Positions 1 through 64,000 of a DNA stretch of 64,000 nt are shown here, one piece after another. The translations under genes and the position numbers were made by a program. The notes beneath the pieces are model-generated. The model was not told where the DNA came from and made no database searches. It was given only the letters and a program-made list of their open reading frames with translations. Origin of the DNA: Chrysomallon squamiferum. Lineage: Eukaryota > Mollusca > Gastropoda > Neomphalida > Peltospiridae. Position 1 is the stretch's first letter. Each line of letters begins with the position of its first letter. The stretch spans positions 5,582,436-5,646,435 of the forward strand of contig CM022674.1 in assembly GCA_012295275.1 (NCBI GenBank), read 5' to 3'.

Positions 1-3000
1 TAGTGAAATGCAACTATTATATTTTCTATTTTCTATGGACAGACAACAAGAGCTTTATATCCTGTACACAGGAGAGGCTTGTTTGAATGTAAATATATTT
101 CAAATGATTGATTAACTACTGTTTGAGTCGTCCTTATTTACTGACTAGTAAATTATCTCTTCTTTAAAAAAAAATTTAAAATATATATATATATATATTA
201 ATATTTGAAGTAATAAAGATAAATAAACTAACCAACTGAATTTTGTTGTTGTTTTTTTTAAATTCGTTATTCAAAAAATTGGGGGCTTAAATTATTTTTA
301 ATGTGTTTTCATCAGGCTTCACTTGACCACAGGCTCTATCAGACAGTTCAACCCAAGTGAGTCAAGTGAATTCTCTCTGGAATAAAGATATCTCAAACTT
401 ATTAGCCTCTGAATTGTGCTAGCATAGCAACTCAAAACCCAGCTAGGTGAACAAATATTGTTACAGGTGAAGATGTATGTCAGATTATTACCTACAGATC
501 TCTGTGATCACAAAAGACCTGTGTATCTTATTAACCTGTCAGTCTCAGTTAGCCATTTGACAATAAATGAACCAATGTGTAAGATCAACAGTCAGTCCTG
601 TACCATACAAACCATTCCTTTCAGCCAAATATTAACAGTTAAAAACAACAAAACAAAAATCCAAGCTTACCTGAGTCAGCAACAGCATTGCTCGAAGATA
701 TACATAGATTATAAAGATACAATACACACAGAAATAAAGATATACAAGAATAGGGTCATTATCGTATTCAAATAATGTTTGACAGGTCTGTTTGTTGCAA
801 ACTAACAAACCGAATAAATTTGAAGTAAGTCATTACAACAGTAGATGTGAGAGATATTGTATACAGTATTCAATATCCTTCGTATCTCATAACATAATCA
901 TGTTTACTGACTATTACAAAAGAAATATATTCCACCCCTAGTCATTACAAAGCTGTGTTGATTCTATTTGTTACACTGAATGTAGTTTTGTGTATAGAAC
1001 TGTTTCAATTCAGTAGTCAAGATAAATAATGTTATAAATTGTACAGCTATATCAATAAATCAAGAAATATAATTAGTTTGTCTTTCAGTTTTGTGGTATA
1101 TCACAATTGCAAGTCATTATGTATTGACACCTACACAGAAAGCTAACAACAGTGTTTAATAATTTACAGATTTCTCTCTTTTTATATTTTTGTGAACATC
1201 AAAAGAACAGAATATACAATAGCAGTACTTAACTTTCAGCTGAAATGCTGTTCGGATATTAAAGAAACAACTTTTACATTCAAAAAAATAACAGTAAAGA
1301 AAAGATAAAGTGGCAGCAGTACAGAACAGTTATTAATATATACAGAGTTGAAGTAAGTTCAGTTTCAATACAGCTAGCAGGTTTCATACAGTGTGAAACA
1401 CAGCTGTATGATTTGTTGTAGTCCACACATTTTATCAAAAGATTTTGACTAACTTACGCCCATCTGCTATACTATATCATAATACAGTCACTAGCCCATA
1501 CCTTTTATTTAATTTTTTTTTAAACTTACTTTAGACACCAAAGGGGTTGCTTATTTAAACAATTGTATTTACTAATTATTTATATACATATTGATTAAAG
1601 TTTATATCTAAGCATATACATATAATTTTATTTATTTATTTATTTATTTATTTATATTTTCGTTTTTATTTTTATTTGCTTGACATCTTTTCAAGAATCA
1701 ATTAAAAATAAATTAGGATATTCACAACCAATGTAAAAATATGGTAAGGAAATTGTAAGTGAAACTAGATAGTGGAATAATTTACATGTATTAAAACAAA
1801 AAAGTAAAATAAAAGAAAATAATGGCTATCCAAATTGTAATTTAAAAAATAGAATAAGAAATTGAAAACACAACTGAAAAATATTACCTAATAATGATGA
1901 CAATTAATTTTTTTTTTTTAAATTTATAGCATTTTAAAAGATAATGAAGTATTGATAAAAAAAAAGCATAATAGAAACCACAAAATAATAGTAGTGGTAA
2001 TAATAATGGCAATAGAAGTAGTAGTTGTAGTAGTAGTAGTAGTAATAGTAGTGACATCAGTGGAAGTAGTGGTTGTAGTAGTAGTAGTAGTAGAAGTTGT
2101 AGTATTATTTAGTGTAGTAGCAGTAATAATAAAAAATATATATATAAACAATAATAATAATTGAGATTATAACTGAAGAATAATAATAATTGAGATTATA
2201 ACTTATATATTTATAATTTATAAATTTCAAACAAACCGTCATTAACTGGCAGTGCTTTCTTGGTATCAAAATGTGTAATTACCAAAGGCAATAAAGAGTC
2301 TTCATTTTCTTTCAAAAACCTTTTAGAACTTTCTCCAAAATCCGGCAGTGACAATTTGTATGAAGACAGTTCATATAAACGATACATGGCAGTGAGATTT
2401 TTCAACAAAATATTGCACAAAATATTCAGAAAAGCCAAAAGTAATGAAACTGTTTTCACTTTTTATGTTATAATTATTCCTTTTTCTTTCATTGAATTAT
2501 ATTATTTTTATTTTTAAGAAATTCTGAAACACTCTATAAATCCACTTCAGAACCTGCTATTTTTAAATTTCCTGAAACACATAATAATTATTATTGTGTT
2601 TTTTGTTAACCTCAGCAATCATACATTTTGAAACAAACTATAATGATTCTGACCAATCATCTACATCCACATATTAAGTTTTTAATACAATAATCTAACC
2701 AATCAGAATCCAAAAATTCCAGCAAAGGAACAAAATGCAAAACTTAAACAATATCCAAAATACAGCCTTCAGCTGTTAACATATAAACCAACACTCAGTC
2801 TTGTTATCCACAACTCTGCCAAAATAGGTCTCAGTTTCGCTATACTGAATAAGCAAATCTGGTATACTGTTAACCAAACAACCAGTGCCAATATACACTC
2901 CAAAACATATTGAATCAGGCTGATATAAGTTTTATAAGCTATTTAAGAGAAAAAAAACAACTACAAGTAGCACTTTTAAATGTTGTGCTTATTGACCCAT

Positions 3001-5705
3001 GAAATAAAATTCTTTTCACTTTTTTATGTTGTGTTATTACTTCTGGTTATGGTGTACTTTTTCAAAGACTGCTATAAATTTAATCTTCTCTCACATATTT
3101 CTCATACTGGACTACCGAGAAATCCCAATACTTAACATGACTGAACCTGCTGAATAATCTTCTTCTATAAACAAATGTTTTTTTTATTTTTATTTTCTTC
3201 ACTACACATAAATAGCAAACTTATTTATTTAATTACAAGTTTACTTGTTCACCTATTTATTTATTATCTATTTATTTGTTTAGTAAAACTATTTAGAATT
3301 ATGCACGCCTTTTCAATAAGCAATAAATTTTACAACAAAAGAATTTGTTTACTCAAATCCCGGGTTTCTTTTTCTTTTGTTGTTTGTTCTGAGGAATACA
3401 AAATACAGTTTACATGACTGTATAACTGCTTTCTGACAAAATACAAAGAACTTGATCCATTCTTTTTCATGAAGGTAAAAAAAAAAAAAAAAAAATTACA
3501 GAATTCTTTCTCCTTTGATTTTCAAATATGATGAATATAAAGAGCTTTATTTTTTTATTCTTGTTTTTTCACAGCCTGATTACAATAACAACAATAAAAG
3601 TAGTTTAACAAAGCAAACCATTATTTTTTTTTTCCCCTGTTAAATAACGTTTATAGTCCTGTTGAACAGTTGTAAATCCATACACTTGCATATAAAGAAA
3701 ACTACATGTAATCTGAATGAAACAACCTAGGACACCTCTGCTAAATAACAATATCCTATCTTTTTATTTCTCCATAATGCAACCAATATCATATCTTTAC
3801 ATTTCTCAATACACAACCAAATTGTAACAGAACCTACACATTTGCATCAATATTAATGAACATTCATACAGATTACTGAACTGAAGGTGAAGGATAATCA
3901 CTATAATAAATAATGAAGAAAAAAAGAAACTAAAAAAAACAACTAAAAAAAAGAAAAATGAAAACAAGAAAGAAAATACCTGAGGAATAAAATCTATATC
4001 TACACAGTGATCATAGTCTCCTAGCAACCAAGAGACAGGTCTAAATAATTAATGACCAATGAATGGATAAAGTGATAAGGAACAAGCAAAGTTGACTCTT
4101 AGAAACAAACATGTCAGTTAAAAAGAAAGCCTTGTTTAATGTAGTTTGGGCTAAAAATGCATTAACTGGCATTAAAATGTTATTTTATAGGTGTGTACAA
4201 ATCTGTAAAGTAAAGTATACTTGTAAAATAGAAAGATTTAATACAGAGATAACAGTTATTGTTACTGTTCTTAATGATAATATTGCTTTTACTTTATAAT
4301 TTCGATTCAGCCTGTTTATCTTGCAAAATTAAATATTTTCTTTATCTAAACTGTAGCAACAATAATTATAAATATAAATTATTGAGATACTTTATTAGAT
4401 AAAGAAGATTATAGAAAGAGAAAAAGAGGAAAAAAAAAGGTGTGTGTGTGTGTGTGTGTGTGTGTGTACATATGTATGTATGCATATGTACACTGTATTT
4501 TTATGAATAACAACATGAATATGTATGCATATGTATTTGTATATGTAAGCAGCATTAATAAATAAGATTGTGTTTATTTATACAATAATATAATTTTACA
4601 TAAACCTGTGTTTACCAATGCCTTCCACAGGATTTATCACATGAGTTAACAGATTTGTGTATTAAAAAATATCTTTACAAGAATGAAACAAAAACACTGC
4701 TCTTCATAGAAACAGTAGAGGACTCAGTATTGTTCCAGCAAAAATTCTATACACTAAACTGCATCTTTTAGAAATCATGATCCATTGTTTAATAAATAGC
4801 CATTAATCTAGTGTATTGTCATAACATAAAGAAAGGATTAACGAACAAGAAATGTGGACAATCCTTAACAGCTGCTACTGTGAATTACTGAAAAAATATT
4901 TTGGTTTGTTTTGTATATAATAACAGTTCATTGGTGATAATCTTACCCACTGTAAATAATTAAAGAAATGCTTGAAGAATACAGTGTTTGGAATGAAAAC
5001 ATGTAACATATATATATATATATGAAAATATATATATATAAATGTTTATTTAGTGGTAGATTTCCTCTGCTATAACATTTCATCTAGAGAAACAGGTTTC
5101 ATTGATAATAAACTTACACGTTTGTTAATGATTAACAGAAAACTCAAAGGAGTGTGAAATAAAAACATCTATTGTGTCTGTACTTGATACATTTTAAAAG
5201 TCCCCAACAGATCAAATAAATGTTGTAATATTAACAGATTATTTCATTCATTTACTTTAGTTTTATATGTAACAAGACTTCGTCCTACAGAATTAGTCAG
5301 ATTGTTTATATTTGTATACAAGATTAAAAAAAAAAAGGGTTATTGTTTTTCTTTTTCTTTTATCTTGAAAATGTTATGTATTTGTAACATTTTTATTTCT
5401 TTTGTTATTTTTGTTGTTGTTTGGGTATTTTTGTTGTTGTTACTTTTAAATTAATTTATATCATTTAATATTTTTTCTTTCTGCATTTTAATTTTGTTTA
5501 TTATTATTAATTTTATTTTAATTTTTATTTACTGTTTATTTAACAATTTATTGGGTGTTTCTCTTTTTTGTTTTTTATTATTATTCCTTTTTTTAATAGT
5601 AGTATTTGTTTTCTTTGTTTATTTGTTCCTTTTTATTATTGTTTTTAATATTTAATAATTTTGGGGGGTTCAAGTTAATCATACACATGTAATAAATAAA
5701 TTTAC
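1..5705. other. AT-rich sequence left of exon 24, probably intron of rootletin
   Basis: No supported exon on either strand. It holds microsatellites: a TTTA tract (about 1626-1655), an imperfect GTA/TAG trinucleotide tract (about 2005-2113), a TG tract (4440-4467), TA tracts (about 181-198 and 5010-5040) and a 15-20 bp A tract (about 3478-3495). Short ORFs here (for example 2211-2517 and 458-775) show no family I recognise. Confidence 0.6.
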
Positions 5706-5826
5706 CTTCTTCAACTTCACAGAGAGCCTTTTGTAGCTGTGTGATTCTGTTCTCAGTTCTCTCCCTTTCCTGTTCAATGTCCTTCATTTGAGTCATCATG
5801 CTGTGAACTTGAGCCAGGGCATCATC
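5706..5826 (-). CDS. CROCC: Rootletin exon 24 (last exon seen in the window)
   Basis: 121 bp, acceptor gttacag, donor gtaaat. Encodes DDALAQVHSMMTQMKDIEQE, RERTENRITQLQKALCEVEE plus one base. Aligns with vertebrate RARQLQKAVAESEE. The next exon was not found in 1-5705, so the intron is longer than 5.7 kb. Failure to splice would add about 35 codons and a stop. Confidence 0.92.
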
Positions 5827-6035
5827 CTGTAACAAACAGATGATTATTATCATCATCACTGATACAACTCTGTTATTAAATAAATCTCTTTCTCTCTTTC
5901 TCACTCACTCTTTCCCTTTCTACCTCTCATTCTTTCTCGCTTTCTCACAAACACATACACACAAAAATAATCTGAAAATAAAACCGTTTTTAAAATAAAA
6001 ATAAATGACAAGACATGGATGAAAGATTTGTTTGA

Positions 6036-6107
<72 letters not shown>

Positions 6108-8425
6108 GAGAGAGAGAGATTATAAGAATAACAGTAAGAAGGAGATGGAAAAAGTATAAGAATAATAAATAATAGAAATAATAAAGAGTTAAACATACTC
6201 GTTCTCTCTCTGCACCAGCCAGCTGTTGCATGAAGCTGCGTAGTGCCATTCGGACAGCCTCGGGGTCAACGTCGACACCAGAAATCTCATACAGACGACT
6301 TGGTGACACACTTCGACTTCTGAGTGGGCTTCCAGAACGAACTGGTGAACCTGTCCTAGGTATCGGACTTCCTCGGCCTTCAGTGGTTGTTGCATAGGTG
6401 TTGTCAAATCCTGAAACGCAGAAATCAAGTTTTTAAATAATAATAATAATAATAATAATTTTAAAAGAATATTTTTTAAAATGGTCATATTTCAAAAGAA
6501 CCCTATTTAAATACTATGTTTACATTTTAACATTTAGATCAACCTAAGACACATCCAGTGGAAATTAAACATCAAAATAAAACAATCTGAGGTAACCTTT
6601 AACTAAGATAATTCTTCCTCTGTAAAAGAAATAAAAATTAACGAGACAGCTCTTCCTCTGTATAATTCACCAATTAATTCTTCCAAAGTTTGACACTTAA
6701 ACGATCATTTCTTTTGCACTGTGTAATAATAATAATTTCAGGCAAATATTTAAACCATAAAAGCATGCAACATTTTTTTTTTTTTTTACCTTTAGATGGA
6801 GATGCTGGCCTTGACCTCCTTGGACTGGGACTGCGAGATCGAATTGGACTTCGAGACCGCGGCATTTCCTGACGGAATCCGATTGTACGGCGAAGACTGG
6901 AAACGATGCTGTTCAACTTGAATTCAACGTCGTGCTTGGCGCCCTCGAGTCGCGCCAGAGCTGCTTCGAGGGCGTTGACTCTTCCTTCAGCTCCGCTCAG
7001 TTTGAGTCGGAGCTCAGCGGCGTCGGAGTTGGAGTTTTCCAGCTGGATTTCGAGGTTGCGGCAGTTGTCGGCAAGTTTGCGCTCACATCGGTGGCTGTCC
7101 TCCAGTGACAGCTGGTAATCCTTCTCCTTCAGTCTGGACTCGTCAATCAGTTCAGCCATCTTTCTCTGGAGACTGGCAACTTCTTTACGAAGAGCCTCTC
7201 GACTTGCTTCTGTCTCCACAACCTAGAGAAACAAAATTAAAATATATTATCATCATCATCATCATTATTATTATTTTCTTCTATTCTTTTTATTTTTTTT
7301 ATTGCATTTAAAATCTATTATTTTGCAATGCACCAAGACCAGTCTAATAACAGATGCTTTTTAGAATGTAGGACAGCAGATACATTGTTATCATTGATAT
7401 CAGTAAAGAAATACAGTTTATGGTATGGAAAAAAGAAAACTGTATTTCCAAAGCCTCTCCTCAGTAAAACAGTTTTCTGGTATTTCACTCCTAAATGTAG
7501 AAAATTTTCCCATCAGATAATAATAACAATAATGATGATGATGATGATACTAAATGATGAACTGACTTTTAAAAAAAAGCCAAACATTTCGGTAGAAATA
7601 TAGTTAAACTAATATTAGATCTATTGCAGTAACTATAATCATTTCAGATTTTTCATTTTAATAAACATTTTACAAGTAACAGTATAACACTACATTCCAT
7701 TTACTTATAAAACTATTACTGATACAACTTAATCAGTATCACATTAAGTCAACCTAGCACTTTCTTTACATAACCCTGATAATAATAATTAAAGAACTTT
7801 ATGGTAAAATTTAATAAAATTTAGACAACCTAATATTATATTTAAGCATTATAATGCCTGGAGTTCAATAAAATGTTACTTTACCTTCATTTTTAATAAA
7901 CACAACAATTCCTATGACTGAAAATGCAGTAACAATAGTAGAATAAAAAAGGTTATATTTAAATGCTTGTACAATATCAAGCCTGGGTAATGTAACTGTA
8001 ACTTAATTTCAGTTTTATAACAGTTCAATATTAGCACCTCCAATACTCAACACACAACAGCTGTCAGTTTAGTTAAATAACTGTCAAATGAGATAGTCAG
8101 GAATTATGGGGTTAAATACCAAACCAAAATAGACACCTTTCCAGATGACTGGAATATTAAAATAAACATCATGCTATATTGCATGCAGTGTTAATTTCAT
8201 CAGTATTATCCTCGCAGCTGCTTTAAATAATTGATTTACTTTCTCAGTGAAGATAAAAAATATTCCATTAAGCTTTTGGTAAATCATTTACAGAATGTTC
8301 ATCAGGTGTAAAATGAAGACTGCAGATTTTTCATGCTTTCTGCATCAGCTTTAGTAGCCCTATAACCATATAAAGTCTGTCAGACATTTTAATACCACAG
8401 TAGTAATTGTGATATATTCTGTTGC

Positions 8426-8470
<45 letters not shown>

Positions 8471-11155
8471 CATAATTATTGTTATTATTATGAACATTAT
8501 CATCTTTATTATCTCATATCTGTTATCAGTAGTAATACTAGTTTTACATTGTTGTTGTTGTTGTTGTTTTTGATGCTGTTTTTACTATTACTGTTATTAT
8601 TATTATTACTATCATCATCATCCTCCTCTAACGATAGTTACTATCTCATTAATTTTATTAGTATTATTATGAAATAAATGGTTTACAACATAAATTTTTA
8701 CCCTCTGCTTAAGATCAAATGCATGTCGGCGGGACTCTTCTTCCTTCTCTTCATCACGAGCGACCCTGACCTGGAGGTCGCTGACCTCCTTTCCAAGCTT
8801 GCTTCGCTCACTGTCAAGCATCTTCACTTGTCTTCGCAGATCCTGAAGCTCTCGTCGAGCTTCTAGTCGAGCTTTCTCAACCTCGCGCAGATTGGCTCGC
8901 AGTTCATTACAGTCTTTCTGAATAGCGTCCACCTGGTCATCAAGAACTGGAAACAAAATTTATATAATTTATCTTTATAATATAAAGATGTTAAAAAGTG
9001 TTTAACAAACACTAGCAAAGGATTGAGAAGTGGAAGTTTTTTTAGTATAACTCATTAATTACTTTAAAAGAAAAATATCCATTTACGGTGAAACTGTCCA
9101 GCCAAAACTACTTTAAAAAAAAGATATCTATTTAATGAAGAAATTGTCCAGTCAAAATTGCAGTAACCAAACAAAAAGAAATGTCTCTCTATTTACGAAA
9201 TGGTTCAATTAAAAACCTATATTCTACATGCTGCATCTTTTCTTCCAATCAATGGGATAACATGTATTATTAACACTATATCTGACATCCAGTGAATTTA
9301 ATGAAATGTTATGTATTATTTACCACAATAAGTATATTCATGACATCCACTGAAAAACCACTCCCTTAATAACTGTTACTCAGTGAAAATGTGTTTACTG
9401 TATAATTTTATTAGCATATTAAATGCCAAACTCTACTTTACATCAAACAAATGAAACATCACATACTATTTATTCTATCAACCAATAAAAAGCTTACTTC
9501 CAAATTGTCTTCTTTACATCTAACCAGTCAAAATATATTTACTCTTGGTATCAACATTTTAACAAATGATGAAAATCTGTGTACTACTTACATCCAATAT
9601 TAACAACCCAATGAAAATCTGTACACTATTTCTATCTGATATTAACAATCAATGAAAATCTCTGTTCTGTTTAGATCTAATATTAACTATCCAATGAAAA
9701 TCTCTGATCTATTTACAGCCAATATTAACAACCAATGAAAACTCACTTCCAATTCTCTGCTTGGCATCCTGTAGAGCCCTGTTCAGCTCAGTCTTATCTA
9801 CTTCTGCTCGTTTCACTGTTCCTCTCAACTCATCAGCAGTCTTGGCAAAAATTTCCTTCTCTCTGATCTCATCATTCACAGATCGTTTGAGATCAGATAT
9901 GTCCTTGCGCATCAGTTCCTTGTGTTCTTCAGCTGAATTAGAATCAAGTTAATTAATAATAAAGTGCAATTTTTTTTTTTAACTGAAACACATTAGACAG
10001 ACTGAGAGTGAATGAAATAGTACACAGAAAGAAGCAGTGCAAACAGATATGCAGTAAGAAAAGGAAAGAAGAAAGAGAGAAAGAAAAGAACAGAAAGATA
10101 ATCAGACAGACAGACAATACATAAAAATTTAAAAATTATATCTTTCAGTATTTATACAATCAATATTTAAATGAAAACTTGAGGGATTTTACATGTTTTT
10201 TTTTGTCTTTAAAAGAAAAAACCCAAGGATGTATGAACAAATGAATAAATAAATTGATCAATAAATCAGCAAAAGAACGAAACAAAGCAAGACTGAATGA
10301 AAGCAAGAAAAAACATTCACCTTCTCTGATTTTTCTGTTAGCTTCAATCAGATCTCTGCGTATGGTATCTCTCGTCTCTTCCACCAGTTTGAGTTGAGTT
10401 TTGAGTTCTGAACACTCCCTGAGTGCTGCGTCTCTCTGGCGACTCACATCTCGGATTGCAGAGTTCAGTTCCTTGATCTCTTTCGAATGTGCCTCCCTGA
10501 TACATAAAAATTTGTAAAAGTTAAAAATGATTTTGAAAATTCTGATAGCATAATCAGTTTAACAAAAATGGATTAAAGAGAAGTAAAAATGTCTATATTG
10601 CTGATTTTAAGAATATCAATAAATGCTGAGAGAATAACTGAGATAATTTGAAAAAATAAGCTGCATGATTTATAATTAAATTCCTTGTCATTCCATAAAA
10701 AATAAAATAAAAATACAATTAATTACAAATGCTATCAAACCATGATGTGACGCATTTTAATAAAAAAAACTACAATATATCAAGATAACAACTATCATTA
10801 TTTTTTTTATTTTTTTTACTTTATCTCACTTTAATTAAACTGTTTACTCATATTAACCAGAATTCAGATGCAAAAGTTCACTCAATCTCTAGAGAGAGAA
10901 TTTGAGCCAAGACCAACATCTTGATAATCCAAAGCTAAATTAACTTACATAGTTTCTTCAAACTGCATGCGGAAGTTTTTGAGCTCAGACTGCAGATTGT
11001 TAATACTGTTTCGGTCCTGCTCAATGCGAGCCTGGTACTCTCGTTTGAGTCGCTCATACTCAACATTCGCACTGGCCAGATCACTCTGTAGTTGACTGTG
11101 TTTCTCCTGCAGAGTGCTCTTCTCCTGTTCCAGGAGTGACAGAGCCTGTTGGGGA

Positions 11156-11194
<39 letters not shown>

Positions 11195-13895
11195 ATACCA
11201 TAAAATATAAATAAAATAAAATAAAATAACAAAAAATAATGTAAAATAAAATAAAACAAAACAAACAAATAAAGAAACTGTATATACTGAACACATTAAT
11301 AAATAAATAATAAATATAAATAATTTGTAAATGATTTACTTATTATATTAAAAACTTTATCAGCAATGAACACTTCAATTTAATAATTACTGTGACCAAA
11401 ATCATTAAAATGTAGTAATCTCTTTCAAATTTGTGTATTTTATGTCAAAAAACCAGGAGACAGGAGATTTAGAACTTGGTTCTAAAACCTCAAATTTCAT
11501 ATCAATCTTTATAACTTAATGTGACAAGAATCTAGTAAAATCTCCTAATCTTTTGCTGTCAGATATCTGTAACTTAATTTGTAACTAACCTGTTGTTTGT
11601 CATTCTCCGCCATGAGGAGAGAATCATCTCGATCACGTTGTAGGGCTGCTATCTCCTCCTGAAGCTCCTCCTTCTCGCGTCTGAAGCGAGACAAGAGCTC
11701 CTCTTTCTCCATGTTGTGTTGGTGAACCATCTGTTCATGCAGGTTGTCAAACTCCATACGCTGTGAGTCCTGTTACAAGAATAGGTAGACAGTTGTTATC
11801 TTCACCATTATTATTATTACTGCAAAACTTACACCAAATTTAATTATACAATTTTTACTATATGATTCCATTTTCAACAGATATATAATTACTGAAAGAA
11901 GCCTGTCTCTCACTTCAGCTATAAAATCCTTATAAATGTACTTTCATTCTTTCCTCTTTCATAAACTTTATAAATATTGTGTTAGAAAACTGCAGGGCAT
12001 GAAAAACGCTTTATTAAATAACTCTCCGCAGAACTGTAATCTATATTTGTGTGGAATGTCATACACACTGCAATGCACACTATAGATAATGAAAGTCCAG
12101 TGGTACCACAGCATTATTTTTTGCTTAGCAAGAATTGACCTTCTACTCACACCACCTCACAGACAGCATAAATCAAAGTTTAATAAATAACAACCACACT
12201 ATAAAGACAAAACACTGAGTATCTTCTTACTCTTTCTCTAGACAATCTCTCCACATCTTCCTCATGTGCCTGTTTCTCTTGGGCCAGGGCCATCTGTAAG
12301 TCCCGTTCCATCTGTTGTAGTCGACTGGTCAGAGCCTCTTTCTGGTGTTCAGCTCGGTCAAGGTCAGCCTCCTTCTCCTTGACGATTCTGTGAATCTCGG
12401 CTGTAAATGAAACATGATAAATGTTATAATAAATGAATTTAATTATTCTTATTTTTAAAAAAAAAGAAAAGAAACGGAATCAGCTATCTTCTAATAATTT
12501 CATTCTTAAAAAAATTCACTATGATGGTAAAGTACACTAAAGAGAAACTTGTGCTTACATCTGAACTTAATAATTTTATGGATTAAAATTAACTAACTTA
12601 ATTAAGGAAATTAATTTTTCTCTAAATATTTAAAATAAGGTTGCCTAAAGTAATGAAAAATATTTATACAATTTTCAAATAAAAATATTTACACACTCCT
12701 GCATTTAAAATATTCCTTATATATAAGTATGTGGAATTAAAATATTATCATCACCTTGTATCTCAACATTACAATATAGTCTAAATGTTTCCATATTTTG
12801 AAATCCATTAATAATATTACATTTTTTCCTGAATATTAAAAACATAAAAGTTCATTAAAATTATCCTGTACGTATTTAAAATACACCAAGTAAATAATTT
12901 TTTTTTTAAATGTGTGTTTCTCCTCACCTTGTAGGTTTTCTTTTCTCACTATGAGCTCCTGGTTCTCTCCCTCTAACTGTGCCTTGCGAACTTCCAGAGC
13001 CATCACGTTCTGCTGTGCTTCGTACAACGTTGCCTCCAGCGTTTCTTTGTCGGATGACAACGCTGCGATGGTCTCGCTCTGCTGCCGATTCTCTCTCTCG
13101 ACTGCTGTCACCTGGACAACGAGTTCTCCTTTCTCCTGGTTCAGGATCTCTTTCTCCTTCGAAATGTGTTCAAAAGCAACCTGCTGTCGCTCAAGTTCTT
13201 TTCGAGCTGAAAGGAGTTCTTCTGAGAGAGCCTGCTTCTGTCTGCTAATCTGTAAACAAATAATTAAAATATTTATATAGATTATGTTTGGTTTTTTTTT
13301 TTTTTTTTATTAAAATATACAGTTTCATTGGGGTTGAATTATAAATATATTTTTAATTAATTTTTTTTTTTTTTTATATCATATATTTTTTATTAATTAT
13401 AGCAGTATTATTACTCTTATTATTATTATTATTAAAATCTGTAAATTTATGGATATTTTTGATTTTTAAAATTTATTTCAGATACAGTAAAATATTATGA
13501 CCAATTTCTAATTTTGTTTATTTACTTAGTGTGCAGTAGAAACAAAAAATATGTATATAAATCAACATTTTTATTGAATACATATAATTCCATGCATCAT
13601 AATAAAAAATTAAATATATCCGAGCACATAAATAAGCACCAGTATTAGCAGAATAACACTAAATATTTTATATGTATCCATAAACAAGTAATTTAATGCC
13701 ATTAGCTGTTATAAAATAAACAAAATGTTCTGTCAGTAGGCTATAAAACATAAGGTATTAATTCACCTGCTGAATTTTCTCATAAAATGTTTTGTTGAAA
13801 GTAAAAAAAATGTACATAAACGTTGTTTAATTATCCATAAACCAGAATTGGGTTTTGATTGTTTTGCAGGTTTTTTAAAGCTGTAATACCTTCCT

Positions 13896-13931
<36 letters not shown>

Positions 13932-16900
13932 GTTTATAGCGTAGTTTGTTTTTAAAACCTATAGATGGCAGCTATTTTTGGCTCTGCTTTCTCAAATTTT
14001 ATATAAAGCAGTATTCAACAGTGTCTTTTTTATTTTTCTTTTTTTTATTTTTATTTTTATTTTTATTTTTATTTTTATTTTTATTTTTATTTTTATTTTT
14101 ATTTTTTCTAATATTTGATTTTCTGGATCAAGTATTTACAAAGGTCTGACAGGTTAAGCAAATATTTTTTACATTTTTAATATTCATTTTTATTTTTAAA
14201 ACAAACCAGAAAAAAAATTACAGTGTTTAATTTAAATTGTTTAATTTTAATGTTTATTTACCAACATTTGTTTGTGAGTGTGTGTGTGTGTGTGTATGTA
14301 GACACTATAATGTTTTCAACAAAAATAAAGAAAGAAAGAAGCATGTTATGTCATTGTAAACTTACAACAGAAAGCTGTGCTGAAATTTCTGCTTTCTCTG
14401 CATTCAGATTTCTAATCTCATCTTCAAGTTGTTGTCGAGAGAATTCTGAAAGCTCCAAAGTCTGGTTCAAGCCTGACAAAAAAAAAAAAAAAATATTTTA
14501 ATAAATATTATAACAAACATTATTTTCTCCAAAAACAAAAAGAAAGAAAGAAAAAAAATATCAATCTTGATCATTTTAATACTATTTACTGATTGAGTTC
14601 TGCATTTCATTTGTTTAATAAGATATCCACACATTATTACTAAGTTATCCGAATATTCCAAAAAAGTAGATTTTTTTGTTTTCTTTTTCTTTTTTTAAAC
14701 CATGATTGTTAATCGATGTCTTATGATTTTGGATTTGGGATAGCTGATCTATATAAACATTCTATGAATTTTAATATTTACCCATTTTCTCTGTGTCCAA
14801 GTCCATCTTCTCCTGCTCTACTCGAACCAGCTCTTCTCGAATTCCAGTCTTCTCCATCTCTAAAGCAGATTTCTCTCCTGATAAAGAGTTCTTTTCTGCC
14901 TCCAACTGAAGAATATAAATAATTTTAAATTTCAAGACTGCTTATTGAAAAAAATAAAAATAAAAAAATAAAAAACATTATCATCTTAGCTTAAACTAGA
15001 AAGATATCAGAATACTTAGTGAGCATGATTAACAGAAATAGAAAAGAGAGAAAAAGTAGAGAAATTGTAATCAGCTGTTACACCGTGGATTATTATTTTA
15101 TAATAAACCTTTTGTGTATGTGTAACCTTTAGCAGTCACACTATACAGTTATTATATCAGAATCTTTGATGTATTTTCACCATTACTGACACTTTGACAC
15201 TTTGGTATTTTGAAAGTTATCTTTACTTTGTTAGTGAGTAAATATTATGACAATTATTTTAAATTTTCATCTTTATAAATCTGCAAATATTTTATTACCA
15301 TTACAAATGTATGACAGTTAAGTTACGGATGATAATGTTTTTATTTTTACTCTTAAAAGATTAATTTATGTGAATACTTATATTTCAATACGAGGCTAAT
15401 ATTACATCATCAAATTTTTATTACCTAAAGGATAATTTTTCTAAAGGCACAATTACTATTTTAAATTTTAAATGTAAGTACAGCTATTGGAAAACTGCAA
15501 TGGATGATGATCGTTTTACATTCAATACAAGGTATTGATTACTCTTTGTTAAATTGTTATCGTCTCAGTGATCATTTTCAAATTATAAAGGCTTACAGTA
15601 CTATTTAATGTTTGTAATGATTATTATAAATGCAAACCAACCTGAATAATGATCTTGTTAAGTTCAATCTTGTCCTGTCCCAAGCCTTCGTTCAGCTCCT
15701 GCATTTTGAGAAGAGCGTCTCGCAGTCCTGCCTCCACTGTCTTCAGTTTGTTGATTTCAACCTCCAGCTCTGCCTTCTGCAGTTCAGCTTTAGACAATGC
15801 CTCACCTAAAACATCATCATCATCATCATAACTATTTTAGTTTTATTATTATTACTGCTGTTATTATTATTATCATCACCATTGTTGAAAATGATATTAT
15901 TATTGTTGTTGTTGTTGTTGTTCTCATTATATTATTTTTATTATTATTATTATTATAAATTCAGATTATAGCATAACAATAACTCATAAGTACAAAAAGT
16001 ATATTTAACCCATAACTCTATCATTGTTGTCATTTTACTGTTGTTGTTGCTGTTGTTGTAATTATTATTATTACAATTATTATAAATTCAGATTATAATA
16101 TAACAATAACTCATCAGCACAAAAAGTATATTTAACCAGTAGGTATTATTATTAAAGTTTCTTTGAACATAATTCAGATTATACTGTTGCCTAATCTACT
16201 CACCAAGCTCAAGCTTTTGTCCTTCCAGGACCTCTTTGTCCAGACACACTCTGTTCAACATCTCCTTTGTCTCAACCAACTCTTCTCGAAGTTTCGACAT
16301 CTTGTGATCCTGGTGTGACAGAACTTTCTGGCTGCAAATTTACAAAAAAATTTAAAATTAAATAAAATAAATAACCCTTTCGGTTAGTTTCAAAAAATAA
16401 AGACATAGCATCAGAATAATTTAAGCACTGCAAAAAATTTTTTTTTAAACATTGGTATTAAAATGTTTATAACAGTGAAATATCAGGAGGTTTCCTAGAA
16501 TATATTAGCCAGGCTTTTGCTGTAATTTTTATATAAACAGTCTTTATCAAATATGCTCAGAATTTATTTTTTATTACATTTAACATATATTTTTTTATTT
16601 TCTCAACAAATTTCAGTTATAATATCTATCATATTCTAAATTATAAATATACAAAAGTATGACTGTCAAATATTATTTTAAAAATTATCAACAAACAAAT
16701 AAAACAGGTAATAATTATTTTTTAATTGTATATAACCATTTTATCTACATAATAAAATATGTTTTATTATTTTATTATTATTATGATTACTACTACTTTT
16801 ATTATTATTATCTTTTCCATTAACATTAATGTATTATTATTTTAAATCTACTTTCAAGTTTGCATTAGATATTAAATTTAGTGAGTCAACAAATGGATTA

Positions 16901-19900
16901 TGTTGTAAGTATAAGCTCAATATCAGAACTCACCATCTCTCATTCTCTTTAATCTGTCTCTCCTTGTCCTTGGTGATGTCTTCTTTCTCGTCTTCCAGCA
17001 TGTCTCTCTGTCGCTGAAGTTCGGAATTAGCTGCTTGCAGTTTTTCTATCTCTTGATGTAAAGACTCGATGTTCTCGTTGAGGTCGTGTCGAACTTTCTC
17101 GAGCTGTGACTTTTCTGAGCCTGTCACATTCAAAGCGTTCTTTATCCTGTCTCTATCCCGGAAAGAATCTTCTCGTTCACGTCGCCTGTAAAAAAAACAA
17201 CAAAAAGAACATTAATAATTAAAAAAAAAAAAAAAAAAAAAATATGTATGTTATTAAAATAATCCCCCCAAAAAAAATGTTCAGCTAAAAATCTAATAGA
17301 TTTAATCAGTTTTTTTAATCCTAAATTATTCAGTCCATGTTTTCAGTTATTTCCATTGCAGCATGTACCTACAACTAACATTAAAGGCTTATAGCATATG
17401 ATTTCCTTCCTATGGGGAAATGATTTTAAAAGATGCCTTAGTGGCAATGGAAAAGCATAGCCCGTAGTAATCTAGCAGTGGGTATTACTTATCATAACAT
17501 CAATACAAAAATGATGTAACTGAAATATAATAATCTATTTTATCAGAGTACATTAATCATTCATTATATCAAATTACAAAACTGCGAATGCAATATAGTT
17601 ATATCAGTGCTTAAATATAAAATATTCAATGAAAAACAAAAGGCATTATGTCATTATCTACACAGTACTGTATTAATTTTTCAAAAAATTAAAAGGTAGA
17701 ACAATATTAAATTTTATTATCACAGTCTAGTTTAAAAGCTGCAACTTACGCAGTTTCAAAGTCTTCCTTGAGGTTGAGGATGTGTAGGTCCAGGCGCCGC
17801 TTTTCGTTCTCTACATCGTCGATGTTCTTTCTCAGCACAACGATGTGGTCTCGACTGGCTGAGAGTTTGGCACGCAAGTCAGAAACCTGCAGCTGACGTT
17901 TATTCAGAGCTGCCTGAACAGCAGAAAACGTCGCATCAGCAAACGCTGGAGACCTTGACCTTCCTCTCGGTGACGGAGATCGGTTTGGCGAACGCTGGCG
18001 GAATGTCGGTGACCTTGACCTTGGAGATGTTGACCTTGCCCTCATTGGTGAACCGGACCGGGATCCACTTCTCATTGCCTCAGTCTGTTCGAAATCTTCT
18101 TCCATGCCACGATCGGCATCGTTGATGACAGCCTCGGCGATGTTGCGGAGAGCGGAATGGAGTGCTTCAGTTTCTTCACGAATCTGTCTGGCTGTGTCTG
18201 TCTCGGGAATGTCATAACTGACGTCTGGGACTTTGCTTTCAAGAGAGGCGATGTTTCGACTCATGGTGGAGATAACTTTCTCTTTCTCTTCGAGCTGGAT
18301 TTTCAGTCTTTCATTTATCATGGTCAGTTCATTGACTCTGCACAAAGTTAATTTGATGAAAATATATTACAAATTGTTTGCTGTAACAAACACACTTTTG
18401 TGAAAAGAATTGATATTTTAAAAGTTTAAACACTTCTGATTAGTGACAATAGTTTGAAAAAATGATGACATAACAGTTTTCTGTTACTTGTTATTTCAAT
18501 TACATATATATATATATATATATATAAAAAGTAAAAATTTAAAAAGACTACTGAAAACAAAAAATGGATTTTTCAGAAGACATTCACAAATGAAATTAAA
18601 AACATCAAATAATAAGCAACTATAACAATATAAATCAAAGAATTGTAAAGATCAAAATATCAAGTTTTAAAGAAATGAAACAGAAGAATTAAATTAAGCA
18701 AACAAAATGTATGAAAAACATATTTTTCTTAAACTCATGACCTACCTTGAGCTGAGTTCTGAGCTATGAGCATCATATCTTGTCTGCAATTCATTGAGTT
18801 CTCTCAACTTCTCTCTCAACTGACTGTCAGTAGACATCTTCTCACTCCTCTCACGATCCATGTAAACCTTTAAAATAATTAATATCCAGGTAAACCTTTA
18901 AAGTAATTAATCTCTGTGTAAACCTTCAAAATAACTAATATCTGCGTAAACCTTTAAAATAATTAATATCCATGTAAACCTTTAAATTAATATCCATCAA
19001 TTTATTATTTTGTTGTTTTCTTTTGTTATTATTAATTTTTATTTACTTACTTCTATATATATATATTCCTAGAAAGATCCTCTCTTTTTCCCTTTTTTTT
19101 ATAATGAAAGATACAAGGCCTTTTTTTTTTTTTTTTCCTTTTTAATTTTCTTAATTTATTTATTCATCATAACAATTATTATCTAAAACTATTAACTGCT
19201 ATATTACAAAAATATATATTTATACTGGTGTTTAATATGCTAAATACCTGACTCTGTGTATCCATGCTTCGTAGGTTGGCTGTGAGGTTGAGGCAAGCGG
19301 AATGCATACTGCGAGCAGTTTTCGTAATATCAGTCTTGACATGGGACAGGTCGCGTTCAGTGGCCATTTTCATTTCACTGAACTGACGTCGGAAGGCTAC
19401 AACTGAACGCCACAGTGACAACAAACGACCATGTTCAGCGCTGTAGTATTCATTGAAGTTCTGAAAAAAGTTAATTTTAAATTCTGTTTTGTGTATTTTT
19501 TCATTTATTTTGCTTAGGTATTTGTTTCTTTTTTTCTTTATATATATATTTAAACAGATGAAAAGTAAAGAAAACAGTTCTGTTTAAATACATGGATATA
19601 ACTGAATTTGGGAGGAGATGACAAATATGGAGGGGTGTATGCTGTTGCTGTGAACTTTTTTAAGATACAAACTATGCAGACTTGCTTTGGCTGTAGATGA
19701 ACTAAATCAAATTAATGGTCTTTCTCATGAGGCATTTTTTACATTCTGATATTTTTATTAAATTTATATTTAAAAATACAAATAACAATCAACTTTTTTT
19801 ACTTTTTTTTATTAGTAAGTATTTAACCTTTTGCTGAACTTACTTCAAACTCATTTTTGCATTTTATAGGTATATTTATCATAGTAAATTTAAATGTAAA

Positions 19901-22900
19901 TTGATTTTAGAACATAAGACAAAGAATTATTTGAAAACCTAAATGTCTTGACAGAAAAAAAAGTTAGTTTAATTAAGTAAATGTATGATGTAAGTTTAAT
20001 GTTTTTACATTATTTATTTCCTTTTCTTGTTATTCAGGAGTCTTTTCTCTTTGTTTTATTTCAATTTTATGATGTTTAATTTTTTCTTTTTTAATTAAAG
20101 GTACCTGCTTAAGTGTGATTGCTGGTACTAACAAATGATTTATTTTGTTCATTTCTTCATAAAATTAAAAAATATACTTCAGAATAGAAAAAAAGAGACA
20201 TGCAATATGATAGCCATAAAAGGAAAATAGGCTACCTGAGCATAATAAACTCTTAATTCTGAAGTTGTGAAATTTCTTAATGCTGAAGTTCTGAAACATC
20301 TTCAGTTCTGATGCCTCTTAATACTGAAATCCTGAAGTCTCTTAATCCAGAATTTCTAAAGTTTCTTAACACTGAAGCTCTGGTGTCTGTTAATTCCAAA
20401 GTCAAAAACACTCTTCATATTTAAGTTCTGAAGTTTCTTAATACTAATATCGTGAACTTTATCGACGTCTTAAGTTTCTGAAACATCTTGTGTTCTTACC
20501 TTTTCCTCTTCGCGCCACTCCATCTCCTTGGATTCGAGTTCTTCTCTTGCCCGCTGCCAGTCCTGGGTCAGTTTATGAATGTCCACTGTCAGAGTCTGGT
20601 TGGCAGCAGTGGCTTGATCCAGTTGTTCGCGCAGCATCCCATTGACATGGGCCAGGCTGGAACTCCTGTAGCAACAACAAAAAAAACAATTAAATAAAAA
20701 CAATCATTAAATAGTTCTTCATCCAAAACAAACCAAAAAAAAATCATTGTTAAAGATTATTTTCTGTAGCAGTGTTTGGTGTTATGAAAATTTCATCTGA
20801 AAAGAGACAGCTGAGAATAAAAGTGTGATGTTTGATTGTTTTATTCAACAGTGAAATTGTGGTTTTTTTTATTTCTTGATGTTTTTCAGATTTTTCAAAA
20901 TGGACATAATAAACATAAGAATTATTTTTAAAAAATGTATGTTTTCTACAAAACAAATAAGACTGTGTCATAATTTTAATATTACAAATATTTTTTACCT
21001 TTGTTTTTCTTCCTCCAGTTTAATAAGAGCAGTCTCAAGGTCAACAACATGGTCTGATTCAGCATATTTCAGTCGGGACTCAACACTTTCCAGTCGTTCA
21101 GTTGTGCTGTTGAACTGTTGAAAACAAACAACAAAACAAACCCATAAAACCTATTCCTATTATACTATCATCAGTTCCATATTAACCTGTCAGGAAAAAA
21201 TTAATAACATAAAACCAATTCACACAATATTATTTATTGATAGCTGTTGCTAATTTTTTTTTTTTTTTGCATCAACATACACAATACAATATTAATAAAT
21301 CCAACCATTCCAGTCTCTAAAACCTCATTATGCATTCAGTATGTATTTTAATGATGCATTCAGCATATTTTTTATCTAATAGGTATCCCACCTCATCTAT
21401 ACATTATGCAGGCTACCTCTACTTATGGTTTGCTTAAACCAAACGACTTTACATCAAATGTATTTATCTGTATATTTTATTCAAATATTGTACTAAGTCC
21501 ATTTACATTATCTGTACCAAATAAATACAAGTTTATTGTGTATGCTAAATACATGACAGAATTTCAAATGAAAAATATTTACTTTGAATTAGCCAGATAT
21601 GTTTTGCAGTATTTGCTAAATATGTGACAGAAACTTGAATGAAAAGCAGTTTTCCACATCTTTCATTTTAAATTAATTAATCCTAAGTTATAAAATAATA
21701 TACTCAAACACATTTATAACACAAACACACACACACACACACCCATACACACACACACTATATCTTTTATTCATATGAACATGGCTATATCAGTGTCTTA
21801 TTATATCAGTTATCTAACATGGGTAGAATGGGAAAAGAGCTTAAAAGAAAATAAGAAAGGACTGATCTAGTTACCATTTTTGTCAAATGAGTTCCAGTAT
21901 GCAGATATCCAAGATGTAAAGACATGTGACAAATTATAATCTAAAGAGTTTATTTAAAACATTTTTATCCACATTGTGCACTGGTGGGAAAGGGCTTTTT
22001 TAACCTCTAGGCAAAACTAAAAATACTTAACAATAGAAATATACTTTTGAGTACCTTTAGCTGTCAGTGCACCTACAGTGAGTACTTCAGAGGTCTCACT
22101 CATTAAACTGAGTCATAACAGAATATCTAGTGTGTTGTATTGTGTTTTCATGGTATTGTCTTTTTCTACCACAGCTGCACACACTTCAATACTGAAGTCA
22201 TCCAAAAATATCTGGAATTGAAATCAGTTGCCTTCCAAAAAAAAAATGACTGAGGTAGCAAACTACAGTGAATGAAAATAATGGCTATAAACAGTGTGTA
22301 TGACTAGTTTATGATAGGGCAGTCACTGTACATGCTTTTCTCTCTACCTCTGAGGTGATATAAATGATTGTTTGCCACTAATCAATAAGATTAGCACATG
22401 GAAAGATTGTAGTAGTTTTCCTGTTTCTTATCATCATAAAAATTATTAGAAACCTTAATAACAATGGCCTGTCACTAAATATCCATTATTCATTCATTGA
22501 TTCTTTATATACCAGATCAATCCAAATATGTTATTTTAACATATCAGTAAAGAATTTCCTTCATTAAAAACTCTGAAATTCAGATATAGAGCTAAACACA
22601 CTGACAAAAATATGGATGGAAAAGGTTATTACTGCTATCAATGTCATAAATAATTACAAAAGAACAATAGCAGATCACAAAGTTACTTAATGTTATTGTC
22701 ATTAAGTGAGGCTTTCTGAAAATATTTACAGGCAGATGGATATCCATTCAAACACACATACGGATGAAAGAAATGATTATGTATTGCCTATAATTGTTTT
22801 GTACGAACAATAGCTAATCTATATTATTAAGTAATTCAGTGTAACATTATCAAATATGGTTTCTTAAAACACATGGACTGGTAGACTGAACACAAAAAGA

Positions 22901-24167
22901 CAGAATATATAAGGTATGAATTCTATATAATTACTATATTTATGAGCAATAACCAATCAATATAATTAAGAGTTAATTGTAACAGCATTAAGTATGGTGT
23001 TGTTATCCATGCAGTACATTTGCTAGTTATGATATTTCAATTATTACCATTAACACCTGAACAACAATAATATGCTGTCTATTGCAGATGTCTAATTATG
23101 TCCCATTCTCATCTGAGCTGTTTGTGGAAGGTTAATTATAACATGAAACAAAGTGGGCAAAAGGTTGGTCTAACAGTGGAATCAGTTTTAACAGTAACTA
23201 AAATATTATCAGTGAGAATCTTTATAAGATGTGTAAATGAACATATTCATGTATTATAAAATAACACATTTACAACACTTACACTTAGAATTGCAATAAC
23301 AATTACATACATAAACATGTATACACACACACTCAATTAAATTTTACCATATCTGTGTAATCATTAACATTATTACACATTTTATTATCATTATTTATGT
23401 AGTACCATAACTTTTTATAACATCTTGTTTAAGGGACAAAAATAAATAAGTAAAAAATAAAAATATTAAAATATATAAATTTATATTTATTTACACAATA
23501 CTAAGCTCTCCTAATGTTATGTAAATAAATGACAATGAAATAAAGTATTTTCTGTTTAAAATAAAATAAAATAAAATAAAAACATGATTTCAAATAACAA
23601 TTACTGCACATACCCTTCTGTAATAATCTTTGCTTCTGTTGTCATAATAATCCAACACAGATCTACTATCCGATACATAAGAACGATCCATACCAGTGGT
23701 TTACTTGTGGAAATATTACCAAATTGAAATGGAAATGTCACCAATGTTTGGAAATACTACCAGCTTGATTTAAATAATATCAATGCAGAGGAGACAGAGT
23801 ACTAGTTTGTGCTAGCTCAATATCCAGAATGCAAAGAACAACTGATGTGTTTTTTTATAATAGCTATGGTTGGTATGGTAGTGTTTGGTTTTTTCACTAA
23901 GACCTATTTAACAACCAAACAATAACCTGTTAAAACCACAAAAGAGTTTAATTGCCTGTTCATTAACCTGGCAACCAAGTGAACAGATTAGAGTAATTAG
24001 TTCTAATTAGTCTTCCCTTTCTCATTTCCTAATTAATCTCTGGGCATAGGAGTTAGGCAAGGTTCAGTTATTAGTTACCTCAGAAATAAATTTTAAGTAG
24101 AGTAACTTGGTAAATCACTTCAAAGGAATTTCTTAACTGGTTGTTCATTTGAATGGGAAAACAGTAT

Positions 24168-24206
<39 letters not shown>

Positions 24207-25690
24207 CTGATATTTACTTGGACAACTTATGTTCATTTGAAATGGAAAACAATATTCTTGTTTATTTATTTACCAGAAAAACATGAAACTATATTTACCA
24301 GATGTCCTTTTCAGGCATATTTATGTTAGTGTAATGAACCATAAATTAGTTTAAAAATAGATTAAAACACAACCAAAGTTATAAACATTACCAATAAAAA
24401 TTTTGCTTTAAATTATACTAATAATATTAAAATAAAGAAATAATAATGACAAACTGGGATTATTCAACAATATTTAAGTACACTAAGATCTTCTAAAACT
24501 ATTTTTGTCATAACTTACATATGTTTTTGTATATTCTTATATTTTAAAATAAAACTAAACTTCATGAAACTGACCAATGCAAAGATGCAGTGAGACAAAC
24601 AAAAACAAGTTTCAACAAAGAACATTGAGTGCAGTAACAGTGCAGATTTGTGTTTTTGTTTGTTTGTTCAAAGGTGACCATGCATATCAATTAAGACAAC
24701 GAACAAACAAGTTCACTGGTGTATTTAATTTGAAAATTTGTATATCATGGTACGAAAATAATCGGTTAAAACTGTTATGAACTAAAGATTAGCTTGGCTG
24801 GGTTATTGAGGATTTTTGTTTTGTTTGGAAAATATTTATATAAATTTGAAAATTATGTTTTGTTTGGAAAATATTTATATAAAATTTTGAAAACCATTAA
24901 TATTTTGCAATTATTTTAAGTATCACTGAAATGAACTGAAATCTGAATTGTTAGTAAGTATCAAATTATAGATTTATCAAATGAACAAATACTTTGTATG
25001 GGGATCTAATATTGCAGCAATTATTTTTTTCATTTTTGCTCTTTTTACTAATAGTAAATATTCCCAAATCTTATGTGAACATCATAATGATACTCATATA
25101 TTCATCAATATACCATGAAAATTATTAAGTTTATTTGTAAAAAAAAAGAGAAAAAAACCCACCTCCTTAAAACCAAAGCAAATACACTACTTTAAGCTTT
25201 TCAGTTCCATACCAAGCTTTCTTTGTAACTAGCTTTGACAATAAGGCAACAGATTTAAATACACGGTAGAAAGTTTTATTAAAAATCCTAAATCGAATGA
25301 AATAAATAAAATGTATGTTATAGCATGACCTCTATTTCATCAACAAACTGTTAATCAATTTTTCCAGAAAAAAAACCTATCCATCTCTTAAATATTTAAT
25401 GCATTCAGAACAAACCAGTGTGTAATTTGAAGTGTAAACAGTTTTATACTGTTGTTCTGTCAGGTTTTCTGAACAGAAACTAAATATACACATCAATCTT
25501 TTATTTCGTTTCACATGGGAGTGTTAATAATTTATTTCAATTTATAAAATACCTAGATAACAAACAACATAATTAGTTTAATTGTTTTTCTGCATGAATG
25601 TTATTATTACTGTAACTATTACTAAAACTATTATTATCATTATTATTAACTATTATTATTAATTTATCACTATTATTATTATTACTATTA

Positions 25691-25781
<91 letters not shown>

Positions 25782-28700
25782 AAAAAGAAAATATACCACT
25801 TACAAGCAAAACTTAATTAAATTCATTCTAAACTAAGCATGTCAGCACATAGCTTGAAAAAGCATTTAAACCAAATTTTAAAACTACATTTTTTTTTTTT
25901 AAATGAATCTGTGTTGAGCAGAAGAATGAACAAGAAGGAAAAACACCTGACCAAAGAGCGGACAGACAGACAGACAGACAGATGAACTCTGGAACAAAAC
26001 AAAACAGCACTCTCTCTTACCGCCTTGTAACTTTCAAACTGAGATTTTAACTCTCCATATTCACTCTCCCAGTCCTCAACCTTTTTCTTGTACTGAATAA
26101 CCTGCATCAGAAATATAAAGGGTTAAAATATGTAATCATGGTTACCTTGTACGTGCTGCTCTTCACTTCATAGTCCTTGTTGCGCAGACTGTCTTCCAGT
26201 TCCTGGCATTTTTTCTTGTACTGGAGCAGCTGTAAAGAAAACTTTCATGATGACTTTTTAACTCGAAACTAAAAAAGTCCTGTAATATCATAATACTGAT
26301 AAAGAAGATTCATCTTTCTTGTTTTGAGCTAGTTATGTCATATTTACTGACAAACTGTGAAAAAGACAACAGTGGTCATCCATCCTCAAGGATTAATAGG
26401 CATCAGTGCAGGTATAGGACCTTTTCTTGCATTGACTGCATATCTTTTTAGTGCAGCTACTGGACTATTTCCCATGACAGTTATATTTAACAAAGTCATG
26501 GAATATGCTTTAATGTCAATGGGAAAGTACATACAGAAGATCCCTTTCTGCTAAATAAAAAAAGAGTAACCTAATGTATGACAGTGCGTTGCAATTTTCA
26601 TTATCTGTTTGGTCCTTAATCTTAATTATGTATGACATTATGTGTAAAATGAGACAGTAATTATATATATATATATATATTCTTCACAAATAGTGAAGAG
26701 AAATAGCAAGAGAAATTAATCAAAATGGGCTAGTCTCTGTAACAAACAACATAATTGTTTTGTACCTTTTTATGTGTGTTTCATGAAGAATAAAAGAAAA
26801 AGGGAATAAAATCAAAATGATAGCCTTCAGAAATTTATTACTTTTGTATCACATTTTGAAATTTCTTCAGAGAAGTATTTTATTTTAATACATTGTAAAT
26901 TTCATTTTATGAAGATTAATTTTAGGATAAGGGTTTTATCTTACTTTGTTATTTGTTTTATTTTTTTAGTCAACATACATTTCTATACAATAAATGACAC
27001 AAGAAACCTTATGGGTTACCTACTTTATTGTAATACTTTGGAGTAGTTCTTAGAGAATAGTTTTATTTTACTTTATTCCTTTACATTTTCTTTACTTTAT
27101 TATTAATTTTACTTCTTTTTTTTTTTGTTAAATTAAATTCAATTTCTTGGTAAGATGTTGTTTTTTGGGTGTTTTTTTTTTTTTATTCATTTGATTTTAA
27201 GTTTCCTTTTTTCTTAAATTTTTTTTATTATTTTTAATTTACTGAAGTTTCTTTTTTAAAAACAACCTGAATATAATGTGGAGAAGCCTTCCTAATACAC
27301 CAGCATGACTACACCACTTTCTAATTTGTTCTAATAACCAAAATTAACCTTATTAACTTTTCACTGGTCTTTTACAATCCCAGGTTATGGTCTTATTCAA
27401 CAACAGTTCAAATTATAAACTATTCAACCTTTTTATTATATGGTCAAGAATATCAGATACTGTGATATCCATTAAAATATGCAATTCCTGCTATATGCCT
27501 AGTGTTTTTTCTTATTATTATTTATATTTTGTTGTTATTGTTTTTAATGGATCATTTGTCAACTTGAGTAAGTATCAGCATCAAAAATATATAGCTTTTT
27601 CAAATTATTATTCCATGTAAGAGTATAATTAATAAATTTAGGAATCGATATCCTGATCAAACAATGAAATCAGACCTCAGAACAAGGTAAGCAGAACCAA
27701 AAGCCTATTATCTGTAATATATAGAAACATTTATCTTAAAATAACAACATGTTAATATGACTTTAACTTTACCAAAAATCTTTAATTAACAGTGTATCAA
27801 AGTATCAGTATTAAAATAACAAGATATCAAATATCCCTCTATTCGGTTTGTTACAAAAACAACAACTTAAATTAACAGAATATCTAAGTATTTGTGTTAA
27901 ATATCAATATACTGCTATACAATTTTCTCAAAAAAAAGTTGAAATAACAAAGCATCAGTATTAAAACAAGATTTCAGGATATACCTCTATCCAACTTTCT
28001 CAAAAAACTTTAAAGAACACTATATACTAAAGCATCAGTATTAAAGCCCCAGTTTAACTACACCCTTCTAAAAGAAGAAATGCTGCATTACCTTTTGCTG
28101 TAATTTCTGTACTAGCTGAGCTTGTCTCTGTTGGCCATCTTGGTAAGCCTGCAGCTTTCTCTTGTAGCTGCTGTGTTCATCTTCCAGCTTCCTTCTCAGC
28201 TCTATGTTCTGCTGTACCAACGTCTTAGAGGTGACATCAACATCAGCAGATTCACCCTTCAGTGATTGTTCCAACTGCAAAAAATAAAGAATACTAATAA
28301 TAAAAAAACAATAATTTTTTTTAAAAAGGTCTTGTCGGTATTGGTGTATTCATCTTTTAGTGACTGTTCCAGCTGTCAAAATAATAATAATATTTTAAAA
28401 GTTTTTTCAAACATTAATGAAAATTTAGGATTACTGCAAGGCAAATTTGTATATGTAAAATGTTATTGAGTGGATATCAAAATCATAGCTATGTACTGTC
28501 TGAAAGATTTTTCATCTTGCTAAGTAGGTTAATCATTATTATCATCATTATCATTATCATAATTATGATCATCAACAAAAGCATTAATATCATTACCACT
28601 TCCTAGCTATTATGAATACAACTGGCCTTCCTTTTGGTTTACCAATTAAAATTAAGCCAAGCAGACAAGCACGTAAAGAAAAATACACTCACTGTCAAAT

Positions 28701-29210
28701 ACGTAACATTCCATTAGGGAATAACAGTCTGTAGCTCACACTTAACCATTGAATTACATAAATACCACACACTACTGAACTCTACAGAAATCAGAAAGGC
28801 TGTACTTTTATTATGCCATTGTGCTGAATAAATATATTAAGTAATTTGTCAAACCTTGAGGCATTGTGCATTAATATGTTATTGCAATATCAACAGCTTT
28901 TTGTTACTTGTCAAATGTACCATATAAATTACTTAACTTTGGTAATCAGCGGGGCATGCAATATGTCATTTATGTCACAGACATTATATGTATTTTGAAA
29001 GGCATGAAATTCAATATTTTACCTTCTGCAGATGAATAAAAGAAAAAAGTTTATTTGTTTTAGTAGTTAGATAATCTGTCTAATTATGCAAAAATACCAA
29101 TTTGAAGTAAATACAAGCTGTGTTCACCTACACTGAAACATTAATTTCAGATATCAAACAGCCTTCAGACATACACACACCCTTCAGACATACACACACA
29201 CATTCACAGT

Positions 29211-29308
<98 letters not shown>

Positions 29309-30144
29309 ACAGTAATAGGTAGAATAGGAATAAAAATAACAACTCCTTATGTTTTAAATTACATAGACTTGAAACTCATATTAAACTGAATTAACCAAAG
29401 GTAAATCTTATTACTTTTTATACTGTACGTGATAAAAATGTAATAAAATCAAATGACAGGTATTCTATATAGAAGTGTCAAAAAATAAAAACCTTTAAGA
29501 TGAAACTTTGCATATTTGAATTTAATACCCCAACAAACTCAAAATTCTATTATCTGATATACAAATGATATCATTTCAGTTTTCAAAAATATATATACTT
29601 TATTATGTATCTGTTATTATTAACAATTCCTTGAGCACATGACTACAAAAAAATAGGTGTTATAATTTTTGTATTAGGTGACAGAAGATTTATTGTATAT
29701 TGAAAACTGAATAAAATATTTTGTTATCACAACTGAAAAAAAAAAAAATGGAAAAAAAAGGAAAAAGGTATTGAATGTATCATTCATATATATAAGATGT
29801 TACCTATTACAGCTTAAATAAATAATTGAGTATTATTATAAATTTCTCTATTATTTTTTTTTTTTTGGCAAATGTAACTCACATACAAAACTATAACTGA
29901 TAAAAAAGATATATTATTCATTTCAAGAATTCTATATAAAACAAAAATACAAAACATTTAATTAATCGTAAACAAAAACAACAACAATAAAATAATAATA
30001 ATAATCTGAATTAAATTAATAATAACAAAATTAAACAATAAAATCAGTAATTATTTTAAATGAAACAATATTAACAATTATATTAATTTAATCAATTAAA
30101 CAAAAAATTATATTAATTTTCCATCATGTTCGAAATATATACAT

Positions 30145-30186
<42 letters not shown>

Positions 30187-33100
30187 TTTTCTTTTATTCT
30201 TATTTTTTTTAAAAAAAAAAAAAAAAAATTTGGACATTATACAAAATTACTATAATTCATAAACAGACTAAATAATTTAATTAAACCAAACTTACTATAA
30301 TCCATAAATAGACTAAATGATCTAATTAAAACAAACTTTTCCAATAACCCTCATTCTCCCTTTCAAGAAAAGAAAGAAAAAAACTCACAGAAAACATTGT
30401 CAGCTGTTCACATCAATGCAAAAGTCAAGATAACATCAGCAAGCACACAGACAAACAGACAGACTGACAGAAAAGAGCAAACATACATAAGTATTGTTAT
30501 CAGTATATATACTGACTACCCGGTCACTATACAAAGCAGTATGCCTTCCCGGCATTTACATGGACAAGACATAGCCTGCACAAAGAATGACATATCATAT
30601 TGCCTGGGATACGACCACTATGGCTAATCCTGCTTGCCACTGTTTAGACAGATTAGGTGTGAGGTCCTGGTCAGATAGCTGTGTCTAATAGTATTTTGAC
30701 ATATGAAGTTATATGTAATGGTATTTTAATATATAAATGTTTACAGGTGTTGTCTGACCAAAATATTTGACACAGTTCAGATATCTATTATTTTTGAAGT
30801 GGCAAAACATAGTTAAATGATTTTACACACAAAAACACACATATTTATTCAAACATACAAATCTTAGTCATTTAGGACAAGCTCTATGTTAATGATTTGA
30901 GAAGGAGACTAAATTTTTTTTCCCATTTCTGGCCTGATTATCATTAATGGTTTATCCACAGAAAGATTCACATAAAGCATCCCTTGAATTATATCATAAA
31001 TGTAACCTGTACAATAAATGTAACAAGTTATTCTTATTAACATCATGTTACAGAGAAAAATAATATCTAAAATCCAAATAACCATTAACAGTAATAATTT
31101 GTGATGTGTTGTTATTGGAAAAATATTAAAGGTTAAAAAAGACACACACCCCCACCCAACAATTACGACTATTTGTCGACACCATGGCTGTACAGACACA
31201 GAGAAAAAAGACACTTGTTTCCCACTGATCTCTCATTTGTCGTGCACTCACAACAGATCAATAATGAACAAATCAATTGATTCGATAATGATAACTGATG
31301 GGTTAGGTGCCAAACATAAAAGTGGACTAATTAGATACGTGTACATGAAGACAATGAGTCGGTGGAAACAATACGGACAACGTGATCTGTGACCGGCAAG
31401 ATTTCCAGAGAACACATTTACAATAGTGGCTAGGAAATCACCAAGGCGGCAAGACAATGCCTATATGTAAATAAATGATATATGAAATTAATTGTCTTTA
31501 AAACGACAATGCAGACACATTTGCGACAAGCACTTGTTGGTTTTAGAAATTCTATAATATTGCTGGCAGCTCAAGTGAGTTTATACAATGACCTTTGTGA
31601 CAATACACCTAAATGGTTAGAAATGAGCGTCTGTCACAAAAGAACCAGTCTGTGGAAATTCTTGTGTGGTAACACAATTAAATTGCCAAATTGGTTCATG
31701 TCAGTTTAGCCTCTAAAATGTCCTCTTTATGGAAATATAGAAGTTAAAATAATGGCAAGATAAAACAAAACAATACTGGTGATGTTATTTACTTATTATT
31801 ATCTGATTTTTACTTTTGTTTGTTTAATATGGACCATCATGTTAGAGAAGTGCTTATAAAAATGTTTCTGTTTGCAAATTTTTTTTAGGGCAGAGTTTTA
31901 ATTTATTCTGTTGTTATAAATATGATTATTTATTCAGCTCCTATGTTTATTTAAAAATGAATGGAAACCTCTATGTTTGATATTATTTAACAACAAATAA
32001 TATCATATAACATTAATATACAGAATGTTATTACATAGCTGTCACAATATCGTATGAATGGATAAAAGTGAATGACATTAATACTTCAAAACAAAACATA
32101 ATTAATATGTAAATGTGTTAAAAAATAAATTGAAGAACAAAAAGACATATCCACAAAAATTCTTTGGACAGAAAATGCCTCTGATTTGTAACACTAATCA
32201 TTATGACTAAAACTACCTAAATTAATGTTCACTGGGTGTTTCATACATATGAAATAAAGTATAAAGTAGTGAACTCAAACAAAAGAAGGAATACTACAAC
32301 TCACAAGAATGAACTTCAACCCATTTTCATTGCAAAATTATTGTTGTCACAGTTACATCACTCACCTGAATCACTCGGCTCATTACAAATCCAGGTGCAA
32401 AGTGCTGAAATTCTGGATTTATTTTTTCATCACTGACAACACTGTCACCTTCCAACTGTTCTAAAAGTTTTTCTGACTCTTCCTTTGTTTCTGGTGAGTC
32501 TTGCAGTTCATTTTCTGACACTTCCTTTATTTCTGGTGAGTCTTGCAGTTTATTTTCTGACACTTCCTTTATTTCTAGTAAGTCTTGCAGTTCATTTTCT
32601 GACACTTCCTTTGTTTCTAGTAAGTCTTGCAGTTCATTTTCTGACACTTCCTTTATTTCTAGTGAGTCTTGCAGTTCATTTTCTGACACTTCCTTTATTT
32701 CTAGTGAGTCATGCAGTTCATTTTCTGACTCTTCCTTTATTTCTAGTGAGTCTTCCAGTTCATTTTCTGACTCTTCCTTTATTTCTAGTGAGTCTTCCAG
32801 TTCATTTTCTGACTCTTCCTTTATTTCTAGTGAGTCTTGCTGTTCATTTTCTGACTCTTCCTTTATTTCTAGTGAGTCTTGCTGTTCATTTTCTGACACT
32901 TCCTTTATTTCTAGTGAGTCTTGCTGTTCATTTTCTGACTCAACTAACTCAGCCCCGTCATCTTTCTCAATACTTTCTATTGGCTCAAAGTTTTCCTTCC
33001 CACTAGACTCAGACTTCTTTTCTGAGTCACTTTTCTTTTTTTCTGAAGTCTGTGTGTCTGCCGACAGACTGAGAAGCTCAGACAAAAAAGTATCTTTCGA

Positions 33101-36100
33101 ATCCTCAGAGCTAGCCATGTTTGGAAGAAAGAAAAGGTGCTTTTCTTCTTCTTTTTTTCTTTCTTTTTCTCTCTGTTTATGTTTTCAACCTGTTTTCGGA
33201 AATTTATAGATATGTATGTGTGTGTATATGTGAAACTAATATATGATCAAAAAGAAAACAAAAGAGCAATTGTACTACACCATTCTGAAGCTGACTGGCA
33301 TTAAACATTAAACGTTGACAGAGTTGTAGTTGGCAACAATACCAAAGACTTGATATAAATCTCAGACAGTGTCCCACAGCCAGTTTTATTTTATCACATG
33401 TTGCATGAACATGAACACATACTAAAGGTCACACGCATGACAAATTTTGATAAAAATCAACACCTCACAAGTAGTACCTTAATTTACAACATAACTGCAC
33501 CATTTGAAACAATATATTCAAACTCATCGCTAACAGTTTTACTGTGATTTTATTTAAAATTTATTTATTTATTCATTTTATTTTATTTACTTATTTATTT
33601 ATTAATTTTATTTTATTTTATTTTATTTTATTTACTTATTTATTTATTCATTTTATTTGTTTTATTTTTATTACTTATTTATTTATTCATTGCTTATCAT
33701 TTCATCTATAAGAAAACACTGTTTAGTAAATTTTTAATAATATATTTTGAAGTGTGAAATTCTACCTCTTGAAAGAAAAGGCCTCTGCAGATTGATATTC
33801 TGTTTCTGTCTCCTTTTAAAATTAAAATAATATGATTCAAATTTAGTATTAAGTTTATTTTCTTATCCTGATGACACTAGAACTGATTATGTTTGGCTAG
33901 TTACATTTCATTTGCTTTTTAAACATCAAATTTAACCAGCTTAGTTTCACATCATTTTTCGTAGATTTTTGTATCATTTCTAGGGTTCTTAGAATGTATT
34001 AAACAATAATTTTTTTTTATAACTTAAAACTTCTCATTTCTTGTTATCATCATAAACATTATCAAGAATCATTAATTTAGTTTCATTTGTTCTTTTCTTT
34101 TCTGCAGTATGGTTTTCTTATTTCTTAAGATTATAATTTATTTAATAAAGTATGGTAGATTGCTATGAATTATTAATATGAAAAAACAAAGATTTTTTTT
34201 TTTTTTATTTTTTTTTTGTTTGGCAAATATCAGATAAAACAGGTTAAAGACTGTTTTCTATCTTTGATCTTAAGCCTAGACCTGCAAAACAATCAATCAA
34301 GTTCAGTTCAGGTGAACAGCTTTTCAGGATATCTATTCAACCATGGAAGAACCTTTTGGAACTATATTTAAAGTTCTGCATGTACAATGAACATTATGGT
34401 TAACAAGCGATTTTAAAATTTTCAATATTTCATACCTATCCTTTTTCATATCAGTATATACTTGAAAATATGAATTAATAATAAATAGAATCCAAGGATA
34501 AAGTCAAAATAGTTTAACTACTAAGGATGAATGGTTCAAAACATTCAGAGAGAAATGTATATGTGTGTGTTTATTCAGAATTCACAGACACACATATAAA
34601 CTATTAATTACTAAATTGCTTGTACAGTCCAAAAAGAAAATTGCAAACTAATTAAATTTAACTTAATTCTATTAAATATATTAATATATTATGAAAAATA
34701 TCTGTATGTCCAGTAAACTGTTTTTTAAACAAATTGCAATTTATTTTTTGATATTTTTGAATTTTTAATTATGTACAATGTACCTTTTTAACTTTACCAT
34801 AATAAACAACTGAAATTGAACCAGTAACACTATATCACATAAATATTTATGATTATCAGCATGATCAATTGATTATCAAATACATTTATTAAGCAAACAT
34901 AAACAAGATACAAGATAATACAATTTTCAAAAGACAAAATGATATTTACAGTGAAAAATAAATTTAGCAATGTTAAAAAAATCAATGATATATCCCATAG
35001 ATACCATTAACTTTTAATATTCACAAGCAGAAAATACAAAATATTGAATATACCAAATAGGTTGTCCGTGTCTTTCTACCAATGTGTCTGTGTGATGTAT
35101 TATGTATGTATGTATGAACATGCAGAAACAGCATATACATACATACATATGTATATCAGACATACATATATAGTTATCTATATATATATATATATATATA
35201 TATAAATATACACATACATAAATACATACACACACACAAACACACCTTCAATGTTCATATCATTTTATTACCTATATAACATTCCAACATCTCTAACTGC
35301 AAATGTGATAAAAGAAATTATAATAGCCAGAAATTCCTTCCATATTTCATCCAAAGAAAACAACTTAATATCTCCAACTCACCAAAGATTAATCTGAAAA
35401 TCAACTTCACTGATCTGACCAAACTTCTTTTAATGACATTTTACCATTCTTCCAATGCCTATCCTTCCTCTTACTCTATCTCTTTTTAATCTTGTGAAAC
35501 AATATAATTCACATCACAAAACACAACACTAACTTCCATGTAATACTCCCACACACACATGCAAACACACACACAGGGTATATCTTCTTCAAACTGCAAT
35601 CTTCCTCTATCATGAGCAATCTGATTTTATAGTGCTGATAAGAAAACCAATTGCCTGATTTTGAATGTCACACAGTACCATTACAAGCTGTCACGTCCAA
35701 CACTCACAAATCCATTACCAATGATTTGCTACCTTATTGTAAAGCTTGTAACTCACACCCTGGTTTGCTCCATAGATCCTTAAAACAAACATGGACTATT
35801 TGTATTTATAATCAGTCAGGACTTTAATATCTTCCTACTATTCCATTCTGACAAGAAATTTTGACAACAACAAAAAAAAATAGCATACCTGTAATCAGTC
35901 CACACACATACACACACACACACACACATATATATTATAAACAAATGAACAAAAACTGTTGAATCCAAAACTATCAAAAGTATTTCCAAGAAAAGTTAAA
36001 CTACTGATTACTATACCACTATTCTGCTATCAATTAACTGTGCTAGTCAAGAAATAGGACTGTCAGACATAATTGTGGATGCAAATTAAATATCAACTGT

Positions 36101-39100
36101 ACAGAAACAATTCTCTGATATCAACTGATATATACACAAGACTGACAATGTCTTTCTGTGGGTCTCCAAAAGGACAGGTCTGTCAGTTCAGATTTCACTA
36201 AGATAAGGACAGGTTCGTGGCAGTTTAAGAAGGATTTACAGGTTTCAAGGATCTAAATGCTGTAACACTTCATTTCTTCTGATCCATAAAGTCATCTGTT
36301 ATCTCTCCAACAGAAAAAGAATGGCTATAACACAGCATGCAGTAAAGAATTGCTTTATCTTCCAAAGAAGAAAAAGATGCCTATGACTGTGTGCTAAAGA
36401 TATTTGTTTACAAAGATATTAAACTTCCAAAGAAGAAAAGTATCTCTAAGATAATAACACAATTGTGCAGAAAACATTTACAACTTTATTCCCTAAACAA
36501 GAAAAAGCATACATTAATCAATGAGTTGTAAGTATGTATTATCATCTGTTGAAGAAAATAACTGTGTTGTTCTGTGTTCTTCAAAAGATAAAAGAAAAGC
36601 ATTTGTCTTCAATAGATGGGAAAACATTTTATTTAGTTATTGAAAGAATCTGAAAAACACCTCTATAAATGACTTCATACATGTTGTTAATGGACATCCA
36701 GACTCAAAACTCTACTGAAATTTTTGTTTCGTTTCATGTTATTGTTTTAATTCTTCTTTTTCTTGAGTAGCAATAAGGAATCTTTGTAATGACAAAATAT
36801 TCTCTAGAATCTATTATAAAAAAGTCATGGAATATTACTTGAAACTAGAAATAGACACTGACCCATCAAGCTTCATTTGGGGGGAATCTAATTATCTAAA
36901 AAGTTATGGCAGTGTCATTATTTTGATATCATAACAAAAAAAAAAAAAAAAGGATTTATCTGATGATTTCAAGTTGTTTAAGTAGAAGTCAGGTGAAAAT
37001 TAAAACTAAGATATTTTACAAAATGATAAATAATATTCTGTATCAGTCATAGTCAAAGAGCCTGTATGCTTTATATTGTAAAACAAATATTTATTTAAAG
37101 ACACCTAACTCAACACTTTCTCATATTAATGATTAATGGGGTATTACAATTTTGTTGTGATGTGATTTAAAGACATCCTTAACTTTTGACAACTTTTGTC
37201 AATTAGCAGAATGGGATTCTATTACATACACTTTTCCTTGGACAGGATTGACTCTAGGTTTAACCTTTCATAATTTTATGATTTGACGTTACTTTTAAAG
37301 TTCATAAACATTATCAGTGTCTGTTTAGCCAAAGTTAGCTAGAATAACAAAAACAAAATGGTTCTATAAGCTATTTTTATTTCATTTCATTGCATTAATG
37401 CTTTAAATCTTTTATTCTTTTGTAGGTTAATCTTTGACAGAAACAAAAATAAATCCATTAAGAAAGTCTCTATTGATGATATTATCCCATCTGTGACAGT
37501 AAAAAGGTAAACGTCAATGCTTTGTCAATTGAGACAGAGAAAAACGAACTCAAACACGTATACTATATTTATCACAACTGAATGGCACTTGTATTTTCAA
37601 TACCTCATAGACATTTGTCATAAACATTGCAAATGTAAACAGGTCTTATCACAAGTTTACTTACACAAGATAACGTATCAAGAGATTTATTTGTGTATGT
37701 CTGATTCTCCAGGCAGATATGAATACGCCATGGATAATCAAATCATAAAGGAAGAAACGTGACATATCTGATTTTAAATACAGTATTCAGAATCACTGTC
37801 AGTAATGATTAATACATTTGTATCAATTGTTTTATATGTAAGTTATTGCAATTCTAAACAAAATAAATGACAGTATTTCAGATTGAGTGCATCTTTGTAT
37901 GTTTGGATGCAAGTAATATGACTGTCTTTTTTTTTCTTCCCTCCCAGTGTTTGTGCAAGTCGGTATATAAAACTATAAATCAAAAATGTGTATTCACGTA
38001 TCTGTGAGAGTGTAGTTTACATTTGTCTATTACCATACAAGCAAACTTTGGTGGAGCTGCTGTTATCCTTACAACTGAATGAATTAACTGCATGACAACA
38101 AGTTATAATAATATTCTTTGGTGAAACATATTTATGTTTATTATAATGATTCAGACCAGGTTTAGCCAGATATTTAAACTAACAGTATCTTTGATGAAAG
38201 AGCAGTATTAAATAGTAACTGCATATATCCCACATATCTACACAAATCTAACTTTTAGCTTAAAATTAATATATATACTCCAGTACAAGCTTTCACATAC
38301 GTTTAATACTTAGGAACCTAAAGTTGTTAATATTTAAAAATATTTCTAGAAAAAATTTATGAAAAAGACTTTTTTTTTGCACTGAAAAAATATCTAGTTT
38401 TACATTAACAGTAACAATAAATTTCACAAATTTTAAAAGTACATAACGTTCAGTTACTTGGAGTATCAAATACAATCAGTCAGCTCTGAGAAATTGTTTA
38501 GAAGATATTTATACTTGTAAGTAAGAAGGAAAATCAGCTTATATTGATAATGTACATATTTATTTCAAGAAAGAAAAACCCCCAGACGTTTTCAAGGATA
38601 TTAAGCAGAAAGAATGGCCATTTTATATTTATTTCACCTTTTGTTATGTACCGCTACAGCTTAGGTAACTCTGACTTTATGTTTACCTATGTACAAATGT
38701 ATTCCAAAGAGTTAAAAGTCTTTATGTCATTTCCAACAGACAAAAAAAAAAATGGCTGATCTGTATTTTTCTGATGTATTACAGACCACCTCCTAGTGAC
38801 ATATCGATTACCTGTTTACAACCGTTTTATATTGTTCAAGTTATTTATACATCAATTATCAACTTCCTTGTGAAAATATTTTTTTACCAGAATACAAGAT
38901 TCTAAAATTGCATGGACAGAGTTATGGGTGAAATTCTATTTACTGTTATTTTTGTGAATGAAGATTTGTTTCACAAAAAGATTTTTTTTTTTTTTATATA
39001 TAACAAATTTACTGTTATTTTAGAGAAAGATTCTACTTTGAAAGCAACAAAAGAAAAGGTTTCTTCTTATCCTGATTAAAGTATTAAGGGTTACCATAGA

Positions 39101-42100
39101 AATATAGTTATAAAATGCAGAATTTATTTGTAGAAGAGATGAAATATAATTCAAGAAAAAATAAAATTATTGAAATTAATACTTTGACTGTAAACTGTTA
39201 TTTTAAAACCTTTTTTCTTTCAATCTTTTTAATATTAAACAAAATTAAAGTTTGTTGTATTTTATTCTGTCACTATTGATTATATTAAAGTTGGCCAAAG
39301 GCTTTGAAGAGAAAACTTTCTGTATTTTATAACATAAAAATTGATACTATTTTACTCTGTGCATGTTTTATTTTATAAGAAAAGATTTTTGTAACAAAAT
39401 ACAAATCTTTTTGCACTGCCATTATCAATCATTTATTTCAAAAGGAAGCTTTCTGAATTTCATGAAATAAGTCTATACTATTTCACATGTTCATATTTTA
39501 TGACAGAAAAAAGCACCCAAAAACATCTTTTTATAACTCTTTTTTACAGCTGAACAAAATACAAGCATATTTTATTCTCATTGTCACTACTTTATTTTAA
39601 AAATGGCAAAGGGTAATGAAAATAAATCTTTCCAACTTTCACAGAATACATCAGTACTATCATATTTCACATTGGAAAAAAAATATATATATATATATTT
39701 ATTCTTTTTCATTCTGCTAAATTTTGTTTAATCTTCATAAATTTAAGAAATTAAAAAACTGAATTCAGAAAGTCCTCTCAATTCAGAAAAATAAAAACAG
39801 GTACTCACCCTATCACTAAGTGCATTATATTTGATACTGAGCTCATCTCTCTCTGCACGACTTGCAGCCAGCAGATCTTCAACGCGGTTTAGTTCTGCCG
39901 AAAGCAGACGATTCTCTTCAGAAATCTGCTGTGGTGTTGGCGTTGTCGTCATAATTCCACTGTTGTAGCCAAGATCTTCGCTGGTCAGATTCTTTGTGAT
40001 GATTTCTCGTATTCGAGCTGGGATTTTAGCTGAGGGACTGCCGTCGTCCGCTTTCAGTGTGTAGTTCTCACTGTCTTTCAAAACTGAATCTTCTAGTTTC
40101 TGCAATAAATAAATAAATATTTCAAGTTTCCGAAATAAATGAATAAACCCTTCTAACTGAATTAAATAATAAAACTATTTTTGTTTTTCAAGATACAACA
40201 CGAAATCAATAAATAAATCTTAAACCATATAATTATGAAATATACATTAAACATAAAATAAAATATTTAAATAAAGTCTCTATAGTATATGAACAGCAAT
40301 ACAGAAAGATGATAAAACAACAGATAATTTGGATAAAGTGATTGAGATAAATTGCAAATATACATAACAATTTAATTTTCGGTCTATTTGTATTGTTGCT
40401 TTTTGTGGTGAATGTTTTTGTTAATTTTTTTATTGTGTTTTTCTTGTATCTTTTTTTTTTTTTTCCCTCTACTAGGGGCATATTCTAAAAAAGTCAATGA
40501 ATAAATAAATATATCTAACAAACAGATGAGAAAATTGTTTTCATCGAACGTTTTACTAAAACTGTTATTGGTTTATCAAGCATAAACATGTCTTGCATAA
40601 TTAATTGAAAACACCACTCAAACCATTGAAAGCAATCAACAGACTGCTATTAATAAAAGAACAAACAAAATATTCCCAAATGTGCCTGGCCAAACACATG
40701 CAAACAAACAAATCAAAATGTCCCACAAGCAAGTTGTAGAAAAAAGATCTTTGAATACCTTCCTGTACCAGATAAAAATCTAAATTTAATGTTTTTAGTT
40801 TTTCTCAAAATAATTTACAATTTTAAAACTTCAAACTTATATTAAATTAACTTTGGATTAACAAAAATAGATCAATTGCAGTTCTGATACTACAAACTTT
40901 GCTGTTTATATATACCACATATATATCAAGTTGTTGAATCAAAAAACAAAAAAAAACATCATTTTTAGTTTATTTTTCCAATCAATACATAGGTATCGAA
41001 ATTATTTAAAGTGAATTTTAACATTAACTAAAGCAACAAAGACCAGGATGATACTTAATGACGTGTATATACAGACTTGTGCTCAGTTTCAAAACAAAAT
41101 TAAATAAATATTAAACATTCTCTTAAGTCAGAAATAGCCTCATTCTGTGATGCAGTGATTGTGACAAACAGAATGTTTAAAAAATAAAACATAATTGTTT
41201 TCAAAAAAAGAAGACAGATTACACTGAACTGCTCAGTATTTTATTTATATCTAATATATCAAATGATAATTATATACTACTAGAAAGTCAGTTTGAGCAA
41301 CATATAAGAAATATATAACTGAAACCCATTTTCAGACCTGATTAAATAAACAACAATTTCTAAATGTGATGCAATATTTTGTTTATATCTACCTATCAAA
41401 TGATAATTATATGCTGTCAGGAAAGTTAATCTGAGCACTGAAGAAATATATCACTGAACTACTCCACTTACAGATCTGATTAAATTAACAATAATTTCTA
41501 AATGTATTTTGTTTGTATTTAACATGATAACAGATTATACAATGACATAACTGTCTGCATAGAATCATATTGGTTAACTTAAACAATTACAGATCTCATT
41601 AAACGAACAATAATTTCTAAATTTGACTCAGTATTTTGTTTTTGTTTAACACAACAAATGATTAAATAAAGACAAATCAGTCAGATTTAATGTATTAGAA
41701 GAATACCATTGAATACCATGATACTTCACACTGAATTTGTAAGATAAAAGATTTAATTGAATGTATGTTATGTGTTGTTCCCAAGCAAAGTTTAGTGTTT
41801 AAAGTGCACAAATAACTGGTGTAATTAAATTTTTGTTTTTTTGTTTTTTGCTTTTTGCAAAATGCCACTGCTCATAAACTATGACATTATTTTCCCTTCA
41901 CAATTTGACTCATAATGCCATCATATACATGGTGCATTTTCCTTAAGCAAGAGGAAACTTTTGATCAAGTCAATCTGCCCTGTTTGCCATCAAGACACAA
42001 CTGTGAAAAGACTGATATAAATGAACAATACTTTTCCTGTGTCAGAGGCTATTTAAAAATCCAAAAGAAACTATTTGAATTTCAAACATTTAACAATAAA

Positions 42101-45100
42101 GTCATAAACAGGGCTACTGTGAAATAATGGACTACTCCAACAGTCAACAAATCTAATTAAGTGTATATAATCTGTAAATTCTTGTTTAAGGTTTAATGTA
42201 TGATACACTAGCACAAACTGACTATTTCAATAACAGACATATGAAAAACATTTAAACTGTTAATTGGTCTTATTAAACATACAACAACATGTTAAATAAA
42301 ATACTGGATTTTAGGAAATTAAAAAAAGTACTTCTAGTTTCAGAATTAAATTAATAAACCTTGCTAATTTATAGAAATAACAAACAAATTGTTTTATTTC
42401 AAGAATTATGAAATCAGTTAAACATTTTAATGTTCGATATGTATATTAACAACAATTATATTTTTCCAAGAAAGTCTGCTTGACATACATAAACTCCTGT
42501 GTAGGATTAACATTATGTAATGCCTGTCATTCAAAATTGTGTGCATTATAATCAGTACAAACAGCAAATGAATGCAATCAGGCTCTGGGGTTTATACCAT
42601 TATGTTCCTTTCAGTAATGTCAACAAACATTTGTATATCATACTTCCATTAAGCACAGTGTGTTTAAAGCAAAACAAACCAAAACAATTGTTATGCTGTT
42701 CTGAATGAATTACTAAAGCATTATAGATGAACATATTATCTGACATGTGTGTGCTGCATTTAAAGTAAAATAAACCAAAACAACTGATATCCTCTTAGAT
42801 TATGAATTAAAACCCCAGTTCAGCTACCAAGAAATTGTTATGGATTAAAATAAACAATTCATCTTATAACCAAACTCAGAAAACAAAATAGCTGACACGT
42901 ATTGTTAAATCACATTTTTTTAACTGAAGATTGCCTGCAGTGATATACATTTAGAGAGTTTAAATATGTTCTATACTCTGTCAATTGATTCATTCAAAGT
43001 CTGGTATGCATGATTTATAATTTACATTTCTCTACAAAACATATCATTTATGTGAGCTTGAAGAAAGAAAGGAAAATGGCAGTCTTGTAGCTTATCCATG
43101 GGCATATTATATTAACTGTCATATCTAACTTTTAAACTTAATCACAAAAGACTGGTATCCAAAAAAACGAACAAAAAAAGAAATTCATCAAAAAAAATTT
43201 AAAGAACTGGCATAGTAATTCATACAATTATAGGTTCCATGCATTAGAAAAAATGAAAGTGTGTTAATTAATACAGTATGACTAAGCAGTTAAACATTTA
43301 AGTATTCTTTAACACTTGACTCTTGAGAGATAAATAAATGTAAATACTATTAATTTAAAATAAAAATAAACTGAAAAAGAAAATAATACATGCCTTCAAA
43401 ATTGTTTTTCAAAAATACCCTACCTCCATGAATTTTATGTTTCCACAAGTCTTCCAAAAAGAAATGACTGCATCAACAACTTACTACTCTGTATTATAGT
43501 ATATATACACTTTTCATTATGTAATAGACTCTGATGTGCTATAATATTACTGTATTATATTGTAGACAACACATATATGACATTACTACCTATATTATCT
43601 TTCTCTAAGAAGTTTAAGAAAAGTACTGTCACAGTGACACTTCATTAGAGGGAATGAATACTGCCATAAATATTCTTTTCACTGTGTGATAAACTGCACA
43701 TTGTAATCAGGAAAACTGTAACACACAAGAGCTAATCATAAAAAGTAGTTCTTGGAATGGCAGGGAAAAGTTACTGCTCTCTCTCATTTATATCATTATG
43801 TAAATATTAATATTAAGAATAAAAATGTGTTAAACTGACACTGAATAAATCATTTAGTCTTATATTTCTTAAACTATTTATTGAATTTCTGTATCAGCTT
43901 ATATTTTCTCTACTTGATTTATTTATGTTTTCAACTCTTTTGTCCATTTCTGATAACAAATGGTAGGAGAAAAGTAAAAAATAAAATGAAAATCCTCTAT
44001 TGTATCATTTAGTTTCTTCTTTTTTTTCATTTAATTGTTGTTGGGGTTTTTGTGTTCTTATTTTTATTTCTTTAACTTTATAAAATTGAATAATTAATTT
44101 CTGCATAGAATTGAAGAAATCAGTTATTCTAGACAATAAGCTGAGTTGTGTCCACTGTCTATAAACCATTTTAATTTATCTTATGTATCAAGCAAAGAAT
44201 TACTCTCAGAACATAAAATGCTCCATAAAAACCCATTCAGCTCATCTGGTGTTAAATGAAAAATAAATAAATAATTTAAATACAAAACATTTGATATCTA
44301 AGATAAAGAATCTTTTTACAAACTTTGAATTTGGCCACAAGGGAAATAATGTAATTGTCTTTTAATTTCTTGATAAATATTTAAATATATACCTTTCTGA
44401 AATGAATAGAGACTAATAGTTGGTATTAAACTGTTATGATTATGAAATATTACTCATTTAATTAAATTTAAAATTAAAATTAAAATTAAAATTATTTAAC
44501 TCATAAATTTTAAAAACACAGCTTATCAACAATTAATCTGATTTTAGTATTAAGTGTTGTGATGTATGACTATTTATAATTTCATAATGAATCTTTTATA
44601 TATATATATATATATATTGTTTCAACATCCAATTCATGCAATTTAAATTTATTACGATATGTACGGTAAGTAGTCCGCCGTCACATTTTAGTTACTTGAT
44701 TAAAATCGATTCGTTTTAAAATTAAACTATATATAAAATTAAGTTAGTATTAATCAGAATGAAAATGATAAGGCACAATATTTGAATTCATTATTCAGTG
44801 TATGAAAAGCAACGCCAAATTTGACCTATTCTACTGAAACTTGAAAGACTGAAAGCACTGAAACCGAATCGCAGACTTCTGCGACAATCAAACGGAAATT
44901 CCTACCATATCAAAAGTATTTTCTAAATTTCTTCTTGCTCTCCCAGTTAACGAATTATTGGCAGAATAATCCTGTTCTGGGGGTGAAAAACTTCTAAATG
45001 CAGAATAATTCATTTTGCTAAAACTAAAAGTACTATCGCTTTCAACATGTACGTCAAAACGATCGTCTGGGTTCTTGATATTCTATTTTTAGATCAGCGG

Positions 45101-46036
45101 AAGTAAAGGGCATCCCAGGAAGTCACACTACGGATAGATTTCCTTTACATTTTCCGTAGTTACGCAATGACACCAAGAATAAAGAAACTGCACGGACATT
45201 TTTATCAATACTCTCTTAAATAAAAAAAGTAGCAGCCTTTCTGTTTAATATTACAAGCTAATTAAAACAAAATACAAAAATAACCGACTGACTGGAATCA
45301 ACTATATTTGCAATTTAAACTAACTGTTTTAAATATTAATGTAGTCCTATTAATATTATAAAATAAAACTAATTTGAAAAAAAAAAAAAAAGAAAGAAAG
45401 AAAGAATGTTAAAGAAAAAATATACATATGTATAACGGTAGAGTAATTAAAAAAAAGTGATATAAATTTAATTTTTGAAATATATTTAAAGTTGTTTAAG
45501 GTATCAAATATCATGTAGCTTTGTACAATCTCTAACGTACAGCCCATGACCTTTAAAACAGCCCATGACCTTCATAACCTCGGAAATGGAGCCCAAGGGA
45601 GGTTGGTACACAAAAGATGATAATATAACAGGTGATATTTATTAAAAATCATAATAAGATTCTTAACTAGTAAAACACCCAGTTAAACCTGCTCCAGTGA
45701 TTACTTCCATTAAGAATGTACTCGTTTGATACAAATAATATTTAGTATTAGCACATTCAAATTCATTACTAAACAATCATTATCTTTCAGTTAACAAATA
45801 TATTAATTTTACTTAAATAATATTTTGTGAATTTCTGTTGATAATTACAAATAATATTTAAATAATAATAATAATAGCAGTAACAATAACAGAATCATTA
45901 TTTTAAAAGAAAACAAAATATTAAAAGCTATCTCTATTTAGTTAAAAATGCGGAAATTAAAAAGAAATTTTACTACAAGCAACATAAGAAATCTACTGAA
46001 AATCTTTCACATTGTAGAACAAATTTCTTTCGATTA

Positions 46037-46114
<78 letters not shown>

Positions 46115-46452
46115 GTATTTCTATGTGGTTTTTCTTTTGTCTTCACGGACGTGTGATTATGTTTATGCTTGAATGTGCTCTTCCATGCAGAAAGGATACT
46201 TCAGATTCGAGAATCTGTACGAATCTAAGTGTATATGTGTAAGTATGTATGTACATGCTGTGCTTGCTTCTTTTAAATTAATTCAGTATGAAAATTTCTA
46301 AGTAACTAAATTCATCAGAAATGTAAACAATAAAAATATTATTTTAACCAGTTAACATGCATTCTAATTTTATGAAAGCAAAGCTTGCTGCAGCTGCAAA
46401 GAACAAGTCTAATGAAATATCAAAAATAATAATACTAATAGTAAAAATAAAA

Positions 46453-46499
<47 letters not shown>

Positions 46500-47159
46500 C
46501 ATACATGCATACACACGAAAGTATACACATAATTACTCATATAACTTTACACTAAGCACTAATACACAGATACTATTTTTATAATCATATTAAGGTACAT
46601 TCAGAAAGAGATACACGGACTTGCAGACACAACCACATCCTGTTTTCTCGCATAAAGATTTATACTCGCATATACTCACAGAATAAATTGTACGCTCACG
46701 CGTACGTAATGCACTCACTCGCACACGACATGATCACTCAGGTACACATACATATATCTGAATTTATGCATAAAATAGAAACACACTGCATTCACACATA
46801 CCCAGACACCTATAGCATACTCAAACGATAATACTCATAAACCCTCACACACACACACACACGCACTGTCACACACACAAACACACACAGTCACGCTCAC
46901 ACTCACCACGCACACAGACAAATAAATACATAAATATATTACATGCCTACACATACAAACACTACAATTTAGGTTCATTAAAAACACACATACATACATA
47001 AATATACAGATACTTATATATATATATATTACATCCTGCTCGTACAAATAATAGGTAAGCTAACAACGTTTACGTACGAACTTGCAAACACAGGTAACTA
47101 AAGTTTAAGCCAACCTGTATGACTCTTTCGAGCCTGTTGTCTCTGCCTTCGTTCGACAT
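5706..47159 (-). CDS. CROCC: Rootletin (ciliary rootlet coiled-coil protein), 5' four-fifths of gene, exons 1a-24
   Basis: Rootletin polymerises into the striated rootlet that anchors basal bodies and links centrioles. The exons listed separately join in frame to 1,608 codons (canonical start, exon 4a form). Landmarks in order: RVIQ-KLEDSVL and PARIREIITKNL (residues about 12-60, matching the vertebrate N-terminus), RVEDLLAASRAERDEL, SYKRKLQAYQDGQQRQAQLV (exon 3), MLREQLDQA (exon 6), RLLSLWRSVVAFRR (exon 7), a Ser-Pro-Arg hinge then KRQLQVSDLR (exon 9), a long heptad coiled coil, EEIAALQRDRD (exon 17), LEARRELQDLRRQVKMLDSE (exon 21), SP-rich hinges (exons 22-23) and VDPEAVRMALRSF (exon 23). 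Vertebrate rootletin has about 2,000 residues, so about 400 C-terminal codons lie left of base 5706. The family call is based on remembered alignment; the exon joins are inferred from phases and splice sites. Confidence 0.95.
6040..6119. repeat. GA dinucleotide microsatellite in the intron between exons 23 and 24
   Basis: About 80 bp of (AG)n with one ACAGACAG interruption. The rest of this 372-bp intron is AT-rich and featureless. Confidence 0.95.
6199..6410 (-). CDS. CROCC: Rootletin exon 23
   Basis: 212 bp, acceptor gtttcag, donor gtatgt. Begins FDNTYATTTEGRGSP, continues with SP-rich repeats (PRTGSPVRSGSPLRSRSVSP), then EISGVDVDPEAVRMALRSFM and QQLAGAERER. The DPEAVRxALRxFxQxL block matches vertebrate rootletin. 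The true frame differs from the longest ORF across the first half of the exon. Confidence 0.94.
6790..7222 (-). CDS. CROCC: Rootletin exon 22 with second SP/RS hinge
   Basis: 433 bp, acceptor ttctctag, donor gtaaaa. Encodes VVETEASREALRKEVASLQR, a coiled coil with AELRLKLSGAEGRVNALEAA, then SSLRRTIGFRQEMPRSRSP and a hinge RSRSPSPRRSRPASPSK. Matches vertebrate AELGLRLSAAEGRAQGLEAE and the SP-rich hinge that follows. Locally GC- and CpG-rich. Confidence 0.95.
7223..8701. other. Intron between exons 22 and 21
   Basis: 1,479 bp, AT-rich. Contains ATC/ATT runs near 7248-7275 and 7521-7550 and a TTA/ATT trinucleotide array at about 8425-8620. No coding signal seen. Confidence 0.7.
8702..8946 (-). 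CDS. CROCC: Rootletin exon 21
   Basis: 245 bp, acceptor tttccag, donor gtaaaa. Encodes LDDQVDAIQKDCNELRANLR, then EVEKARLEARRELQDLRRQV and KMLDSERSKLGKEVSDLQVR. Matches the vertebrate block EVERSRLEARRELQELRRQM almost residue for residue. Confidence 0.96.
8947..9746. repeat. Intron 20/21 filled by degenerate tandem repeats (about 55-65 bp)
   Basis: Successive segments share the pattern (C)CAATGAAAATCTxTxTxCTATTTA-ATCTAATATTAACAA. The clearest four copies lie at about 9545-9746, with older copies further left. The last copy ends at the exon 20 donor. Confidence 0.7.
9747..9932 (-). CDS. CROCC: Rootletin exon 20
   Basis: 186 bp, acceptor aattcag, donor gtgagt. Encodes EEHKELMRKDISDLKRSVND and RAEVDKTELNRALQDAKQRIG. 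Its donor is the edge of a degenerate tandem repeat filling the next intron. Confidence 0.93.
9933..10948. other. Introns around exon 19
   Basis: Two introns of 388 and 452 bp (exon 19 at 10321-10496 lies between). Purine-rich AGAAAG and GACA runs at about 10040-10115; otherwise AT-rich without recognised features. Confidence 0.6.
10321..10496 (-). CDS. CROCC: Rootletin exon 19
   Basis: 176 bp, acceptor tatcag, donor gtgaat. Encodes EAHSKEIKELNSAIRDVSRQ, RDAALRECSELKTQLKLVEE and TRDTIRRDLIEANRKIRE. Aligns with vertebrate LREAEELRTQLRLLEDARDG. Confidence 0.95.
10949..11145 (-). CDS. CROCC: Rootletin exon 18
   Basis: 197 bp, acceptor caacag, donor gtaagt. Encodes ALSLLEQEKSTLQEKHSQLQ, continuing to RIEQDRNSINNLQSELKNFR and MQFEET plus two bases. 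Aligns with vertebrate ALSLKESEKTALSEKL and RQEQDRSTVNALTSELRDLR. Confidence 0.95.
11146..11330. repeat. AAAT and AAAAT microsatellites in the intron between exons 18 and 17
   Basis: (AAAT)n at about 11157-11197 followed by (AAAAT)n-like sequence to 11265. The remainder of this intron and the next (11770-12230) is AT-rich without recognised features. Confidence 0.85.
11590..11769 (-). CDS. CROCC: Rootletin exon 17
   Basis: 60 codons, phase 0-0, acceptor gtaacag, donor gttagt. Encodes DSQRMEFDNLHEQMVHQHNM, then EKEELLSRFRREKEELQEEI and AALQRDRDDSLLMAENDKQQ. Highly conserved with vertebrate LEAEKEELSEEIAALQQERD and EGLLLAESEKQQ. Confidence 0.96.
12231..12400 (-). CDS. CROCC: Rootletin exon 16
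   Basis: 170 bp, acceptor tttacag, donor gtaaga. Encodes EIHRIVKEKEADLDRAEHQK, then EALTSRLQQMERDLQMALAQ and EKQAHEEDVERLSRER. The last part aligns with vertebrate AAHEEDLQRLQREKE. Confidence 0.94.
12928..13249 (-). CDS. CROCC: Rootletin exon 15
   Basis: 322 bp, acceptor tttacag, donor gtgagg. Encodes ISRQKQALSEELLSARKELE, then VTAVERENRQQSETIAALSS, then LEATLYEAQQNVMALEVRKA and EGENQELIVRKENLQ. Matches vertebrate LEGSLFEVQRQLAQLEARREQLE. CpG content is higher than in neighbouring exons. Confidence 0.95.
13250..14365. other. Intron between exons 15 and 14 with poly-T and TTTTTA array
   Basis: Contains T tracts (about 13292-13308, 13362-13375), a 33-bp poly-T at 13898-13930 and a (TTTTTA)n array of about ten units at 14041-14107. 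The poly-T could be the tail of a short retroelement, but no head was recognised. Confidence 0.75.
14366..14472 (-). CDS. CROCC: Rootletin exon 14
   Basis: 107 bp, acceptor tttgtcag after a 16-bp T tract on the coding strand, donor gtaagt. Encodes LNQTLELSEFSRQQLEDEIR and onwards to EISAQLSV. Ends in phase 0 before exon 15. Confidence 0.92.
14782..14905 (-). CDS. CROCC: Rootletin exon 13
   Basis: 124 bp, acceptor ttcttcag, donor gtaaat. Encodes LEAEKNSLSGEKSALEMEKT and onwards to EKMDLDTEKMG. Coiled-coil rod. Confidence 0.92.
15642..15805 (-). CDS. CROCC: Rootletin exon 12
   Basis: 164 bp, acceptor gttttag, donor gttggt. Encodes EALSKAELQKAELEVEINKL and onwards to GQDKIELNKIIIQ. Aligns with vertebrate KAEAGRVELELSMTKL and AQDKLDLNRLVAQLE. 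Confidence 0.94.
16204..16331 (-). CDS. CROCC: Rootletin exon 11
   Basis: 128 bp, acceptor tttgcag, donor gtgagt. Encodes QKVLSHQDHKMSKLREELVE and onwards to EVLEGQKLELG. Coiled coil. Phase fits exons 10 (C-Q-K join) and 12 (G-E-A join). Confidence 0.92.
16934..17185 (-). CDS. CROCC: Rootletin exon 10
   Basis: 252 bp, acceptor tttacag, donor gtgagt. Encodes RREREDSFRDRDRIKNALNV, a coiled coil, and LQAANSELQRQRDMLEDEKE. Corresponds to the vertebrate LQAAQEELRRQRDRLEEEQED region. Confidence 0.95.
17186..17749. other. Intron between exons 10 and 9
   Basis: 564 bp, A-rich tract at 17220-17242, otherwise unique AT-rich sequence. Confidence 0.6.
17750..18337 (-). CDS. CROCC: Rootletin exon 9 with Ser-Pro-Arg hinge
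   Basis: 588 bp, acceptor tgtgcag, donor gtaagt. Starts VNELTMINERLKIQLEEKEK, continues to EALHSALRNIAEAVINDADR, then a basic hinge with many SP and RS dipeptides (RSGSRSGSP, RSTSPRSRSP, RSPNRSPSPRGRSRSP), then the conserved AALNKRQLQVSDLRAKLSAS. Vertebrate rootletin has an SP/RR-rich hinge at the same place before LHKRQLQVQDMR. The SP sites could be phosphorylated by proline-directed kinases (inference). Confidence 0.96.
18746..18867 (-). CDS. CROCC: Rootletin exon 8
   Basis: 122 bp coding VYMDRERSEKMSTDSQLREK and LRELNELQTRYDAHSSELSS plus two bases of Arg. Donor gtaggt. The acceptor (ttaaag) is atypical, without a pyrimidine tract, and is one unit of a 28-bp tandem array (18862-18998). Frame and alignment to the vertebrate LREKDLAQQQMQSDLDK region support the chosen start. 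Confidence 0.85.
18862..18998. repeat. 28-bp minisatellite across the exon 8 splice acceptor
   Basis: About five copies at exact 28-bp spacing (gtaaacc at 18862, 18890, 18918, 18946 and 18974). The unit includes the exon 8 acceptor and the first exon bases, so each copy presents a similar AG|GTTTAC on the minus strand. Using the next upstream copy would add 28 bases and shift the frame. Confidence 0.9.
19248..19460 (-). CDS. CROCC: Rootletin exon 7
   Basis: 71 codons, phase 0-0, acceptor ttttcag, donor gtattt. Encodes NFNEYYSAEHGRLLSLWR, SVVAFRRQFSEMKMATERDL and onwards to TQSQ. This is the most conserved stretch in the rootletin family (vertebrate NEHSRLLLLWRQVVGFRR, EVKMFTERDL). Confidence 0.96.
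19461..20499. repeat. Intron between exons 7 and 6, with a degenerate CTTAATACTGAAGTTCTGAAG repeat near the donor
   Basis: From about 20245 to 20490 a 25-35 bp motif (CTTAATxCTGAAxTTCTGAAxT) recurs about eight times with substitutions and runs up to the exon 6 donor. The left 780 bp is AT-rich without recognised features. Confidence 0.7.
20500..20665 (-). CDS. CROCC: Rootletin exon 6
   Basis: 166 bp, acceptor gctacag, donor gtaaga. Encodes SSSLAHVNGMLREQLDQATA and DWQRAREELESKEMEWREEEK. The MLREQLDQA block is diagnostic for rootletin (vertebrate ASLAQVNAMLREQLDQA). Confidence 0.95.
20999..21114 (-). CDS. CROCC: Rootletin exon 5
   Basis: 116 bp, starts in phase 0 after ttcaacag and ends with two bases of an Arg codon before gtaaaa. 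Encodes FNSTTERLESVESRLKYAES, DHVVDLETALIKLEEEKQR. It aligns with the human DLESALIRLEEEQQR segment. First common exon for isoform 1d. Confidence 0.93.
21115..23613. other. Intron upstream of exon 5 (to exon 1d)
   Basis: About 2.5 kb, AT-rich, with a short CA tract at 21722-21757 and a T tract at 21255-21270. No exon recognised on either strand. Confidence 0.6.
23614..23691 (-). CDS. CROCC: Rootletin alternative first exon 1d
   Basis: An ATGG start with G at -3 opens 26 codons (MDRSYVSDSRSVLDYY, DNRSKDYYRR) ending at a good donor (gtatgt) in phase 0. The next acceptor in the gene, exon 5, also starts in phase 0, giving ...KDYYRR-FNSTTERLE. This would be a rootletin lacking everything encoded by exons 1-4. 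The exon stands out in GC content from 2.5 kb of AT-rich intron on either side. Transcript support is needed. Confidence 0.6.
23692..24020 (-). promoter_or_regulatory. Putative promoter of rootletin isoform 1d
   Basis: Upstream of the exon 1d ATG. At 23962-23975, about 271 bp upstream, is ATTAACCTGGCAAC, which fits the RYYNYYNNRRNAAC X-box pattern at all but one position and contains a perfect GGCAAC half-site. Functional role is inference. Confidence 0.25.
24021..26020. other. Intron between exons 1d and 4b
   Basis: AT-rich. A (TTTA)n tract at about 24164-24206, a small duplication around 24810-24890 (TTTTGTTTGGAAAATATTTATATAAA twice in essence) and a long imperfect TTA/ATC array at about 25600-25782. 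No exon recognised. Confidence 0.65.
25600..25782. repeat. TTA trinucleotide array with TCA interruptions
   Basis: About 180 bp of (ATT)n with scattered ATC units, ending in four ATTATC units. It gives Asn/Asp-rich frames that are not genes. Confidence 0.95.
26021..26101 (-). CDS. CROCC: Rootletin exon 4b (alternative-exon pair, downstream member)
   Basis: 27 codons, phase 0-0, acceptor gatgcag, donor gtaaga. Encodes VIQYKKKVEDWESEYGEL and KSQFESYKA, homologous to exon 4a (shared QYKKK at the same place, YK near the end). Only 44 bp separate it from exon 4a, so splicing the two together is probably hindered. Both exons keep the frame, alone or together. Confidence 0.85.
26146..26229 (-). CDS. 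CROCC: Rootletin exon 4a (alternative-exon pair, upstream member)
   Basis: 28 codons, phase 0-0, acceptor tttacag, donor gtaacc. Encodes LLQYKKKCQELEDSLRN and KDYEVKSSTYK. It matches the vertebrate rootletin ILQYKKRCSELEQQLLER segment better than exon 4b, so it is the likely ancestral copy. It is exactly four heptads long. Confidence 0.9.
26230..28091. other. Intron between exons 4a and 3
   Basis: 1,862 bp. Left part is AT-rich with poly-T runs. A small plus-strand ORF at 26357-26554 has no recognisable family. From about 27770 to 28050 a degenerate repeat of about 90-100 bp (AAAGCATCAGTATTAAAAxAAGAT...CCTCTATxCxxxTT) is present in three to four copies. Confidence 0.6.
28092..28274 (-). CDS. 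CROCC: Rootletin exon 3
   Basis: 61 codons, phase 0 at both ends, acceptor ttttgcag, donor gtaatg. Encodes LEQSLKGES..., QNIELRRKLEDEHSSYKRK and LQAYQDGQQRQAQLVQKLQQ. The QAYQxGQQRQAQLVQ block is nearly invariant in rootletins. Exon 3 can receive exons 2 or 1c, both ending in phase 0. Confidence 0.95.
28338..28372 (-). pseudogene. Partial duplicate of the start of exon 3 with its own acceptor
   Basis: 98 bp upstream of exon 3 the minus strand again reads an AG acceptor (gacag) followed by LEQSLKDE, differing from the true exon start by a few transitions. Similarity stops after about 33 bp and there is no good donor. Use of this acceptor would shift the frame (98 bp). It is probably a relic of a local tandem duplication. 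Confidence 0.6.
28373..32365. other. Intron between exons 3 and 1c
   Basis: About 4 kb. Contains a long CA microsatellite (about 29214-29302), a TA tract (30155-30183), poly-A/T runs and, around 30390-30680, a less AT-rich unique patch of unknown nature. No exon recognised. Confidence 0.6.
29214..29302. repeat. CA dinucleotide microsatellite
   Basis: About 88 bp of nearly perfect (CA)n, preceded by two copies of CCTTCAGACATACACACA. Confidence 0.97.
32366..33118 (-). CDS. CROCC: Rootletin alternative first exon 1c: acidic 14-residue-repeat N-terminus
   Basis: A 251-codon open exon starts at ATGG with A at -3 and no AG acceptor just before it, and ends VMSRVIQ before a strong donor (gtgagt), phase 0. 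It can splice directly to exon 3 (LEQSLKGE). The ending RVIQ is the same as that of canonical exon 1a. Residues 1-60 are Ser/Lys/Glu-rich. Residues 61-214 are eleven copies of a 14-residue unit (consensus SENELQDSLEIKEV/E). Residues 215-251 are unique. The whole is highly acidic. It lies inside the 11.5 kb intron between exons 2 and 3, so use of this promoter would remove the conserved exon 2 domain. A separate gene using the same splice sites is possible but less simple. Confidence 0.75.
32477..32938 (-). repeat. Coding minisatellite, 11 x 42 bp
   Basis: Eleven head-to-tail 42-bp units in frame, each encoding 14 residues. Changes between units are few (EQ/EL/EE/EH at positions 4-6, S/L and L/P at 8-9, E/V at 14). 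The low divergence suggests recent expansion and probable length polymorphism. Confidence 0.95.
33119..33400 (-). promoter_or_regulatory. Putative promoter of rootletin isoform 1c
   Basis: Region just upstream of the exon 1c ATG. It holds a purine-rich stretch and, about 205 bp upstream at 33323-33337, an X-box-like sequence GTTGTA-GTT-GGCAAC with a perfect RFX half-site GGCAAC. RFX factors control ciliary genes in animals. Promoter function is inference. Confidence 0.3.
33401..39808. other. Intron between exons 1c and 2
   Basis: 6.4 kb. TTTA/TTTTA arrays at about 33553-33690; GTAT/CATA and TA tracts at 35100-35240; a diverged CTTCCAAAGAAGAAAA-containing repeat at about 36340-36600; otherwise AT-rich unique sequence. 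The 37517-37762 and 38544-38759 ORFs show no recognised family. Confidence 0.6.
39809..40099 (-). CDS. CROCC: Rootletin exon 2 (conserved N-terminal domain)
   Basis: 97 codons with phase 0 at both ends, acceptor tattgcag and donor gtgagt. It encodes KLEDSVLKDSE, then PARIREIITKNL, a Thr/Pro linker, and the start of the coiled coil (EENRLLSAELNRVEDLLAAS, RAERDELSIKYNALSDR). The PARIREI block and RVEDLLAxSRAERDEL are the most diagnostic parts of the rootletin N-terminus. Isoforms starting at exons 1c or 1d would lack this exon. Confidence 0.95.
40100..44905. other. Intron between exons 2 and 1b
   Basis: 4.8 kb, AT-rich. A diverged tandem array of about 120-140 bp units lies at about 41130-41690. 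The ORFs at 41915-42127 and 42520-42708 show no recognised family. Short TA tract at about 44598-44618. Confidence 0.6.
41130..41690. repeat. Diverged tandem repeat, about 120-140 bp units
   Basis: Four or so copies share CAGATCTxATTAAAxxAACAATAATTTCTAAAT followed by ATTTTGTTTxTxTxTxAxxxxxxxAAATGATxA. Each copy differs by substitutions and small indels. Confidence 0.7.
44906..45013 (-). CDS. CROCC: Rootletin alternative first exon 1b
   Basis: An ATG opens 36 codons (MNYSAFRSFSPPEQDY..., ending RNLENTFDM), followed by a GT donor (gtagga) in phase 0, so it can splice to exon 2 in frame. It would replace the 15-residue canonical N-terminus with a Ser/Asn-rich 36-residue one and keep the PARIREI block. 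The segment is richer in GC than the flanking intron. A 12-codon upstream ORF overlaps the start codon. Exon 1b lies 2.1 kb downstream of exon 1a. It could instead be a non-functional chance ORF, but ATG, open frame, donor and phase all agree. Confidence 0.6.
45010..45048 (-). promoter_or_regulatory. Upstream ORF overlapping the exon 1b start (ATGA)
   Basis: A 12-codon ORF (MLKAIVLLVLAK) ends in TGA that shares bases with the exon 1b ATG (ATGA arrangement). Ribosomes that translate it would have to reinitiate to make isoform 1b. This is read directly from the sequence; a translational effect is inference. Confidence 0.45.
46040..46109. repeat. CT dinucleotide microsatellite
   Basis: About 70 bp of (CT)n. 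Confidence 0.97.
46457..46498. repeat. TA dinucleotide microsatellite
   Basis: About 42 bp of (TA)n. Confidence 0.95.
47115..47159 (-). CDS. CROCC: Rootletin exon 1a (canonical first coding exon)
   Basis: Short first exon MSNEGRDNRLERVIQ, ending in CAG before a GT donor (gttggc), phase 0. Joined to exon 2 it reads ERVIQ-KLEDSVL, which matches the vertebrate rootletin start (ETVIQ-TLESSVL), so this is taken as the ancestral N-terminus. The bases before ATG are pyrimidine-rich on the coding strand, with a TTC repeat about 70-95 bp upstream. The base at -3 is C, so the start context is weak. Confidence 0.85.
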
Positions 47160-47480
47160 TAGTTCTGAGCTTCTTGTTAACTCTCTCTATTCCTACTACG
47201 TATAACTAAAACTTTTAAACGGCGACAGAAGAAGAAGAAGAAGAAGAAGAAAAAGCCTCTATGCAAGCTTCGAAACTAACGAAATACCCATTTTTTTTAA
47301 ATCGACGCCTTTGCCAGTGATCACGCTCCCTCTAACACTTGTGTCTTTTCTCCGATTTTTCCCCGATACGCCAATATTTTGTACTCGGGTTAATGGGAAA
47401 TCGAACTAAAACGTACACCAGACGGCGTTATTGTTGTCAGTAACTTAGACTGTGGCAAAGTTCAAGTCGTGTTTGGACAC
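47160..47480 (-). promoter_or_regulatory. Probable 5' UTR and promoter of canonical rootletin
   Basis: This is the segment just upstream of exon 1a. It is richer in GC and CpG than its surroundings and contains a TTC tract on the coding strand (47228-47252) and an imperfect RFX-like inverted repeat, GTTGTCAGTAAC, at about 47434-47445. The last has no spacer between half-sites, so it is not a standard X-box. No TATA box was recognised. The transcription start cannot be placed from sequence alone. Confidence 0.35.
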
Positions 47481-48006
47481 GCAGATAAATCTTACGCGCC
47501 AAAGATATGTCCCCGAGATAAAAATAATAATACAGGAAGATTTTTTCGATATCTACCTGTGAATTAAAGGTAGTTTGTTTTTTTGCCCCCCTTTTTTTTT
47601 TCTTTTTTTTTTTTCCTTAGAGACAGAAAGAAGAAAAAAACATATGTTCTTACCCAGACTGAATACAATTTCACTTGTTATATATTTTATATACTGCCAG
47701 ATCAGCTTGTTTTTAATTTTTCTATTCTTTATTTTTTATTTTATATTATTATTTTTTTTAATTATTATATAATTTTATAAAAAAAAAATATATATTTATT
47801 TATTTATTTAGTATTTTTCATTATTATTATTATTATTATTTTTATACTTTTCTTTTTTCTTTATTTTTTTTTTTCAGCACTCTTCTGTTTATTTTTTTCT
47901 TTCTTTTTTCTTCGCTTTTCTTTATTTTTTATTTTATTATTTATTGATTTCTTCTTCATCTTTTTCGTTATTACTTTCTTTCTCTTTAAATTTTTTTTTA
48001 AATCAT

Positions 48007-48007
48007 C

Positions 48008-48050
<43 letters not shown>

Positions 48051-48090
48051 TTGATTTATTGATTTATTTATTGATTTATTTATTTAACAT
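48007..48090. repeat. TTTA tetranucleotide array
   Basis: About 80 bp of (TTTA)n with TTGA interruptions in the right half, in a T-rich strand-asymmetric stretch from 47560. Confidence 0.93.
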
Positions 48091-48185
48091 TAAGTCTAGC
48101 CATTATTTTACGTATGTAAGAATAGATTAGAAAAAAATATATGTGGGGAAATCATAGAAATATCCATACAGGCTTATATACCTAA

Positions 48186-48430
48186 AATGAACACACACAC
48201 ACGGACACACACACACACACACACACACGGATATTCAAACGTACAAACAAACAAACCCAAACACTCGCGCAGGTACGCATATATACATACACACACACAT
48301 ACATGCATATATACATACATACATATATACATACATACATACATACATTCATACATACACGTTCAGACACAAATATACAAATACCACGTATACAAACACA
48401 AACATACTACACAAAGACACACACATACGT
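48186..48430. repeat. CA and CATA microsatellite complex
   Basis: (CA)n at 48190-48228 followed by (ATAC)n runs at 48280-48360. Confidence 0.9.
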
Positions 48431-48714
48431 TATTACAAAACAAAACTGGGAATTAACCAACAACAACAACAAAATATATATTTAGAATTAGCACAACAAA
48501 AGCTCCTACGTTTATGAATTCCAAAAAAATCGCGCGTTTCCAGTCCCGTCCAATACTAGGAATAATGTACGTTATACAATAACGTCAGTATAACACTGTC
48601 ACATACGCTATACAACAGTTGATTTATTGTTACAGTGGTCGTCCAAGATGACTGCACCTTCTTGACAAAATAATTGGCAGCGACGTGAATCCGATTTACT
48701 TCATGCCAGTGCTA

Positions 48715-48728
48715 GTGGTTATGGCAAC
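48715..48728 (+). promoter_or_regulatory. X-box-like RFX motif upstream of rootletin
   Basis: GTGGTTATGGCAAC fits the X-box consensus GTHNYYATRRNAAC at all positions but one. It lies about 1.56 kb upstream of the exon 1a ATG in a GC-enriched patch. X-boxes control ciliary genes such as rootletin, but usually lie closer to the start. Confidence 0.35.
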
Positions 48729-49273
48729 GCTAAAACTGGAATGCAATATTATACACCGTTATGTTCATAGCGGTTAGGAGTTGTAAAAAATCACTTTAAA
48801 TAATAGGTCTGATTGTTAGCAATTAGTACAGATATTTGTATGATTTGTATATATTTAAGTTTTCTTTTGTGATGATAAAAAATAATAAATAAATAATAGT
48901 AATAGTAATAAAATAATAATAATAAATATATTTTGCATACTTCAAAATCATGTTTTAATTGTTTTTGTTAGCCAAAATTATACAAAATTAATTAATAACC
49001 AACTATAACAACAATTATTTTTATGCATGTGTACGTACGTACGTATGTTTGCGTAGACAGGTATGTGTATGTACGTATGTTATAAACGTGGATTATTAAA
49101 ACAAAAATTAATGGTGGATAAAATCTAGCTCAAATTATGCTTTCAGCATGTCTTCAAATTAATATTTTCAAAAAAAAGAGTGTATGTACTCAAATGTGAT
49201 AAATATTATCGTCGTCGTCATCATCATATACATCAAGTATGTTCGGACAAGTCGTTATTGTATCGTAGATAAA

Positions 49274-49304
49274 GGGCGGTAACCAATATCTTGTCACGTG
49301 ACAA
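49274..49304. promoter_or_regulatory. GC box, CCAAT and palindromic CACGTG cluster
   Basis: Within 31 bp: GGGCGG, then CCAAT, then the perfect 14-bp palindrome TTGTCACGTGACAA, whose core GTCACGTGAC is the consensus for bHLH-zip factors such as TFEB/MITF/USF. Promoter-like but with no adjacent exon recognised. Confidence 0.35.
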
Positions 49305-49339
49305 AACAAAATAGAAAAATATTACGTAGAAATAATCGT

Positions 49340-49341
<2 letters not shown>

Positions 49342-49420
<79 letters not shown>
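49342..49420. repeat. CT dinucleotide microsatellite
   Basis: About 78 bp of uninterrupted (CT)n. Confidence 0.97.
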
Positions 49421-49422
<2 letters not shown>

Positions 49423-50533
49423 ATTAAATTTCATTTCATTTCTTAACATTATACAACAACATATATTTTCTTTTCTTTCATTTAGAATTATGTATTTGCA
49501 TTTCTAAAAGTATACGGCCTCTTAGGAAAATAAAAATAAATAAAGTATGTAAATAATAACTAAAATAACAGCAACAGCAGGAACATCAACAACAACAACG
49601 ACTATAATAATAATAATATACTAATAACTGATAAAAAAAAAAAAAACTAAACTAAACTTAGAAATAAATAATACATTTTTTAAAATAGGAAAAAGAAAAA
49701 GAAATAAAAAGAAACTTTTTAACAAACATGTTTGTTATTCAAGTATAAAAATCAACCTTCATTAATATATTTTGATCTGACTGCTAAATAATAAACATGT
49801 CATTACAAGTTATTCATTGCTGATAAAGTCTTGCATGACACAGTAATTGACAAGACTACATTAATAATAAATAACCAGTAACGCTCGTGTTGAGGAAATG
49901 GATACCCCAAAATACTAATAGAGAACACTGTTAATTACCAACATGGATCACGTTTGTCACACAACACGGTAATCAACTTGACCGACTGACCTAACATGAG
50001 AAAAAAAAGGGTGTTTTTTTTGTTGTTGTTGTTGTTAGTTTGGGTGTTTTTGCAGATGAAAAATAAATTCTTTGATTGATAAATTATTGTGATAAATTCT
50101 GGATTTTCGTAATCGTTAACCAATATCGAGTTTTTGCCAATAAACAATCGTGGTCAGTGTTAATTATTGGTATTAACTGAAAAGAAACAAAGTACGACTA
50201 TTAATCGATTGCCGAGAACTAACTCAAAAGTTGTTTACGTTCTTATAATTAAATGATGTGTGTGAAAATTATAGTTCTTACAAACTGATTTCAGATACTT
50301 TAAGAAAAAAATATATAATAAAGATAAAATTATGTAAATAAAACAGTAAAATACAGTTTGAAAAATCAGAAGGTTTAAGTGCATGTTTAAATAAAAAAAA
50401 TACATCTGCTACTGATTGTAAACTGCAAAGAAAAATAAATAAAACTATTTAATTATTGTTATATAGGGTGATATATGTTTATTAACGTACGTAGTTATAG
50501 AATGTTTGTAATATGTAATTATTTTGTAAGGTA

Positions 50534-50638
50534 CAATTTATAATTTCCATTTCACACACACCCAAGAACGTATACCACATATAAACACGAACATACATAT
50601 ACACATACAAACATATGTATATACATATACATACATAC

Positions 50639-50669
<31 letters not shown>

Positions 50670-50905
50670 TACATATCATCATATGAACGTACATATAGAG
50701 AAATTCGTTTGCTACATTAAAGTATCAATCAATCCTTTTCTTTTGAAAAGAGAAAATTAAAAACATATCTGAAACAATTTATAATTTCCAGTTCACACCC
50801 ACCCAAAACGTATACCACATATAAACAGACACGAACATACATACACACATTAAAGTATCAATTTTCCTTTTCTTTTGAAAAGAGAAAATTAAAAAACATG
50901 TCGGA
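50534..50905. repeat. Imperfect tandem duplication
   Basis: CAATTTATAATTTCCA...ACGTATACCACATATAAAC at 50534 recurs at 50775, and the following ATTAAAGTATCAAT...TTTTCTTTTGAAAAGAG at about 50716 recurs at about 50849. The second copy is shorter because a CA/TA tract is missing. Confidence 0.85.
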
Positions 50906-51527
50906 AACAAAAGTGTTTTGTAAAACCTCTGACAATGCTTACTGATGCAAACGGACCAATGTGATCTTCCGATGAATCTCCAGACACATATTTGCAGGCA
51001 CGAACATACATTCAAACATATATATCCTTTTAAAAAAAATACTATTTTTGCCTTTCAGCGTTCTATCTTGAAAACGTGTTTGTCAATGAACTGAAGCGTT
51101 AATTCACATGGCGTCCATATTTCCAATTAACTTTTAATTAGACGGTGTCGTTTTTAAGGTTTAAAATTTCTCGTGAATTAAAATACCACTGTCAGAATAG
51201 ACGAAACAGTTGACTTTGCGCTGTTACAGTGTTTTGTCAGGGTCGTAATTCAATATTAATATCCCAGGACATAACCAAGATGAAGGCAATTAATTTAATT
51301 CTGTGAAATATAATTACAACCAATGTATTAATTTCGATAATATATTACCCAGCACGAGGTGTGAGTATGTTGTTTTGTTTTTACGTGAAATAAATCTGAG
51401 GTGTGACAAGCAGCTGTGATAAAAATAAAACCTGCACAATGTTTGATATATTTTTGATCAGGTGGACGTTTATGTAAAGTTGAGTTAGAAAACAGCTAGA
51501 AAGAATATTCTGATGTATAGAGTTGTA

Positions 51528-51531
<4 letters not shown>

Positions 51532-51613
<82 letters not shown>

Positions 51614-51652
51614 ATAGTAAGACCGACAAAAAAAAAAAAAAAAAAAAAAAAA
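51532..51652. repeat. GA microsatellite followed by poly-A
   Basis: About 78 bp of (GA)n, a 20-bp unique gap, then a 24-bp A run. Confidence 0.97.
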
Positions 51653-52679
51653 CTTCAAAAGTTTAGTCATTTGCTTTGGAGATTAGGATAATGGTTGTTA
51701 ATCGTCTGTTCATTCACAGAATCGTTTTACCTATTAAAAATAAGAAACGACAGACAAAAATTTGGCGTTCGTATTTGCAAACACTTTGCCCTTTTCTCTA
51801 GCGGACACTGCCCATACAATCGTTTGAAAGAGGCATTGTGATTGGCTGGTTCACCAGCTGCCGATAATAACGTCTGCTCGAAGTACATACAGCTTCAATC
51901 ATAAAATATCTGAAGAGGGTTTAGCTACCTATACACTATAGACTTTAAATCTTGGCAACAAGGTTGTGTTTTGGTCATTATATATTATAATGATATTACA
52001 CCGGTCACCGAAAACAATTCGTCACTTGTTCAACACGTGTTTCTTTCAAAACTTTCCATTCATTTTAAATTTTATTTTATTGTTGCTATTATTATTTTTT
52101 TTCTTTCTTTCTTTCTTTCTTTCAGAAACCAATTACCTTTTTTTTTCTGTGAAACCTATTTTAACAGACAGCTAACAAAAAGAAAAGTTTTGCCATTTTC
52201 CATAAAGTTGATTTACGAAATATTTCATTAAATGTGTTAAAACAGATTCAATCAAAATAATTAAAATATAAAATTAAGTTTTTTCTTTTTATTAAATTAT
52301 TTAAATATAATTTATCTTTATAAATGCATGATTTAACTCTATTAAATAAATCACAGTTCAGTGTAATTAAACAAAATTAAAATAAATATTTAATTTATTC
52401 AAGACTTTAATTCTGTCTAATTTTAAAATGTACTTGATTAAGAAACAAATCGTTGACCTTCTGTTTTGAATTATTCTCTTTACTTGTAACATGTAAACAC
52501 ACATTTACATACACATAACTGTACACATGCATATGCACATACACAAACATACATACAAAATTATATCATGACATCACTGATAAACTATCTTTTAATTTAA
52601 TTATTTTATCATTTGAAAAATATTTTTCATTTACCACTTTCTCACGGTGTCAATCAACTAAAAAAAATTTAAAAATTAT

Positions 52680-53110
52680 TTATTCAATATATCCATTACA
52701 GAGAATTTCATATATGCCAATTTATGATCGTATCCATTGCAATATTTTTCATTTATATAAATTTATCAAATATCGTTTGCAAAATATATCATTTACGTCA
52801 TTTACATCATTTTTGTTATAATATCCATTACATAGTTTTTATTTATCTAAATATATCATTATATGATTTACAAGGTATTTCGTTTACGTAATTTAAAAAG
52901 TATATAACATTTACGTCATATTTTGTCTGTGTTCGTTACAAAGTATTACAACATTTCATTTTTGTATCCATTACAAAGTTTCTGATTTATGTAAATTTAT
53001 TAAAATATCGTTTGAAAAATACTTCGTTTAGGTTATTTTTATTATTATATACATTACATAATATTTTAATTATCTAAATTTATAATTTTATCATTTACGT
53101 CATTTTAAAA
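52680..53110. repeat. Degenerate tandem repeat rich in TTTACGTCATTT and TATCCATTACA
   Basis: Phrases such as TATCCATTACA, TTTATxTAAATTTATxAAA, ATATCGTTTGxAAAATA and TTTACGTCATTT recur in the same order three to five times with much divergence. Confidence 0.65.
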
Positions 53111-53442
53111 ATGTGTTAGTTACACAGTACTGATATACAACATTAATATAAAATATTAATTTTGCTAAATAATTCAGCAAAATATCTGACAAAATATAGA
53201 CTAAGAATATGTGCAAGTTTGCACATATGTTATTCACTCCGAAAAGATTTTAACACAGAGAAAAATAAATAACTAAACAAAGAAAGAATTATTCCAAAAC
53301 ACAAAGTAAAATCCTATTAAAGCTAATTTTAGGGAGGTATGCACATTTATATCGTATCAGATTTGAAAGGCAGCCAAAATATCTTAATGTTATTTGAACA
53401 AAGTTCTAGTTTGCAATATCTGAAGTACTTTTATTTTCCTTT

Positions 53443-53445
<3 letters not shown>

Positions 53446-53497
<52 letters not shown>

Positions 53498-53563
53498 GTC
53501 GTTGTTATTGTTGTGTTGTTTTTTATTATTATTATTTTGTTGTTGTTGTTGTTGTTGTTGTTC
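53446..53563. repeat. TTA and TTG trinucleotide array
   Basis: (TTA)n to about 53497, then (GTT)n at 53538-53563. Confidence 0.95.
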
Positions 53564-54159
53564 AACGGCAGTGGACTTTCTCTTTCTATTATCTGTATAA
53601 TTTAGTACTTAGTTAAAAGTTATAACCGTAGACAAAACATTAAAAAGTAAAAACAGAAAAAATTAATAATAATAATAATTATAATAATAATTAAAAAAAT
53701 TAAATCTAAAATTAAAATTAAAAAATGAATGAATTACATCGTCAAATAAATTAATGTTTTCCTTTTAGATATAGTGCAAAATGAAAGGCAAAAGTGTCTG
53801 AATCAAAAGTGATTTAATTAATATGAAAATTCATCGGTTTTTAATTTCTGAAATTAACTTTACTGCAATTATTGTATGATGATCTTCTGGTTCTGTTTTC
53901 ATTTGTTTTAAATTATTTTAATTTTTATTAGTAGTATTATTCGTACTTTCTGTATAGCTGCAAGTATGTTTTAAAAGATTAAAAGCGCCGAAGCCAATTG
54001 AAACTTTGTTACATTCCAAAAATGACTGGCTAATTTACTTTTACGTATATACACTAGGAATGGATTTGTCTTCATGAGTTCGTAAATAAACAAACAAATG
54101 AATGAATGAATTAATTAATGATCAAACAGACTAATAAAAAAAAATATATAATAACAACA

Positions 54160-54180
54160 ACAACAATAATAATAACAACA

Positions 54181-54213
<33 letters not shown>
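54160..54213. repeat. AAC/AAT trinucleotide array
   Basis: (AAC)n then (AAT)n of about 54 bp. Confidence 0.92.
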
Positions 54214-54840
54214 TAAAAATATAAAACAAGAAAAAAATAAAGAATGTCTATTGTATCACCATTTAATTTATTGACAGCACTGGGAAAATAATAAAATGAT
54301 TTCCATAACAAATAACGTGTGGCTATAATTAAAACGCTAGGCCTCCATATATATTATGGGTATGTGCAGTTCTACTTATTGTCGTAGTGTACATAAAACT
54401 TTCGAGTCGATACTGTTCAAAGTTTCAAAGACGCGATCAAGCAGAAATCATAAATGGAAGTTTTCTAATGCCTATAATGGATCGGCAATATTAATATTAT
54501 TAACGTCCTTTTATGTCCATACGTCCACCAACCTATGTCCGCTCATTGTATGCTTTATAAAATATCTTAATATTAATGTACGTGTGTGTAAGTATGCGCA
54601 TATATGTATGTTTATATATATGTGTGTGTGTGTGTGTTTGTGTTTTTGTGTTTGTATATGTGCGTGTGCGTGTCTTTCTCTTTGTACATATACATGTTTG
54701 TGTGTGTGCGCGCGTTATAAAATACTGTTATAAAAATTATATCCGTTTAAAGAAATTAACAAAATCTCATTTTTAATGTGTCATTTTCTTAGATGAAAAT
54801 AATTCTTGGATCTCAAGAAATTTAGTGGGGTTTTTTTTTG

Positions 54841-54865
54841 TGGGAGGGGTCACGTGATGACGCGA
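54841..54865. promoter_or_regulatory. E-box/CRE-like cluster upstream of PEX2
   Basis: GGAGGGGTCACGTGATGACG contains TCACGTGA and an adjoining TGACGCGA (CRE-like). About 1.9 kb upstream of the PEX2 ATG. Regulatory role is inference. Confidence 0.25.
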
Positions 54866-55242
54866 ATTTGTCCAGTAAGAGGATTGATAAGAATTGCATT
54901 TTTAGAAAGTGAAATTATATATTATAAATGCTCGCAAATAAACATTACAAAGCAAGAAGAAATTATTATAATTAAAATGTACGACACAGTCACAATTAAA
55001 CGCAGATAACCGCGCATATATACACACACACAGATACAACACTTACATGCATATTTACATACATAACTTAATAAAGATATGTACTCACTCAAATACTTAT
55101 GCATACTTTACTAACCTTTTACAAATACATGAAAACAAATTTAATGTCATTCTATATAAATGGCATAACAAAAGCTGGTATATTCACAGACGCATATACA
55201 TACTTACACCTGTACAATACGCAGAATTAAATTCTTGGAAGC

Positions 55243-55247
<5 letters not shown>

Positions 55248-55282
<35 letters not shown>
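55248..55282. repeat. 35-bp poly-T
   Basis: Uninterrupted T run. Possible retroelement tail, but no element body was recognised. Confidence 0.95.
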
Positions 55283-55286
<4 letters not shown>

Positions 55287-56170
55287 CTGCATAATAGGCA
55301 CAAACGCAACGATAATTAAACGTATTCGAATACTACTGAGTTTTAACAAATTCATGGAAGCAAAAATGTTATTTTTACATACAGAACATAATAAATGTTC
55401 GTACGTACAGCCACAGACGGGTATATTTATATACATAGGTGAAACTTAGGTCATAGAATTCGTGAAAACAAACTTACCTCCACTGTAGAAGAGTTTTAGG
55501 CAGCAGTAATACGTCCAGCAATAACTAGCTATTTTGAATTTAGTAACTATTTATTGCCCATACTTATTTATTGTCACGCTAGATTTGATACGTTATAGCC
55601 GTCTGCTTTCATTCTTAATCCCCCACAAGGCGAATGTATATTTTTTTTTCTTCTCTGTATACATATAAAACCCATGTTCATTGGATAAAAGAATTATCTC
55701 CAAGGATTTATTCTGACTTTTAATTGGTACATTGTTAAACTGTCGTTGCCACGACTACGAGTATGTAATCTAATTCCGATTATGCGAAAATCTGTTTTGC
55801 TTTCCTTTTCAGCGGTGAAGGAATTATTAAATTTTGGCGTTTTTGTTACGTATAAATCTGTTCTTCGAAATATTTAATTAACGATTTATAATTTGTAATA
55901 TTTCTTCACTTTTTTAGATTAGTTGGGTTGTGTGCGTAGGCAGTACAAAATGGTTTTGATTATAATACTTTCCTTATCGGTTTAGTGACAGATAATCAAG
56001 TGGTCTTTTTTACTTTTTGTTTTTAGAGTGATTATATATATAACGTGTTCGAAGGTCAGTGCCCGTACACTGGCGAAAGAATGAACATTATATTTTAAAT
56101 TTTATTATTAACAGCTATTAGGCAGCTAAATAAGTTAATAGGTGCATTACTTAAACAATGAATATCTATC

Positions 56171-56173
<3 letters not shown>

Positions 56174-56216
<43 letters not shown>
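56174..56216. repeat. TG dinucleotide microsatellite
   Basis: About 42 bp of (TG)n. Confidence 0.95.
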
Positions 56217-56217
<1 letters not shown>

Positions 56218-56299
56218 TTATTATGAGTCACAAAATTTGCATTTTTCAAATTATAATATGAATGTTGTTAAATTACATACAACAGAAAGTGATATTTTA

Positions 56300-56800
56300 T
56301 CTGTACCTTCCCATGAATCATATATCAGGGTTTTCGATTAAGCGAGACTGTTGGAGATGATCGACATTGCTGCGACTGTCAACCAATAATTATTGCTGAG
56401 CTACGCATTTGTCTTGTGTGTAGTATGTTAGGAGTGGTACGTTACTGGTGTCAGTATGCAAATGTACATTATAATTATGTGTACTTTTGCCTAGTTTAAT
56501 TTGAAAAAATGCAATAAAATGAAAGCAAATTGAACTCCACAAATTTATAACTAAAAATTTTAAATAATAAACATAGAAGTAGAAGAAGAAGAAGAAGAAG
56601 AAGAAGAAAGAATGAAAGAATGAAAGAAAGAAAGAAAGAAAGAAAAATAAAATAAAATAAAATAAAATAAAATAAAAATAAATTTTAAAATAAAATAAGT
56701 AAACGAAATAAAACAGTTAAACTGCGAAAAAGAGCGAAAAATGCCGATAACATCCGACAAACTAAACGATTACGTTAAACGAGACTGAATGTAAACAAAG
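56300..56800 (+). promoter_or_regulatory. Probable promoter and 5' UTR of PEX2
   Basis: Region before the PEX2 ATG with a CCAAT motif near 56380 and CpG-containing unique sequence, interrupted by GAA, GAAAG and AAAAT microsatellites at 56577-56680. The ATG context AAAGATGG is strong. Start site not determinable. Confidence 0.35.
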
Positions 56801-56848
56801 ATGGACGACAAGGTCGATAAAAGTATACCGGCACTGCGTGTCAGTCAG
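56801..56848 (+). CDS. PEX2: PEX2 exon 1 (peroxisome biogenesis factor 2)
   Basis: PEX2 is a multispanning peroxisomal membrane RING protein. With PEX10 and PEX12 it forms the ubiquitin ligase that modifies the import receptor PEX5. This first coding exon reads MDDKVDKSIPALRVSQ and stops at a GT donor (gtttgt), phase 0. Joined to the next exon it gives LRVSQ-LDSHELDQ, matching vertebrate PEX2 LRISQLDALELNK. The gene is head-to-head with rootletin, 9.6 kb apart. Human PEX2 has about 305 residues and only about the first 63 are visible here. Confidence 0.88.
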
Positions 56849-57469
56849 GTTTGTTTTAAATTATCTTACTTCTTTTCTTTATTTGTTTTTGTTTTTTCGG
56901 TGCGCTTTGCTGATAAATATACCGTGAGTAAGAAATATGTAAAAAAAAATAATAATTTAATCATGCAGAAGAAAAAAAAACAAAAAAACTTTTAAACCTA
57001 TGTAAGTCAGCTGGGTCTAAATCAATAAATTAAAGTAAGCTTGCTACTGGGTAATGTGAGTTGGTGGTCTGTGTACCGTATTTGTGCAGATAAATGCACT
57101 CAGGAGATTACTGATTTAGTTATAAATATTATGTATACGTTACCTTTTATCATGTTACAACAGAGAGGGACTTCTGGAATATTTATGATAATTTATTGCT
57201 TGTTATTTTGCACTGACACAATTAATAATCATATGCTGTATATTTAAAATTCATTTTTTGTTTGATGTAAAATTAAAAATTAAAAATATGAAGGAAAATA
57301 AATATTCGTTTTTGATTTTTTAAATTAATTAATATCATTTACTCATAGCAAGTTTTTAGGTATACTTAATAAATCAGCTTTGAAAAGATTCATGTGCTAA
57401 ATTTATATTTTTTTAATTTATTTTTTAATTTATTATTATTTTTATTATTATTTTATTTTCATATTTTAG

Positions 57470-57547
57470 TTGGATTCTCATGAATTAGATCAAGAAGCTT
57501 TTCAGCTGATAAAAAGTCAAGTGAACAAAGTTTTTAAATATCAACAG
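57470..57547 (+). CDS. PEX2: PEX2 exon 2
   Basis: 26 codons, phase 0-0, acceptor atattttag, donor gtaaag. Encodes LDSHELDQEAFQLIKSQV and NKVFKYQQ. Aligns with vertebrate LDALELNKALEQLVWSQF. The short spacing and order match the family N-terminus. Confidence 0.9.
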
Positions 57548-57596
57548 GTAAAGAACGAGTTGATAAATGTGCAGTAAAAAACCCATCACAGATGTA

Positions 57597-58140
57597 CACC
57601 CACACAACTCAAACACAGACAACCAAATTCAAAATACATACAGAGAAATACACACAGACACATGTACATAGTAAAATACACACAGACATAAATAAAAATG
57701 TAGACACATAGCCATGAAAAATATTTACAGACACAGACATACAAATTATACAGATACACACACATACACAAAGAAGTACATACAGAGACATACACAACTT
57801 AAAATATACAAAATGAGACAGATACACATATAAAATTGTACATACACACAATAAATAAAAACACAGACATATATCCATGCAAAATATTTTACTGTCACAC
57901 ACGCACACACACAAAATACATACAGATATACACTCATATAAAATACATACAGACATAGGCACAAACAAAATATAGAGACACATAACCATGCCAAATATTT
58001 ACAGACACAAACACAAATAAAGAAATAATATAGACACACATGTATAAAATACTCACAAAGACATATACACACACAAAATACAAAATACATACAGATACAA
58101 AAAAGCATTCATGTATAAATACAATATAAACACACACAAG
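57597..58140. repeat. CA-rich degenerate array with higher-order repeats in PEX2 intron 2
   Basis: About 540 bp of CACA/CATACA sequence. A longer phrase (CCATGxxAAATATTTACAGACACA) recurs at about 57710, 57871 and 57984, showing that larger segments were duplicated. Confidence 0.8.
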
Positions 58141-58282
58141 AGAGAGGATTAACCCTCATTAGTGATATTAACAATGCCTATTTAATTATTACAGAGAAGA
58201 AAAACAGAAAATAGTTGTTCTAATTTTAATACTATTTTTTTTAAAATAATTTTTATAATTTGAAAGGAAAAACATTGAATGT

Positions 58283-58438
58283 ATTATTATTATTATTATT
58301 TTTATTGTTGTTGTATTCGTCATTATCATCATTTATTTATTTATTTATTTATTTAAAAATATTGTTCCTATTATTATTATTATTATTATTTTTATTGTTG
58401 TTGTATTCATCATTATCATCATTTATTTATTTATTGCA
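58283..58438. repeat. 90-bp tandem duplication ending at the PEX2 exon 3 acceptor
   Basis: TATTATTTTTATTGTTGTTG, then TATTCxTCATTATCATCATT and (TATT)n, occurs twice, offset 90 bp. The second copy runs into the TTGCAG acceptor. Confidence 0.85.
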
Positions 58439-58439
58439 G

Positions 58440-58502
58440 TCAAACTTTTTAACAAAATATGACCCTGAAATAACAGCCTTGTTGAAACTTGTTATATGGA
58501 AG
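58440..58502 (+). CDS. PEX2: PEX2 exon 3
   Basis: 21 codons, phase 0-0, acceptor ttattgcag, donor gtaaga. Encodes SNFLTKYDPEITALLKLVIW and K. Aligns with vertebrate [20 protein letters not shown], so the next exon should begin with a sequence like FTIYS. No such exon was found before 64000. Confidence 0.9.
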
Positions 58503-59631
58503 GTAAGATTCAAAACATCTTTATTTTTTTCATAATTATTTTATACTTAATTCATTTAGAAAAAAAAATATTCTAGCCAAAGAATTTTGTGACCACCCAC
58601 CCTACCAGTCTTTATTTTATTATTTTAATTAAGCTACTGTCAGATCAAATTTCTTTAGCTTTACCTCTTTCAAATATGATTCCATTTAACCATGTCATCA
58701 CCTATTATGACAGTTATAACAGTCATGGTTTTATTCGAAAAGTGGTTGTAATTATATATGGTCAGTATTTTAACTTGCTGTATTGCTGATGTGATCGTTT
58801 TCACAGATACAGTTCATTAAATTATAACCGAATCTCTTATTTATCAAGTCATATTTTAATCAGTTCAGTACACTGCGGGGTATCGTTTACTTCAGTAAGT
58901 TGAAAAATCCCTTTTTGGTAGTGAACAGGTTAACGGATATAGTTGATTATATTTCGACATTCAAACATGAAAATCTTTTAACTGTTTTTGTTTGTGTATA
59001 TATATGCCTGTTATGTTTATTTTTATATGAGTGTATGTTTCTATACGTATTTTGAATTTGTACATCTGTGTTTGAGTTGTGTATGTATACATCTGAGATG
59101 TGTCTTTTTTTAAATATATTTATCAACTCATTCTTCACCTGCTGGATATATAATTTTTTTAGATATTCCTCACTAGGCAGATTTTAATTGGAAGAGTGAA
59201 CCACTTTCATAGATAATGATATCGTTTATAAAATTTTACTTTTTTGAAATTTTAAATTTTAAATTGACATGTATAATACACATTTGAGTATTTTACTTTT
59301 TTATTTTATTGGATGCATGGGTTTATGTGAATATATGTATTCATTACTTTATGAAGACGTAATTGAGTGGTCTGTATGCATATCTACATAATACATGTAG
59401 GTGTGATTGTGTATGTTTGTGTATGTATGTATGCATGTGTGTATATTTTTGTATGAGTAGATATGAATGTGTTCATTAGCATATGGATATAAAATTGAGG
59501 GGCTTTGTGTGCATATGTAAAATATACACCCACCTACATTCATAAATAAATACATACATATATATATATATATATATACCTACACCCATATATACATGCA
59601 AACATATATGTGTGTTTTTTACATATCTGTA

Positions 59632-59668
<37 letters not shown>

Positions 59669-59971
59669 TGTGTTATATCTACACAGATTAACTTGTTAAC
59701 ATTTGTCTAACTAAAGAGCTGCTGTAATCAGTCAGCTATGGCAAAGACTCTTATCTAAATTGCTAGTTAAATCTGCTTAACTCATTAGTAATATTTGAAT
59801 ACTGCATTTAAGCCTTTAGATTAATGTCAAATGAACAGTTTACAGACTTCAGAACAGATTTGTAATGGTGGATGAACACTGATACAGTCTCAGATGGAAA
59901 TTCCTAACAATTTTCATAAGGGATAGGGTTTTTTTGGCTTGTTCCTGTGTGTTAGTTCAAATCCTGTTAGA

Positions 59972-60058
<87 letters not shown>

Positions 60059-61392
60059 GGTATTTTTATTTGATTATTTTTTTTTATTTTTTTTTTTTAG
60101 GTTAATTTTTTTTTTTCATTTTATATAATTTCAATATTTATTATAAATTTAAAAAAAAAAAAAATAACTTAAATGTTTCAACAGAAAGTTATTTGTTTAT
60201 TTATTCCCTTCATTTTTTTTTTTTTTTAAATACTTTATTTAGTTTATATTTTTTCCAGATCAATTTCAAAATACAGTTATTTTAATTGTTATTTTATCTA
60301 TAGTTATATTTGTGATTCTGTAATAAAGACATGTTGTGCATGTTTGATTGTTCCAGGATCAACTGGTGCATGTTTGATATGTTCCAGGATCAAGTCCTGA
60401 CACTGGATGTTAAATTTTGCTGGTATAAAACCCATTAAGACTTAAATCTAACATACTAACACTAACACTGTCACATTTAACAAGATTCAAAACAATATCT
60501 GAAAAATACTGAAAATTTAGTTAGATTATTTATTCTCATTAGCTGTAGGTAAAATAACAATAAATAAACATAGCAAGAAAAACAGACATTTTGAATTTTT
60601 TCAGAATATTTTTCTTTCTTTTCTTTTCTGATTTTTCTTTTTATTTTATTATTATTATTTTTTTTTAAAATATTTTGTTCCCCAAGACATTGTAGGTATA
60701 TTTTAATATCAAACTTTCTTTTGAAAATATATGTTATTCTCTTTTTTTTTTCACAATACCTCAAATATTGTTTAAAACATAAATAGAAATTCTTTTGAAC
60801 ATCAATATTCAAAAAATGTACTTTTTTTATAACATTATTCTTCTTTTGCTTCAGTGTCACACAAACTTTAATAACCACCAAAAATAAATAAATAAATTAT
60901 TTGGAAGTGTTTGTAAGGTATTGAGATATTTGTTGAAAATATAATTATTGGATGACAGAATAAACAAATGAAAATCCTTAGGAAATATGTTTAGGTTTCT
61001 CTTTCTAACATCTTAAATAAACTTTGATAAGAAATAACTTAACTCAGTGCATGGCAATTTGCCAAAATTTTAAAGACATTTTGTCTTTTTTGTCTTGCAG
61101 ATAAACTTTGAAAATAAATAAATAAACTAATCATTTGAAAGATTAAAAAATATATATATTGGCATTTTGTTCAAACCATTATATACATCAATAAATTAAT
61201 AATAATAATAATAATAAAAATAATAATAATAATAATATATACATGTGTGTGTGTGTGTGTGTTGCTTTTTATACAGAACTAGAATTTTAACCCATCACAT
61301 CAGTACTTTTTCTAGCTGTTTAAAAGAAGATGTCTGCATTTCTGAAGGAATAGAATAAAATTCTTCACTTTAAAGTAAAAATTATTACTTAC
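58503..61392. other. PEX2 intron 3, left part
   Basis: AT-rich with TA (59558-59577), GT (about 59636-59670), poly-T plus TTA (59975-60060) and AAT (61198-61237) microsatellites, and a small tandem duplication GTGCATGTTTGATxTGTTCC at about 60336 and 60367. No coding exon supported. Confidence 0.6.
59975..60060. repeat. Poly-T and TTA microsatellite
   Basis: 33-bp T run followed by (TTA)n. Confidence 0.95.
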
Positions 61393-62586
61393 CTTGGCCT
61401 CATCTTCATCCAGATAGTAGCCCATGGGAGTCCTCAGTACTATAATGGAACGGTCTGATTGGCTATATGTCCTGGGGACACTATGTGGTCTTTGAGAGTA
61501 TACTTTGGAGGCCATCTGAGGCTTAAATTTTGAGAGGTTCCTCCCTCTAGTTGCATGAAGGAAATTTCTTGTCGATGTTGTCCATACCGGAGGCGTCTGC
61601 GTTTTTATATTGCTGACATCAGTAAAACAGTCACTGACAACTGACTGTTCGCCGTCGTCACGGTAACCTTGCAGTAGCTCGTCAGTGTCTCCATTCGATT
61701 TAGTTGAAGAGAGTTTCTGTCTGCATGGCGGAATTTGCAGGTAATTAGAACTTTCCGTGTCATCACCAAAACTGGCGAAATCCTCGTCATCATCATCATC
61801 GTGAACTGGTTCATCATCGCTGACACTCCCAATGTGTTCTTCATCGGAATCATGGGATACATTCGCCTTGGGCTTTGAGGTTCGTTCGCAAATGACATCC
61901 CCCATGACATCTTCTACGACTGTGACCTTTTTACCTTGACCTATCTGACATAGGTCAAGGTCTTCAAGGGAGAGCGGACCTATCTGTTTAAAAGAAGATG
62001 TCTGCCTTTCTGAAGTATGGGAATAAAAATCTTCACTTTGTGACTCCATGGACAGGAAGCTTTTTGAATCCATACTGAAGAACTGTCCTGACAGACTTGT
62101 GGACAAAAGTGAACTGTCTTGCAGATTAGATTCAGGTTTCAGTACAGGGGAGTCTGTATCTTTGTGAAAAGCTTCACCATCTGTTACTATTGTTCCTGAA
62201 TCTTTCACATATGTTCCTGATTCCGCAGTATTTATTCCTGTAACATTTGTTCCAACATCCATTACATTTGTTTCTGACCCTGTAACATGCACGCCAGAAT
62301 CAGTCAGATGTGTTCCTGATTCTGTCGTACTTATTCCTGACACTGTAGCATCTGTTCCTGACACTGTCACATCAGTTCCTGACTCTGTAACATTTATTCC
62401 TGATTCAGAGTAGTCAGTAGATGTGACAACTACAGCCTCTGTTTCCTGCACAGTCAAATCAGATTCGGTTACATTCGTACCTCTCTGTTCTACAGGTGAA
62501 TCGGAAACCTCTTTTGTGACATCACTTCCTGTCACCTTTGCACCAGCACTTCCTTCAGATGATTTCTCGTCTTCAATGGGATCCAT
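61393..62586 (-). CDS. Large first coding exon of an unrecognised acidic, repeat-containing protein
   Basis: 398 codons from an ATGG with A at -3 (MDPIEDEKSSEGSAGAK) to a strong donor (gtaagt) after YYLDEDEAK, phase 0. Residues 63-137 are about eleven seven-residue repeats (GTxVTES-like). Residues 138-220 are Ser-rich. Residues 245-280 are strongly acidic with DDDDDEDFASFGDD, which resembles the acidic-phenylalanine motifs that bind adaptor ear domains (inference). Residues 330-398 are less biased, with the phrase IIVLRTPMGYY near the end. I do not recognise the family. GC is well above the surroundings, as in the rootletin exons. It lies on the strand opposite PEX2, past its third exon; its own second exon was not found. 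Confidence 0.75.
62176..62400 (-). repeat. Coding 21-bp repeats in the unrecognised exon
   Basis: About eleven diverged 21-bp units encode heptapeptides such as GTDVTVS, GTDATVS, GTHLTDS and GTYVKDS. More diverged than the 42-bp array of exon 1c. Confidence 0.85.
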
Positions 62587-64000
62587 TTTTAAATGGCAGA
62601 GAAAATTTGTGCAGCAAAACCCTTGTATAATAAAAAAGAACAAAATTCAATAAAAAAAAAAACTCGAAAGATTATCTTTATATTTACTTCAGTGACAAAG
62701 TGCCTGTATGCTGAGCATGAATACACTGCTTTGTAATTCAGTGTTTGAAAAAAAAAATATTAAAATAACAGTTCTCTGGAAGTCTGCCAAGTTCTACCCA
62801 GTTTCCTATGACATTGTAATTATAGACAGCTTCAAAGCACAGATCACCCATACAGTCATTGAAACAACTGATCAAGTGTATTTGCCTCCAGTTCTTCTTC
62901 TACCTGGCACTTGTCTCAGGATTTAATAAATCTCCTAATATACAGAGCTAGTCAGTCATAAGCAGTCCTTGAGATAAATTTTTTCTCTGCCAAGCCTTCT
63001 ATCAATGAAGAAAAAGAATCACTGAAGGTTTTAAAAAAATATCATTATGAAAAAAAATGAGAAAAAAAAGGAATGATTTGTAAAGCTGTTTGCATTAAGC
63101 TATATCAGCTCAGTAACCGGCGAAGTCGTTCACTCCCTTGGCATTAAATGTAGTCGTCTGTGAGCGTTAAAAGACACCGCGACTGAAATTTCGTCGGTTT
63201 AGGTAACAGTAGATCTCGTATATCACACTGGCTGACCCACTCCGCACAAGGAGCTTTATTTCCAGATTTGTCACCAGGCTTTGTACTGGTCACATTGTTT
63301 TGTTAATCCATAAATTTCGAACAAAAAAAAAAAAAACCACAATCCTCCACCATATTTTGTTGGAACTCTGTATATTTTATTTTAACTCAAAGCATTAATT
63401 TATTCCATGTTTTTTTTTTTTTTGTTGTTTGTTTTAATTTTATTGTTTTTTTTCAGTTTCACCCTTTTAGAAAGCCATTTTTATTGTTTTTCCTGCTAAA
63501 TACATGTCACCATAAACCCATAAAAATTTCTTATCGCATTTTGACTAACTTGTTTTCAACGGATAGATTGTTTACAAGGCAGGTGGAAAAAGAATCAATA
63601 ATCAATGGAGATACAAAATGCACAGACTTGAAAGCAAATCGGTCTGTCTGTCATGGATAAAAATACGCTTTAATTCTTTCTCTGACTGGTGGAGCAGACT
63701 TAATTTTAATCTAATGAACATAACCCATTCATTGAAAGTCTTTGTGCGTATTTATGTTTGGTCTTTAGTACTGTCAAAATGCCTGCTTTTAGTATTGTCA
63801 GAATTGGCGTCTGCTTCAGTGCAGTTACTGCACAGTGCTAATCAATATGGCAGACATCAAATGGCTGAGAGTGTCATTTATTTTTAACTTGAGAAATAAG
63901 CACATTTTCAGTTTATTAAAATTAAAGGTTTTATAAATGGAGAAAAAAAAAAGAAAAGACAAAAATACTGGTTTTTATATCTGACTGGTTTGCAATTGTA
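62587..64000. other. Sequence upstream of the unrecognised exon, to the window end
   Basis: May hold its 5' UTR or promoter. A patch at about 63100-63300 is richer in GC and CpG than the flanks and could be a promoter or an old repeat. The plus-strand ORFs at 62708-62926 and 63618-63887 show no family I recognise. PEX2 exon 4 was looked for and not found. Confidence 0.5.

Follow-up and report, generated by a model that had tools for sequence, protein, structure and literature searches.

Results

Layout of the rootletin locus

On its minus strand the window, a 64,000-nucleotide stretch of Chrysomallon squamiferum DNA, carries the larger part of a gene for rootletin (CROCC), a protein by which cilia are anchored in the cell. 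The gene is cut off at the left edge, since the Mytilus protein continues beyond exon 24. Twenty-four exons in one frame (2, 3, 4a, 4b, and 5 to 24) span 40.1 to 5.7 kb, and the spliced product in its 1a plus 4a form has 1608 residues and no stops. The Pfam Rootletin profile (PF15035) matched residues 150 to 343 of this product with E=2.7e-69 and 233.4 bits (cut-off 36), while the 4b, 1c, and 1d forms scored 221.2, 232.3, and 172.6 bits, respectively. The nearest of the 87 matches listed was Mytilus galloprovincialis LOC143057256 isoform X1 (68% identity over 99% of the query), and ray and rotifer proteins were 46 to 48% identical across 96 to 99% of the 1608-residue query. Judged by these alignments, the long rod is collinear with known rootletins. 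In all, 117 relatives were compared, with protein listings of 46 rows (1c-form query) and 87 rows, a few of them without an organism name; cephalopod, gastropod, or annelid names were absent from both. The PARIREI motif within exon 2 has a counterpart in 30 of the 117 relatives. Rfam and tRNA scans of the window gave no matches, and no solved structure matched the N-terminal 366 residues at E≤0.01. At a distance of 98 bp upstream of exon 3 there is a partial copy of its start (LEQSLKDEY..., 28372-28323, minus strand) that carries a separate acceptor; this copy resembles an exon relic, since splicing at this acceptor would break the frame.

Table 1 Features of the rootletin locus, in positions of the window
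Feature	Position	Strand	Description
Exon 1z	61393..62586	-	398 codons, acidic, DEDEAK then GTAAGT, phase 0; proposed to join exon 2 over a 21.3-kb intron
PEX2-like gene, first three exons	56801..58502	+	56801-56848, 57470-57547, 58440-58502; inside the 1z-to-2 intron
CpG-rich domain	44655..56923		two-state HMM segment, CpG fraction 0.171, from the PEX2-like start to 1b
Exon 1a	47115..47159	-	MSNEGRDNRLERVIQ, 15 codons, then exon 2 (KLEDSVL)
Exon 1b	44906..45013	-	36 codons, phase 0, predicted first exon joining exon 2
Exon 2	39809..40099	-	291 nt, 97 codons, starts KLEDSVL, contains PARIREI
Exon 1c	32366..33118	-	251 codons, acidic, ends MSRVIQ then GTGAGT; proposed to join exon 3, omitting exon 2
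Exon 3	28092..28274	-	183 nt, 61 codons, starts LEQSLKG; proposed 1c partner
Exon 4a	26146..26229	-	84 nt, 28 codons, LLQYKKKC..., phase 0
4a-4b intron	26102..26145	-	44 nt; branch-like TTTAAC 22 nt from either end
Exon 4b	26021..26101	-	81 nt, 27 codons, VIQYKKKV..., phase 0
Exon 1d	23614..23691	-	26 codons, phase 0, doubtful candidate joining exon 5
Exon 5	20999..21114	-	phase-0 start; proposed 1d partner
Exons 6 to 24	5706..20665	-	19 exons, in-frame stops absent

Each of the five candidate first exons (1z and 1a to 1d) combines a start codon and an open frame with a donor that fits a shared acceptor in frame (Table 1). The sequence-only reading of this DNA had described four of them, and 1a, 1b, 1c, and 1d do each begin with ATG, run free of stops, and end at a phase-0 GT at the positions it gave; the phase-0 starts of exons 2, 3, 4a, 4b, and 5 were likewise confirmed. 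It was incomplete in that it missed 1z, which lies 14 kb upstream of its interval, and treated 4a and 4b merely as two acceptors. The match of phases that it noted is real, yet less telling than it appeared: the lengths of exons 2, 3, 4a, and 4b are all divisible by 3, so that any phase-0 donor within introns 1 to 4 is compatible.

Exon 1a and the upstream exon 1z

By sequence comparison, 1a is the conserved animal first exon. The start of exon 2 could be recognised near the N-terminus by pattern in 34 of the 117 relatives, and VIQ, the end of 1a, immediately precedes it in 26 of these 34; in the halibut protein (P0013), MSCQREQGEHSPRLEAVIQ is followed by KLEESLL. The 1a exon also coincides with a CpG peak, with a CG/(CG+TG+CA) value of 43/181 (0.238).

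Exon 1z resembles the N-terminus of Mytilus X1, a predicted protein in which 297 residues precede RLEDSVLK. Both carry IGSVSDxE, LxQGYRDDG, and VSDxFTDVS, and in both an acidic stretch and a lysine stand immediately before (K/R)LEDSVLK. The Smith-Waterman score of 1z against the Mytilus sequence was 139, a value reached by none of 1000 composition shuffles of the latter (maximum 89) or 1000 shuffles within 20-residue windows (maximum 136). With 100 shuffles each, the z-score was 9.7 for Mytilus, as against 3.2 for the best of 12 other N-termini. A protein database search with the 1z region alone gave no match at E≤1e-3, Mytilus included, among 7990 candidates scored, and the homology therefore leans on the local comparison and on position. 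Mytilus X1 shares with the 1z form an extension joined directly to exon 2, but its extension is shorter than the 398 residues of 1z and holds nothing resembling 1b, 1c, or 1d. The Mytilus protein (P0001) belongs to a cluster of 18 member sequences from 1 contig, so other predicted Mytilus isoforms probably exist. Taken by its sequence, 1z is a well supported candidate for an alternative first exon. Two repeat features were seen here: a 60-bp piece of 1z (61980-62039) recurs just past the donor at 61312-61371 (88% alike), and repeats around a 21-bp unit occupy 62191-62403 within 1z, repeats being present in 1c too.

The intron between 1z and exon 2 holds an opposite-strand gene that matches Pfam PF04757 (Pex2_Pex12) with E=6.4e-5 and 23.2 bits, slightly under the cut-off of 25.1, and which we take to be PEX2 rather than PEX12. 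A simple motif scan up to 64 kb detected no further exons of this PEX2-like gene, which may interlock with exon 1z. Inverted copies at 57534-57656 and 59153-59028 are 79% alike, and one of them overlaps the end of the second PEX2-like exon.

The acidic repeat exon 1c

Exon 1c contains eleven 42-bp in-frame repeat units in codons 59 to 212, that is, in 154 of its 251 codons. An open frame through tandem repeats was discarded as proof of coding, since an in-frame repeat is open by construction. The variants among the units were 9 nonsynonymous and 0 synonymous (possible changes: 89 nonsynonymous, 27 synonymous, and 10 stop), so the repeats show no sign of coding constraint. Outside the repeats, codons 1 to 60, all but two of which precede them, had a codon score of 0.58 against a mean of -0.88 for intronic ORFs, while the last 35 codons scored -0.13. 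The RVIQ end is common to 1a (AGA GTC ATA CAG) and 1c (CGA GTG ATT CAG), with three synonymous codon differences. Of the 40 CAGGT sites on each strand, the only ones preceded by RVI are those of 1a and 1c (2 of 40 on the minus strand, 0 of 40 on the plus strand). As a result, the 1c-3 junction, RVIQ-LEQSLK, resembles the 1a-2 junction, RVIQ-KLEDSVLK, and the 1c form, although exon 2 is missing, would keep the Rootletin domain whole. A protein search with the 1c form scored 7982 candidates, and in no row did coverage of the query exceed 86%, the share that lies outside 1c; the acidic repeat probably filled the candidate list. There was no CpG peak at 1c (4/83, p=0.06 versus the gene body). On codon usage, donor, and junction, 1c is a well supported putative alternative first exon.

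Exon 1b and the CpG landscape

The region from the PEX2-like start to 1b formed one CpG-rich HMM segment (Table 1), and the gene bodies on both sides of it are CpG-depleted. The depleted body begins about 250 bp past the 1b donor, and on the opposite side the CpG-rich segment reaches about 120 bp into the PEX2-like gene. In bins chosen after the profile had been inspected, the CG/(CG+TG+CA) value was 21/82 (0.256) at 1b, 11/133 (0.083) in the gap between 1a and 1b, and 9/597 (0.015) below 1b; Fisher tests gave p=7e-4 for 1b versus the gap, p=3e-4 for 1a versus the gap, and p=2e-4 for the gap versus the region below. In oyster, methylation climbs sharply past the start site and promoters are generally without it (PMC4378273). 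Together with this pattern, the beginning of the depleted body suggests that germline transcription may start at about 1b. Ten further CpG-rich segments were called by the HMM, 8 of them on coding exons (1z included). The other two are a small one upstream of 1z (63118-63243) and a 360-bp one at 31166-31524 in the intron below 1c, which contains no recognised exon, has no second copy in a self-comparison of the window, and is possibly an internal regulatory element.

Over the first 26 codons of 1b, 14% of the null ORFs do as well by codon score. An ATG at -35 starts a short frame of 12 codons, and the stop of this frame overlaps the ATG of 1b. With the CpG peak as independent support, 1b is likely an alternative first exon.

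Exon 1d

With a codon score of -0.19, 1d ranks among the best 2.3% of the 173 intronic ORFs, and the 272 nt upstream are free of ATG. There was no CpG within 600 bp upstream (0/75). The product would have a shortened Rootletin domain, covering only positions 57 to 187 of the 188-position profile. We would sooner doubt than accept 1d as a real first exon. Upstream of 1d, near 23.86 kb, a TATA-like string had been seen by eye and was dropped; such strings are presumably common in AT-rich DNA.

Chance expectation of first exons

Donors were scored with a matrix built from the 24 internal donors of this gene, which themselves ranged from 0.3 to 11.5 bits when each was left out in turn. The donor of 1z was the best scored (12.3 bits), followed by 1c (11.9), 1d (9.2), 1b (6.9), and 1a (4.9). 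Among 150 sequences of 26 kb simulated with a third-order Markov model, an ORF and donor matching 1b arose by chance with P=0.37 (0.43 expected), and one matching 1d with P=0.06 (0.06 expected). A mechanical scan from 5 to 64 kb for an ATG, at least 26 open codons, and a donor of at least 6.9 bits, for which 1a is too short, returned 12 cases on the minus strand versus 1 on the plus strand. Six of the 12 overlap or fall within undisputed coding exons, which leaves six: 1z, 1b, 1c, and 1d together with the noise-like 46999-46907 and 31236-31150. Against a null of 173 intronic ORFs (mean -0.88, sd 0.50 for 26-codon pieces), the mean codon score was 0.47 for 1c, 0.10 for 1z, and -0.51 for 1b, and 26-codon windows of core exons averaged 0.92 with a minimum of 0.11. 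Exons 1a and 1c stand above chance; for 1b and 1d, ORF and donor do not show this. In a sampling without named gastropod, cephalopod, or annelid rows, 1b, 1c, and 1d were each carried by 0 of the 117 relatives.

The exon pair 4a and 4b

The 4a-4b intron measures 44 nt, while the other 22 introns between exons 2 and 24 range from 309 to 11534 nt. Both exons start with xxQYKKK, and in an ungapped comparison 7 of 27 residues and 36 of 81 bases were alike, so the pair is either old or strongly diverged. The corresponding Mytilus X1 exon had 11 identities and a BLOSUM sum of 62 with 4b, versus 9 and 35 with 4a; the cysteine of 4a is found in Mytilus X1, although 4b is nearer overall. A cysteine occupies position 8 in 73 of 86 aligned relatives, and the other 13 include several Schistosoma and a few poor alignments. 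An intron of 44 nt is presumably too short to splice, so that joint inclusion should fail by crowding, and 4a and 4b are probably mutually exclusive. For a comparable pair, OGDH 4a/4b, exclusive use is attributed to the closeness of branch points to the 5' splice site (PMC7969005); in the rootletin gene, by contrast, the entire intron is merely 44 nt and exclusivity is predicted.

Discussion

A proposed choice of rootletin N-termini

The DNA itself establishes the exons with their phases and splice signals, the resemblance of 1z to the Mytilus N-terminus, and a CpG footprint at both 1a and 1b. The reading that we favour as the probable one is that alternative promoters choose the rootletin N-terminus, with 1z, 1a, and 1c well supported, 1b likely, and 1d doubtful. 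The earlier proposal that several phase-0 first exons feed one rootletin gene thus holds for 1a and 1c, and for 1z, which it had missed; it is plausible for 1b and weak for 1d. Each start would be transcribed separately, and its donor would by default be spliced to the next acceptor downstream, pairing 1z, 1a, and 1b with exon 2, 1c with exon 3, and 1d with exon 5. Because each of introns 1 to 4 is in phase 0, every product would retain exons 5 to 24, where most of the known protein is encoded. A second choice, 4a or 4b, would be enforced by the 44-nt intron; since the two differ by one residue in length, this choice would shift a continuous heptad register. The predicted products would be a canonical protein with a short head, from 1a and perhaps also from 1b, a form in which a long acidic tail precedes exon 2 (1z), one in which an acidic repeat tail replaces exon 2 (1c), and perhaps an N-truncated protein (1d). 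The acidic residues (D+E) number 72 versus 31 basic residues (K+R) in 1z, and 85 versus 23 in 1c.

The rootletin N-terminus has been proposed to lie at the A-band, with KLC3 and Nesprin1 as proposed N-terminal partners (PMC11623930). The sequence-only reading had set an N-terminal domain before the rod; the study cited argues for a coiled coil and not for a globular domain. On our model the common rod would assemble while the N-terminus varies, and the acidic tails would change the attachment surface at the A-band. Transcription from each start, its tissue specificity, the mutual exclusion of 4a and 4b, and any influence of the N-terminus on A-band attachment are inferred.

Competing explanations

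It is conceivable that only 1a and 1z are real, 1b and 1d being chance ORFs with chance donors and 1c an unspliced ORF or a small nested gene enlarged by minisatellite growth. The simulated frequency of 1b-like ORFs, the noise-like candidates of 1b grade (two on the minus strand, one on the plus strand), the lack of synonymous variants among the 1c repeats, and the absence of all three exons from the relatives speak for this explanation, as does the frame of 1c, which reaches a stop 12 codons past the donor. It does not account for the RVIQ that 1c shares with 1a through other codons, for the strong donor and coding-like first 60 codons of 1c, or for the CpG peak that 1b has of its own, and we regard it as unlikely. 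That 1c is not a first exon but an internal one of the cassette type, preceded by an acceptor, seems to us hardly credible: the frame stays open over the 22 codons before the ATG, but an in-frame stop follows at -69, no good acceptor was seen by eye between this stop and the ATG, and the ATG, in the context CAAACATGG, has no other ATG in the 165 nt upstream.

Exon 1z might also belong to a separate upstream gene or to an occasional read-through fusion. It lies 21 kb from exon 2, beyond the opposite-strand PEX2-like gene, its database search found no homologue at E≤1e-3, and the DNA from 44.7 to 56.9 kb is CpG-rich and not depleted, unlike a methylated body transcribed in the germline. However, a promoter active outside the germline would leave this intron CpG-rich as well, the 1z donor is in phase 0, the same pattern of acidic residues and lysine adjoins exon 2, and in Mytilus X1 a similar N-terminus and the exon-2 homologue occur in one predicted protein. 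We consider a separate origin of 1z very unlikely and retain the choice of N-termini by alternative promoters as the preferred reading.

Relation to known systems and implications

Alternative first exons are a common type of regulation, and for rootletin they would be new. The gene shares with known rootletin/CROCC (PF15035) the domain match, the 1a exon ending in VIQ, exon 2, and the long collinear remainder, but differs in having an alternative exon 4 and at least two additional first exons that are supported and encode long acidic tails. Among the titles and opening lines of abstracts listed for rootletin, no alternative promoters, first exons, isoforms, or exclusive exons were found, and no word that starts with "splic" stands in the main text of a 2021 rootlet review (PMC8435291). 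For Drosophila Rootletin (CG6129), a 406-bp first-intron piece makes a reporter active solely in late differentiating chordotonal neurons (PMC4489026), which indicates control inside the 5' part of the gene; this is an expression reporter, and the word isoform does not occur in the main text of that paper.

Such a system would matter because it bears on how a single filament protein can give rise to rootlets as different as those of motile cilia, sensory cells, and centrosomes. If promoter choice swaps the N-terminus, which is proposed to lie at the band that contacts membranes, isoform-specific tags could test attachment, and the likeness of 1z to the mussel protein makes the question answerable in mussels. 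A more speculative extension, which as a whole we judge somewhat improbable, is a combinatorial N-terminal code in which 1z, 1a, 1b, or 1c, the starts that preserve the Rootletin domain, combines with 4a or 4b and, with 1d added, yields up to nine rootletins that would co-assemble by their common rod. If this code existed, cell types would set membrane or cargo attachment (through the tail) and register (28 versus 27 residues) independently, and the 1z arm would be at least as old as the split from the mussel lineage.

X-box-like sites

A scan for the RFX X-box motif found 28 X-box-like sites in the window versus 16.3 (sd 4.5) expected. With at most 2 mismatches and within 700 bp upstream, 1b had no site, 1a, 1c, 1d, and the PEX2-like start had one each, and 1z had two. 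The site at 1d was first spotted by eye, so the placement of these sites is no more than suggestive.
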